Assembly: GCA_030272155.1 (NCBI GenBank)
Contig: CP126204.1
Coordinates: 3,277,501 to 3,341,500 of the forward strand
DNA length: 64,000 bases
DNA from: Tetradesmus obliquus
Lineage: Eukaryota > Chlorophyta > Chlorophyceae > Sphaeropleales > Scenedesmaceae
Direction: 5' to 3'
Under the pieces are notes generated by a model. It made no database searches. It had not been told where the DNA came from and saw only the letters and a program-made list of their open reading frames with translations. Positions 1-64,000 of this stretch are shown here, in pieces (within the stretch, counting starts at the first letter, position 1; each line of letters opens with the position of its first letter). A program made the translations under genes and the position numbers.

Positions 1-2
1 AG

Positions 3-805
3 GTGGCTGAGCAGCTGCAGCTGCTGAACACTGCCTATGCAACGGGCCTGCCAAGCAGCAGCAGCAGCAGCAGCAGCAACATTGTAACAGAGTCTGGCAG
101 CGGCAGCAATCTGCGGCTGGGCAATGCGGCAGCGATGGTTGCAGCTGCACGTGGGCGTGCAAAACTGCGGACTCGCAGGCGGCCTTTGGCCGCCACCACT
201 ACCAGCAGCAGCAGTGGCGGCGGTGGCAGTGCCGGACTTTGGCGATTCAGTTTGATGGATATCCGTTATACAACCAGCAGCATTCCCATGTGTGTTGGCA
301 GCAGCACCGAGCAGCACATAAAGCAGGCCTGGCGGCAGAAGCTTATCGAAGAAGGCAAGACAGTAGAGGACCGTACGCTCGTGGTTTATGTCTCAGACAT
401 AACAGCAGCGTCCTGCAAGGGCAAGGTAGCTGGTTACTCAGTGGTTTTTGGCTATGGCAGTACTCCATTTGACCTGGTGTTTTGGAAGCAGCGCAACATG
501 CAGCACCGAGATGGCGTGGTGATTGATGCGAGGTACCTGCTGCATCCTGGCATGCAGCAGGCGGGAGCAGGCATGCTGCATGGAGCTGCAAGTGGGGCAC
601 AGCTGGTGCACGAGGTGAGCCGGTTTCCTGCAGAGCAGAGCAAGTCTGTGATAGACTGCACACCGGCTGCAGTGCTGTGGCACCCACTTCAACGCAAGTG
701 ACAAGCATCTGGTGGCTTCTGGTGTGACTCGTCACACATTGTTGTCAAATCGTCATGCAATAGACGGAGACTTAAGTCTCAACGTGCAAGTGTGGTGCTG
801 ACCAG

Positions 806-900
<95 letters not shown>

Positions 901-1199
901 AGATCGGGCACTGGATGGGCCTGGTGCATACCTGGGATGGTGGCTGCCAGCCATCAGAGGCAGAAACTGACCAGGTTGATGACACGCCTGCAGAAGCACA
1001 CCCAACAAAATGGGGAGTTGACATGAGGGATGCAAGCTCAGGCTGCAGGGTCAGGGACAGCTGCGGAAACCTGCCTGGTCAGGACATGTATGAGAACTAC
1101 ATGACGTATAACAACCTGGCATGTGCGCAAAGCTTCACTGCAGGGCAGCAGGCGCGCATGCTGTACTTATTCAAAGCAGTGCGGAAGCACAGGCGGTGA
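3..1199 (+). CDS. M43-family (pappalysin-like) zinc metalloprotease, 5' end outside window
   Basis: Exons 3-614 and 903-1199 join in phase 0 to give about 302 residues; the N-terminus lies left of the window. The intron falls inside the zinc motif: exon 1 ends in His-Glu and exon 2 begins IGHWMGLVH, so splicing creates HEIGHWMGLVH, the HExxHxxGxxH site of metzincin proteases. Downstream, ENYMTYNNLACAQSFTAGQ matches the Met-turn and C-terminal part of M43 domains, and upstream text (LLNTAYATG, then GLWRFSLMDIRYTTSS) matches the region before the active site. A Ser/Gly/Ala-rich insert of about 60 residues separates those two upstream blocks and is not typical of the family. Known members are secreted or surface proteases; secretion cannot be checked here because the signal region is missing. 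The stop is TGA at 1197-1199. Confidence 0.85.
615..902 (+). repeat. Intron ending in a (CTG)n tract, splitting the zinc motif
   Basis: The donor GTGAGC is at 615. From about 811 to 902 the intron is almost pure CTG and ends CTGCAG at the acceptor. The tract takes the place of a conventional pyrimidine tract. An apparent poly-Leu reading frame through it is intronic, not protein. Confidence 0.85.
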
Positions 1200-2281
1200 G
1201 CAGGACAGCACGTTAGGGTTGAGTTCAACCGCATGGCTGGAGGCTAATGTCAAAACACAAAGAGGGCTGCCAAGTCTGTTATTTCAGGTTGCAGTAGCTG
1301 CAGCTAGGCTGCGAGTTACTGTGGACGTGGTGGTTTACAGCAAAGAAATGCAGCAGTGAAATTTCTATTGTGAATGCTGTTTGCCTGCTGTACTTGCTTG
1401 CAGCAGCTGTGAACGTTTGGCATGCTCGATGCAGCTGCAGAACAAATTGATGTCTTCGTGCTTTTTTAAATTGAGCAAGAACGATGCGGACAGTGTGATG
1501 ATGCTGACACATGTGTTGGGCTGGAATTGGCATAGTGGTTGGTTTGCAGGCCATTGATATGCAACAGCAAGAACTTTGTTGATTGGTCAGGTGCTAGATA
1601 ATGTTGCGGCTTCAGAGCAGATCTGCTGGTGTGCTGCTGATGAAGCAAGCGGTCACCGGGTGTATGTCGGCCGTACGAGTTTGATGGTGTGCAACAAGCA
1701 ACACTCAATGAGAAATGTGATGGTACATACATACAAATATACCCTGTGTTATTGAGTGCGCACTATGCTGCTGTTTTTGATGCTGGTGGGTGGCAGACTG
1801 CAGCACAGCTGTGCTGGCGCCGCACCCCCAATGAATTTTCCATCTCCAATGTTTGGGGGAAGCTGATGTGCCTGCTGCGGCAGTCAAATGCTCACGTTAC
1901 ATGCATTAGATTGAGTTTTCATTGATTTTACGTTTCGCGCAGCAGACATACTGGGACCCAGCTGCAACCTGATGCGGTCAATCCGGCAGTCAATCTGCCA
2001 GCACTGCTGTCAGCGGATGACTGATCTCTTTTGCCAGCGAGCTACGATGAAGGACGCTCGTTTGTTAAAAGTTTCTGCGTCACTTTTCCATGCCATATTC
2101 ATGCCTTCAACGTTGCTTCAAGGCTCAACGGAGCTTGTACGCGCGCGTAAACTTGTCATGACAGTGTCCTGCCTTTTCCACCTCTTCGTTTCAATAAAGC
2201 ACGCGTTTACCTGATATCCTCACCGCAAAAGGCGGGGTTGAAATCGTGAACGTGTGCTCCCGGGCTTGTGCCTTCTGTCAG
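1200..2281. other. Intergenic region between protease and IFT70 genes
   Basis: I see no convincing gene, RNA or mobile element here. It should hold the 3' UTR of the protease gene and the promoter and 5' UTR of IFT70. Short open frames lack family resemblance and splice context. Confidence 0.5.
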
Positions 2282-5200
2282 ATGGCAGCATTCGGACAGC
2301 AGCAAAGCAGGCTAGCAGAGGGCCAAATCACGCAAACAATTTACGGTCTCATCAGGGATGGCAAGTTTGGCAGTGCTATTGAACATCTTACACAGCAGCT
2401 GCAGGTGTGCAGACAGCACAGCAGATGTACAGGCTGCTGCTCCTTGGCGATGTTGTGCACAAAGGTCCCCAAGCACCATGATCGCCCAAACCTGACATCT
2501 GATGTATACCTGATGGTTTGTTACCTCTTTTTCAACGCTTGCTGCAGTTTGTTCCCGACAGCAGAGCTGCGCTATCACTGCTGGCGTATTGTCAATATCA
2601 CTCTGGGCAGTATGAGCAGGCAACATCTACGTGAGTCTGCAGCTATGTATGCGCTCCTTCAGCTGTGGAGGACTTCCTCCTACACATCCCCAAGCACATG
2701 CAGATGTAATCAATGCAGACGCGCGTCGATTAGGGCAACAATTATAGCTGCATGTACCCATTGCTGCTTTTTGTGATGCCATGCAGGTATGAACACTTAG
2801 GCCGCATATGTCCCAGCAACGACAGCTACAGACTGTACTGTGCTCAGGCTATGTACAAGGTGGGCAGCACAAACAGTGATTTACAGAGCTTCCTGCAAAC
2901 AGCTACTGCAGGAGTGCAAGCAGCAGCCCTGCTGGACACCAAACACAGTGGCAGGGACATGTGGTCAGCGGCTCACTGTTTGAAAGCACTTGTCGGCTGC
3001 AGGAGGAGTTGCCTGCTCATTAGCAGCAGGGCTATGCAGTCAGCAGGAACTTGTGTGTACGCAGTTGTTGGATGCAACATAAGGAAATGCTGTGCAACCT
3101 GGCTTCTGCCTGGCACAGGCACGGACGGTGCTCTCATAGCAGTTGTCATGCGTGCCTGCAGGCTGGTATGTATGCAGAGGCATCCAAAGCAGCAGTGCGC
3201 ATATCAAGTCCTGAGCTGGCCAGCCAGGTCAACACCCTGCTGGCAGTCAACGCTTACGAGCAGGATGACCTGCCAGGTGGGGCAGCACCAGCAGCTGAGC
3301 ATTGTTGGCAACAGCAGCTGAGAATAAGCAGGCATGTGCATGCAACACAGGCTTACATGCAGCTGCACTCCACGCTGATTGTGTTCGTGTTCATCCTGCT
3401 GCTGTTGATCTAAAAACAGCATCAGCTGTATATGATCAGCAGTTGGTCTTATGTACATGTTGTTGCCATCTGCGCTGGATGTTGATGGCAGGTTGCCGAC
3501 GGCAGCTGGACCGGTGCGTGAGCACAGCAGGCTGTGAGGTGGAAGTTGCCATCAACACGGGCTGTGTGCTGTTCAAGGAAGGGGACTATGCAGGAGCAGC
3601 AGTGAAGTTCAATGAAGCAGCAGCAATTGAGGGCTCGCAGGTGAGGGGCATGATCAAACGCTGCTGGTTGGTTTGCCTTCTTGACTTGACTTCATGATGA
3701 CTGTAATACAGCAGCTGCTGTGAAGCCAGCGAGCAACAACGTGTAATTGCATGCAGCTACTGCAGGAAAGCAAGCAGTGTTATGTGTGATGCAGAAACCT
3801 CAGTCATACACTCTCACAGAACACCACACTGCTGCTGCCTGCTGCTGTAGCCTGAGCTACAGTACAACCTGGCGCTGTGCTGCTGCAAGCTGAAGCAGTA
3901 CAGCCAAGCGCTAAAGCACCTGGCAGAGATTGTGGAGAAGGGTGTGAGGGAGCATCCAGAGTTGGGCATTGGCAGGTGGGTCGCCTCCTGCAGGAATATG
4001 CGGCATGCTGGTCTTGCCATGACATGCATGCAACTGGCAGCAGCAGCTGGTGTTGCCTATGCCACATTCGCCCATCAAAACAGCCGCAGCACCTTGCTGA
4101 GACGCACTATGCCACACATTAAATCGATGAGCCAGAAGTGCGCCCTGTTGTTAAGCACAAGGTCCAAGCGCTCAGTGCCGCACTACTGGCCTAATGGCAG
4201 TAGGGATAGCTGTTGAAAAATACTACATAAGACTGCTACTGCCTGCTGCCGCTGCAGCCAGCTGGATGGCGTGGAGGTGCGCAGCGTGGGCAACAGCCAG
4301 CTGCTCAAAGAGACTGCGCTAGTGGAGGCGTTCAACCTCAAGGCAGCAGTGGAGATTGTGATGAAGAACAACGCCGCAGCAGCAGAGGCCCTTGCGGACA
4401 TGCCACCAAGGTGACCGCATATGATGTGTTGGGTGCCATAGCATGCTGTGCTATGCTGCTAGATAGGCAGCTAAGCAAGCGGTGTTCTCAAGAAACTGTC
4501 AGACCATCATGGCAGCTGGCTTCGACAACTGTGCACAGTCACACGCAGCACATGTCTGACGCCCTCATGCCTCCACCCCTGCAGGTCTGAGTCCGAGCTG
4601 GACCCAGTTACGCTGCACAACCTGGCACTGGTGTCCATGGAGCGAGACCCGGGTGCTGGCTTCAAAAAGCTCAACTTCCTGCTAGGCAGTGGCGCCATGC
4701 CCCGCGAGACGTTTGCCAACCTGCTGCTGCTGTACTGCGCGCCGCAGCACGGCTTCTTTGACCTAGCTGCAGATGTGATGGCTGAAAATCCGGGCTACTG
4801 CAGCAGCCTGATGGACAAGGTGAGACACGTTCATGCACAAAAAACGACTAAATGCTTCGGTAAAGTCATGGCTTCTTAGCTGGTGTAGTGCCTGTGGATT
4901 GTGTGTGCTTGTGCCACGCGTGCTTTGTGGCTGTGGTTTCAATATGCTGCAACATGGGTGGTATGCGTGTATGTGTGTTGCTTGCAGGACTTGCTGGAGC
5001 TGCTGCAGTGCCTCATCAATGCGCGGCAGCAGCCGGAGGCCTCACTGCAGCAACTAGACGAGCTGGCAGGCCGCCACATAGAGGGCCTGCGCGCGCTGAC
5101 CAAGGCCATACAGGATGCACGGCTGAGCAGGAACAACGACGCCATACGGGCAGCAATACAGCAGTACGATGAGGCGTTGGAGCGCTACATACCAGGTGGG

Positions 5201-7031
5201 CTGCTCTACCTTTTTGAGAGCTATTGACTACGCATTGATGAAGCACAGCACTGTTCTGCTGCAGGCACTTGCGGCAGGCACGTTTATGTTGTCTAACAGC
5301 CAGCCTTGGGGACACATGCTGTGTGCATGGTTGGCGTGCCAGTATGCCTTGGCAGCATGCCTGCACTCATGTGCCAGCAGCAACCGTATGCACCTGACAT
5401 TCTTCTGTTTGACAAACGGGCTCACAGCGTATTGACCCCATTGCTGTTCCATGTTTGTACATCCTGCTGCTGCAGTGCTGATGGCCATGGGCTCTGTGTT
5501 CTGGGAGCGCGGCGCGTACAGCGCACTGGAGCACCTCTTCCGGCAGAGCGCCGAGTTCTGCAGCGAGCACGAAGCCTGGAAGCTCAACGTGGCACACACC
5601 TTCTTCATGCAGGTGAGAAGCACTTGTGCTGGGGCAGCAGGCTGCAGGTGCACACCAGGCACCCAACTAGCAGCACAATGCCATGCCTTGCAACCTGTCC
5701 AAGCTGGGCCACGTGTCAAAGTGCTGGGCACCGCGAGGGATGCCTGCGTTGTGCTGGATGCATGTGAGGCTAACGCTGACGTATCAGTATATACTTTTGT
5801 TCTGTGTGTCTGCAGGAAACGAAGTACCGCGATGCCATTCGCTACTACCAGCCGCTGGTGGCAGCCAATGCGTCCAACCTGCTGGGGGTGACTGCGATTG
5901 TGCTGGCCAACCTGTGTGTCAGCTACATCATGACCAGCCAGGTGCGGCCACCTTGTGCTGGCCAGCCATGGTTGCATGGATAGTATATCCTGCTGTTCTA
6001 CGAAATGGCATACTTTGGCAGCTAAAATAGTCAAGGCAGCAGCAATGGCGATGGTAGTGACTTGGTGATGTGTGCCAATCTGAATCATCTATGCCTTGGC
6101 TGGCAAAGATATGCAAAGCCATCACCATGTTCAAGTTTCAACTGTTAACTGCGGTGCTGCCCCTGGCGCTGCTGCAGAACGAGGATGCTGAGGAGCTGAT
6201 GCGCCAGGTGGAGCGTGAAGAGGAGGCAGCAGCTGCAGCAGACCCTGAGGGCCTGCAGCTGCACCTGTGCATCATCAACCTCGTCATTGGCACACTGTAC
6301 TGCTCAAAAGTGCGCGGCAGCGGAATGGTGTGGGCCACTAGCATTGGCAGTGTGCTGGGCTTGCAATACGAGCGCATGGAATCGTATGTGGTGTGGTGGT
6401 GTTTTCTGAGCAGGCAAGTGTTTTGTTGAGCTGGTGTTGACCAGTATTTTGCAACTGCGTGCCGCTGCCTGCCTGCAGGGCAACTACGAGTTTGGCATTA
6501 GCAGGATCATCAAGAGCCTGGAGCCGTACCACAGCAAGCTCAGCACAGGTGCGGCACGGAATGAGTACGCCAGTCGCGGGGTTTGTTAAATTGCCTTTTG
6601 ACTGGTGTTGGCAGCTGCAATGTTTGCCAGCCTGCGCAAATATGTGCTTTGGACACGAGCCTGCTGCCAGTCTTTGAGCAGTAGCCAAAACACAGGATGC
6701 GGCTGCTGACATTTGCTGTGTGATTGCTGCTGTGTCCCCTGTGCCGACAGACACGTGGTTCTACGCCAAGCGCTGCTTCCTGTCGCTGGCTGAGGGCCTT
6801 GCAAAGCACATGATCCCTTTCAAGGAGGCCAGCTGGCAGGAGGTGCTCACGTTCCTGCAAGATATAGAGAAGGTCGGCAAGTCCATCCCAGCCGCCTTTG
6901 CAGGAGCAGGGGCCGCAGGCGCTGGCGTGGGTGGAGGCGTGCAGCGGCGGCTGAGCAGTGAGGAAGCCACTGTGGCGAGCGAGGCGCGGCAGCTGCGTGG
7001 CATGTTATCAAAGCTGCAGCAGATGGCGTAG
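2282..7031 (+). CDS. IFT70: Intraflagellar transport protein IFT70 (TTC30/DYF-1)
   Basis: Fourteen exons join without frame conflict: 2282-2404, 2548-2630, 2787-2859, 3162-3276, 3492-3640, 3851-3975, 4258-4410, 4585-4819, 4988-5195, 5476-5612, 5816-5941, 6178-6309, 6479-6548, 6751-7031. The product is 669 residues, close to the usual TTC30 length. Landmarks of the family appear in order: LIRDGKFGSAI near the N-terminus, GCVLFKEGDYAGAAVKFNEA, HLAEIVEKGVREHPELGIG, SVGNSQLLKETALVEAFNLKAA, ELDPVTLHNLAL, NVAHTFFMQ, IVLANLCVSYIMTSQ, LCIINLVIGTLYCSKGNY and DTWFYAKRCFLSLAEG. It is built of TPR repeats and in other organisms is a core IFT-B subunit that moves cargo along cilia. Start is the ATG at 2282; stop TAG. 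No exon copies are seen in its introns, unlike most neighbours. Confidence 0.97.
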
Positions 7032-7645
7032 CTGGAGCAGCGAGAGCAGTTGCACCTGCTGGCTAGCACACGCTGCATGTTTGCAGAGCCGGGGCAGCCT
7101 GCCTTCTGCGGCAGAAGTTGGTCCATGTGACTTGCATGGCTGCAAGCGGCCATGCATGATCCAAGTCTTGACATCTCTGACCTTGAAAAGCCAATGACCT
7201 GCATGTGATGCGGCCGCGCTTGGCACGAAGTAGTTCACCATCCAAGTTGGCTGATGTTGAATTCGTGGCTATAGCCACTGCAGCCTGCTTTTGAAATAGC
7301 GCAGCCGGAAGCTCACAGCACTTTCAGCAGGAATAAATCTGTTTGTCGGTGGTTGAACACTGGCATTGATCATAGGTGCGTGTCATTGCTGTGCCAGGCT
7401 GGCACTGCCAGCAGAGCAGCTCGGTTAAATTTGAATCGTAACATGTGGACTGCTGGTTAGGGTTGCACAGCGAACGCACAACATCGCAGTTTGTACTTGC
7501 AGTGATTGCAAGAAATTCGATTGCAGGCTTGAAAATTTAATTCAGTAGAAGTGCCGTGCAGGCCGGACCGTGCTGGTCCGGAGAAACTGAAAGTACCGGG
7601 AAACCCGTTTGCTGCACCTCTGCTTGCACACGCTGGCATGAACAC
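7032..7645. other. Intergenic region, IFT70 to SAP-protein gene
   Basis: Head-to-tail spacer of about 0.6 kb. No gene or repeat is evident, and I found no clear TGTAA signal within it. Confidence 0.45.
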
Positions 7646-10600
7646 ATGGCGTTCTGGACAGCTGCTAGCAAATCAAACCAGGCACCTAGCCTGAGGCCAG
7701 CTGCTGGGCCTGCCAAGCCCCTGACAGTGCTGCTGCACTGCCCCAGTGATTTCAACACACTAGTACGCTTGAAGATCAGGCTACCAAACAACCAGCTGGC
7801 AGCAGCAGATGAAGATGATGATGAGGCTGTGGTTACTGCTAGTGCCACAGCTCTGGCACGGCTTCACAGGCTTATCATTGGAATTGAGGCCAGGTCAGCA
7901 GATGCTGCTAAGCTGTCAGTCACAGAAGTGCTGCAGCCACCAGACACGCTGCAATTGCTGTGCCAGAAGGTGAGCAGGCATAAGAAACTTTCTTTGCAAT
8001 GTGGCCTCATGTGACTTGGAAACTTGCCCCTGCAGTGATACTTGACAGCAGCACGGCACAAAACTGGACACGTGGTTTCCTGCAAGCAAAGGGCAGCACT
8101 GCAGTTGTAGCTGCAGTCCAACAACCCTGCGACATGTTGTGTTGATGTGTGAATAATCTACCTGCCTAGTGAATTGCAGCGTTGCCTACCTGTTGGATGC
8201 CTACTGTACATAGTGCATGCTGCGATCCCCACGCATGTGTGCTGCGTGTCCTGCAGGCAGTTGCTGGCAGGATGTTCAAAGGCCTGATGCCCCTCCAAGC
8301 AGCCCTGGGCTTTGTATTAGGCGATGTCAAATCCTGCATCAGCCTAACACCCCTAGGGCTCTGGGAGCAGCATGAAGCGCTGCAGACAGCAGTTGTCAAG
8401 GCTCTCACAGGCAGCAGCTGCGGCATCAGCTGCAGCAGCAGCAGGCCCAACAGTTTTGCAGGAGCAGCAGAAGTGCTTGCAGGAAACAACGCAGCAGCAG
8501 CAGCAGCTGGTGCAAAGTGGATGTGCCTCAGCAGGAACAAGCTGGTATCCTGCGACCTGCTTTCCTGCAAGCCAGGGCAGATGGCCACTGCAGCTTGTGT
8601 GGAGCTTGAAGCGCGTGCACAACCACCCAGCAAGCTGCTGCTGATGGTCAAGTCAGCAGGTAGGTGTTGGCTTGATGCTTGCAGGACAGCAACCAGCCGG
8701 CGTCATATCTAGAACGGGATGCTGCAGAACGCTTGCACAGCAACACTACAACCTCAGAAGTTGACGCTTGACCCAACGTCCGCCTTAACTGTTGCAGGTA
8801 CTGTCAAGTTCCGGCCATTCTCGCCCATGCAAGTACTGATGGCAGAAGCCAAGTCGCTGGCAGCACCACTGCAGCGCACAGACAACGATGCAGCGCTGCT
8901 GGAAGACCGCAGCAAGCTCGCTGCTGCAGCACGGCAGCTGGACGGCCGCCAAGTTGAGCTACTGCCAGATGAGCGGTGAGCAGCTTGGACTCGGAAGGTG
9001 CCTTCTGTGTGCTGTGTGACATGCTGTTGCGCAGGAAACACAAGGATGCAACGCCTTGCAATGGACCTGTGCTGTTACTAGCCTGAGAAGCAGTGAACCA
9101 TCACGGCTGTGAAACAGCAGGCACTTGGCTAAGCAGCCAAGCTGCATAATCGCAGCACAGCGTGCAGGCTGACATGTGCGGGGTTTGCTGCCGCGCAGGG
9201 TTGCATTCATCAAGTCCCTGCAGCCCTGCCCAGCTGACGCAGCAGTTCTGCAGCAGCTGTGTGACCACTGGCTGGGCTGCTACGGCCTGCTGCTGCCCAG
9301 CTGCTTCCCTTTCATGGTGGGGGTGGCTGCACACCCTGAGGCAGAGGAAGCATCACTGCAGGTGGGCTACTGCTTGTTACACACGGTGCTACTAGCACTT
9401 GTAGTACAAGTACTGAATATATATGGTGCTGGAACTGTTGCTCGCGGTTGAGAGGTGTTTGTTACTGCCAGCTGCTTTCCCCTTCACGGTGGGGGTGGCT
9501 GCACACCCTGAGGCGGAGGAGGCATCCCTGCAGGGATGGGGCCTCTGTGTGAGGTGCCATAGGGTTGATGATGATGACATGAACACAAGCAGTGGTGAGG
9601 GAGGTGGTGGAGAAAAAGAGGTCTTTCACAGGCTGCAGAACCTTTGTACATCACACACGCCCTTCACCAACTTCAGCGCATCAGCTGCCACCAACCTTCC
9701 ACTACTGACCGCTGCATCCACCGCTGCAACCTGCGCTTGCCAGGTACCTAGCTGCTGCGTGCTGACCAGTCTAGGTCTGTCCCTGCTGCCTGGCTCGGTC
9801 CCTGGAGGCAGGGAGTTTGGCAGTGCGCTACAGCAGCTGCTGCAGTCACTGCAGGGCAGTAGCCTGCAGCTGCTTGGCAGCAGCGGCTTTCAGCTGGAGG
9901 CGGCAGCTGCAGGTGGGGCTGACATGTGCGCTGTGCATCAGACCATGCAGAAAAAAATGGAGACTTATAGCAGATACAGCACATTGTTTGCTTTAAGTGT
10001 GGGCTCTTTGGCCAGCATCTCGTTTGACTGATCTTGCTGGCAAGTTATGTCGTGTGTGATGCTGCTATGAGGGTAAGTTATGAGGGTCACTGCAGGGCAG
10101 CAGCCTGCAGCTGCTTGGTAACAGAGGCCTCAAGCTGGAGGCAGCAGCTGCAGGTGCGGCTCGCATGTGCGCTGCGCATGAGGACATACTGCGGACTTCC
10201 AGCAGATGCAACACACGCGATGCTTAGAAGGGTGGGTTTTTCTGGCCACCATCTTGTTTTGCTGATCTTGCTTGCAAGCAATGTCGTGAGTGACGCTATG
10301 TTGAGGTGATGCCAACGTATGCGAATTGTCCACTAACAATTTATCACGTTCATGACCGCCTGCCTACTATGGTTTTGCTGCTGCGTTGTACAGGTGGAGC
10401 AGCAGGTGTTGGCGACAGCCTCATGCAGTTCAGCCAGCTCAGCCAAGGCGGCAGCACAGCGCCTGCAGCAGCAGAGGCTGGCGCCGCAACACTGCAGCCG
10501 AAGCAGTTCAGCATTGGCAGCAGCTGGACAACAGCCACAGACCTGAGGAAGCTGCAGGCAGCAGCAAAGGCGGAGGCGGCAGCAGCAGCTGGCAAGATTG

Positions 10601-12060
10601 GCAGTGCAGCAGTAGCAGCAGCAGCAGCCAAAGGGGCAGGGAAGCCAGCTGCTGCTGCTGCTGCTGTGCCTGCTGTGCTGACGAGTTCAGCTGCTCAGCT
10701 GCTGGGTCTGCATGAAGTAGCAGACGCATCATGCCTGGTGATTGCAGGTAGGCGGCAGCATCGGAGCACTGCTGTTTGGCAGTGCTGGACAGCCCTGGCT
10801 TATTGCAGCAGCACACTGAGAATGCTGAACTGGTCACTGCAGCTGTGGTGAGCCGACATGATACAGGCCAGCATTCCTTCATCATTTGCGCTGGTCTCCA
10901 TTCGTCATGCTGCTGCTTTGCTTGCAGGTGATGCAGTTGATGCTGGTGGCAGCGATGCTGGGTGGGGCACAGCTGGTGGCAGTGATACTGGTTGGCTTGC
11001 AGCTGGTAGCAGCAATGCTGGTTGGGGTTCAGCTGGCGGAGGTGCTGCACAGAGCGCAGCTGTACCCCGCAGGGCCAAGGCGCCCAGGAGCAGCCAAGAC
11101 TGGAGCAAACTCAGGTCATTTCTTGATGAAAAGAAGACAGAAGAGCAGGCAGCAGCTGCTGCAGCTGCAGCAAGCAGGCCTGGTGGCGGCAGCAGCAGCA
11201 GCATAGGGCTGCCAGCAGCAGCAGGTGGCAGCAAGAGCAGAGCTGCGGGTGTTGCAGCTAGGCCGCCAGTTGCAAGACTTGCAGTACCAGCAGGGCCGCC
11301 TGCTGCTCCAAAGTTTGGCAGCCGCAAGGCGGCAGCAGCCGCAGCAGCAGTGCGTAAGCCAGCAGCGGCAGCAGCGAGCAAGGCCAACATTGGGCTAGCA
11401 CTTAAAGCCAGCCTTGCTGCTGCAGCAGCAGCAGCAGCTGCTGAGGGCGGTGCTGGGGAAGGTGCAGCAGCAGCAGCAGCAGCAGCGCCTGCTGCACCTG
11501 CGCTTGCAGGACAGAAGCGGCCTGCTGCTGCTGCTGGTGCCAAGCCGCCGGCTGCTGCCAAGAAGCCAAAGGCAGCAGCAGATGGCAGCAAGCCAAAGGC
11601 AGCAGCAGGGGCCAGTAAAGCGAAAGCGGCAGCTAAGGCCACTGCAGCAGCAGCAGCAGCAGCAACAGAAGGTGCTGTGCCAATGGCTGTTGCTGATGGT
11701 GCTGAAGCAGCAGCTGCTGGCGGCACTGCCGCAGAAGGTGCAGCAGCAGGAGCAGAAGGCGCAGCAGCAGCAGCAGCAGCCAAGCGCACCAAGATCAAGG
11801 CGTCTGAGCTGGACATTGCAGCAGTGACTGCCAAGGTGCTTGCAGCGTATGCAGCTGGCAGAGGCAGCAGCCTGAAGGGCCTGAGTGTGCCAGAGATGCA
11901 GTGCTACCTGCGTGCCAATGGCCAGAGGGGTGGGCCGACTAAGAAGGCTGAGGTTGAGGCACGGCTGCTGGCACTGCTTGGGGGTGGTTCGGCTCCTGCA
12001 GCAGCAGCGGCGGCAGCAGCAGCAGCAGCAGCAGGGGCACCTAGTGAGGCAGTGGCATGA
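7646..12060 (+). CDS. Unrecognised SAP-domain protein with GW repeats and H1-like tail
   Basis: Seven exons join in consistent phase: 7646-7969, 8257-8659, 8798-8975, 9199-9361, 9639-9912, 10394-10747, 10928-12060; product 942 residues. The N-terminal 550 residues resemble no family I can name. Residues about 570-610 hold three near-tandem blocks containing Gly-Trp (AGWGTAGG, TGWLAAGS, AGWGSAGG). About residues 750-850 are Lys/Ala/Pro-rich like a histone H1 tail. Near residues 880-925 the text LKGLSVPEMQCYLRANGQ followed by GGPTKKAEVEARLLALLG fits a SAP motif, a DNA/chromatin-binding helix pair. A nuclear, nucleic-acid-binding role is inferred. Start is the in-frame ATG at 7646; another ATG slightly upstream is in a different frame. 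Introns contain copies of exons 4 and 5, and the SAP exon is repeated downstream. Confidence 0.7.
9455..9540 (+). repeat. Copy of exon 4 donor side of the SAP gene
   Basis: This stretch repeats the end of exon 4 (reading FPFTVGVAAHPEAEEASLQ) about 175 bp downstream of the original, inside the intron. In the copy the donor GTGGGC has become GGATGG. Confidence 0.85.
10085..10185 (+). repeat. Copy of exon 5 donor side of the SAP gene
   Basis: About 95 bp nearly match 9849-9945: the end of exon 5, its donor and the first intron bases. It lies 239 bp downstream, within the intron. Confidence 0.85.
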
Positions 12061-13255
12061 TTGTTTTCCACCAAGTGTTTGCCGCTGCTTGCAGCGTCTG
12101 CAGCTGGTGGCGGCAGCAGCCTGAAAGGGCTCAAGTGTGCCGGAGATGCAGTGCTACCTGCGCGCAAATGGCCAGCGCGGTGGGCCTACTAAAAAGGCCG
12201 AGGTTGAGGCGCGGCTGCTGGCACTGCTTGGGGCTGATGCGGCTCCTGCCGGGGGAGCAGCAGCAGCTGCAGGGGCACCTACTGAAGCAGCGGCATGATC
12301 TTAATACAACAGATGTGTGCTGCTGGCAGCGTATGCAGCTGGTGATGGCAGCAGCCTGAAGGGCCTGAGTGTGCCGGAGATGCAGTGCTACCTGCGCGCA
12401 AATGGCCAGCGCGGCGGGCCTACTAAAAAGGCTGAGGTTGAGGCGCGGCTGCTGGCTCTGCTTGGGGCTGGTGCGGCTCCTGCAGCAGCAGCGGCAGCGG
12501 CAGCGGCAGCTAGTGAAGCAGCGGCATGATTGTAATCCACCAATTGTTTGCCGCTGCTGGCAGCATATGCAGCTGGTGGTGGCAGCATCGTGAAAGGACT
12601 CAGTGTGCCGGAGATGCAGTGCTACCAGCGTGCCAATGGCCAGCGCGAAGGGCCAACTAAAAAGGCAGAAGTTGAGGCGCGGCTGCTGGCACTGCTTGGG
12701 AATGGTGCGGCTCCTGCAGCAGCAGCAGCAGCAGCAGCAGCTGTAGCTGCACCTGGTGAAGCAGCGGCAGTTAAGTTTAGCAAATGCGTGCCGCTTGCAG
12801 CGTATGCAGCTGGTGGTGGCAGCAGCCTGAAGGGCTCAGTGTGCCGGAGATGTAGTGCTACTTGCATGCAGAATGGCCAGTGCGGCGGGCCTACTAAAAA
12901 GGCAGAGGTTGAGGCGCGGCTGCTGGCACTGCTGGCAGCAGGCCAGGGGGTGGGTGGGGGTGCAGCAGCAGCAGCAGCTGGGGCGCCTGGTGAGGCAGCA
13001 GCAGTTTAGCACAGTTGTCAGCCTGAGCGTGTTACAGCTGCCGCCTTTCTTCGCAAGGCTTGCGATGTTCGCAAGCCTTGCGCAAGTTTTGTGACGGTCT
13101 TGCGAGGCAGCTGTCGCCAGAGTGCAGCTGGTGCTTGCAGCAGTCTGAATGAGTCGAATGAGTCGAAGATGCCGTGCTATCTGCGTGTGCATGGACCAAG
13201 AATTGGGCCTGCTTAAACGGCTGAGGTTGAGGCGCTTGCTCAAGTGTTGGTGTGC
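12061..13255 (+). repeat. Tandem decayed copies of the SAP-encoding exon end
   Basis: Five further copies of the SAP coding segment follow the stop codon. The shared GAGATGCAGTGCTAC core recurs at about 11893 (gene), 12143, 12377, 12611 and 12847, giving steps of 250, 234, 234 and 236 bp; a sixth, strongly decayed copy lies near 13130-13250. Copies 3 and 4 still read as SAP protein. Copy 2 is frameshifted, copy 5 has a TAG in the core, and copy 6 is broken. Each unit ends in an Ala-rich (GCA)n stretch and begins with a TTGCAG-like acceptor. Copies may be transcribed as 3' UTR or used as alternative terminal exons. Confidence 0.9.
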
Positions 13256-14025
13256 GAGCTTCCTGCTCGCATGCATGCCACATGGCACAGCATGGAAGCC
13301 TCCTTTGGAAGGCGTGTTTGAGCGAGGATAGTTACATGTGGGTCCTGGCACCATCTTGAATGGTAAGAGCTACAAAAAGATTGATTGCATGTTCTGAGAC
13401 CAGGAAGTAAGAGCGTGAACACCATTAAACATGTTTGACTTTTGACTGACACTGTTAATTCTCAGTGGGAAGTAACAGAGCATCTCCCAGCACACCAGCG
13501 AAAGGGTCTGAAAGCAGGCTGCGTGGTTATAAGGTGTTACAATACGGCAGTGAGTTGAAATCCGTGTTACCTGAGGCATTTGAAACCCAGATCGCACAAC
13601 AGCAGATTCCGGTCTTGTCTGTCGATGAACTGCTGTGCATCAACCCTACAACTGGGGCGCCAATCAGGCTTGCAAGGCAGTGAGTACTCATCAGCAAGTA
13701 CGCTCTCAGCGGGGAGGTTGCTGTTGAACACGAACGTCATGCCTTGTCGCTGCAGATGCACGTATGTTTCGCTGTCGTGTGTGCCTGGCACCACAGCTGT
13801 TCTGTAACCATGTACATTGTCACTTCGAGTAACGCTAAGACCTATAGGTAACAGCTAGTTCTGCTACAAGTGCTGCCTGCTGCTGCTGCTGCTGCTGCTC
13901 TCTCTGCAGTCCCCTGCCAGCCCCACCGGCGCCTGTGCGAAAGCCACTTGCAGCCAAAATACTCAGCAGTAAACTTATTAGCTCAGCTGCAGGCCAAGGC
14001 TGTGCAGCACAGCACACATCCTGAC
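13256..14025. other. Spacer before the next gene, possible upstream exon
   Basis: An open stretch at about 13470-13681 (LPEAFETQIAQQQIPVLSVD) ends near a GTGAGT donor and could be a 5' exon of the next gene, but I could not join it in phase to a supported start. A second open stretch begins after an acceptor at 13909. Confidence 0.3.
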
Positions 14026-14907
14026 ATGGCAATGGATGCGAGCCTCCAAGACAGCTGCGGCAGTGCCCCGGTCAAGGTCACTGCACGCGACAACTTTGCT
14101 GCAGCGTGCACACTCCTAGGTGGCTTTGACACAAGGTAGGGTTGATAGGCTTGTGAGTAGGGTCTTAACGACACATCATTCAATGCAATGCGTTTCGTGT
14201 TTTGCTGCCACTGCCTAACTCATGAATGCCGCAGCATGGCAGCGCACCACATTGGTGCTTGCAGCGCGCAATGAACATGAGAAAAGGTTGCTGTCTTCAA
14301 GCTATTGCTGCTGCTTCTGCTGCCGCTGTTCTGCAGCTGCTTCCGAGGCTATGTTGGCACCTGGACCTCCTTTGACATGCAGCACAACAACTGCGGCAGC
14401 ACTGGCAGCAGTGCTGCTGTTGACGCTGATGCGGCAGGTACAGCAGCAGCAGCAGCAGCAGCAGCACGGGTTACGCCGGTGTTCGTAGACGAGACTGTGA
14501 ACTTCCGACTGTTCCGCATGGAAGACCCAGCAGCCATGCAGTACCACCAGGTGAGAGGGTGAAGGCCGTGAGCAGTGATTCAGCAGCAGCAGCATGGTGC
14601 TGTGATATGTCACACTGCATTTTACCTCACACATGATACGTAGGAAAGCGTTTGACTTTGAAGACCCAGCAGCCATGCAGTTCCACCAGGCGGGTGGGGT
14701 GCACAGCCCTCCAGTAGCGACAGCCATCCTGGAGGCATGCTTGCATGTTGTGTTTTGTTGTGTTGGTTTGAGTACGTAGTATAGCGTTTTGGTGTCACCT
14801 GGGGTCAGTGACGCGTGGGCTGCCAACAGTGTGCAGTAGCCAGGACTGCTGCCAGCAGCCATGCAGTGCGAGCAGGTGACAGGGGTGCGGTATGTGTGCG
14901 GAACACT

Positions 14908-14939
<32 letters not shown>

Positions 14940-15545
14940 CAGCTGGGAGCGGATGTTGTAGGGTTGTGTTGTTGATCCTCTGTAATGCTATGTTACATGT
15001 TGCTGTGGCATGCGATAAGCATATTGCAGTGATCCTCACAGGCTAGCAACAATGTGCATGTGCCAGCAAAACCGTGACTAACATTACGCCAACGAGCTTG
15101 ACCTTTGCGGCTGTAGCAGTACAGTCTGCTGACGTACGATATGCCATACTGCCTCACCGCAGGTCAACATGTACCAGGGTGGCGGCCGCCCTGCTGCTGC
15201 TTCGTACAAGACCTACCTCACTGCTGATGCAGCACCCGGCAGGGCTGATGGCTATGGGCTGAGGGAGTGGCGGCATGACCCCTCCGGTGCACTGTGGAGC
15301 GTGAGTAGAACGAATTGATGTTGCAACCAACGGGTCAGGACTTCAGTGGAGTTTAGAGCCATTGTGTCCTCAGTGACACAGCATGTTCTGCTGCAGACTT
15401 ACAGCATTGCTGGCTGGTAACGCAATAATGCATTGGCAAAAAGACCTATCTTCACACATGAATAACAATGCATGTATTTGAGTATTCCTCAAGTGTGTGT
15501 TATATTTTCCATGCCTGGCTGTGCAGCCTGTTGACGCCGCCTGGC

Positions 15546-15591
<46 letters not shown>

Positions 15592-17029
15592 CAGCAGCAG
15601 CGGCAGTCCTGCCACAGCAGCAGCTGAGAAGGCACTGTTGGGCCTTACTGTAGCTGATGCCAGCTTGGCACTGTCATCTCTGTGGACTCGATGGCCTTGG
15701 ATATTTTTGTTGCATGCAATTTCAATCTGCCTGTCCGCCTGCATCTGCTGTGCAGCCTGATGCCTCCGGCTGGCGCAGCAGCAGTGACACAGCAGCAGCA
15801 GAGAAGACGCTGCTTGGTCTTGCAGTAGCTGATGCCAGCTTGGCGTTGATCAATGGCGCGCTGCCTAGCAGCTTTGACGCGCAGCACAGCCCAGGCAGCT
15901 GGTGGATGGAGGCCATCTTCAAGGTAGGTCGCGTATGTTTGGGGAGTAGTGCTTTGATCCGGGTCCTTCGCGTGCTAACTTGTCGTGTTTTTGGCTGCAG
16001 TGCAGTCTTAACACCTGGTGGGTGCAGGTGGGCTGCGCTCAATCTGGTCTAAATTGCATTTCACGTTACTGTTGCTGCATGTGGCGAATTTGCTGGCAGA
16101 TGGAGGCCATCCTCACCATGTGCAGCAATCATGCTACTTGGTTGTTGCTGTGCCATCGGTACCTCATCCATATGTGCCTGGGTGCTGTTGTTATACGCAG
16201 CAACAAGGCTCCCATGCGCGCCGCTGGGGCATGCTGCACCGCTTTGATGCCGGGCGCATAGCCAACACCAAAAGTATGAACGAAGACCTGACAGAGATCC
16301 CCACCGAGCAGCTGCACAGCTGCAGCATCGACCCTGCAAGCATCGCCTGGCAGCCGCGGCGACAGGGGTGAGTTTGAGCATGGCCTTGGCCTGTTTGCGT
16401 GGTTGCTACTCTACTGTGCTGGAATGTGTGAAGCGCCCATTGCAGCTGCCGCGCTGGGTTGTGTTGTTGGCTATGTGCAGCTGAAAGTAAACCTAACAGA
16501 CATCCCCACAAGCATCGCCCGGCAGCCGCGCCAACAAGGGTGAGTGAGGGTTATCTAGGCTGTGAGAGGGGCATGTCATTGCTGTTATGTGCAGCGTTGG
16601 CATTCATCGTGCCCTGTAAGTCCAGCACCGCTGTACACACTTTACTGTGCTTCCCTTGCAGTCTGAAATCTTCCCTTTTCCCGAGTGCACACACCACGCA
16701 TCACTGTCTTGTTGTAGCTGCCTATACATTATACAAATACAAATACAACACAATGCCCTTCAAAGTAACCAGCAACCTGACTGAGTACACATTATTGCGC
16801 CGCTGCAAATGCTGTCACGTGTCTGCAGGAGCTTTGGTGACATTGACAGCTTGTTTGCCACACAGCAGCAGCAGCAGCAGCAGCAGCAGCGGCAGCAGCA
16901 GCAGCCGAGCTTCAATCGCCAGGGCACTGCCACCACCTTCACATGTGACGAGCAGCAGCAGCTGACAAGGAGCACAGGGCCATGCACCTGGTCCAGTCAG
17001 CATGTTGTTGCCATGAATGCTGCTGCAAG

Positions 17030-17067
<38 letters not shown>

Positions 17068-17606
17068 TCGTGGTGCAGCTTGACTTACCCGACTGGGGCT
17101 ACAGTAGGCTGCCCGCAGATATTAGCCTTCTGACAGCAGCAGCAGCGGCCACTGCTGACAGCACCAGCAGCAGCAACAGCAGCAGCAGCAGTGGTGCAGC
17201 AGTGGTGTTTGAGCTGGGCACTGTGCTATCGAGTGGCTCACTGGCGCGTTGGCTGCTGCAGTATGATGCTGCTGGCGGCAGGCTGCTGCAGCGAGCAACA
17301 TATGAACTGTACCCTGCTGCTGATGCAGCTGCCTGAGACCATCAGCAGAAAGGAGTGGGGTGACGATCAGATGCAGTACCGCTGGAGTGCCGACCGCTGC
17401 ACCCAGATGCTGCTGGTGCAGCGGCTGCAGCATGTGAGTACGCATTATGTTGCATGCAATGATTGACCTGCAGTGATTGACTTGCTTGCACGTTGCACCA
17501 ATTTTATACTGCAGCCAGCTGGCACTTGAGCTATGCCATCCGAGGCAATGGGCTGATGCCGCAGTGCTCTGTGCAGGAGGAAGTCTTTGCAGACATAATT
17601 TTTTGA
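14026..17606 (+). CDS. Conserved protein, possibly DUF3598/CpeS-like fold, with apparent frameshift
   Basis: Supported exons are 14026-14135, 14337-14550, 15163-15300, 15756-15923, 16201-16367, 16829 to about 17310, about 17329-17437 and 17515-17606. Text such as FRGYVGTWTSFD, EDPAAMQYHQVNMYQGG, GLREWRHDPSGALWS, GSWWMEAIFK, RWGMLHRFDAG and the C-terminal WHLSYAIRGNGLMPQ with QEEVFAD resembles lipocalin-like DUF3598 proteins related to phycobilin lyases. I hold that identity loosely. Poly-Gln and poly-Ala/Ser inserts interrupt it. Exon 16829 runs into a TGA at 17334-17336, while clearly protein-like sequence (LPETISRKEWGDD) continues in the +1 frame from 17329, so a one-base indel or an undetected splice is likely. 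An extra short exon between 15924 and 16200 is possible. The start is the first ATG whose exon splices in phase; an upstream exon is not excluded. Confidence 0.55.
14655..14885 (+). repeat. Two partial copies of the exon ending at 14550
   Basis: Segments at about 14660-14695 and 14835-14880 repeat the DPAAMQYHQ donor-side end of the preceding exon, within the following intron. Confidence 0.7.
15526..15670 (+). repeat. Acceptor-side copy of the exon at 15756, with (AGC)n expansion
   Basis: This segment starts TGTGCAG and repeats the first part of exon 15756-15923 (RSSS, ATAAAEKALLGL, VADASLAL), with a long AGC run at about 15547-15600. It lies upstream of the intact exon. Confidence 0.8.
16480..16545 (+). 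repeat. Donor-side copy of the exon ending at 16367
   Basis: Repeats the DLTEIPT...SIAWQPRRQG end plus its GTGAGT donor, shortened internally, about 175 bp downstream. Confidence 0.75.
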
Positions 17607-18780
17607 AGTCCAACATGCTACACTTGGCATGCGCTATTGACGGCAACGTTTCTGTCGCTGTGGTAACAACACATGTTCATGATGCAGGGGCTCGATCGGC
17701 ATGCTTGGAAAGCGCACTTGGTATGTTACAGGCTGCAACTGACTAGTCCACGACACAGAAGGGATCCACTGAGAGGGTGCACCACCCTCAGAGGCTGTTA
17801 AGCTTTGAGAGGCAGCCCTCTACTACAGCGCCACGCCATGCACATTTTCCACAAGAACCGCGCGGGACAGGCCCGGCTGCACAAGCTGTTGCAACACAAC
17901 ATCACAGTACGCATAGTGCATTGCTGCACTTGGGCAGGCGACGATAGGCGGTAGCTGTGCAATTGTACGCCTGCTGACCACCAGGTCTGGTGACAGCACG
18001 CTTACATGCAATCACTCTGTCAACAACACAACACCACATGTAGCACAAACCTGCTACATGCAGCCGCATGCAACTCAACAGCACACAAAACATGCAGATC
18101 CTGCACAACAAAACATGCAGGGGCAGGTGACCTCTGACTTGCTGAATGGCACTGCCCAATCCACATGCTTAAGCGCTGCAGTGTTCCCAATTTTTCAGCT
18201 GGCTGCGCAACTGTCAGCAGCCCAGATGAAACAAACATGCAGCTGCAAGCCTCGGGGTGTGATCACATTTGCACTGCACACATGCCTGCCGCACAATACA
18301 ATGAAACGTCTGCTCAGTAGGGCTGCAGCGGCTGCTGCAGCAAGCCTCCAGCGGCTCATCTCAAAATAATAACACATCAGCAGCTCGACACCTAATGTAA
18401 CAAGCACTCTTATGCTTACATACCCTCAGCAGCTTGAGATGTGCTGCGGCTCCTCACAAAAACCAGGCCAGGTGAAATATGTGGCCTTGGAATACGTTTC
18501 TTGTTGTTGCAAATCGTGTCACACGTGAAATACTGACAAGTTCATGCATCACTGGGCTTCCAAATACACGCCCTTGCTGCTGCTTTCAGCCTCTTTCAAT
18601 GTGAAAAGGTCCTGTGTTTAAAGATCTTTTGTGTCTCACAATGGTCACTGCTGCTGGCCACACCTCGAACAACACTCTGTGCTCATATGCACTGCCCACA
18701 CGTGTGTGCACATGCACACATCAACATGATATGCAACCTCAACAACAGTCCATGCGTAGTTAGGTGCATATGGACAACAA
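17607..18780. other. Convergent 3' intergenic region
   Basis: Spacer between the plus-strand gene ending at 17606 and the minus-strand CCD1 gene. It holds TGTAA at 18396-18400 and the reverse signal TTACA at 18416-18420. I see no other gene. Confidence 0.5.
18396..18420. terminator. Back-to-back poly(A) signals of convergent genes
   Basis: TGTAA on the plus strand (18396-18400) and TGTAA on the minus strand (read from TTACA, 18416-18420) sit 15 bp apart. TGTAA is the usual chlorophyte poly(A) signal, so both converging transcripts could end here. Confidence 0.5.
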
Positions 18781-19225
18781 TGCAACCAAAACCTGCAAAA
18801 CTGCCAAGCGCTGTATGCCAAGCGCTGTATGAAACATTGTGCCTCCAGCAGCCAGCCTACAGCGCCAGAGTGGCGGGCAGCAGCGGCTAGCTGCTGCTGC
18901 AGCCAAAACGGAGCAGCACACAACCGACAGCACCGCCTGACCAGCACACAGCGCTACCACCTGCTCAGCAGCAAGCAACCACCTGACTGCATCAAAGAGG
19001 TGGGCTGCAGCAGCTGGCGCCACAGCTGCAGTTTCTACTGATTCTCTGACACCCACCAGCCATTTCAAGCAACCAAGCAACCCACCTAGGCCACCAGTGA
19101 AGTAGGCTGCAGCGGCTGGCTGCTCAGCTGCTGTTTAAACTAACTCTCAGGCACCCACAGGCCATGGAAGCCGTATGGCACATTGTGCTACCAGCAACCA
19201 GCCTGCTCCGCAGCAAACAACCGTC
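18780..19225 (-). repeat. Decayed copies of the CCD1 terminal exon
   Basis: Downstream of the CCD1 stop (minus strand) the last part of the terminal exon recurs. A strong copy spans about 19098-19225 (GCCATGGAAGCCGTA and GTAGGCTGCAG cores). Weaker copies are near 18960-19060 and 18820-18910. All lie between the stop codon and the TTACA at 18416. Confidence 0.8.
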
Positions 19226-22200
19226 TTACTGCATGAGAGAAGTAGGCTGCAGTGGCTGGCTGGTGAGCTGCTGCTGGAACTGACGCTCAGGCACCCACAG
19301 GCCATGGAAGCCGTACGGCACCCGCTGCGGCAGTGCCACAACTGCCAGTGGCTGCTGCTGCATGGTGGCGGCATCCCACACCACGAGGCTGCTGCCGCCG
19401 CTGCTGCTGCCGCCGCCGCCGCTGCTGCTGCTGCTGCTGCTGCTGGCGGTTTCATCATGTACGTATGTGACCAGGTACCCGTCGTCTTCGCTGGTACACT
19501 TACTGGGGTCCTCGTGCCTGCAGCAATTTTAAGAGGACAGTGTTTTTGGAGTGGTTCCACAAATAACAGGTTTCAACTTGAGGAGCAGCAGGTAGCCGTC
19601 GTCTTTGCCGGCACACATGGCAGGGTCCTCATGCCTGCAGCATAATCAAAGGCAAGCAGTTCTCAAAGGATACGTCAGGAGCCAGACACAGTTTGCCGAT
19701 GTATCACAAGATAAGCTGGCATCCTCCCCAGCACATTCTGCGAGGTCCACATGCAGCAGTTACAGGCAAGCAGAGATTCACCGCGGCAGTGAGTGAGTGA
19801 GTTAGTGGCTACCCAGGCAGCTCTGCAGCTCCTGGGTAAGTTGAGGCTTGAAGGGTGTGTGTCCGTGGCACAAGAATTTGGAGCTTCACTCACCTTGGGA
19901 TGAAGACAGTCTCGCCGTTGTAGCAGCCTGGCGGCAGCTGAATCTTTGCCACCATCGCGTCACTCCCTTCAGGTGCCCACAGGTCCATCTTTGCCACGCC
20001 ATCCCACTTCACGGCGGCACCAAAGCCAGTGACCATAGTGGCAACATACGCGTAGCGCTGCTTGCGGCCCACAAACCTGTGGCAAAAACAACATGAGACA
20101 GTGTGGCAGATGGTTCACTTGCAGCAGCGTCAAAGTGGTGACCATCATGGCGACGTACGCGTAACGCTGCTTGCGGCCCACAAACCTATGAGGCAGGCAG
20201 TGCAAAGTGCTTTGTCAGGAGATAATGTATGTAGACGCACATGTGTTTCGCAATGCTGGGGTGTGAGCAGGGACTTGCAAACTGGCTGTGTGTGCCAAGA
20301 TACAGAAGCGAGCAGGGCGCAAGCTGACACACACTTCAACCCCAGTGATGCATCAGTAGCATGTGCTGCTGATTGTGCAGCTGCTCGCCGTGCATACCGC
20401 GTTGCTCATGGTGCTCACGGTGTTGCTCACGGTGGGTTCTCACGGTGGGTTGATGGTTGGGAGGTCACCCGTAGTTGTCATCCGAAGTCTCCGTCGTCGA
20501 AACCTTGAGTGCAAAACTATAGACTCAGGCACGGCATCACCTGTGCAGCAGATTGTTTGCTTATCTGCGCAGCTCACCGTGGGTTGATGGTGGGGAAGTC
20601 CCCAGAGGTCTCCGTCATCAGAAACAAGATTCCAAAACCTCAGGCACGATATCACCTGTACAGCAGATTGTATGCCTGTCTGGCAGCTCACCGTGGGTTG
20701 ATGGTTGGGAAGTCGCCTGAGGTCTCCGTCATCAGCCGCAGCTCACCCACACGACGGCCGCTGCTGCTGCTGCTGCTGCTGCTGTTTGGGTCCAGCGTGA
20801 TGACTGCCAGGCGCGGCTGCTCTGCTGATGGGATGGCCCCCTCAGTGCGCGTGTCCAGGTTGAGGCTGATGCTCTCGCTGTGGCACACAAACAGCTTCAC
20901 CGTGCCATCAGCTTCCTCCCAAGCGTTGGCCACGTGGAAGGCCATGTGGGCAGGCAGGTCAAACCAAACCATGCCGGAGTCATCAGCAGCGCCACGCGGC
21001 AGCAGCCCCACCCTGCTGCCCTGCTCAGCTTTGAAGCTGAAGGGCAGGTTGCGCTGCTTCACCATGCGCTGCAGGCAGAGCAGTACCACAGGTGCAGGCG
21101 GAGTGCGGACAGGGGCAGAAAACGGTCAAAACAGAGCAACATGTTGTTTATACCGCGCTGCACCTCGTGGCAGCAGCGCTCCCGTGCTGCCCTGCTCCAA
21201 ATTGTAACTGAAGGGCAGACCAACAGGTTGCACTGCTTGACCATGAACTATCCATGGACAAGCCCTGCAACCTGCTGGTCTGCCCTTTAATTACAATTTG
21301 CATGCAGTGGACTTGAGGGAAATGGTATGAAATGCTGCTGCTGCTGCTGCTGCTGCTGCACGCTGCAGACACCTGCACCGAAACACAACAACTGACAATC
21401 ACCAGCATGGTACCGTGCTACAGACAGGCATCATCGCACCTCTCCATCGAAGCACAGGGGGTTGTCCATGAACACCACCCAATTCTGTGTGATGGCAAAG
21501 TCATGCATCATGACTGGGCGCTTCATGTTGGCAGCACTGATGTCCAGGCTTGCTGTCAGGTCTCCTTTTGGGCCCAGCACGCCATATGACACATACGGAG
21601 GTGCGTCAAAGGTGTAGCGGAAGAAGTGCAGCTCGCCTGCAGCCACATGTTACAAAAAAAAGTGTTAGTAACAATGTTTAAACTGACTGCGCAAGATGTG
21701 ACAGCTGTGGGCTCTTTGTGGCCCAGCACGCCATATGACACGTATGGCGGCGCGTCAAAGGTGTAGCGGAAGAAGTGCAGCTCGCCTGCAAGCAGATGTT
21801 ACAAAAAGTGTTAGTAACAATGTTTGAACTGGCTGCGCAAGACGTGACAGCTGTGAGATTTTTGTGGCCCAACACGCCATACGACACGTATGGCCGCGCC
21901 TCAAAAGTGTAGCGGAGAAGCTGGCTTGCAGTGCAATACCATGTTACATTGGTGTATGTAGCACCGTGTATTTGAAGTGGCTGGGTGTAATGTGACAGCT
22001 GGGGCCGAAAATAACAAGCGGCTCGCTTTAGATGCAAGCAGGGTATGGGGGAGCAAACACAAGGTGCCACTACAGATGACGCTACGCAAAAAGAAGAATA
22101 ACATGTGCCCACCTGTCACCGGGTCCAGCTTGGGGTGTGCGGTGAAGCCCCTCCCAACCGGGCCAGTCACAGCCACACGCCCCGAGCTCTCCACCAAGCC

Positions 22201-25200
22201 AACACACATCACTCTTGATGTATACGGCATGTCTCCCTCAAGATGATAATTGTTTCTTGTCAGATGCAAGCAGTCATTGGGAGAACGAAACATGCCGATG
22301 GCACTACAGAACATGCCACATAATATTACAGGGAACAAAACACATGCCCACCTGTCACTGGGTCCAGCTTTGGGTGTGCTGTGAAGCTGCGTCCCACAGT
22401 GCCAGTCACAGCCACACGCCCCAAGCTCTCCACCAGCCCATCACACATCACTCTTAACGCATACGGCATGTCACCCTCATTCAAATTCAATCTTTCTTTT
22501 TAGAAGCAAGCAGTGAATGAGAGAGCGAAACACACAGATGGCATTACAGAACATGCTACATAACAGGGAGCAAAACATGTGCCCACCTGTCACGGGGTCC
22601 AGCTTTGGGTGGGCAGTGAAGCTCCTCCCGACAGCGCCCGTCACAGCCACGCGCCCAACCAAACCACGACAATTTAAGACACACTGACAAACAACACACC
22701 CTCAAAAACCAATGACAAGCCCGTTGCAACCCACCTGTCACTGGGTCCAGCTTTGGGTGTGCAGTGAAGCTCCTCCCAACAGCGCCAGTCACAGCCACGC
22801 GCCCCAAGCTCTCCACCAGCCCAACACCATTTTGATGCACCATTTAGATGCACACAATGAATGGGGGTTAGATGCACACAATGAATGGGAGAGCAAAACA
22901 CACACAGATGGCACTACAGAACATGCTACACAACAGGGAACAAAACACATGCCCACCTGTCACTGGGTCCAGCTTTGGGTGTGCAGTAAAGCTCCTGCCA
23001 ACAGCGCCCGTCACAGCCACGCGCCCCAAGCTCTCCACCAGCCCATCACACATCACTAGCACCCGGCATGTCACCCTCAACAGTAACCTGTATCCTCGAC
23101 TGCAGGCAGTGTCTGATCAAGTCGCAAACAGCACCCCCAGGTGCATTACATCCACGACGACTACATATCAAAGCAGCAAACAATACCCACCTGTCACTGG
23201 GTCCAGCTTTGGGTGTGCCGTAAAGCTGCGCCCAACCGCACCAGTCACAGCCACGCGCCCCAAGCTCTCCACCAGCCCATCACACATCACTCTTAAAGCA
23301 TACGGCATGCCGCCCTCAATCAAATTTAATGTTTCCTTTTGGATGCAAGCTGTGAATGGGAGAGCGAAACATGCAGATGGCGCTACAGATGGCGCTGTGC
23401 AACAAGAAAAATAACACACACCCACCTGTCACAGGGTCCAGCTTTGGGTGTGCAGTGAAGCTCCTCCCAACCGCGCCAGTCACAGCCACACGCCCCAAGC
23501 TCTCCACCAGCCCATCACACATCACTCTTAAAGCATACGGCATGTCGCCCTCATTTAAAGCCAGCAGCCGGCCAGCATGGCAGGCCAGGGCCGTGTTGGC
23601 TGTGCCGCCGCCGGCGGTTTTGTCGACTGTACCCAGGGCGGTTTTAAAGCGCTCCAGGAAGATGAGCCCTAGGCCGCCGAGGCCCGCGTAGTCGCCAAGC
23701 TTGAGGAACATTGGCCAGCCTGCAGCCGACTCCTGCAAGGAAGTTAATAAAAACACACAACATGGGATGTCGTTGTTTGAAGTACGCACTACAGCGCACG
23801 CAATACAGCATTCAAGCATGTACGACAGCAGGCCACGCTGCTCAAGCTGATCGTGTAAAAAACTTCTTAAACACTTCCCAAACATGTTGCTGCCCAAGGT
23901 TTGTGTAAATGTCATCTCAGCGAATACACTTCTGCCTTCAAGCCTCATTGCCCCACTTGAACAGCAGCTGGGAGGGGTGTGCATGACTCGATGACGATTA
24001 CAACAGTCCTTTTGCTTGAGCATGCCAAACAGACAGCCATGCTGCCTACCTGCGCCAGCTTGGCTGTCGGCACCCATCTGTTGGAGTACATGTTGCAGTA
24101 CCTGGGACGATTGCATTCAGAAGATGAAGTGACAATTGCAGCCACTAGACGTAACAAGACCAATCAGCTGCCTCACCTGCGACAGCCTGGCAGTGGGCAC
24201 CCATCTGTTGCAGTATGCGGCAGCGCCACCCTTCAGCCGCACAGCATGCACCATGCCGTCACCATCAAACCTGACGGCAGCAGCAGCAGCAGTGTAAGGA
24301 AATTGATAGCAGCAGCAGCAGCAGCAGCACTGCATGCCGCACACCATGTCACCTCCTTAGCACACACACTCTGTGCTGCGCACACCTGCAACATGACCAC
24401 TTGCTCTTGACAGTGCGAGCTGTGTAAGCGCTGCGCAGCCGCAACAGCATCATCCCAACACACCACGCACCAGTGGTAACCTCCAAGCGGCTTCAGCAGG
24501 GGGTTGGGCCCCACCCGCAGAAACACGCCCGCAAGGCCTGCAGGAAGCTTGTCCAGCGAGCCACACAGCTGCGGCAGGCTGCTGCTGCTGCTGCCATTGG
24601 TGTCTTTGCTGCTGTGGAATGTGTCTCGCTGCTGCTTCACATCATCATCAGCATCAGCACCAATGGCAGCAGGCTCAACATGACCATTTGCATGGCCGTT
24701 TGCAAGGCCGTTGGAATTCCCATTTTGTGCAGCATGATGCACGCCATTGCTGCCATCTCCTGCCGCTCCTGCTGCTACTGCTGCCTTGCTGGCAGCAGCC
24801 TTTGCAGAGACTGCTGCTGTGCCGGCTGCTGTGCCGGCTGCTGTGACCAGTGGCAGGTTCACTGTGAAGACCTCGCTGAGCTGCGGAGCAAAGTTCCCTT
24901 GCAGGAAAGGCTGGCCCAGGTTGCCATTTGAGTAGGACAGCAGCCACTGCACCTGCTTCACTGCTTGCCTGTGGGTGCATGGAATCAGGCAGCAGCAGCA
25001 GCAGCAGCAGCAGCGGGAGGTCGAACATGCAGGACAGGCTGCCCCAGTATGCCTGCTGTTACAGCCAGGGCCTGCTGCTACAGCCAGTAAGCCTGCTGCT
25101 ACAGCCGGCATGCCTGCTGCTAGATCCATCCAGTGTGCCTGCTGCCACCGCCATCCCATGAGCTATGCGATGCATGACCATCCACATGGCACTGCAACTC

Positions 25201-25510
25201 AGCAGGTTTGTTCTTTGTGCAGGTTGCAAGCCAACGATACGATCAACTCCCCTGCTCACTGATATGATGAGAGCGCATGCTGTGGTTCTTGCTGCTGCTG
25301 CTGCTGCTGCTGCTGTGGCAATTTGCTGCACACAGGCCTGCATGCTTACTTCAGCCTCAGGGAGGAATCACGAACACCAATACTATGAGATGATGGGTGC
25401 AGGTGCTCGGCATCTCACCTGGCGAGCGCAGCAGGGACCTGCGTAACCCTCTCCACCAGCGAGTGCTCCTTTTGCTCCAGCAGAACAGGCATAACGCCAG
25501 CTGACGCCAT
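19226..25510 (-). CDS. CCD1: Carotenoid cleavage dioxygenase, CCD1 type
   Basis: Eight minus-strand exons join in phase: 25510-25419, 24968-24471, 24270-24177, 23732-23426, 21636-21440, 21068-20692, 20076-19894, 19517-19226; 679 residues. The family order is complete: VGPNPLLKPLGGYHWFDGDG, NTALACHAGRLLALNEGD, SFTAHPKLDPVTG, MMHDFAIT, RMVKQRNLPF, HMAFHVANAWEE, FVGRKQRYAY, EDDGYLVTYVHDE and VPYGFHGLW. The four iron-binding His are present (near residues 322, 375, 441 and 651). Resemblance to plant CCD1 in GKKQRY/GYHWFDGDG-type motifs and the lack of an obvious transit peptide (MASAGVMPVLLEQKE) suggest a cytosolic enzyme cutting carotenoids or apocarotenoids into volatiles. Exon 2 has an Ala/Gly/Asn-rich insert and the last exon a Ser/Gly loop. 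Introns are crowded with exon copies. Confidence 0.95.
19585..19650 (-). repeat. Acceptor-side copy of the CCD1 terminal exon
   Basis: Matches 19475-19535 (acceptor CTGCAG plus HEDPS...EDDG coding start) and lies upstream of the true exon on the minus strand. Confidence 0.75.
20125..20195 (-). repeat. Acceptor-side copy of the CCD1 FVGRKQRYAY exon
   Basis: Repeats the first 50-60 bp of exon 20076-19894 with its acceptor, about 115 bp upstream on the minus strand. Confidence 0.85.
20425..20630 (-). repeat. Two donor-side copies of the CCD1 DFPTINPR exon end
   Basis: Copies at about 20560-20630 and 20430-20500 repeat the end of exon 21068-20692 and its donor. Spacing is about 120-135 bp. Confidence 0.85.
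21180..21300 (-). repeat. Acceptor-side copies of the CCD1 RMVKQRNLPF exon
   Basis: About 21160-21245 repeats the start of exon 21068-20692 (VKQCNLLV for VKQRNLPF, and the QGS block). A further degraded repeat lies near 21245-21300. Confidence 0.65.
21685..21930 (-). repeat. Two acceptor-side copies of the CCD1 ELHFFRYTF exon
   Basis: Copies at about 21715-21800 and 21865-21930 carry the acceptor and the start of exon 21636-21440 (FRYTFDAPPYVSYGVLG). Both lie upstream of the intact exon on the minus strand, spaced about 120-150 bp. Confidence 0.85.
22105..23330 (-). repeat. Six-copy array of the CCD1 SFTAHPKLDPVTG exon end
   Basis: The donor-side end of exon 23732-23426 is repeated six times in the following intron. 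The donor plus VTG core lies at about 23423 (gene), 23188, 22954, 22732, 22584, 22349 and 22110, giving steps of 235, 234, 222, 148, 235 and 239 bp. Most copies still read MPYALRVMCDGLVESLGRVA and SFTAHPKLDPVTG with an intact GTGGG donor. Between copies is intron-derived sequence that also repeats. Confidence 0.95.
24030..24115 (-). repeat. Donor-side copy of the CCD1 NRWVPTARLSQ exon
   Basis: Repeats the end of exon 24270-24177 (NRWVPTAKLAQ with donor), about 125 bp downstream on the minus strand. Confidence 0.85.
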
Positions 25511-26341
25511 GTTAAAAGGCTTAGTTTAACCGTATTGAGTATTATCCAAAGGTGTTTGAGCGGAAGGCTTGGGGTTGCAACCACTACAACGCTTGTGTGG
25601 CTCAGCCTGACAGTATGTGGAGCTGATCTGCGACAGCCTTGCTAGCGTGTGCCGTAATCTACACTGCGTTCTATGCTGCTCGTGCTTTCACCAAACAGAA
25701 GTCAGCTTGCATGGAAGGGTTTGCGTTGTCATCGACCGGTCGAAGTGCAAGACCTCAGGCCCCTGTTTCTCAAGTGCTCTGCTTGGTTCCTTACTCGCAG
25801 ATCAACACAGTGAAGGCATAGACTGGTGTGTCCCTCGACCGAGCCTCCCGCCAATGCATGTGCCACGTCACACCGACTAGTACTGGTCTGTCTCTGTCAG
25901 CTGCTGACGGGCACTCTGTCAGCAGCTGACAGCGCCTTTGCCAGTCATAGGTGATCACAATAACGAGGTTCAACTGAGTCTCAATCTCAACCCTGACCTG
26001 ACACCCCCTCCTCTCCCTCTAGTTTAGAAGAGGGGAAATAAGCAATACCTTTTGGCATCGGCACCTGATGTTGAGAATCAAAAGAGCCACACATACCTCA
26101 GCATGGAATACCACTGGCTGGTGACCAGCCCGCACAAGCTGCAGACATCTTTCACTGTACAGCACTGCCAACCATCTGTTCAAACAGAGCAGCCGTGCAC
26201 ATTCCAGCACATGTGCCGTGCACTTGACACCCTGCACTAACGCCGCTGGATGCACAACCACCAGGATGCACAACATTGCCCGTTCCAACCTGTATAACAA
26301 AGCAGCCGTCACCGTGGCGTGGCGCAAGGCTTGCACTAACC
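25511..26341. other. Region between CCD1 and MYND gene
   Basis: It should contain the CCD1 promoter and the end of the MYND locus. No gene could be supported; an open stretch at 25617-25880 (+) has no recognisable features. Confidence 0.4.
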
Positions 26342-28282
26342 TCACCCGCAGCTCTCAGCAGCAGCAGCAGCCATGCAGCGGCATGCATGCTTGTGCCGCC
26401 GCCAGTCAGCCGCCTGGCAAGCAGCGCTGCAGTAGCGGCACCTGCAGCCAGCACAGCGCTTGCTGGCAGCTGCTGCCTTCAGCCAGGTTATCGCATCCAA
26501 GGTTGTTGCACATTGCTGGCAGCGGTGCTGCTGCTTCCAGTGCCTTACACAGCTGCAGGGCAGCTGCATACTGCTGCCCCATTTGAGCACCAGGCCTCAG
26601 TGTTTGAACTGCTGCCTCATACTCAGCCGCTGCTGCTGCCCAGCGTGGGTTCAACTGCTCGAGGTTCAGCAGGTACCGTCACTGCACTGGCAGGCTGCTG
26701 CTGCCGCTGCCGCTGCTGCTGCTGGCGCCAGCAGTGCCTGTTTCTGTGCAGCTGCTGGATGCTGCATCACTGCTGGTGTGGCCAGCTGTAATGTCTCCAC
26801 CTGCCGCTGCTGCTGCTGCTGCTGCTGCTGCACAGCTTGGGCTGGTGATGATGCCCCACACATTGGCAGTCACACTCAGCACGCATTGCTGCCACGCCTG
26901 CTGCCACTGACCCTCAACGCTGCTACCAAACTGACCGCTCGGCACATGCCCCACATGCAACAAGTCGACACTACCACTGGATTCCACGCCCCACCTCTCA
27001 TGAAACTCAGGCCGAGCCATGAGAGAGACAAACAGCAGCTGGGGCCCTGCTGCCTCCATGGCACCTGCCAGCTGCACAATGCTGCGCGCAAGCACCGCGG
27101 CCAGCAGCGCCGAGCTGGCACACACCTGGCTGCTGCGGTGGTGGTGGTGGTGGCAGCAAACGCTGCCGTGTGATGCAGAGCAGTCTCAGGCAGCAGTGTT
27201 TGTACTATTGCTGGGACTGCTGCCAGGAAGTACTCGGCAGCTCTGTGCACTATTGCTTCTGGTGACCGCTGCTGCTGCTGCTGCCCCTGCTGCCGCTGCT
27301 GCATGCTGGCCGCTGCCTTCATGTAATGCACTGTGCGTTTGACCAGGCTGGTCAGGGCAGATGCCAGGCCAGCAACTGCTGCTGTGTCAGCCAGTGATGC
27401 CTCAGATTGCAGCACTGCACCAACTGCAGGCGCCAGCATCTGAGCAGCTGCTAGCATGTCGTGTGGCCGCATTTGGTTTGAGCCCAAGCAGCAGTCGATC
27501 AGCGCTATGTGCGCCTCCGGGTGTGCAGCTGCCAGGGCGGGTAGGTTGCCCTGCTGTGCTGCTGCAGGACGTCAGCAGCAATTTGAAAAGCACAAACAGT
27601 CACGCGAACGGTTGACGCAGTGTGATGATAGCCCGTTGCTGTGATACTGGGATGTTCATGTGAACTTTCCTTTGTGTGCAAGCAGCTTAAGTCATCATCA
27701 TCACCGTCATAATTGTTTTGCTAATGATTCATGATCAGACAAACCCTTGCTCACTGCGACACTGCACTCTCAGCATAGATAGACCTGCATGCCTCCAATT
27801 CACTCCGCAGGAAGCGCAGCAACCACAGCCACTACTAAGACACCTGCAACTGCCATGCCATACAAATGATCTTGCGCCAACCCGAAACAACAACCAAGCA
27901 AAGCTGTTGTGGCTCATTCCTGCGGAGCTTATGGGACACAAACTTATCATCTAACATGGTGCCAGGACCCACGTGCAATTATTCTCACTAAATACAAGCT
28001 TACCAGGTAAGCCACCGAATGTACCCGGGGCACCCTCTGCTGCAGCCCTCAATGCATACAGCTGCTGAGCGCTACCAAAGTGCTCCGCCAGCGCCTCCTT
28101 ATCCACTGCCCGCCAGCTTTTTGAAAGCTTGCGCAGCAGCAGCGGTGCCGCCAGCGCCTGCAGCAGCTGCAGCCCTGCCTGCTGCAGCACCTCAGGCGGC
28201 AGGCAGCCGCCACCGTCGCACCGCATAGCCAGCCGGATCTGCGTCGTCAGCAGGGTGTTGGTGTTGAAGATGAAGTTGATCC

Positions 28283-28314
<32 letters not shown>

Positions 28315-29159
28315 AGTGCGTCCACAGCCAGCAGCTGCAGCTCCAGCACCAGCCGCACAGCATCTGCTGACAGAATGACAGCACTGTCTGCTGGCCTCTC
28401 CTCCTGGTAACAATGGCCACACCGTTTCTGCAAGCTGGCAGCAAGTACACCAACCGCATTGGTGATGTGTGGCCAGCTAATATTGAAGCCGTGCTCAGAG
28501 CTGCTGCTGCCACCCTGTTGCAGCGCAGCAGCTGCTGCATCCAGGTATGCCTGGCCACCTGGCAGCAGCATAGCCTGGTGGAAGGCAGGGATGGGCAGCA
28601 GCTGCAGCAGTGCACCTGCCTTTTTCTGCCGCTGCCGCCGCTGCTGCTGCTGCTGCCGCTGCTGCTGCTGCTGCTGCTGTGTCTCGTGGTGCTCGTGCAT
28701 GACTGTGACATAAGCAACCAGCGGCTGCAGGAGACATGCCTGCACTGTCTGGTCAGTCAGCAGCTGCCCTGCTTGGCCTGCAATGTCTGCTGGCAGCTGC
28801 TGCTGCTGCTGCTGCAGCAGCAAGTCGGCAATCCTACAAACGAATGTTGTAGCAGCAACTTGCGCATTGAAGAATAATGCGAATGGGCTGCTGCTGCTGC
28901 TGCTGCTGTTGCTGCTGTTGCTGCCAGCTGCACTTGTGGCTGGGGTCACAGATGGCAGTAGGTCTCCGCAGCGCTGCAGCTGCTACAGCAGCTGTGTGGT
29001 CCCTTGCAGCGAAGCCAGCTGCAATGGAACAGGTATCAGCGCACCCGCAGTGCGGAAGCCAACATCTACCACATACAGCCGGGCCCATGTGGCATGGATA
29101 ACTGCCGTGTATGGGCACCAGGCACCTGAACCGCTGCTGCTGCTGCTGCTGCTGCTGTC

Positions 29160-29212
<53 letters not shown>

Positions 29213-30100
29213 GCCATTGCTGCCTGATGGTTTGCATCAGCGGCACTACGCTGGAATGCATGCTGCCAAGCAGGCATGCACAATAGACACAGCAACAGCA
29301 GCAGCAGCAGCAGCAGAGGGGAAGGTTCGGCAAGCAGTCAGCACATTGGGTTAGGTATTTGGCCTTGCTGATGTTGAGTGATGTGAACCCCCAGAATGCC
29401 AACGCAACCGCAAACAGGAGCAGCGTACGTCTGCAGCAATGCGTGCTGTTCGGCAGCTGCTATATCAACAGCGTTGCTGGGCAAGCGACACATGTGCCAC
29501 ATGTGCCACATGTGCCAGGCTCTCACCTGACTGCTCCAGCTGCTGCAGCATTGCTGCTGCCAGGGCGGGCACGCTGCAGCCCGGCTGAGGCTCTTTAGAG
29601 GCTTGGACCAGCTCTGAGCTCAGTATAATCAAGAATTCACAGGCACTCGTCCAGACATGTGCTGTGAGTGGTGGAGTCGGTGTGGCCGCTGGCCGCCGAG
29701 TTTGCTGCTGCTGCTGCTGCTGCTGCTGCTGATGCTGCTGCTGCAGCAGGTCAAACCGCAGCTGCACAGGCTGCTGCTGCAGCCACACCAGCAGCATGCC
29801 TACATTGCGGACCGCCTGCTGCCGCAGCAGACGGCCTAGCACGCGGCCTGACCCTCCTGCTGCTGCTGCTGCAGCACGCAGCTCCCTGCATTTGCTGGGG
29901 ATGTGTGTAAGGAAGCCATCACTGTATCGTACCACGTGCTGCTGATCAGGCGTCAGAACAGCAGCAGGTGGGGGCTGCTGCAGCAGCTGAGAAGCCGGGT
30001 GGCTGTGCAGCAGCTTGTGTAACCCGCCTGCCAGAGTCTCAAGCTCTTGCAGCTTCTGCTCATGCTGCTGCTGCTGCTGCTGCTGACGCCTGGGAGGCAT
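26342..30100 (-). pseudogene. MYND zinc-finger protein gene, disrupted
   Basis: Exon 1 (30100-29527) encodes MPPRRQQQQ, ELETLAGGLHKLLHSH and AHVWTSACEFLIIL; later segments lie at about 29245-28004 and 27561-26342. The C-terminus reads MCNNLGCDNLA, then SKRCAGCRCRYC and SAACQAADWRRHKHAC, a C-x-C/H MYND finger that in other proteins binds partner peptides. Long Gln-, Ser- and Ala-rich blocks fill the rest. The frame is broken at least four times: TAG at 28983-28985 in otherwise continuous coding sequence, a frame change near 27125-27165 by a CCA/CAG run, TGA at 26679-26681, and a frame change near 26500 inside the finger. The exon 3/exon 4 splice is still phase-correct. I call it a pseudogene; assembly error or unrecognised introns are alternatives. 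Confidence 0.65.
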
Positions 30101-30690
30101 GCTGCTGCCTGTGGATTCAATTGTTTTGGTGCGTGCGACTTGTAATTTTGCACCGGTGTCAATACCTGTCGCTCATTGCGCTGGTGCCACCGGTCTGAAC
30201 ATCACAGGCGCGCAACAGTTGCGTGGATCGAGAGCTATGGTTAAAAATGGTGCATGAAAGATTAACTGGAACGAATTGGCACAATTGCAACGCTTACTTC
30301 CAGAGAATGCAGCAAGCCACGGTTGGAAGTTTCCATGTTCGTGGCCACGTGAGCGTTGGAGGTGACAGCTCGCCTGAGCGCTAACTTGGTGTGTACGTTT
30401 TTGTTAAGAAAACCAAATACATTAAGCTCTTGACTTATAGATTGCTACATGTTTATCCTCTGCTGACGGTCACCAGCCTGTGCGGTTCTTGCCATTATGC
30501 TCAGTGCTAAGTTCACGCCCAGCTGCTCATCACAGCTGCACAACAGCAGCTTAACCCGCAAAATTAAGTCTTGTCATGTATGCTTTTTGTGATGACAAGT
30601 AATGTCATGTACCTCGTAGGCTGACTGAAACCATTACAGCGGTACAGTCACTCACTGCATGCAGTGACACGGGCATGCAACAGGCACACT
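30101..30690. other. Intergenic region with CNX1E poly(A) signal
   Basis: TTACA at 30634-30638 is TGTAA on the minus strand and is the first such signal after the CNX1E stop. Otherwise nothing is recognised. Confidence 0.4.
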
Positions 30691-31911
30691 CACTACATGC
30701 AGCTGAACGGGCTGACAGCAGCCTGCTGCTGCTGCTGCTGCTGGCCCTGCTGCTGCATTGCACATACATGCAGCCAGCTGCGACACGCTGCATGGATTGA
30801 TCAAGCAAAGAAACCCTCCGTTGCTGGCACATCCTCTGCTTCATGGGGCATGAACCTGAAGCTGGTGAGGCACTGCCTCCCGCTCCCGACAATTGGGCTT
30901 GCCCAATTGTGCTGTGGTAGCGAGCCAGTAGGATTCCGTCCCCCCTGGTAACAAAAATAACCGAAGTCAATACCTCAGCAGCGCTGACACAGCAGTACCT
31001 GCCTCAAGCACCCCTTCAGCACGAGGCAGCTCCAGCAGCGCATTTTCTGAATGGGCTGACAGCAGCCTGCTGCTGCTGCTGCTGCTGCTGCCGCTGCTGC
31101 TGCCGCTGCTGGCCCTGCTGCTGCTTTGGCACTATGCACCAAGCGCCGCACACCAGAACAATGCATCATCATGCAAAGAAGCCATCCGTTGCTGGCACAT
31201 CTTCCTCCCCCTGAGGCATGAACCCTAGGTCATCAATCCGCAGCGCTGACACAGTGCTGCCTGCCTGCAGCACCCCTTCAGCACGTGCCACCTCCAGCAG
31301 CGCATTGGCTGAACTGACAGACAGCAGCCTGCTGCTGCTGCTGGCCCTGCTGCTGCTGGTGCACTCAATGCATCCAGTTGTCACTTATAACACAATAGCA
31401 TTCATCATCATGCAAAGAAGCCCTCCGTTGCTGGCACATCCCCCTCCCCCTGAGGCATAAATCCTAAGTCATCTATCAGCAAGCGCTGACACAGTGCCGC
31501 CTGCCTCAAACACGCCCTCAGCATGGGGCAGCTCCAGAAGCGCATTGGCTGAACCGGCTGACAGCAGCCTGCTGCTGCTGCTGCTGGTCTCAGTGCTGCT
31601 GCATTGCACATGTATGCAGCCAGCTGCCACGCGCTGCACGGTTTGATCACGCAAAGAAGCCCTCTGTTGGCGGCACATCCTCTGCTCCTTGGGGCATACA
31701 CCCTAGGTCGTCAATCAGCAGCGCTGACACAATTGAGCCTGCCTCAAGCACGCCCTCAGCGCGTGGCAGCTCCAGCGGCGCATTGGCTGAGCGAGCTGAC
31801 AGCATCCGGCTGCTGCTGCGGCTGCTGTCGCCAGTGCTGCTGCGTTTGTGCCATGCACCTGCAGCCCATCCTGCCACATCATGCAAAGAAGCGCGACGTC
31901 GCTATGGCTTA
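30690..31911 (-). repeat. Array of CNX1E terminal-exon copies
   Basis: Downstream of the CNX1E stop (31937) the terminal exon recurs. Copies end with the TEGFFA or TDGFFA tail and stop at about 31647, 31408, 31169 and 30800, with a partial copy at about 30975-31060. Steps are 290, 239, 239 and about 370 bp. Copies 2 and 4 still read SANALLELPRAEGVLEAGS-type protein through to a stop. Copy 3 has a shift. Most units contain a short (CTG)n tract ahead of SRLLSARS. The next TGTAA lies beyond the whole array. Confidence 0.93.
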
Positions 31912-31936
31912 AATGGTAACATGATGATGATGGTGT

Positions 31937-32966
31937 TCATGCAAAGAAACCCTCCGTTGCTGGCACATCTGTTTCGGCCTGAGGCATAAACCCTAGGTCG
32001 TCGATCAGCAGCGCTGACACAGTACTGCCTGCCTCAAGCACGCCCTCTGCACGAGGCAACTCCAGCAGCGCGTTTGCTGAGCGAGCTGACAGCAGCCTGC
32101 TGCTGATTTGGTTGCCTGTTGATGTGGCAAACCAGCCCAGCTGGCCTGCTGCTGCGCCGCATGCTGCCGGCAGCCTGCAACATGAACAGCAGCAGGCAGA
32201 AAGAGAGTGTCAGGCTTCACATAAACAGCATGGTTCACTTCATAGAGGACTAGTATATTCATTTACTATGGCTTCACATAGATAGAAGACTATTATTATT
32301 GTTGATGGTTCCATGGTGGAAGTTGCTAGTGGAGGTGGTGGAACAGCCCAGCTGCCCTGCTGCTGCGCCACACGCTGCCCCTGCTCTGAGCACGGTGAGA
32401 ACATCAACACCTTTCAAGACTACCCGTGCAAAGCACATGTACCCTGATTGCGCGCACCTGCCGTAGCCCTGCACCACTCTGTGGCCTCAGACCGCTCAGG
32501 ATCAACCCTTGAACATTGATATTGGCGTTCACACTAATCACACACAGCAGCAGCAAAAGTTGAGAAATAACAGACAAAAATAACAACATGGCCCTGCAGA
32601 CAATCACACATGCCGCACCTGCCGTAGCCCAGCACCACTCTGCGGTACTCAGGCCGCTCAGGGTCCAGCTGCAGGCATAGATGGTAACTGCCATTACGCA
32701 ATCACAGTGAAAATACAGAAGTAACCACCATAACAGCATGGCCCTGCAGGCAAGCGCACCAGCCGCACCTGCTGTAGCCCAGCACCACGCGGTGGTACTC
32801 TGGCCGCTCAGGGTCCATCCTGAGTGTGTTTTGAGGTGCCAACCAAAGAAAAAGTATGTAAGGAATACACTTGCGAACAGTCACCAGCCGCACCTGCCGT
32901 ATCCCAGCACCACTCTGTGGTACTCAGGCCGCTCAGGGTCCAGCTTCAGAGGGGAGGTCAGCACCA

Positions 32967-32997
<31 letters not shown>

Positions 32998-33316
32998 AAA
33001 CCGACCAGCCAACACATCAACACTTGTTTCCTGCTCAGACATGCTGTTGGATTGACAGCACCCCCGGGCCAGTCACAAGTCCCCACAGCGCTGCTGCCGC
33101 CATCGCTGCAGTGTGTACAATTAACACATATTGGCTATGGTGCTGCTGCCACTGCTGCCGCTGCTGCTGCTGCTGCTACTACTACTACAACGGCTGCTGC
33201 TGCTGCCGCAGCGCACCTGCATGCGCCTCAGCTGCGGCTGCGCCCATCCGCTCATCTTGCGCAGTGCCGGCACCACCACCAGGTTGAAGCACACGAAGCT
33301 GCTCACGGGGTTGCCT

Positions 33317-33364
<48 letters not shown>

Positions 33365-34087
33365 AGAAATATGGGCAGTAGACAACATGACAGTGGACTC
33401 TGTGCCGGCACCACCACCAGGTTGGAGCACACACAGCTGCTGACGGGGTTGCCGACAGTAGCAGCAGCAACAGCAGCATGTGCAGAAACATGTGTTACTC
33501 GTGGCAACTACGGTATGCGCTGACGGCATTGTCAGCCTCTCACCTGGCAGCCCAAACACCAGCAGCTGCCTGCTGCTGCCTGGCAGACTGAGCGTTGCGA
33601 ATGTCAGTGGTTTGCCGGGCTTCATCAGCACGCGCCCAAAGTGCACGCTGCCCTTGCGCTCCAGCAGCGGCTTCAGCAGGTCCCTGTCACCCATGGACAC
33701 GGCACCTGCAGACACATGATATTAGTTCAACAAGTGTCAGGGCTCCATTAGTGGCAGCAGCAGCAGCAAAAGAGCGGTGCCCTTGCGCTCCAGCAGCGGC
33801 TTCAGCAGGTCCCTGTCACCCATGGACACAGCACCTGTTAGGGATAGGTAAGCAGCAGAAGCAGCATCAGCAGCAGCAGCACTTTGAAGCAAGTGCTCCA
33901 GCAGCGGTTTAAGCAGGTCCCTCTCACCCATGGACACGGCACCTGAATGCAAGCAGGGGGCAGCAGCAGCAGCAGCGGCAGCAGCAGCAGCAGCAGCGGC
34001 GGCAGAATGAGTGGCGTCCTTGCGCTCCAGCAGCGTCTTGAGCAGGTCCCTGTCACCCATGGACACAGCACCTGAATGCAAGCAGGC

Positions 34088-34121
<34 letters not shown>

Positions 34122-34204
34122 TGAGTGGCGTCCTTGTGTTCTAGCAGTGGCTTGAGCAGGGCCCTGTCACCCATGGACACAGCACCTGAATGCAAGCAGG
34201 CGGC

Positions 34205-34238
<34 letters not shown>

Positions 34239-37200
34239 TGAGTGGTGCCCTTGCGCTCCAGCAGCGGCTTGAGCAGGTCTCTGTCGCCCATACACACGGC
34301 ACCTGCAGACACATCACGTTTGTTAGCACATGCAGTTGTAGATCTGTTGATACACAAATGATTACCATTGTGTCAGCCAGGACGGAACGTGACCAGCACA
34401 TCCACCCCTGCTGAGCACATTGGATGGCCTTGTCCAGGCAGCCCTCCAGGGGCCCTGACCCCAGGATGATGAGAAGATAATTATCTAATAATTAATGATC
34501 ACGTAATGTTTATGCAACACCTGTACGACCATCATCACCTGATGTGACCAGCACGTCCACGCCTGCTGCAATGGCCTTGTCCAGGCAGCCCTCCAGGTGG
34601 CCCTCCACGTCACTGCAGCAGCAGCAGCAGCAGCAGCAGCAAGCGCACGGGTATCAAGGTGTATCACAATTCAATGGTTTTGACCAATGATGAGGCCTGG
34701 CATCACTGCAGCGCTCTTGTTGGCACTCAATATCACTGCCGCAAAATGCACAGATGGCAGTAGCCCATGCAGAACAGCTGTTGCTGTTCTGCAAGCAGTA
34801 TGGAAGGCATCCGCACCCGACCAACCATAACTGAACACACGGCTTGTAAGCACTCAGGATCACTCAAGCCAACTCACAGCCACCTGCTCACCGCGCAATG
34901 CCCAGGTCAATTGCATCAGCGCCGGCCCCTGCAGCCGCCGCCAGCAGCATCGCCCTGTTGCAGTCCCTGATCTGCCCGGGGCCCAAGTTTGCTGTCTCTG
35001 GCGCCACAACCTCATCGCCTGTGGACAGCACAGCCAGGCGCGGCCGCCGGTGCACGGGCAGCGATGCGGCACCAACAGTGGCGAGGATGCCCACTTCCGC
35101 AACGCCAACGCGCTCGCCCGCCTGCAGCACGACTGCGCCGGCCCTGTAAAGCAGGGTTTCAGGAGCAAGACGGACGCAGGGATGGCAGCAGCAGCAGCAG
35201 CAACAATGTGGAATGTGGATGTAAGCCCGGAATAACAGCACCTTTTATCAGGTTTCTTACACTTTGCGGCGTGTGTGATGGCAGCGATGCGGCACCAACT
35301 GTGGCCAGGGTGCCCACTCCTGCAACACCCACACGCTCGCCTGCCTGCAGCACCACTGCACCAGCCCTGCAATGCAATATAACGCACACATCAATCAGTT
35401 TCTGTGTAGTCCACATACGGCTGTTGCAGTAATGCCCGCTTTGCTCTGCAATGTCCACGCGCTCGCCTGCCTGCAGCACGACTGCGCCGGCCCTGCGGAG
35501 CAATGCACAGCCACACGCTCTAACCAGCTGCTATATGCCGGCTCCCATCAATGAACCGAGTTGCTGCTACCTGCATATGTGGATCTCTGCCAACCCATCT
35601 TTCAACATCAACAGCCAGTGTTATTTTGAAAGACGCTGTTTGTATTACTGTGTGACTCACTCTATGTCGGACCCACTTGCCGGATGTCCTTGCCGGCAGG
35701 CACCGCCTTGCAGATGAACAATTTTCCAAAATAGCAGCTGCCGGAGCAGCTGAACACGTTCAGACGCAACTCAAAGAAATTCAGCCGCCGACCACATCAG
35801 CTGCTGCCTACCAGCTTGACTTTATGTAAGGCCATAGAAGCGTCAGCTTGTCACGTACCACGGTGGTACCATCCAGTTGCTACCTGCTTGCGCTGCAGCG
35901 ACTCACTCTATGTCGGAGCCCACTTGTCGGATGTCCTTGCCAGCAGGCACCGCCTTGCAGATGACCACACGCCGCTGCTGGCTGCCTGCATCGCCGTCTG
36001 CTGCTGCTGCTGGCTGCGTGTCTTCCACCTTCACCACTGCATCAGCGCCAGGAGGCACGGGAGCGCCTGGCAGCAGCAGGAGCAGCGGCAGCAGCAGCGA
36101 AAAGAACATCAAGGCACGCGCCTCACATCTGGCGCGCCAACCACGCGCAGACGTGGTGCTGTATGCCACTTGCCCTGGGCGCCCCAGGCACCCCAAGCAG
36201 CAGCACAAGCAGCAGCGGTGGCAGCAGCAGCAGCAGTTGAAACTGCAGAAGCACAACCCCACACGCACTTGTGGCGATGTACGCCACATGACGTGGCCGC
36301 AGCTTCAGCAGCCCTGCTGCACCTGCTGGCAGCCCATGCAAAGAGCCAAAACACCCTCTTCCATATTATACAGAAGGCACATGTAGCATCCCGACTGTGG
36401 TGAAGTAGGCCACTTGGCGTGGACTGAGGCCTATCTTCTGTGCTGGTTCCGGTGTTAGTGGTGGCGTATGCCGCGTAAGTACACCAGTGTAACCCCCCTC
36501 TCTCTCTGTGCTGGCTCCGGTCCCTGCACGCGCATCGCTTGCCACCCTCCCTCATGCAAGGCTTACACAAATGCACAACCGCGCACCTGTGGTGATGTAG
36601 GCCACTTGGCCAGGGCTTAGTGTTAGGTCCTGGCTGCTGCAGCCTGCTCGTGCATCACCCACAACTGGATACTCCCCTGGACCATCTGAGGACACCACTG
36701 CATAGCCATCCTGCAGCAGCAGATGCAGTTATCTCAATTAACCATTGTCAACACTAATACTTGCAGCTGTGCGCAAGGGGTGGTGGGTGATGCGGGTGGC
36801 AGGGTATTGTTTGTGGGTTGGTTCGATGCTTGTTTGGAGAGGAAGGGAGTCTGTCGCCCTGTCGGCTTGCTGCTGCTGCTGCTGCTTTCACCGCTACTGT
36901 GATGCAAAGCAGCAGACAGCAGATGCCAGTGCAGAACGGTCGCAGGGGTCTGACATCGCATGTTACGACGACAGCAACAGCTACTGGTGACAGTAATACA
37001 GCTGCTGTTTGCCATATGTTTATTGCTGTTGATGGAGCCCCTTCCCACGATGATGGAGGTTGCAACAAGCGGCAGGTTGTCTGAAATGCTACTGGTTAGC
37101 AGTGCTGCTGCTGCTGCTACTGCCACTGCTGCTTCTGCTGCTGTGGTGTGTACCAGCCGCAGCGCACCATGATGGAGGCTGGAAATGGTGGCAGGTTGTC

Positions 37201-37341
37201 ACGTGCAGTCACAGTATCAGCCAGGACCCTCCCGAGTGCTGCTGACAGCGGCACTGTCTCGCTTTCAAGCACTGGGGTGTGCTGCAGCACAGTGGCCTGT
37301 GCTTCGGGAATGCTTATCATCTTGTAGCGTGCTGCCGCCAT
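31937..37341 (-). CDS. CNX1E: Molybdenum insertase (molybdopterin molybdotransferase) CNX1E/MoeA
   Basis: Nine exons join in phase: 37341-37168, 36710-36587, 36066-35907, 35143-34892, 34612-34539, 33705-33544, 33314-33217, 32967-32894, 32174-31937; 451 residues. MoeA landmarks run in order: MISIPEAQATVLQ, LPPFPASIMDGYAVVSSDGP, GQVAYITTGAPVPPGADAVV, VEDTQ, AGKDIRQVGSDIE, LAVLSTGDEVV, GQIRDCNRAMLL, VTSGAVSMGDRDLLKPLLE, RVLMKPGKPLTF, FGLPGNPVSSFVCF and SRLLSARSANALLELP. The enzyme inserts molybdate into adenylated molybdopterin to finish Moco in the cytosol. Land-plant CNX1 carries a fused G domain; this protein ends after the E domain, as reported for green algae. Ala replaces the usual second Gly in TSGGVSMG. 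Start is the ATG at 37341; in-frame upstream ATG codons exist. Confidence 0.96.
32320..32390 (-). repeat. Acceptor-side copy of the CNX1E terminal exon
   Basis: Repeats the GAAAGQLGWFATSTGN start of the last exon (here AAAGQLGCSTTSTSN), about 185 bp upstream on the minus strand. Confidence 0.75.
32450..32830 (-). repeat. Three donor-side copies of CNX1E exon 8
   Basis: Copies at about 32770-32820, 32612-32675 and 32455-32510 repeat DPERPEYHRVVLGYGR and its donor. They follow the intact exon on the minus strand. Confidence 0.85.
33390..33455 (-). repeat. Acceptor-side copy of CNX1E exon 7
   Basis: Repeats GNPVSSFVCFNLVVVPA (here GNPVSSCVCSNLVVVPA) with the acceptor, about 115 bp upstream of exon 7 on the minus strand. 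A (CAG)n tract, CTG on the coding strand, lies between them at 33316-33361. Confidence 0.85.
33730..34310 (-). repeat. Five acceptor-side copies of CNX1E exon 6 with CAG tracts
   Basis: The acceptor plus GAVSMGDRDLLKPLLERK recurs with first coding bases near 34303, 34186, 34073, 33943 and 33834 upstream of the intact exon (33705). Steps are about 110-130 bp. Three of the units also contain a (CTG)n tract on the coding strand (plus 33961-34010, 34090-34120, 34203-34236), so microsatellite and exon fragment amplified as one unit. Confidence 0.93.
34380..34465 (-). repeat. Donor-side copy of CNX1E exon 5
   Basis: Repeats LEGCLDKAI and VLVTS text of exon 34612-34539 about 150 bp downstream on the minus strand. 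Confidence 0.8.
35275..35505 (-). repeat. Two acceptor-side copies of CNX1E exon 4
   Basis: AGAVVLQAGERVGVAEVG...ATVGAASLP recurs at about 35280-35370 and, shorter, at 35440-35495, both ahead of the intact exon at 35143. Confidence 0.88.
35655..35715 (-). repeat. Donor-side copy of CNX1E exon 3
   Basis: Repeats VPAGKDIRQVGSDIE and its GTGAGT donor about 235 bp downstream on the minus strand, with a one-base change of frame. Confidence 0.82.
36150..36430 (-). repeat. Donor-side copies of CNX1E exon 2
   Basis: The GQVAYITTG end recurs at about 36385-36420, 36270-36300 and 36155-36190, each about 115 bp from the next. Confidence 0.75.
37030..37095 (-). repeat. Donor-side copy of CNX1E exon 1
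   Basis: Repeats the LPPFPASIM region and donor context about 130 bp downstream of exon 1 on the minus strand, diverged. Confidence 0.65.
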
Positions 37342-37592
37342 ATTAACGGGTGTATAAGCGTTTAATGTGACTTTGCTGGTTTTAAATCGGCGTTTGGCAG
37401 CCAATGAGCGTGGCAGCGAGGCGCTCCGTGGCGTGTGGACCTTTCGAAGCAGCAGGGGCTCCCAGCGATATGCAGTCGGCACGATGATGGTCAAATAGTA
37501 TAAACATAAACGCAGTATGCGGTTGATGTAGAGAGGGATCGTGATCGGCTGTACACAGCTGGCTAGGGATCGAAAGCAAAGCACGTGGTGAC
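37342..37592. promoter_or_regulatory. Candidate divergent promoter upstream of CNX1E
   Basis: A 250 bp gap separates the CNX1E start (minus) from a plus-strand open frame at 37593. No specific element is recognised. Confidence 0.3.
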
Positions 37593-37889
37593 ATGCCACC
37601 AGTGCTGTACAGCAGTACAAAGTGTGACAAGCTTGCCTGGCGTGGACCTATTGAGACTCTGCCCTGCTCAGCTGCAGGCGCAGATCCTGTAAATATTGAT
37701 CACGATGCTGTTAACGTGTTTTGGAGGAGAAGCAGTGCTACGGAACACGGGGAACAGCCTGGCCATGCGCATATGACAGATGCAGTTGAACAGCAGCAGG
37801 AATCCGTGTACATCATGCCTGCTAGCCAAGGGTCCTTGCAGCTGCAGCCTCTATCCACACCCGATATCTATGACATGACAGAGTTTTGA
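37593..37889 (+). CDS. Small hypothetical protein, weakly supported
   Basis: A 98-residue frame without repeats (MPPVLYSSTKCDKLAWRGP at the start, PLSTPDIYDMTEF at the end) lies head-to-head with CNX1E. It has no known motif. Balanced composition, unlike the CAG-derived frames around it, is the only support. Confidence 0.3.
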   Translation: MPPVLYSSTKCDKLAWRGPIETLPCSAAGADPVNIDHDAVNVFWRRSSATEHGEQPGHAHMTDAVEQQQESVYIMPASQGSLQLQPLSTPDIYDMTEF

Positions 37890-38213
37890 TGCAGCATGCA
37901 CACAACGACTGCAGTGGCCACTATGTTGACACATGGTGGTGTCATACTGCTGCAAGAGTACACATCCGCGCCAAAGGCCCCGATTCAAACACGCAGACGT
38001 ATGGAAGCCTATGTTGAAACAATTGTCAGATAATAAATGGTTCTATCATACGCTTGGGACTTGAGTTTGGGCAACGGCCGGAGCGTAATGTCAAACTTTG
38101 GACGAGCAGGCAACCGTCAACCGGGCCCACAGCAGCCACGACAATGCCGGGCTCGCTCAAAGTAAAATATATTCAAAAAACATAAAATTATTTGCTTTTT
38201 ACTAAATCCTTCT

Positions 38214-38388
38214 ATGAGCTCGATACGAAAGCCCCTGCAGGGCGTGTCTCTGCTTGTGTTCATCAGCTGCTTTTGCACGTGCTCAGGTCAACACGGAAGG
38301 GCTCTGCTGGTGGTTGATATGCAGGTAACCTCTTATTCTATCTACTGTGATGGACGCAGCTGACTTGCAGCAGAGCCAGCACAACAGC

Positions 38389-38450
<62 letters not shown>

Positions 38451-39697
38451 CAGCAACAGCAGCAGCGGAAGGAACAGCCAATGCACGTGCAGTACCAGGA
38501 GCTCAGCAGTCTCTGCTTGCCTGCTACACTAGCATCCCTGCTGTTCGTTCCAGCACCTTCTACACGAAAACAAGCTGCTGCCCCTGACAGTGCAACGGGC
38601 AAATCCATCCTCACATTCACATCAACCAGCCACAAACGTTGAATCAGCAACAGCATTTCACCTCTCTTCAACCTCCTGTGTGTGATGCCCCTTGTACATT
38701 TCTGCAGGGCTGCTTCCTAGCGTCCTGAAAGTGTTTGCCTGGCTGGAACATGTTGTGCACTGCAACCATCAACTGCGCTGCTCATCAGTTGACTGCCAGT
38801 GTTGCATGTCCCTCTTTTTCTGCAGGGCTGCTTCCTGCCGGGTGGCGCCCTGCCCACAGCGCCCTAAAAGTGTTTGCCTTGCTAGAACATGTTATGCACT
38901 GCAACCTTACTTCAACTGCGCTGCTCATCAGTTGACTGTTGCATGGCCTATCTCTGCCTGCAGGGGTGCTTCCTGCCGGGTGGTGCCCTGCCCACAGCGC
39001 CAGCCGGCAGCACCCTCAGCCTGGTGAAAGCAATCAACACGCTGCGTACAGTCGGCTGCTTCGACCTCACCGTGTTCACCCAGGTGTGTCCGGGTGGAAG
39101 GAAGGCGTCTGTGAACACGTAATCTGCTCAGAGTTCCACACACATGTTGGGTCTCGGGTCTCCGAGAATGACATCCTGTTCATGCGCTTTGCTGTATCAA
39201 TCCAGGCTTTTGGGTGTTAGCAGCAACTTAGCTGCCCATACACACCATGCGCCTTCCCACTTCATCACCTTCTTGCTCCTCTTCTTCCTCTGGGTGTCCA
39301 TGCAGGACTGGCACCCACCTCAGCACATCTCATTTGCTGCAGTGCACAGCAGGCAGCCGCTTCAAGCCATACATCTGCACTACACCAGCAGCGGGCAGCT
39401 CTGCACCTTGTGGTGTTGGCGCAACGCGGTTGGCTGTGTACTCCACGTGACCAGCCCCTGCTGCTGTTGCTGCTGCTGCTGCTGCTGCCTCTTTCTTTTC
39501 TTGCAGGACTGGCACCCACCCAACCACATCTCATCTGCTGCAGTGCACAGCAGGCAGCCGCTTGAAGCCATACATCTGCACTACACCCGCAGCGGGCAGC
39601 TCTGCAGCGAACCAGGCAGGATGCAGCGGCTGTACCCTACAGCCGCCGTGGTCTGTCGATGCAACACCAGCAGCAGCGGCAGTCTTACCCACAGGCC

Positions 39698-39751
<54 letters not shown>

Positions 39752-40262
39752 GCAGCACTTGAGTACGGACATGGTCGAGCATCAGGTGCGGCAGGTGCTG
39801 TGGCCACAGCACTGCCTGCAGCACAGCACAGAAGCTCGTCTCCATCCCGGCTTGATCATCCATCCGGATGACATAATCCTTCGAAAGGGCTGGCAGCCGC
39901 AGCTGGATGCTTACTCAGCATTTCAAGACAACGGCCGAGTGCAGAGCACTGGGCTTGCAGAACTACTGAGAGGGCATGGTATTAGCAGCGTTGTGGTGGT
40001 GGGTGTGGCACTCGAGGTGTGTGTGAAGTCCACTGCGCTTGATGCTGTGGAGGAGGGGTTTGAAACTGCTGTGGTGCTGGCTGCTACTGCACCTGTCGAC
40101 GAGGCAGGGGCAGCAGAGGCAGTGCAAGAGATGCGGGAGGCAGGGGTGCTGCTGGTGCAGCAGGTGTGGGATGTGCTGCCTGCACCTGCTGACAGAAAAA
40201 GCAACACCAGTGCAACATTTAGCAGCAGCCGTAGCAGCAGTGAGAATGGTGTGCTAGCCTAG
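38214..40262 (+). CDS. Nicotinamidase (isochorismatase superfamily) with N-terminal signal-like segment
   Basis: Exons 38214-38324, 38964-39083 and 39507-40262 join in phase 0; 328 residues. After a hydrophobic start (GVSLLVFISCFCTCSG) come ALLVVDMQGCFLPGGALP, FDLTVFTQDWHPPNH, ILRKGWQPQLDAYSAF and GVALEVCVKSTALDAVEEGF. These supply the catalytic Asp (VVDMQ), Lys (LRKGW) and Cys (LEVCVKST) and the metal ligands in DWHPPNH. The reaction is nicotinamide to nicotinate plus ammonia, feeding NAD salvage. A poly-Gln insert (about 39700-39757) lies between the metal loop and LWPQHCLQHS. The signal-like start would place it in the secretory pathway, which is unusual for this enzyme. Stop is TAG at 40260. 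Confidence 0.93.
38391..38450 (+). repeat. (CAG)n microsatellite in nicotinamidase intron 1
   Basis: Nearly uninterrupted CAG, about 20 units. Confidence 0.95.
38700..38890 (+). repeat. Two acceptor-side copies of nicotinamidase exon 2
   Basis: CTGCAG followed by GCFL... text appears at about 38704 and 38822 before the intact exon at 38964. The second copy keeps GGALPTAP-like sequence. Both then share a GTGTTTGCC... segment. Confidence 0.88.
39300..39410 (+). repeat. Acceptor-side copy of nicotinamidase exon 3
   Basis: About 100 bp repeat GCAG and DWHPP(N/Q)HIS...AVHSRQPL...IHLHYT 200 bp upstream of the intact exon. The copy could be spliced in as an alternative exon start. Confidence 0.9.
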
Positions 40263-40284
40263 CACAAGTGTTTTTTGGAATAGC

Positions 40285-40970
40285 CCGCTGCACTTGATGC
40301 TGTGGAGGAGGGGTTTGAAACAGCTATGGTGCTGGCTGCCACTGCGCCTGTTGATGAGGCAGGGGCAGCAGAGGCTGTGCAGGAGCTGGAGGAGGCAGGG
40401 GTGAGGCTAGTGCAGCGGGTGTGGGATGCACTGCCTGCAGCTGACAGCAGGGGCAGTGATGCTAGTGCAACATACTGAGCAGCAGCATGATACAAATTGG
40501 TGGGCTAAAAGTCTGCCTGGAAGTCTACCGCATCTGATGCTGTGGAGGAGGCATTTCTGTGGTGCTGGCTGCTACTGACGGGGCAGGGGCAGCAGAGGCA
40601 GTGGGGGAGCTGCGGGAGGCAGGGGTGCGGCTGGTTCAGTGGGTTTGGGGTGTGCTGCCTGCATCTGCTGACAGAAGAAGGAACACTGGTGCAACATACT
40701 GAGCAGCAGCCGCAGTACTACTGCTAGTAGCAGTGCAAATGTTGTGCTTGAGGTGTGTGTGAAGTCCACTGCACTTGAAGAGGGTGGCGTGTTCTGTTGA
40801 GGAGGGGTTTGACACAGCTGTGGTGCTGGCTGCTACTGCGCCTGTTGATCAGGCAGGGGCAGCAGAGGCAGTGCAAGAGATGCGGGAGGCAGGGGTGCGG
40901 CTGGTTCAGTGGGTTTGGGGTGTGCTGCCTGCACCTGACAGCAGGGGCAGTGACGCTAGTGCAACATACT

Positions 40971-40972
<2 letters not shown>
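40285..40972 (+). repeat. Three copies of the nicotinamidase terminal-exon end
   Basis: The ALDAVEEGFETAVVLAATAP...VWDVLPA segment recurs at about 40290-40480, 40532-40702 and 40745-40972. Steps are about 255, 240 and 255 bp. Copies 1 and 3 remain largely open to an ATY stop; copy 2 has a deletion and shift. All precede the first downstream TGTAA (41200). Confidence 0.93.
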
Positions 40973-41025
<53 letters not shown>

Positions 41026-41026
41026 T
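40973..41026 (+). repeat. (CAG)n microsatellite
   Basis: About 17 CAG units directly after the last nicotinamidase copy. Confidence 0.9.
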
Positions 41027-41197
41027 GCTGCTGCAGCAACAGCAGTGCGGGCGGTGGGCACTGCACACGGCTTTCCACGGCTTGTCCTGCTTTTGCTATT
41101 GCTGCCCATATGGGAGTGTGTGCCATGCAGTGCAGCAGGCCAGGCTGTTCACTGAGCTGGCAGCTCTACAACAGACCTGCGTTGGAAGCACAGCAAA

Positions 41198-41227
41198 GTT
41201 GTAAACGGAGAGTTTACAACATGTAAG
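41198..41227. terminator. Palindromic poly(A) signal candidate
   Basis: GTTGTAAAC and GTTTACAAC form a perfect 9 bp inverted repeat around GGAGA, followed by a second TGTAA at 41223. TGTAA is thus readable from both strands. It is the first such signal after nicotinamidase. Confidence 0.5.
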
Positions 41228-43345
41228 CAGGACCACAGTTTGCAACAATGTGTAGTCGTGTGGCGACGGCTGACACCTTTTTTGGCAGGGTTGCATTGTG
41301 CAGCAACACATCTGTTGAAGCGCCGTACTACTAGTACAGAAGGCGCCAGCGTGGGCCGAACATGTCGTGGCTGAGCTGGGTGCTTGAAAACAAATCGTGG
41401 CATACTCATCCTCCTGCTAAATGCATCCATTGTTGGCTGGAATCTTCCAACGCATCGCATGCATGTCTGGCAGACATGTCTCGTGTACACAAGCCACAGC
41501 CACAGTCTGCTGCAGTCAAGCTAGGCAGTCCAGCTCGAGTCTGGTGTGTTACATCCACCTGAGAATGATTGGGTTTGTCTCGATGCAGCCCCCAGGCACA
41601 CAAACCCCTTGTACAACCTCACAACCTCACAGGGACCAGCTGCTGTCACAAGAACACTGACACTCGCCTAAACCCTAAACTCTAATCCAACCCAAAACCC
41701 TACACCGTGGGGCACGGAGTTTGCCCCAGGCAGGGCATGCTGATCTCACATCCCGACACACCCAAAGACACACCCATTTCAGCGGAAATCCAACAGGAGC
41801 GTGGCTATAGCTAGTTGATGCATCATCGTGTCGACTCAAATGTTGCCGCATGCAAGATCAGCTTTAACATCAGCACCATGTAGCTGGATGCTGCATGTAA
41901 AGGTCACATGCTGCTGCAACAGGCACACACTTCTTGTCAGCAGGACTGAGGCATTTGCTGCTGCTGCTGCATCATCACCATGCCAAACTTCCGCTGACAA
42001 CATAATACTGACAGCATGGCAAATGACATTGTGCCACAACCTCAACCAGCTGATAGGCTGGTGGTCAACAGCAAACCACACAAGCAACTGCAACTCGCCA
42101 CATCGACTGGTGACAATCCAGGAGCACGCACACACGCACTCTGCTGCTGACAGACTTTGTCATAGTATGACGGCACGTTCATAAAAAGGAGAAGCATTGC
42201 AGCTTCGGCCCAAAAGTCACTCAACTTGAACAGCTAAGAGCGTAATTAGGATCTACTGCGGACACGTGTGTGACACGTCTGTGAGCTCTGAGAGCATGAT
42301 CAGGGATTGTTGCAACCTGCACGTCATCGAGGAAAGCTGTTGAACAACAGCCCACAGGGGCTCTGCTCCGTCCAGCAGGCAGCTTGAACGCAAAAAAATG
42401 TGCAGACAGCTGCAGGATTTGGCTGCAACCAACGGCAATGTGCCACGACTCTTTCAAGATAGCCGGCGCAGCCACGGCTGCTGCTGCTGAGTATGACTCA
42501 GCAACATCTGCATACATCAAAGCCGTATTACGAAAAGCCAGATTAGTAGATATGCTCCTGAACTACACAGTACAAAAGAGCTTGCACAGTGTGCTGTGCT
42601 TTGTTGCAGCTCCCACTGTCAGTTGCTGGTAGCTGCAACGGGGATGCACATGCCACGCTGCCATGCAAATAAATTGCTCACCACTATAGGTGGTAGCCTG
42701 CGCAGAAGACACAAGCACAGATGCAGCAGCATAGATTGCAGCAGCTGTCACCTGTTGTAGTGCAGTGTGTGTCATACGCCCGAATCAAACCTGCCTATGA
42801 TGACGTAACCATCAACTTCGGGAGCATCATCACACGCAGCAACATTGCACTAGGAAACCAGCGATTATGGTCTCAAGATCACGGTGCAACAAAACGACAA
42901 AAAGTCAGTATTATATGCCAGCCCAATCAGCTTGCAGCAGCATCACACTTGTGAGTGACAAGTGTCACACCCAGGGACATGTGAAGCATGGAGCCCAAAC
43001 CAAGACGAGGAGAAAGCTGCTGCTGCTGCTGCTGCTGCTGCCTGTGACGCTGAGCGTCCGCTGGCGCTACTTCGCTTGGATCCTTGCTGCAATCAAAGTG
43101 CACAGAGGGCTCCAAAATACAATGAACACCTGCTGTAAGGACGCGCACAAAAGGTGATGCAGCTGCCTACGCTGTGGCGCCACTGCTGCTACTCAGCAAG
43201 CTGCGCATCCTACAAATAGATTCCTCAACGAAATCAACACGTCTTCTTGCTCTTCCAAGCTGGTACTACTGTAAGAAAGTACACCACAACTCGCCACTGC
43301 ATGATGATACTGCTGCTGCATGCAAACCCTTAAACACCAGGATCC
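41228..43345. other. Intergenic region, nothing recognised
   Basis: Two kb without a supportable gene. It includes a CCCTAAA-like degenerate tract at 41668-41702. The 3' end of the armadillo-like gene (minus strand) may extend into its right part. Confidence 0.4.
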
Positions 43346-44473
43346 TCACGCTGGAATCTCAACAGTCAACGCGCTGCGGCATGCTGCATGCTGCTTGGAT
43401 GGCCCGCTGCGCTGCCGCCTGGCCATCTTTTGCCGCACCAAGTGCTCGCAAATTCCCTCCAAAACAGCCACGCCGCCCGCTTCTGCAACAGCAACCTGCA
43501 CATCTAGCGGCCCATCCTCAATCAGCGCCTCAACTGCTGCTGCTGCCGCCGCCAGCACGGCGTACGGCCGGCCCGCCGCCGGCGCCTTTCCTGCAAGCGG
43601 CCCGGCGCCATTTCCTGCAATCACGTGCAGCAGGCCGGCGATGCCGCCGGCGGCTGCAATCTCTGTGTGGCGGTTGCCGTCGCGTGCTAGGCTGGCCAGG
43701 AGCTCCGCGGCACGCTTTGCGAGTGCATCATGGAACAGCAGCAGCCGCACGAGTGCGGGCACTGCTGCTGTTTCGATGAAATGGTGGGCCCAGAGGTTGC
43801 AGTAGCGGTGGCTGCCGCCGCGGCTCTCAGTGACCGCCAGCAGCAGCGCGCCTGCTGCGATAGCCACCTCCATACTGCTGTTGCTGCTGGTGGTGGCGTT
43901 GCAGGGTGTTGCTGTGCTGGAGCTGGAGTCTGCTGTTGTGATCAGTAGCAGCAGGTGGTTGAGGCCCCCTGCAGCACAGATGGCTGAGCGCACTGGTGTC
44001 TCTGACTCCAGGACTTCTGCATATTCTTCCTGCACTGCTGCTGCCAGGTTGCCGAGTGCCTGCAGCAGCTCGCTGCTGCTGCTGCTGGGGCTGCCTAGCA
44101 CGGTCAATTCATCGGCGACTGCAGCAGCTGCTGCTGCATAGTCTCCTGTATCTGTGTCGTGGATGTCCAGGGCGATGTATGGCTGCTGCTTCTGCTGCTG
44201 CGGCTGCTGCTGCTTGCACTTATCCTGGTCAGCAGCAGGCTGCCTCTGCTTTGAGCATTTGTCGTTGCTGGTGTCTGCACTGCGGTCAGAATTTGCTTGA
44301 GCTGCTGCAGGGATTGGCTGCTGTAGCATGTCAAGAGCCTGCTGCAGCAGGCTTTGGAATTCCTCTTGCTGCTGCCATCTGCAGGGCAGCTGCTGGCAGC
44401 CTGCCAACACCATGGACAGCTGCCCATGCAGGAAGGACAACGCCGGGCTTTCTGCCAGCTGCTGTTGGTCCAT
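43346..44473 (-). CDS. Armadillo-like repeat protein
   Basis: A single open exon of about 375 residues on the minus strand. The first 140 residues are Gln-rich. Then helical repeats follow with armadillo-like Gly/Ala turns: ICAAGGLNHLLLLI, VAIAAGALLLAV, FIETAAVPALVRLLLFHDAL, EIAAAGGIAGLLHVIAGNG and VAEAGGVAVLEGICEHL. Such folds are protein-binding scaffolds; no specific partner is suggested. The ATG at 44473 is three codons after a possible acceptor (CTTGCAG), so an upstream exon may exist. A GTGCGG just after ICEHL could be a donor, making the last 30 residues intronic. Function unknown. Confidence 0.6.
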   Translation of the reverse strand: MDQQQLAESPALSFLHGQLSMVLAGCQQLPCRWQQQEEFQSLLQQALDMLQQPIPAAAQANSDRSADTSNDKCSKQRQPAADQDKCKQQQPQQQKQQPYIALDIHDTDTGDYAAAAAAVADELTVLGSPSSSSSELLQALGNLAAAVQEEYAEVLESETPVRSAICAAGGLNHLLLLITTADSSSSTATPCNATTSSNSSMEVAIAAGALLLAVTESRGGSHRYCNLWAHHFIETAAVPALVRLLLFHDALAKRAAELLASLARDGNRHTEIAAAGGIAGLLHVIAGNGAGPLAGKAPAAGRPYAVLAAAAAAVEALIEDGPLDVQVAVAEAGGVAVLEGICEHLVRQKMARRQRSGPSKQHAACRSALTVEIPA

Positions 44474-45696
44474 GTTGATGAACTGCAAGAGAACAGCAGA
44501 TGAAGGCGCTTGAGTCAGCTATGCGGCATCAGCTGGTGACGGCCATAACCGCAGCATCCTGCTGCTGCGGGGGTGAACTCAGTGCGTGCCTGCCCGCATG
44601 CATCCTCAAACAGCTTGAAGCAAGCCTATTCTCACCAAAAGATGAATCTATTGTGTTTACAGGTCGATGCAGGAGCGCCACAGCGGCCCGAGGAGATCGG
44701 AAGGCTGCCGGTTTCCGGGTTGGTTGGAATCTTCGACCCCCTCCGCAGAAGGCTACTCACTGCAGTACTATGCCAAAAGTATCACATTCATGAACATAGA
44801 GCAAGGCAAACTGTCAACGGCAGGGGGTGGCCGAAGTTCAGGAATTTGATGCCCCTCATAACCCGCTCGCACCAGGAACATGACACTCTTTTCTATACAG
44901 TACGCAACAATGCAGGGCTCAAACATAAGACTCGATTTAAAAGGTAAAAAACATTTTCAAAAAACTTAAGGCCCCACAAAGTCTCATGAAGGATGTCCTC
45001 TGTGTTTGCTTAAATGGTGACCTTTTTGCAGTCACTTTGCGCATCGCCTCGTCGCTGTATCCCTCAGAATGGTTGACCAAGCTACTATGGTGAACATAAG
45101 ATCAACCGTATCGACATCTGTTCGACGCACAAGTGTACCTGGCCCTGATTGACTGGCTGAATGCTGGTCCACGTCAAGACATGTTTAACCGGCACCCTTG
45201 ACACTGATGACCACGCGCATTGCGATCCTAATATTGTAAAAGCGTTTATTTAGGCCGGTGCTGATCAAACACACGCTTTTCTCGGGCATCATGTCTCCAG
45301 AACCCTTGGGCCGTCGGCTTACTACGCTGAGGACGTCGTTCAATTCGTAGTTAACAGATTTGGCTTTAAAGAAGACTTTCAGCAAGTGCAAAAGTCGAAA
45401 GAGTACCCTGTGGCGTGCTGGCTGATCACCGGTAGATCAGGTTAGCTTGGTTCTCTCAGACAGCACTTATTATTACGAATTGCATGTATCACATGAACTA
45501 CTTTCAAGTGTGTCGACGCCGGTGCAGATGCACTTTGAGCAGCAGCCCAGAGGCAGTAACACGCCACAGCCCACCGCTGCTCTGTGCTGCTGCATTGCAA
45601 TCAGCACGCAATGTTTATGTTGCACTGTTCGTGAAAAGCTAGACTGCATGGGGCTTGCGAGCACGGAGAAGCTTCAGCAGTATGCAGCAGCGGGAT

Positions 45697-45731
<35 letters not shown>

Positions 45732-45956
45732 CCAGAGACGGAGGGAGCAGGAGCACCACTATCACCAGCAGCAGCAGCAACGCAGCAAGTCCAGTGCAGG
45801 ACGTGACATCAACCATCATGCCTCACTCGCACCGCTACACCCCTGACTGCCCCCATAACTAGGTTTGACTCCTCTCTGCACTGCAGGGCTGTCGGATTCG
45901 GCTGATAGCAGCAGCGCGCGCACGCAGTAGCAGCAGCAGCGGCTGCAGCAGCAAGC
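44474..45956. other. Intergenic region with small open frames
   Basis: Frames at 44573-44947 (+) and 45185-45391 (-) have balanced composition but no recognisable motif, and I do not call them. A (CAG)n run is at about 45697-45730. The end of the region should be the 5' UTR of the next gene. Confidence 0.4.
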
Positions 45957-46657
45957 ATGGCGGCGCTGCTGCCTTGGGATGCGCTGTTCCTGGCTGGATT
46001 TGCAGTCAGCGGCTACAGGACAGTCGGGCGCTGGCTCAAGTACACCGACGACACAGCAAAGGCGCAGTCAGGTGCGGCACAGCAGCAGCTTGTGCATTGG
46101 GATGTTGTGCAGCTGCTTCCAAAGTGCGTCAGAAGGTCGCAGCACAGTTCTGGGCTGAAAAGTAGTCAGGGTGGCTAGGCACTATGGAAAGGTATCCAGC
46201 AGCATTGCAGCGGGGTGCCATGGGCTACTGCCATGGCTGCGGCGGCAGGGCAACCAGAACCAGACAGTGCAAGGTCACGGATGGCTTTCGTAACAATGCG
46301 GTGTTCAGTGCCCGAGTCGTGCATCTGGTAGCTGGACAAGCGCACTGAGCACAGCAGTCGGCGTCAAGCAGCAGACAGTTGTCCTGCAGCAAATATTGTG
46401 CAGCACCACTCTGCTGCAACTCCAGCTGCCTCCAGGAGCTGCTTGCAAGGATGTGACCGCATGCAATGGCACTTTTCCACAATGTCTGCAACCACCACCA
46501 GCAGCACATTTGCCATCCATGCTGCTGCTGCTGCTGCTGCTGCCACTGCTGCTGTAGGTGGCGCTTACAAAGAGTTTTTCAAGCAGTTCCTGGCTGAGGC
46601 AGCAGCAGCTGCAAACTGTTCACCAGCACTGACACTGACATACCTGGTACCTCTGCC

Positions 46658-46704
<47 letters not shown>

Positions 46705-49700
46705 AGATGGCGCCTACATGGAGGGTTTCAAGGAGTTTCTGGCTGAGGCAGCAGCAGCAGGAGAGCGGGCCAAGCCCAGCCCTGGGGCTGGCGCTGACGC
46801 AAGCGGGCAGGGCCACCTGTGGCGGGACTGGAACGGGCTGAAGACGAAGCAGCGCATCGCCCTGCTGGGAGAGATGCAGAAGGTGCGGGGTTGACTGCAT
46901 TTGGAAGGGAAAAAAGGGACGAACACAGCTCCTGGCACTGCTGGCAGATACGTAGAAGATGCACGGCATTGGGGGTTTGGGGGTTGGGGCGGTCAGGTCT
47001 GGCGCTGACGCAAGCAGGCAGGGCCACTTGTGGCGCGACTGGAATGGGCTCAAGACCAAGCAGCGCATCGCCCTGCTGGGAGAGATGCAGAAGGTGCGGG
47101 TCAGAGATATACAAGGCAGTTTGGCAGGGGCGTAGGTCAGGGACTTGCAATGGTCCAGCGGGCAGGGCCGCTTGTGGCATGATTGAAAGGTTTGAAGACG
47201 AAACAGCACATCGCTCTGCTTGGGGGAATGCAGAAGGCGTGCTGCGCTGTGGGTTTGAGAAGCCGCAGTTTGAGGTGTTTTGAAAAGCGGATGACAGCAT
47301 CGCCCGGGTTTCTGTGGTGTGCTTGTACTGGCCCTTGCCGCAGTTGTGTTATACATAAAGGAAACGCGCATTGCCCCTGGTTCCCTGCTTTGTGCCTGCA
47401 GGCGCTTGAGTAGAAAGGCCAGGGAAGGACACACCATGACACTGCAAACAGTTCTCATGACTGCTGCTGCTGCTGTTGCGCCGCTGCAGGTGCTGGAGTG
47501 GACAGGCCAGGACGAGGCGTTCCGCCTGGTGAAGAAGCACCGGGGCCAGCCCTGGTCAGCGCTGCCGCATGCAGCCAAGAAGGCGCTCCTGGCTGCTGCA
47601 GACAAGATGGACTGGAGCTTCCTGGCAGAGATGGAGGAGGTATCGTGGGGTGTTACCTTTTTGTTCCTTTCATTTTTATGGGATTTCTGTGTTTGACCTT
47701 TTCCTGTAGCTGTGTGCGGCAGCCAAGAAGGCGCTGCTGGCTGCTGCCTACAAGATGGACTGGAGCTTCCTGGCAGAGATGGAGGAGGTGCACACATGCT
47801 TTTAGGTTACTTTCTGCATAACTGTGCAATTGATCCTTGTGTTGAGGTATTGTTTTTTTCCTGTTACTGCATGCGGCAGCCAAGAAGGCGCTGCTGGCTG
47901 TGCCTTACTGGACTTCACAAATCTCAACGAAGCGCTGCCCTGCATCCTGTTGTCCCCTGCTTACCTTCTGCAGGAGGGTGCAGAGATCGCCCACGCAGCA
48001 CACCTTTGGCAGGTCAACGAGCCTGTCCCTGCACTGTCAGCAGAGCCGGCACTGGCAGCTGCCCTGCTGGATGAGAGTGAGGGCCTGAAGGGCATGGTTG
48101 ACTCCGCTGACCTGGCGGTCAACGCGCTGTTGACCGGTCAACAGGAGGCGGTCATCGCCGGCCTGGCCCCTGCGGAGAAGCTGCAGGTGGGCTGGCTGAC
48201 AGGTTGGCTGCTATTTTGTAGCATACAGCATCCGCACCTGTGCATACGTCTCCACCCAATTAAAAACAAGAGGCGGTCGTTGCAGGCCTAAGGGTGCCAC
48301 AGAACCCTACAGGTAAGCTGGCTGGTAGTGGGATGCGCTGCTGGATGAGAGTGAGGGCCTGAAGGTCATGGTTGACTCCGCTGACCTGGCGGTCAACGCG
48401 CTGTTGACCGGTCAACAGGAGGCGGTCATCGCCGGCCTGGCCCCTGCGGAGAAGCTGCAGGTGGGCTGGTTCGACAGATGTTTCCGCTGTGCATGATATT
48501 CCCTGATTGAGATCTGCATAGCATACATGGTTGAATGCACGCCTGAGTATGTGCTGCTGCGGCAGGTTGGCGGGTTCACGCGCTCAGTGGACGTGCCCTG
48601 CTGGTCGGCTGTTAGGAGTTCCTGCTGTCTAGCAGCTGCTGCTGTTGCTGTGGCCATGCATGCTGCCTGTGCTGTTTGCTGCTGTGGGCCATGAATGTCT
48701 GTAAGAGCTGCTGCCGCGTGCTGCCTGCATGGTGCTTTCTGTCTGCTGCCGCGCAGGTTGGCGAATCCAGGCGCAAGGTAGACATGCTAAGGGAGGCAGC
48801 CCACCTCTGCTGCTGTCTGGCCGAGCTGCTGACGCTGCTTGTGTCATTGGGCATGCTGCCTGGTTTGTATTGTGTGTATGGAGGTTGGCAAGTCACGGCG
48901 CAAGGTGGACATGCTGAGGGAGGCAGCGCACCTCTGCTGCTGTCTGGAGGAGCTGCTGACGGTTTGTAACTAAGCATGCTGCCTGTATTGTGTTGGGTTT
49001 ATGCAGGTTGGCGAGTTGCGGCGCAAGGTGGACATGCTGAGGGAGGCAGCACATCTCTGAAGCCTCTTTCACCTCACGCTGCTTACATCATTGTGCGTGA
49101 TGTCCGCTCTGTGAGTTTCCAGTTGTGCAGGTTGGCGAGTCCAGGCGCAAAGTGGACATGCTGAGGAAGGCAGCACACCTTTGAAGCCTTTGTCTGCTGA
49201 CGCCTCCTCGTCATTGAGCATGATGTCTGCTATGTTGATCGCATTTCTGCAGGTTGGGGAGTCCAGGCGCAAGGTGGACGTGCTGAGGGAGGCAGCACAG
49301 GGCGGCCTGGGGCTGGGCAGCGGCGGCAAGGCAGCACGTGGGCAGCAGGTGAGAGCGCGGCAGTGCAGCACAGCATGCAGAGATATATACAAACAACAGC
49401 GTGCAGTGGTGTGAGTGTCTTATTATCAGTCCAGGAGCATGCATGCACGATTAGTTCAGCAGGATTGTCCTCAGCAGGGTGATTGCAAGACACTGCTGGT
49501 ACACATGCTGCCAGCAAGGTTGGCGTTGCATGAGGGTTCTCAAAGCTGCCTGCACATCTCTGCAACTGCTGCTGCTCCACTAAACTTTCCCAACTGTGCA
49601 GCATTGAGCTGTTCCTGCAAGGCACTACATTTGCTAGTAGCTAATGGCGCACCTGTTGCACTTGACTGTTGCAGGGCAGCGCTAACATTCTGCCCTTCCA

Positions 49701-52700
49701 TCTGCATCTGCTCCCTTGTCATCCCATGTTTAATCTGTGCAGCTGCTGGAGTTGCTGCGCGGCATCGCACTGGTTCCTGCAAGCAGCGCTGACCAGGAGG
49801 CCAAGGCAGCCGCTGTTGCAGCACTAGATGCAGCAGCAGACGAGGCAGTAGCACCCCTGAAGGAGCAGCACACCACCGCAGCTGCTGCTGCAGCTGCTGC
49901 TGCACGCAGCCAGGCACTTGCTGCTACACTGGGAGGGCAGATCCGCTTCGCACCTGGCAAGCCAGCCCTGTCTGCTGCTGCAGCAGCGGCGGTCATTGCT
50001 GTAGCATGTGATGAGTCAGCAGCAGCAATGGCTGCGCTGAGCAGCGCAGCGGGGCTTGCAGGAGGGCTTGCAGCGAAGCGTGCTGCTGCAGAGCAGCTGA
50101 TGGGCCTGGGCAGTATCACTGAGAGCACTGCTGCTGCACTGGCTGCTGTGATGGGCGAGAGTGAGGCTGCAGGAGAGGTGCTGGGCCAGCTGAGCGAGTC
50201 GGCTGAGAAGCTGCAGGTGCGCTTGTGTGTTATGTGTGTATGTGTGGTTGTTTGTTGACCTGCGGCATGTGGTGGATGCACCTGTATCGTTTGTGCAGCC
50301 CGGACTTGGTGCTGGTTGATGCTGTGTGATTTGGCACTTTCAGCTGGCAGCTGGTGTTGTTGGATAGCTGCAAGTAAGACTTGCAGCAACCTGTGGGCTG
50401 CTGTGCGTGTGTCCTGCCAGGTCTTCTGAGGCACGCACGTGTGCTTCTACACATAAGTACCTGCCACTGTCGGCTGTTTCGAAATGTTGCCAGTTCCTAC
50501 GTTTCAGCGCAAAACACGTGCATCTAGCTGACAACAACGCTGTGCTGCGCTAACTTTGACCAACATTTTACCAACAGGAGGCGTCCATCAAGTTTGCAGA
50601 GCTCAAGCTGAAGGCAGAGGCCGCAGCCGCAAAGCAGCAGCCAGCAGATGATGCAGCAGCAGACGCCGAGGCCAATGCTGCAGCAGCAGACGCTGACTCA
50701 GCAGCAGTGTCTGCTGTCGAGGAGGCGTTGACCGCGGTCAAAACAGCAGCAGAGCAGCTGCCAGGCTTGCAGGAAAGTCCTGCAGCAGCAGAGGAGGAGC
50801 AGGAGGGTGTGGAGGGGCCTGCTGCTGTTACAGTTGACTCGGTCAAAGAGGCTTTGCTGGCGGAGGTGGAAGAGAGGGTGGCAGTTGTTGAGGAGAGGAC
50901 CAAGCAGCAGCAGGAGGCGGCTCTGCAGGTGTGGTGTGGCTGCAGGATGGCTGCTGCAACACCTGGTTGTTTGCTGTCATGCTGTCAAGTTCTTTGCTGT
51001 GCTTGTACGTGTTTTAACTTTCCCCTGTAGAGTATACCCAGGCTGTTACAGGTCATGATGTTCGAACGTGCCGCTCAAACTGCAGCTGCTGATATGTTTC
51101 CGCCACTTTCCCTCTGTGCAGAATGCCCGCTCTCGCGAGCGCATGAGCGCTCTGCTCACCAAGGCAAAGAAGCTGCAGCAGCCCGCAGCAGTAGCAGCAG
51201 CAGCAGCAGCACCTCAGGCACCCGCAGAGGGCAGTACTGATGACTCAGCAGAGCAGCAGCAGCAGCAGCCTGAGGAGCCTGCCATGTCAGCAGCAGAGAG
51301 GCTTGCTGTTGCTGAGGAGTTCCTGAAGCAGCTGGGGGCGCGGCCGCTGGCTGCTGCGCTGGGCGATTTGAACAAACTGATGGAGGCACAGGCTGGCCCT
51401 GACAACACGCGGCAGGTGGGTGGTGCATAAAACAATTAGCATTCAAATATCTGGGTTTACACGTGTTGGCTGGCTGCTGCGCTGGGGGATCTGAACAAGC
51501 TCATGGAGGCACAGGCAGGGCCCGACAGCACGCCGCAGGTGGGTTACAGCGGTACACTTCTAGCTGCTTGAAAGTTGTATGTGTTATGTTTCGTGCTGCT
51601 GGCTGCTGCCCTGGGGACCTCAACAAACCAATGGAGGCTCGGCACATCATTCCCACTGTTGTTCCTCCTGCTCTTTTCCTGCAGGCTGCTGCAGCGAGCC
51701 TGGCCGCAGGCATCGCGCTTGAAGAGGCCAGCAATGCATCCCTCAGCAAGCTGGGCCAGCTGCTGTCAGAGATCCAGCTGGCGGATGCAGTAATCGGGCT
51801 GGAGATGGGGCCGGGGGTTATGCCGGCACTCGACAAGCTGTCAGCATACATGGCAGCCAAGCAGGCGGAGGCAGCGTGAGTGTCCTATGCGTGGTTTGGT
51901 TTGGTTGCGCTGTGTTATATTGGCTGTGTATTGAACGGCTTGTTGCTGAATGTTGGTTTGTTACATGTTGCTTTGACGGGGTGCGCTGTAATGGTGTGGT
52001 GCGTGTGCATGTGTGTCGGAGATCCAGCTGGCAGATGCAGCAATCGGGCTGGCGATGGGCCCGGGGGTTATACCGGCACTCGACAAGCTGTCAGCATACA
52101 TGGCAGCCAAGCAGGCGGAGGCTGCGTGAGTGAAAGTTTGGTGTAGTTGAATGGTGTATACTGAACATGTGCAGCACATGCAGCAGTTGGGATCAAATGT
52201 CACATTCGCAAGTTCAAGGTGAACTTGCCGCCAGCGCCGAGTGCCGAGCGTTCTGTGCCATGTCACAGTTGATTGCGGACAAAGCTTGCTGCTGCTGCTG
52301 CTGCTGCTTGCTGGACTGCCTGTTGCAGTGCTGCTGGCGAGGAGGGCTCTGATGACGTGGCCAGCACCCCCAAGGGCGCCATCGACAAGTGCATGGAGCA
52401 GGTGCGGCGAGCTTCCTTAATGCAGCCAGGTTTCCTTGCTTGTAGCAAGTGGACCTTTCATGTGCTGCATAGGGGAAGCTCTATGTTGTTTATGATGTGT
52501 GCCGTGCCGGCCTGGTGGTGCTGGGCCTGAGCAGTCCCAAAACCGCCTGTACTATAACAGTGTGTTACTTTCTTGTTATAACGCAGGTGGAGGCGCTGCG
52601 CCGTGACGGCCTGGTGGTGCTGGGCCTGAGCAGTGCGCAGTACCGGCAGCTGGGCATGCTGCGCGAGGCCACCGCCAACCTGAGCACATCACTGGACGCG

Positions 52701-53960
52701 CTGAGATACGACAGGTGCGTGTGGTGGCTTAGAGGGGACAACCCCAGCTTGTGTGTGTATGGCTGGTTTTAGCAGTTGGCACAGCAGCACATTTGCATGC
52801 CTCGGCATAAGATTGGAGCTGTGTCGGCTGAGAGGGGCAGCTGCGCATGCTGCGGGAGGCAACCGCAAAACATGAGCATGTCACTGGACGCGTTGACATA
52901 CAACAGGTGAGGCTGCAGTGCGGCCACAGGGCAGACTTACATATTCTGAAGTGAGGGCTTGATGTGTGGAGGTTGTCTGCAGCAGCTGGCAGTGCTGCTC
53001 ATGAGCATGCCTCGACTCAACTGACTCAAGAGTGGCACACTGTCTGGCTGAGACAGTTGATTGCTCTGCAACGATAACTGTGGAGAGATATGTGTTGCAC
53101 TGCTGCCGCAGGTGTGTCTCCGCGCTGAAGGATGTGTCTGCACAGCTGGGCCCCATTGGTGCTGCCATTCAGCTTGATTTAATAAGCACCGCTGACGAAC
53201 GTAGTCAGAGTAACAGATGTTGTTGTCCGCTGCTGTCCCAGGTGTGTCTCCGCGCTGAAGGATGTGTCTGCGCAGCTGGGCCCCATTGGTGCTGCCATCC
53301 ACACCAAGCTGGCAACATTGCTGACGGACACATTCAATTGTATGTGTGATATTGTCTGCGGTGGCCGCAGGTGTGTGTCTGCACTGAAGGACGTGGCGGG
53401 GCAGCTGGGCCCCATCGGTGCGGTCATCCAGACCAAGCTGGCAGCCACACTAACTCATCTCATGCATTCAAGTTCGTGCTGCCATGTTGCTGCAGGTGTG
53501 TGTCTGCGCTGAAGGACGTGGCGGGACAGCTGGGCCCCATTGGCGCGGCCATCCAGACCAAGCTGGCTGCCACTGAGGACGAGGCACTGAGGCAGCTCAT
53601 GAGCGAGCAGAAGGCCCTGGCCGTCGACCTGTTCGGCAAGCTGCAGGTGTGTATTGTCAGATTTTGGTTGGTTCGTTAATTGGGTGATTGGTTGGGTGTT
53701 TAGGGTTGCGCAGCCATTGAGGGTAAGGCCTTGAGGCAGCTCATGAGCGAGCAGAAAGCCCTGGCTGTTGGCCTGTTTGGCAAGCTGCAGGTGTGGCAAA
53801 CCACCAATTAGGTGGTGGGCTGAGCTTTGTATACAGAGGCTGTTGCGTCAGGACTGCGGCAAACGGTCCTTATGGTACTGCTGTACGTGGAGTGAGTTGC
53901 TGCACACGTCCGGAGCCATATGCTCACAGCTTCTGGGCCGTGGTTACTGAGCACTGCTGC

Positions 53961-53996
<36 letters not shown>

Positions 53997-54253
53997 CAGG
54001 CGTTCCTGTCATTTGAGGAGAGCATCAGGGGCCCACTCAAGAAGAGCCTGAGGGAGCTCAACAGCCTGGCCGGTGAGTTGTTATGACATGTTACATAACA
54101 GTGTGACACTTGCCATTACTGTCATGCCACATTTTATGCTGTGATGATGTTCTGCTTTGCACATTTCACTTGCATGCCTCAAGTTACCACAGGCATTCCG
54201 TGCAGTGATTAGATCCGTGCATTTGTTGCAGCATTTCTTGCTGATCCTGCTTG

Positions 54254-54286
<33 letters not shown>

Positions 54287-55295
54287 AGGTGGCATCGGCG
54301 CGCCCCGCACGCCGTCCGGCTGTGCTGCAGCAGCCCTCAAGCTGGACATGGCAGCAGAGGAGGCACAGAAGCTGCAGGTGCGTACTTTAGGGTTTTGTTT
54401 GTTCATGTCCAAGGTTTAGTGATATGCAATGGCAGGTTTGAGGTCTAGATGTGCTGTGAAAGCCCTCAAGCTGGACATGGCGGCTGAGGAGGCGCAGAAG
54501 CTGCAGGTGTGTATGTTGGCGATCCAGGTCCGGAGTTGTTTGCGTTGCTCTGGCTGTGTTTGTGATCAAGTGTGCTTGCGCCGGGGGCTCACCCCAAGCA
54601 CATTCGATCGCCAACCCTGCCGTTTATTAAACTTCAGGGAACCCAACCCTTTCGTTGTTTATTTAGGGGCTACTAAGGCTACCACCAGATCTGGCTGGCT
54701 GTCCCTGCCTGCTGCTCGCAGCAAAGCTGCTCCTACACATAATACTACGCGTGTTACTCACATGTCATCTAACTCACCATGTCTATCAATGCTGCGTGGT
54801 GTGTTGCTGTTCCTACGGATCTGATGGCTGATCTTGCTGCCTCCAAGCTCTTGGTACAATATGTTATGTAGCAGTGCAACCAATTTGCTTAGTTGCTCCT
54901 GCAGGACTTGCTGGCTGAGCTGGATGCCTCCATGAGCGAGGCTGCCTCCTCACCTCCAACATGTTACATTTCAACAGATGGTGAATTTTGACTTCTGTCA
55001 TTTTGATTCTTTACAGGACCTGCTGGCTGAGCTGGCTGCCTCCAAGGGTGAGGCAGCAGAGGACACTGCAGCTGCCCCTGCTCCCGACAGCGTGGCAGCA
55101 ACACAGAAGATTGTAGACACCCTGCAGGGCACAGTGGAGGCCCTGCAGGCCTCTCTGTCGAGCCTGTCAGCTCATGTGGCACTGCGCGCACGCGCATTGG
55201 ACCCTGCAGTTGCTGCTGCTGCGGCGGCGGCTGGCCTGGAGGGGGCAGACCTGGACTTGAACACACTGGACAACATGGAGCCAGAGCGTGAGTGA
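45957..55295 (+). CDS. Large Ala-rich coiled-coil protein, function unknown
   Basis: Fifteen exons join in phase: 45957-46071, 46707-46882, 47490-47639, 47974-48186, 49253-49348, 49743-50216, 50578-50928, 51122-51415, 51685-51875, 52329-52401, 52587-52714, 53496-53646, 54000-54072, 54289-54377, 55017-55295; 950 residues. It starts MAALLPWDALFLAGFAVSG, with a short hydrophobic stretch that could be a membrane or targeting segment. Conserved-looking blocks follow (GHLWRDWNGLKTKQRIALLG, KMDWSFLAEMEE, CVSALKDVAGQLGPIG, FEESIRGPLKKSLRELNSLAG) between Ala/Glu/Lys-rich helices that look like coiled coil. I do not recognise the family. Stop is TGA at 55293 in the terminal exon, followed by partial copies of that exon. 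Almost every exon has neighbouring partial copies. Confidence 0.7.
46555..46630 (+). repeat. Acceptor-side copy of exon 2, large Ala-rich gene
   Basis: GGAYKEFFKQFLAEAAAA after an acceptor repeats DGAYMEGFKEFLAEAAAA of exon 2, about 150 bp upstream. A long (CTG)n tract separates it from the intact acceptor at 46706. Confidence 0.88.
46995..47240 (+). repeat. Two donor-side copies of exon 2, large Ala-rich gene
   Basis: GHLWRDWNGLKTKQRIALLGEMQK plus donor recurs at about 47000-47100 and, degraded, at 47155-47240. Confidence 0.9.
47705..47905 (+). repeat. Donor-side copies of exon 3, large Ala-rich gene
   Basis: AAKKALLAA.KMDWSFLAEMEE plus donor recurs at about 47718-47792; a shorter copy is at 47872-47905. 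Confidence 0.88.
48335..48470 (+). repeat. Donor-side copy of exon 4, large Ala-rich gene
   Basis: About 128 bp almost identical to the end of exon 4 (LLDESEGLK...LAPAEKLQ) with the donor GTGGGC. Confidence 0.93.
48755..49190 (+). repeat. Four acceptor-side copies of exon 5, large Ala-rich gene
   Basis: Acceptor plus VGESRRKVDVLREAA recurs at about 48757, 48883, 49006 and 49130 before the intact exon (49253), a regular step of 123-126 bp. Confidence 0.93.
51463..51660 (+). repeat. Donor-side copies of exon 8, large Ala-rich gene
   Basis: LAAALGDLNKLMEAQAGPD...Q plus donor recurs at about 51468-51540, with a shorter copy at 51595-51645. Confidence 0.88.
52015..52135 (+). repeat. Donor-side copy of exon 9, large Ala-rich gene
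   Basis: EIQLADA.IGL.MGPGV.PALDKLSAYMAAKQAEAA plus GTGAGT is repeated nearly intact about 250 bp downstream. Confidence 0.93.
52495..52545 (+). repeat. Acceptor-side copy of exon 11, large Ala-rich gene
   Basis: GLVVLGLSS text recurs about 95 bp upstream of the intact exon; a donor-side copy follows at about 52835-52910. Confidence 0.75.
53105..53460 (+). repeat. Three acceptor-side copies of exon 12, large Ala-rich gene
   Basis: Acceptor plus CVSALKDV..QLGPIGA.IQ recurs at about 53112, 53242 and 53371 before the intact exon at 53496 (steps 126-130 bp). A donor-side copy lies at 53720-53795. Confidence 0.93.
54455..54510 (+). repeat. Donor-side copy of exon 14, large Ala-rich gene
   Basis: ALKLDMAAEEAQKLQ plus donor repeated 130 bp downstream. 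Confidence 0.9.
54815..54955 (+). repeat. Acceptor-side copies of exon 15, large Ala-rich gene
   Basis: DLLAELDAS after a GCAG acceptor (about 54901-54950) and a weaker LMADLAASK copy (about 54822-54855) precede the intact exon at 55017. Confidence 0.82.
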
Positions 55296-55374
55296 AGTGG
55301 AAGTGGGGTTTTACCGCTTCTGTTTGAGGGTTTAGTGTGTGTTGCTGGCAGGCTTTAGGTTGTCGTGACATGTT

Positions 55375-55695
55375 CCATGGCACAGTGGAGGCCCTACAGG
55401 CCTCTCTGTGTAGCCTGTCAGTTCATGTGGCGCTGCGCGCACGCGCATTGGACCCAGCGGTTGCTGCTGCGGCTGCTGCGGCTGGCCTGGAGGGCGCTGA
55501 CCTGGACCTGAACACCCTGGACAAGATGGAGCCAGAGCGTGAGTGGAAGTGAGGTTTAGGGGTGTTATGACATGCGTTTCAGTGTGCTGCTGTTGCAGGG
55601 TTGAGGGCTGAGTTGGTGGAGCGGCGGCTGGCCTGGAGGGGGCAGACTTGGACCTAAACACGCTGGACAACATGGAGCCAGTGCTTGAGTGGGGT
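55375..55695 (+). repeat. Two copies of the terminal exon, large Ala-rich gene
   Basis: GTVEALQASL...LRARALDPAVAA...LNTLDKMEPERE recurs at about 55378-55552, and its last part again at 55615-55690. Confidence 0.92.
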
Positions 55696-55862
55696 TTAAG
55701 GGTTATGGTTTTGTGTTAGAGGGTTTAGTGCGCTAATCTGGCAGGGTTTGGTGTTTGACTTGCTGCCAGCTGCCTGCTGGTGGCAAACAACCAACCTGCG
55801 CCTTCTGAGCCTTGGCCCTCTTGGTGGTCAGTAATTTTTGTGTTTACTGTACGCCTGGCCAT

Positions 55863-55998
55863 ACCGCAAAGCTTCGTAGCTCGCTGCTGCTTCCCTCAAG
55901 CACCGAGCATTGGGATACTTTGCGAGAGCACGCCTGTTGTATCTGGCACGCTTGGGCCTCACACTAATGAGGCATGCCGAGCTACTGATCAGCAGCAC
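55863..55998 (+). repeat. Dispersed structured repeat, copy 1
   Basis: Matches 61593-61728 at roughly 95 percent by eye. An outer GCAAAG...CTTTGC stem encloses an inner hairpin of the GCTCGCTGCT...AAGCA.CGAGC type. It could be a small non-autonomous element or a structured RNA. Confidence 0.75.
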
Positions 55999-56049
55999 AC
56001 CTACGTTTGCATATTGTCATATGTTCAGTCCGCCAGAGGAGTAAAGCAT

Positions 56050-56450
56050 GTGTCTGGTTTGACATGCAGTAGCTGGCATGGTGAGAGGATGGGAGCTGCC
56101 CGCTTTGATGCATTGTATTTGAGCTGGGTCCAGCAACGATCAACATCCCAGTTGCCTGGGACATTGACTGTCACTGGATCCAGCTTGGCTACAATGCATC
56201 CACGCAGGCATTCACCATACTGTCACCATATGAGGTGCCCGCAGTCTTGTAAAGTGCGTCATGCACTTGTCTGGTTTGGCGGGCAGCAGCTTATGTGGTG
56301 AGAAGATGGGAGATGCCCGTGTAGATGCATTGTAGAACCAGCTGCCATCCAGCAACAATCAACATCCCAGTTGCCTGGGACATTGACTGTCTCTGGATCC
56401 AGCTTGGCTACAATGCATCCACGCAGGCATTGACCAAACTATCACCATGT
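56050..56450 (+). repeat. 220 bp tandem duplication
   Basis: Two units offset by about 220 bp share long blocks (CATCCCAGTTGCCTGGGACA; CTGGATCCAGCTTGGCTACA; TGGTGAGA.GATGGGAG). They match no exon in this window, so they may derive from a lost gene. Confidence 0.8.
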
Positions 56451-57214
56451 GGGGTACTGCATGCCAAACCCTGCCCTGTGCTGTCAGCCATGCAGCCATA
56501 GCAGCCATGCAGCCATAGCATGCCAAACCCTGCCCTGTACTGCCAGCCATCGTGCAGCCATAGCTCTAAGTAGCACTTGTGCTCTGATGAATAGCAAGCA
56601 GCCGCCGAGACCTTGTTGCAACGTGCAGCTGTAGTGCAGCAGTTGTGTACACACCACATGTGTTGAGGCTGGCAGCAACTTGCAAGCCTTGCATCGAGCC
56701 AGTGCCGCAGCTTCGGGGCATCCCGATGTATGACATGAGCCAAGCATTTGCTGCGTTGCACGTACTCAAAATGTCCTGGCCCAGAAGTCGACAACAGAGG
56801 GCTTGTACATTATCAGCATTCCCTTGTCAGATACCCTCTGGCCAAAGCTGGCCTGGTCGATTTGTGTGTGGGCGTGATGCAGCAATGTGGTGACCGTCAC
56901 ACCCTCTGGTCACAGCTCGACAATGCGCAGGGTCTGCGGGAATGCAGGGATTTGCAAGGTGCCTTGCAGATCCCTGCCTACCCGCGAAACCTGAGCATTG
57001 TCGAGCTGCGGCCAAAAGGCGTGGCAATTTTGAGAAGCAAACAGCAAAAGTCCCATGTTTCGGTGGTTTGCTGCATGGCAGAGTGGCAGGCTGAAGGCTT
57101 CACTTGTTTCTCTTCTTCAGAATCATGTTGGAAGTGTGCAAAAGCGTATAACAAGTATTCATTTGCGATCAACCCTTGTTGCGTGTTCCAACGAAGTCAC
57201 AGCAAGCCAACAAG

Positions 57215-60200
57215 ATGCTGTGCTTCGACCAATCACCTGCAGTGGACCACCCCCTGTACATGCTTGGTGCAACAGAGGAAGAGCTGCAAGCAGAGTGGGA
57301 GGCGAAAGGCTTCGAGCAATGTTGCAACACATTTCTGTTCAAACATGTCGCTGCGCTTTGACTGTCCCTGCTCTTGCTGTCTCTGCTGTTGTTTGACCAA
57401 TCGCCTGCAGTGGACCACCCCCTGTACATCCTAGGCGCAACAGAGGAAGAGCTGCAAGCAGAGTGGGAGGCAAAAGGCTTCGAGCAAGTCGCCCGGGGCC
57501 GCGTCGCAACCATCCTCATTGCAACAGCGACAGCAGACGGCGCACACACGCACCCCGCAGACGCTGCTAAAGCTGGCAGCGCAGCAGGCGGCGGCAGCAG
57601 CAGCGGCAGCGACAGCGGCTCGGTGCCTCGAGTGGCTGTTGCTGTGCCGGGTCTGCCCAGTGGCAAGAGTGTGCTGCAGCTGACTGCAGAGAGGATCCTG
57701 CGACTGCAGCAGCTGGCAGCAGCAGCGACGTTTGGCCAGAATGCGCCTGTGTCTCGGCACGTGCAGTGGTGAGTGCGCTGGCTGGACGTACTGCTGAGTC
57801 GTAGCACGTCAACCTTGCACTTGAAAAAAAGGGATGGAAGCACACCGTTCATGTCATTGCAGTTGAGCTGTATCAAGGACATCTATGATAATATCTCAAT
57901 CAGTCCTCACCCAATCCGCAGGTACATCATGACATCCCCTGCCACGCATGACAAGCTGGCAGCTAGCTCAAGAGAGCAGGCCTATCTGCCGTTGTTCAAA
58001 TGGCTCAAGGATATTGTGCATGTTTAGTGACAGTTATTACATTCTTGTCATGCCGCCTCCCGCGCAGGTACATCATGACCTCTCCTGCCACGCATGACAA
58101 GCTGGCAGCCACCCTCATGCTCAATCACATTGTGCATGTTTCTCGTCACCGACTAATCTGTAACTTTTGACACTCCCACGCAGGTTCATCATGACCTCTC
58201 CTGCCACGCATGACAAGCTGGCAGCCATGCTCAGGGAGCAGGCCTTCTTCGGGCTCAGCCAGCACTGTCTCTCTTATCAGTCGCCGGTTGTTCATGTTGC
58301 GTGCAGGTACATCATGACATCCCCTGCAACTCACGACAAGCTGGCAGCCACCCTGAAGGAGCAGGCCTTCTTCGGGCTCAGCCAGCAGCAGGTGACCCTG
58401 TTCTGCTGCAAGGCAGCGCCGCCCGCCTTTGCCGGCGAGCCGCTGCGCGCGCTGCAGCTGGGACCAAGCACACTGACGCGTGGCACGCCTGGTTAGTAAA
58501 TCGTTTACATGTTATGCTGGTATTTGAGCAACTTTGATATATTATGTGTGTGCTTTTGACTGCATTTGCCGGCGAGCCGCTGCGCGCGCTGCAGCTGGGA
58601 CCGAGCACACTGACACGCGGCACGCCGGGTGAGCAAGCCAAATTTGCCTATGGTTGTATGGTTGTTTTGACAGTGTTTGGTGCGTTTTGGATGTGACTTT
58701 GACTGCCTTCGCTGGCGAGCCGCTGCGCGCGCTACAGCTGGGCCAAGCACGCTGACACGCGGCACGCCCGGTGAGCAAGCTGTATCCATTCATTTGTTGT
58801 CTTGTAGTAAAAAAATGACACGCGGCACACCTGGTGAGTAAAACATTGCCTGTAATGCTGTTTATTTGAGCAAACGTCATACATTCTGTGTGTGCTTTGG
58901 CCTGCCTTTGCTGGCGAGCCGCTGCGCGCGCTGCAGCTGGGACCATCCACGCTGACACGCGGCACGCCTGGTGAGCAAGCTGTATTTATACATTTGTTGT
59001 CTTTTCCAAATTAACTTTGGCTGCATTCGCTGGCGAGCCGCTGTGCGCGTTGCAGCTGAGACGAAGCGCACGGACACGCGGCACGCCTGGTGAGCAAGCT
59101 GTATTGCTGCATTTCCTCTGTGTGAAGTATGATGTTGACGGCAATCACTGGCAAGCGGCTCAAGCGCAGCGGCATCATACCATGATCTCAAAAGTTCTGT
59201 ATATCTGTGCTTGCTTCAGGCTCCGGGGAGGTATTTGCGGAGCTCAAGCGCAGCGGCATCATGCACTCTGCACACCTCTTCTTAAAACCATCTTCTCTTC
59301 CTGTTACTTGATTGCACTTATTGCAGGCTTGCAGGCTCCGGCGAGGTGTTTGCGGGGTCCAAGCGCAGCGGCATCATGCAAATTGCTCACAAGTTGTTAT
59401 GTTTCTGTGCTTGCTACAGGCTCTGGCGAGGTGTTTGCTGAGCTGAAGCGCAGCGGCGTGCTGCGCGGCATGCGCGGGCGCGGCATCAGGCACGTGGAGG
59501 TGAATGCTGTGGACGACAACGTGCTGGCGCGGCCCGCTGACCCCCTGCTGATTGGCTTTGCAATGGACAAGGGCCTGGACGCAGCAGCAAAGGTGAGCCA
59601 ACCAATCTTAATTTCATGCAGAAACTACCTGCTACTTGATTGTGTACATTATGGAAAGAGGACGGATGGCCGCATGTGGTTCTTTTGTTTGGTGGGGTAT
59701 GGCATCAGGCACGTGGAGGTGAATGCTGTGGACGACAACGTGCTGGCTCGGCCCGCTGACCCGCTGCTGATCGGCTTTGCAATGGACAAGGGCCTGGACG
59801 CAGCAGCAAAGGTGCGGCAGCAGAACACAACTTCATGCAGAAACCACCTGCTACCCTATTGTATACTATTGGAAGAGGTTGGATGGCCGGATGTGGGTCT
59901 TTTGTTTGGTGGGGTGTGGCATCAGGCACGTGCAGGTGACGCTGTGGACGACAACGTGCTGGCGCGGCCAGCGGACCCGCTGCTGATTGGATTCGCAATG
60001 GACAAGAGCCTGGACGCAGCAGCAAAGATAAGGCTGAACACTAAACTAGGTGACGAACAAAATGCATGACGCTTCAGCTGCCTCTGCTTCCTAGACAGGG
60101 TTAGGATGCATGAAATGCAGGCACTGAGATGAGGAAAAGTCGACATGTATGACAAGTCACTGGAAAGAAAGTCAACATTTTTTTCAGCTGGTGGCTCTCT

Positions 60201-61495
60201 GCCGTTCAGCCGCCTGCCAATTCGTCCACGGCTGCGCACTGCATCTCTCACACTGAACTTCTGCACTGTGTTTCTTGCCCTCAGGTGGTGGAGCCATCGT
60301 CTGTGTCAGCTGCCTACGCAGCCGCCATGCCAGCAGCAGCAGCAGCAGATAACGATGCACAAAACCCTGAGCTGCAGCCAGCAGAGGCGCTCAACGAGTC
60401 AATCTCCTTCCTGGCGCCTGCAATCGGCAGCTACTACTTCTCATTCACTGCGCTGGACCGCCTTGCATCCTTTTATAATGCCAATCCGCTGGCCATGTAC
60501 CGCATGGCGCCGGTAGGAAAGCTGCCCAGCAAGGCGCCACCCCCAGCCATGACTGTGAACCTGCCACCCAACGCAACACAGGCGCAGCGCATGCAGGTAT
60601 GTTCTTCTTATATTGCTCTGATTGCTTGCGTGGCTTATTGAATTGGTGTGATGTACAGTTTGCCAAGCAGTGGGGCAGTACAAGAGTTATGTTTTTGTTC
60701 TTTGGGGGTCAGCCGTTGGCCATCTACCGCATGGCGCCGGTAGGAAAGCTTCTTAGTAAGGCGCCACCCCCGGCAATGACCGACAACCTGCCACCAGACG
60801 CCACACAGGCGCAGCGCATGCAGGTGCGTGCGTCTGTACTCCTGCAGCTGCTTGCTTGGATTTTTGGGTTTGCATTTGTGAGTGCGAGTCCGGCAAGGAG
60901 TGGGCATCTTATGGCCGGACAGAGGATTTGTTTTGAGTTTGAGGTGTTCTAGGTCAGCAGTTGGCCATGTACTGCATGGCGCCGGTAGGAAAGCTGCCTG
61001 ATAAGGCGCCACCCCCGGCAATGACTGTGAACCTGCCACCAAATGCAACACAGGCGCAGCGCATGCAGGTATGTTCTTCTTGTATTGCTTTGGTTGCTGG
61101 CAAGGCTTCTTTGTTTGGTATGAAATACAGTTTGGAAAATAGCCCAGGACGGGCTAAGGTTTTCATTTTGGGGCTTGAGTCCATTAGGTCAGCAGTTGGC
61201 TATGTACCGCATGGCACCGGTAGGGAAGCTGCCCAGCAAGGCGCCACCTCCTTCAATGACCGTGAACCTGCCACCCAACGCCACGCAGGCGCAGCGCATG
61301 CAGGTTCGTACATTATGTTTCTATGAAACACGTTGCTGCGGTGCAGCTGTGGTTGCTTGTTGTGTCTGCAAGTAGGGTTTCCAAAGCTTGTTGAGTCTGC
61401 AAGTGACATAGGAAACTGATGTTAAAGGTTTTGGTGGCTCGTTGTGGCTCCTGGCACGGTTGATGATGCAGCAGCATAACCATACTGTGATACTT

Positions 61496-61536
<41 letters not shown>

Positions 61537-62839
61537 GCTGTTACGCATGTTTTGCAGCCGCGTTCATGTGACGTGTTCTGTTCTGCATACACACCGCAAA
61601 GCTTCGTAGCTCGCTGCTGCTTCCCTCAAGCAGCGAGCATTGGGATACTTTGCAAGAGCACGCCTGTTGTATCTGGCACGCTTGGGCCTTAGATTGATGA
61701 GGCACGCCGAGCTACTGATCAGCAGCACATCTGGTTCAAATCTCCCAGATGTTTTTTTGTTACTTTCTGTGTTTATCGATGACGGCGTGATGCCGAGCCA
61801 AAAGTGTTTTTTTGTTTGAGGCTGGTTGGTTGCTAACATCAGTTGTGCCGCATGTATCTTGTCTGCAGGCACAGCAGGCTCTCATGGCAGCGCAGCAGGC
61901 AGCAGCATCTTTTTTGGTTATTATACATGTTGTTAGATTGTTACTGTTTTGTTGTTTTGTGGGTGGCAGCGTGATGCCGAGCCAAGTGTCTTTTTGTTTG
62001 CGGCTGGTTCATTGCTGACATCAGTTGCGCCGCATGTCTGTGTCTGCAGGCCCAGCAGGCGCTCATGGCAGCACAGCAGGCAGCAGCAGCAGCGCCGCCC
62101 AAGCCTGTTGACGGCTACGTGCCCACGCGCTTCATCAGCGACGTCTTCTGCACTGCAGCACCAGCAACGCCATCGGCAGCAGGTGAGAACGCACGGCTGT
62201 CACATCAACTTCTTGCACCCATATTTCTGCCGGCGCATGCTGCTTGCTGGCTGCCAATGCCGTTTGGTTGCGATTGGCGTCTGCAGCATGAATGTAACCA
62301 AGCTTACAACCAGGGCTGATCTCATACTTAGTTAATCAGCTACAGCCTGTAGACGGCTACGTGCCCATGCGCTTCATCAGCGACGTCTTCTGCACTGCAG
62401 CGCCGGCAGCGCCATCGGCAGCAGGTGAGAGCGCAGAATGGCGAAGCTTTAAGCATGCAATGCATGCAGTGCATGCAATGTACATGTATGCAATGGCCTA
62501 CATGCATGCTGACTTCCACTCTGCAATGCACCATGTACTGACACGGTCGCGCTCTGCTGCCTCTGCTGCTGCTGCTGGCGCTGCTGCTGCAGCTGCCGCT
62601 GCCACTAAAGCTGCGTCAGGTGGCCTTAGCCCGCTGTCTGGCTGCAGCCTGGCCTACCTAGCTCGTTCACTCTGCACCACAACATGCACTGACACGGACG
62701 CGCTCTGCTCCTGCTGCTGCTGCTGCTGCTGCCGCCTCTGCAGCTGCACTGGGCGTCCTGAGCCGGCTGTCCGGCTGCAGCCTGGCGCACCTCATACCGG
62801 CTTGACCATCCTGCACCAAAACGTACACTGACTCCATCA

Positions 62840-62887
<48 letters not shown>

Positions 62888-63649
62888 AGCTGCAGCGGCC
62901 GGCCTGAGTCCGCTGTCTGGCTGCAGCCTGGCCTACTTGGGTGTGGACAGGGAGGAGGAGTTCAGCTGTGTGATGGGAGGCGGCCCTCACCTGGCTGTGC
63001 CCGAGCCGGAGATCGCTGCAGGAGACCTGCTGGCACTCACAACCAGGTAGGGTTCAGGGTTTTAAAATATAGGGTTTAGGGTTTAGGTTTGCACATGGGT
63101 GTGGACAGGGAGGAGGAGTTCAGCTGTTATGTGGCAGTCGGCCCTCGGCAGTGCCTGAACCGGAGATCGCTGCAAGAGACCTGCTGGCACTCACAACCAG
63201 GTAGGGTTTAGGGTTTTAAGTATGAGGGGTTAGGGTTTTGTGTTTGGGCATTGACAGGGAGGAGGAGTTCAGCTGTGTGATGGGAGGGGCCCTCACTTGA
63301 CTGTGCCTGAGCCAGAGTCGCTGCAGGAGACCTGCTGGCACTCACAACCAGGTAGGTTGAGAAGGTTCAGCCGCATGTTCTGTATGCTGTGGCATTGTGT
63401 GCTGCATGCAGGGCAGCATAGAGTTGCAGGGCCCCAGCTGCTCCTACAACAGCCACTTGCACAGGTTGTGTAGTCATTTTGCAGCAGTAGTGGCGCGTTG
63501 TTCAGGCTGCATTACTCTGTGATTGCCTGACTCTCATGCTGCTGCTGTTGCTGCTGCTGCAGCTGGGTGGAGAACAGTGGTGCTGTGGTCGAGTGTGTCG
63601 GAATAGCGGCGCCTTTTTTTGGGATGCATAAATATTTGCATTACCTGAC

Positions 63650-63732
<83 letters not shown>

Positions 63733-63996
63733 AGCTGGGTGGAGAACAGCGGCGCTGTGGTGGAGTGTGAGGAGGGCGTTGAAGTGTCTCCCCTCGTGAG
63801 CTATGCGGGAGAAGGCCTGGATGCTGTTGCAGGCGAGGGTGTTACTTTTGCTGAACCCTATGACCTAACACTGCAGGGTGCTACTGGGCAGGGCAAGCCC
63901 AAGCACAATGCGGGGCCTTGGGTGGCACCAGTGCTGGTGGCATATGCGGTGGGGGCTGGCTTGGCGATTGCGAAGCAGCTGACTGGCAACAAGTAG
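57215..63996 (+). CDS. UDP-N-acetylglucosamine pyrophosphorylase-like protein lacking the nucleotide-binding loop
   Basis: Phase-consistent exons: 57411-57768, 58307-58491, 59420-59592, 60285-60596, 62050-62182, 62890-63046, 63735-63996, about 526 residues plus an uncertain first exon (possibly from the ATG at 57215). UAP landmarks: VPGLPSGKSVLQLTAERILRL, QWYIMTSPATHDKL, FFGLSQQQVTLF, HVEVNAVDDNVLARPADPLL, SYYFSFTALDRLA, FISDVFCTA and EEGVEVSPLVSYAGEGLDAV. UAP makes UDP-GlcNAc from GlcNAc-1-P and UTP. The essential LxxGGxGTRLGxxxPK loop, expected straight after RGRVAT, is absent, replaced by an Ala/Gly/Ser stretch, and the usual N-terminal helical region is also missing. The C-terminus adds a hydrophobic tail (VAPVLVAYAVGAGLAIA). 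Probably a divergent or inactive paralogue. Confidence 0.82.
57224..57325 (+). repeat. Copy of the first recognised UAP-like exon start
   Basis: FDQSPAVDHPLY and LGATEEELQAEWEAKGFEQ are repeated about 185 bp upstream of the main exon. The copy contains the only nearby ATG, so it may itself be exon 1 (donor GTGCAA near 57268). Confidence 0.8.
57918..58265 (+). repeat. Three acceptor-side copies of the UAP-like YIMTSPATHDKLAA exon
   Basis: GCAG plus (Y/F)IMTSPATHDKLAA recurs at about 57922, 58069 and 58184 before the intact exon at 58307. The third copy extends to LREQAFFGLSQ. Confidence 0.95.
58555..59100 (+). repeat. Five donor-side copies of the UAP-like FAGEPLRALQLGPSTLTRGTPG exon end
   Basis: Copies end at about 58630, 58771, 58832 (short), 58971 and 59091, each followed by a GTGAGC or GTGAGT donor. 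All five retain a donor. Confidence 0.95.
59130..59395 (+). repeat. Acceptor-side copies of the UAP-like GSGEVFAELKRSG exon
   Basis: Copies at about 59215-59265 and 59330-59390 keep the acceptor and GSGEVFAELKRSGI-like text; a degraded copy is near 59140-59175. Confidence 0.9.
59698..60030 (+). repeat. Two donor-side copies of the UAP-like AVDDNVLARPADPLL exon end
   Basis: HVEVNAVDDNVLARPADPLLIGFAMDK and AAAK recur at about 59700-59812 and 59920-60030, steps 219 and 216 bp. The last copy has lost its donor (AAAGATAAGG). Confidence 0.95.
60700..61305 (+). repeat. Three donor-side copies of the UAP-like MAPVGKLPSKAPPPAMT exon end
   Basis: AMYRMAPVGKL...NATQAQRMQ plus donor recurs at about 60707-60822, 60958-61068 and 61193-61302. 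Steps are 227, 245 and 235 bp. All three stay open through the unit and keep a GTGCGT, GTATGT or GTTCGT donor. Confidence 0.96.
61305..62050 (+). repeat. Intron with dispersed repeat, CAG tract and acceptor-side copy
   Basis: It holds a (CAG)n tract at 61498-61533, the second copy of the dispersed 136 bp repeat at 61593-61728, and at 61862-61910 an acceptor-side copy of the QAQQALMAAQQAAA exon start, about 180 bp before the intact acceptor. Confidence 0.85.
62340..62430 (+). repeat. Donor-side copy of the UAP-like YVPTRFISDVFCTAAPA exon
   Basis: DGYVP(T/M)RFISDVFCTAAPA.PSAAG plus GTGAGA is repeated 243 bp downstream. Confidence 0.94.
62570..62800 (+). repeat. Two acceptor-side copies of the UAP-like LSPLSGCSLAYL exon
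   Basis: CTGCTGCAG followed by GLSPLSGCSLAYL-type sequence occurs at about 62580-62660 and 62735-62795 before the intact exon at 62890; each copy has its own CTG tract. Confidence 0.9.
63095..63355 (+). repeat. Two donor-side copies of the UAP-like VDREEEFSC exon end
   Basis: GVDREEEFSC...PEPEIAA.DLLALTTR plus GTAGG donor recurs at about 63098-63205 and 63250-63357. TTTAGGG-like sequence accompanies the first two donors. Confidence 0.93.
63555..63605 (+). repeat. Acceptor-side copy of the UAP-like WVENSGAVVEC exon
   Basis: CTGCAG plus WVENSGAVVEC is repeated 174 bp before the intact terminal exon; the intervening DNA is mostly (CTG)n (63655-63734). Confidence 0.94.
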
Positions 63997-64000
63997 ACCC

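Follow-up and report, generated by a model that had tools for sequence, protein, structure and literature searches.

Local direct copies of exon edges in Tetradesmus obliquus resemble by-products of DNA repair or recombination

Exon-edge copies in the genome of the green alga Tetradesmus obliquus are genuine and widespread, and are not limited to the stretch in which they were first described. We examined 264 kb in total, made up of a 64-kb window (contig CP126204.1, positions 3,277,501 to 3,341,500) and 20 other 10-kb pieces of the genome, and called 129 non-redundant copies of this kind (hereafter echoes): 63 donor-side and 66 acceptor-side, 58 of them in the window. Wherever a duplication spans an exon edge, the complete exon can still be read, and the other copy is an intronic stub with one splice site. 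The copies look like by-products of DNA repair or recombination, not like newborn introns. From the sequence, we put at roughly one in two the probability that they arose by unequal repair or recombination over short stretches, in many cases involving a diverged homologous chromosome, whereby one complete exon would survive and the stub would then decay neutrally.

Self-BLAST of the window, restricted to pairs less than 3 kb apart, returned 111 direct and no inverted pairs, while each of ten simulated windows with the same local dinucleotide make-up returned none of either. This bears out the preliminary description, which had reported partial exon copies repeated close by on both strands and had proposed self-alignment as a check. 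Its count of over 60 partial copies comes close to the 58 called here, although its starting point of 7646 was too early, as no BLAST pair begins before 9297. These 58 echoes have a readable frame and junction, with 44 on the plus strand and 14 on the minus strand, of which the plus-strand calls at 22100 and 30975 sit among minus-strand calls and may be wrong. Beyond the window, direct repeats occurred in 18 of the 20 pieces (177 direct and one inverted pair, the only inverted pair found). Local direct duplication loci occur about once per 2 kb in the 264 kb. The identification of the copies with exon edges holds for 32 of the 50 repeat loci in the window and 78 of 136 overall, but not for the remaining repeat loci. 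Compared with the 29% expected for random tolerated placement on a crude coding map, 78/136 is only about a twofold excess over other repeat loci, part of which is detectability.

The functional copy and reading frame of each pair were chosen by coding score, the codon model having a training set of 1,750 codons. From 422 pairs, 186 passed the coding-score margin, 152 had a usable junction (34 of the 186 readable pairs lacked one) and 129 were non-redundant. Whether an echo is typed as donor-side (downstream of the complete exon) or acceptor-side (upstream of it) depends on which copy was chosen as functional; independent of that choice is the position of the splice motif, on the edge facing the intron rather than on the cut edge. 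Echoes within one array are not independent, and old pairs are truncated by the identity cut-off. Pfam scans of 30 window ORFs named few genes.

Echoes adjoin most exon edges of a UDP-N-acetylglucosamine diphosphorylase-like gene at 57.4-64.0 kb. When the echoes are skipped, the seven exons read from 57411 onwards form one open frame to the stop.

57411..63995, plus strand: UDP-N-acetylglucosamine diphosphorylase-like gene, one open frame; PDB match E 1.8e-33
57411-57768, 58307-58491, 59420-59592, 60285-60596, 62050-62182, 62890-63046 and 63735 to stop, plus strand: exons of this gene as read
57216..57319, plus strand: upstream copy of edge 57384-57487; 8 differences, 7 at one codon position
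57918..58264, plus strand: three acceptor-side echoes of the exon starting at 58307
58562..59097, plus strand: donor-side echoes 58562, 58705, 58900 and 59023, together with another, short, close to 58816, all from the exon whose end precedes GT 58492
59161..59372, plus strand: two acceptor-side echoes of the exon starting at 59420
59701..60027, plus strand: pair of donor-side echoes from the exon whose end precedes 59593; in the second, AT replaces GT and 1 nt is deleted
60713..61305, plus strand: three donor-side echoes of the exon ending before GT 60597
61757..61907, plus strand: acceptor-side echo of the exon starting at 62050
62344..62435, plus strand: donor-side echo of the exon ending before GT 62183; intron beyond at chance similarity
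63096..63356, plus strand: two donor-side echoes of the exon ending before GT 63047

Over their 67-nt exon part, echoes 58562, 58705 and 58900 differ only silently from the functional copy, but for a single 1-nt deletion; a count that takes in a longer stretch gives N=2 for echo 58900. Other loci and arrays in the window are as follows.

12086..13235, plus strand: copies of a last-exon end with stop codon and 3' flank (an echo without splice site), which we take to be a SAP-like repeat
22027..23559, minus strand: array of about 239-bp units in a carotenoid-oxygenase-like (RPE65/CCD) gene
33775..34314, minus strand: five acceptor-side echoes of exon edge 33705; likeness of their intron ends to the functional one not significant (p 0.10-0.37)
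39274..39405, plus strand: copy bearing a TGCAG 3' splice site, lying upstream of 39474-39606 and close to an isochorismatase-domain exon
46996..47237, plus strand: donor-side echoes 46996 and 47157 (the latter decayed and without its GT) from the exon whose end precedes 46883
48334..48477, plus strand: donor-side echo, exon part 98.4% identical to 48060-48186; following intron at chance similarity
48753..49177, plus strand: acceptor-side echo array with a period of about 124, functional copy at 49249
53092..53448, plus strand: acceptor-side echoes, functional copy from 53496
55376..55692, plus strand: two donor-side echoes of the exon ending before 55288

The exon part of an echo is about 90% identical to the functional copy; from this level of about 0.9, homology declines across the edge and has reached chance by about donor +9 and acceptor -8. 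Each copy had been said to keep one splice junction and a piece of the adjacent intron. The splice dinucleotide is indeed kept in 45 of the 58 window echoes and 110 of 129 overall, but lost in the rest. Four of the window losses come from the array at 11.8-13.2 kb, where a stop codon and its 3' flank are repeated and the called "donor" is spurious; with this array removed, 110 of 125 are kept. As for the intron, 34 of the 129 echoes retain an alignable part (p<0.01), but 69 are at chance level (p>0.1), with 26 in between.

At the cut edge, a donor-like motif was found in 0/66 acceptor-side echoes (4% in random sequence) and an acceptor-like motif in 13% of 63 donor-side echoes (20% in random sequence). 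The cut edge thus has no second splice site beyond chance, which speaks against mutually exclusive exons and, in line with the preliminary description, against whole-exon duplication. Its dismissal of transposon insertion is also supported: nearly all copies are direct, and there was no sign of a dispersed element or introner-type family, the one young 83-nt filler examined occurring nowhere but at its own two places (in a search that skips simple repeats and common words).

Echo acceptors beside unrelated introns still look authentic. Their AG-free stretch has a median of 35 (n=35), compared with 39.5 in functional acceptors and 11 in the intron control (p 1e-9), and their pyrimidine content is like that of functional acceptors. 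Together with the 110/129 retained dinucleotides and the third-position bias of substitutions (250/211/612 by codon position), this authentic signature would be compatible with stubs that function as alternative or decoy splice sites under selection. We consider such a function improbable, given that the cut edge has no second splice site beyond chance, that 22 of the 23 indels in the 93 least-changed echoes (at most four amino-acid changes) cause frameshifts, and that dinucleotide loss (0.147) is near the neutral expectation (0.125). Because this loss proceeds at about the neutral rate, the echoes are not a kept reservoir of splice sites, as had been suggested. Over all echoes, 83 of 90 indels are not multiples of three, and the stubs are shown not to be under protein selection now. 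A possible protein constraint on the echoes lost support in a sample under less selection by us (24 pairs with S 77 and N 78, the frame probably being wrong in some) and has given way to the constancy of silent divergence described below.

GT follows AG at the start of 23 of the 66 functional acceptor-side exons, which would suit the original suggestion that intron birth, by duplication of AGGT-bearing exon sequence, had been caught repeatedly. This is, however, scarcely credible: the echoes read by eye adjoin pre-existing introns and bring intron ends of their own, a feature that the AGGT model gives no reason to expect, and among these cases we recognised no exon-internal AGGT duplicate forming an intron. 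Recursive splicing was considered on account of the same GT starts. The accompanying suggestion of intron growth is supported, as introns do grow.

The duplication offset has preferred values, at about 123 bp with a second class at about 234 bp. Taking the smallest spacing per locus by BLAST (offsets up to 1,500 bp; two of the 136 loci, with copies below 35 bp, were dropped), 79 of 134 loci fall at 95-149 bp (mean 123.5) and 27 at 208-275 bp. TRF, at periods of at least 30, placed 32 of 60 arrays at 105-163, none at 164-218 and 11 at 219-258. A length preference this sharp offers a direct way into the proposed repair reaction.

Clustered spacing also argues against an assembly artefact in which two haplotypes were laid in tandem. 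Such an error would yield silent-biased differences, unrelated authentic introns and one-sided copies, and one Scenedesmus strain is reported to be a likely diploid whose haplotypes are separated (PMC7955037). However, up to eight copies (3-8) lie in one place, several of them mutually different; decayed copies have stops and lost splice sites; a higher-order unit is repeated exactly; and 921 bp of one gene have no second copy elsewhere. An artefact of this kind is in our view very unlikely. The same 921 bp yielded no homeolog in the assembly.

Divergence between copies bears on their source. With S and N sites approximated as 0.28 and 0.72, silent divergence remains at 0.17-0.20 per site across classes of amino-acid change, with no rise (Spearman 0.06). 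The 14 echoes without amino-acid change do not fit self-duplication followed by neutral drift (combined p 2e-5, from values that are not fully independent); at zero amino-acid change, simulated self-duplication gives 0.038 silent changes per silent site, compared with about 0.20 observed (0.169 per codon). Four of these 14 also lack silent changes, and two of the four have unrelated introns. The dispersion of silent changes is 1.31 over all 129 echoes (p 0.01) and 1.51 for spacing below 290 (p 0.0005), with only the unrelated-intron class near Poisson (1.22, p 0.10). Exon divergence is equal between echoes (0.106, 73 pairs) and between functional copy and echo (0.102, 152 pairs), and is the same whether introns are alignable or at chance level. 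Among three simulated models, with parameters of our own choosing, the diverged-source model came closest for S/N, for the silent rate at N=0 and for the correlation, and did about equally well for dispersion.

A rival account is plain tandem duplication of a chromosome's own sequence across exon edges, as in potato RdRp, harmless and so kept, with neutral drift thereafter. Young arrays do behave in this way: the kinesin gene contains repeated near-identical acceptor-side copies with similar intron parts, and locus L026 repeats a 137-bp unit exactly. The 34/129 echoes with alignable introns and the neutral loss of splice dinucleotides agree with it, as do the 12 echo pairs with well-aligned introns, in which exon and intron differ alike (71/1,025 and 33/525 sites); the intermediate class (15 pairs) has 0.104 in exons and 0.163 in introns. 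As an account of the whole pattern it seems possible but doubtful, since 69/129 introns are at chance despite the same exon divergence as the alignable class, silent changes do not follow amino-acid changes, the AG-free stretch is present despite unalignable introns, and the modelled silent rate falls short of that observed. In a further account, gene conversion maintains the likeness of exon parts in old tandem duplications, and their introns are free to diverge. This would explain why exon parts are alike whether or not introns align, and two light-harvesting-type paralogs with identical exon edges and unalignable introns fit it. Conversion should, however, reset silent and amino-acid changes together, whereas the pooled 14 echoes with N=0 carry the usual silent changes per codon (4/14 have neither), and neutral intron ends should have lost their AG-free stretch. 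This makes conversion an unlikely explanation.

Repair or recombination with a diverged source is favoured by the direct copies, the two spacing clusters and the fall of homology to chance near the edge. It is also favoured by the authentic echo acceptors with unrelated introns, the silent divergence that stays flat against amino-acid changes, the misfit of the N=0 echoes to self-duplication, the nearest simulation, the equal echo-echo and functional-echo divergence, and the 83/90 frameshifting indels. The likely diploid Scenedesmus strain (PMC7955037) is in keeping with it, as is another assembly of 208 Mb compared with 109 Mb in a sister strain, in a paper that gives no ploidy (PMC5552973). 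Many copies would then come not from the current sequence of the same chromosome but from the exon edge of a diverged version of the gene (a homolog or other haplotype), which would bring its own authentic, unalignable intron end. A break within an intron may be repaired from the homolog, which would be invaded where the exons are homologous. Once a short stretch had been copied, annealing back would fail because of the heterologous introns, and the end would be joined with an offset. Joins damaging the complete exon would be removed by selection, a duplication being tolerated because one complete exon survives; the remaining joins would decay neutrally and could later be multiplied by ordinary tandem duplication of the unit.

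Several observations sit uneasily with a diverged source. Arrays of 3-5 mutually different copies need more than two versions, and hence very high allelic diversity or repeated events; introns, for their part, would have to be far more diverged than silent sites imply. The silent divergence itself is imperfectly constant, the four N=0 echoes lacking silent changes included; the aligned-intron echo pairs and the intermediate class fit plain duplication with drift; and the exon-edge excess is modest and partly detectability. Indirect selection via conversion load was set aside, by reasoning only, as too weak unless diversity is extreme. More tentatively, repair or recombination between homologs with heterologous introns may use a molecular ruler of about 123 and 234 bp, each event leaving the old exon boundary as an echo while the functional exon gains an unrelated intron end.

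Local direct copies with one complete exon kept, as in tandem duplication across an exon edge, are found here; the whole gene was checked in one case. In the potato RdRp gene, a tandem genomic duplication crosses an intron-exon boundary (Ma et al., 2016; PMC4974935, available text). There, as here, the segment spans the acceptor and part of the exon, and a former exon piece becomes intron. The potato case, as far as that text goes, concerns one gene with a co-duplicated intron part, whereas here the copies are widespread, often with an unrelated intron part, and have a preferred spacing. Internal gene duplications, as cited in the same text, are common in genes but involve segments with entire introns, unlike the one-sided edges described here. 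Small tandem duplications from break fill-in are likewise short, direct, local and attributed to break repair, although the accessible part of that study describes short (<100 bp) insertions in humans (Schimmel et al., 2021; PMC8355091), compared with about 123 and 234 bp here, often with non-homologous sequence between the copies. Introners also alter many introns genome-wide, in the portion of the account available (Gozashti et al., 2022; PMC9860276), but we saw no dispersed family here, one filler having been tested. Judged by titles and the starts of abstracts, with subscription journals mostly outside the search, the literature searched contains no genome-wide account of one-sided exon-edge copies or of spacing near 123 bp.

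Where the published duplication across an exon edge that we found is confined, in the text available, to a single gene (PMC4974935), here such duplication is among the main forces that shape introns. In genomes of this kind, stubs may be taken for exons by gene finders and in homology searches, as happened with the kinesin profile. If the copies come from diverged homologs, one assembly would sample past alleles, several for each intron end, and silent sites could serve to date intron turnover. If a molecular ruler is also involved, introns would be rebuilt from their ends inwards, and the echoes would preserve, like fossils, the intron alleles of the past in a haploid genome.

Self-BLAST of the window (G000:C14:3277501-3341500, from a genome of 104.66 Mb in 17 contigs) returned 111 local pairs, all of them direct, and no local pairs were found in any of ten simulated windows matched for local dinucleotide make-up. 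We also sampled 20 pieces of 10 kb, placed arbitrarily across the 17 contigs, and a few small loci. Repeats of this type occurred in 18 of these 20 pieces (177 direct pairs vs 1 inverted), and are therefore a feature of the genome rather than of the window alone; the preliminary description was right to report copies of exon edges, which extend more widely than it stated. G+C in the window is mostly 0.52-0.61 (2-kb steps), and runs of GCA, CAG and CTG trinucleotides are very numerous across positions 1-64000. No BLAST-detected local pair begins within positions 1-9296, unlike the remaining window. Clear examples of such partial exon copies ("echoes") occur in these nameable genes:

57411-63995 (57.4-64.0 kb of the window): UDP-N-acetylglucosamine diphosphorylase-like gene; its seven exons form one open frame once echoes are skipped (PDB match, E 1.8e-33)
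about 19-25 kb of the window, minus strand: carotenoid-oxygenase-like gene
10-kb piece L024: TypA/BipA GTPase gene
small locus L050 (C2:7430400-7432000), minus strand: kinesin gene, from profile hits
10-kb piece L026: EF2-like exon, named by eye

The diphosphorylase-like protein is diverged from its solved relatives and contains polyalanine stretches. In the kinesin gene, several copies of an exon edge lie upstream of the complete exon with CTG-rich sequence between them, and the four profile hits are stacked from model positions 260-263 onward.

For each pair, the functional copy was taken as the one running on into coding sequence, using a codon model blind to splice sites and mismatches, and the junction was sought only after this copy was fixed. 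The margin admitted 186 of the 422 pairs, of which 152 had a usable junction, leaving 129 non-redundant echoes (63 donor-side and 66 acceptor-side), counts that reflect a small codon model and arrays whose members are not independent. The splice dinucleotide was retained in 110 of the 129, and at the cut edge of the echoes splice motifs did not exceed chance. An exon-edge echo was present in 78 of 136 repeat loci, vs about 29% expected if repeats fell at random wherever a crude coding map makes them harmless. An array at 11837-13235 repeats the end of a last exon together with the stop codon and the 3' flank in about five copies (234-250 bp units); no splice site is involved, and by eye this is a SAP-like repeat. 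Together with the loci lacking an exon edge, this array indicates a process not bound to splicing alone.

Taking the smallest spacing per locus, with offsets searched up to 1,500 bp, 134 of the 136 loci in the window and the 20 pieces could be placed. Most fall at 95-149 bp (79 loci; mean 123.5, sd 13.3) and a second class at 208-275 bp (27 loci; mean 234, sd 19), with 12 at 30-94 bp, three at 150-164, two at 185-207 and one above 275. A minor cluster of 10 loci lies between the two main modes, at 165-184 bp. A log-normal distribution was rejected (0/500 refits were as bad). A separate Tandem Repeats Finder run on the same sequence (period at least 30) gave 60 arrays, 32 with periods of 105-163, none of 164-218 and 11 of 219-258. 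Spacing depended only weakly on exon-part length (r 0.27, 48 one-unit echoes). We know of no process with such a 123/234-bp ruler.

The preliminary description had partial exons tandemly repeated with adjacent intron, which is half right. The match extends deeper into the intron in 43 of 129 echoes and ends close to the splice site (-6 to +12 nt) in 82. Among echoes with unrelated introns, per-position identity runs at about 0.9 through the exon, reaches 1.0 at GT/AG and is at chance past about +9 or -8. At loci with two or three copies, echoes differed from the functional exon at 155/1,448 sites where introns were alignable and at 235/2,334 where they were not, so the intron contrast does not track exon divergence. 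Pairs of echoes that derive from the same exon show the contrast too: among 73 such pairs, 46 had introns at or near chance (exon divergence 0.117), 15 were intermediate (exon 0.104, intron 0.163) and 12 had well-aligned introns (exon 0.069, intron 0.063). In L026, a 54-nt exon edge occurs three times with identical copies and identical spacers, and the sequence ahead of the first copy is wholly different from the spacers. Two light-harvesting-type paralogs (small loci L051 and L052 on C14) share 49 identical nt of exon edge next to unalignable introns, and thus exon-limited conversion or silent-site constraint operates somewhere in the genome.

The unrelated intron ends of acceptor-side echoes, to which this comparison applies in its present form, look authentic. 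Their AG-free stretch (n=35) has a median of 35 nt, vs 39.5 at functional acceptors and 11 in the intron control (p 1e-9), and pyrimidine content is 0.66 in echo and 0.65 in functional acceptors, vs 0.48 at all YAG sites and 0.51 in the intron control. Neutral decay to saturation should have erased this signature.

Silent differences did not rise with amino-acid-changing ones (Spearman 0.06); for echoes binned at 0, 0.05, 0.08, 0.16 and 0.29 amino-acid-changing differences per codon, they were 0.169, 0.142, 0.181, 0.171 and 0.168 per codon. The 14 echoes without amino-acid change had pooled silent changes equal to those of the remaining echoes; four of them also lacked silent changes, and two of these four had unrelated introns. 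Among echoes with unrelated introns, the silent counts came close to a Poisson distribution (dispersion 1.22, p 0.10); across all 129 echoes they were somewhat over-dispersed (1.31, p 0.01), and amino-acid-changing counts were clearly over-dispersed (2.24). In simulations with parameters of our choosing, self-duplication gave 0.038 silent changes per silent site in echoes with no amino-acid change, and silent and amino-acid-changing differences correlated at 0.49; a diverged source gave 0.138 and 0.17, and the observed counterparts are about 0.20 and 0.06. Frameshifts made up 83 of 90 indels, and 22 of the 23 that occur in the 93 echoes with the fewest changes, indicating that the echoes are currently not under protein selection. 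The simplest history is that the silent differences are older than the echo: two functional gene versions existed first, and one then became an echo and decayed.

The copies are local, direct, length-clustered, one-sided and neutrally decaying, many with authentic-looking unrelated intron ends. A reservoir of alternative splice sites, as had been proposed, finds no support here, and an unsystematic look at the material examined met no instance of intron birth. The pattern is best read as two processes combined. Ordinary short tandem duplication explains the young arrays with homologous introns, and the larger class is best accounted for by unequal exchange over short stretches with a diverged homolog, homology stopping at the exon edge because the introns of the two homologs differ. 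We infer the homolog as the source of the copies and break repair as the mechanism. The two light-harvesting-type paralogs, the small codon model and the dependence among array members weigh against this reading. Genome sizes of 208 Mb and, for another strain, 109 Mb have been published with ploidy not given (PMC5552973), and a Scenedesmus strain whose haplotypes are separated is reported as likely diploid (PMC7955037), which makes exchange with a homolog possible. Such exchange would require more than two gene versions, and therefore high diversity or repeated events.
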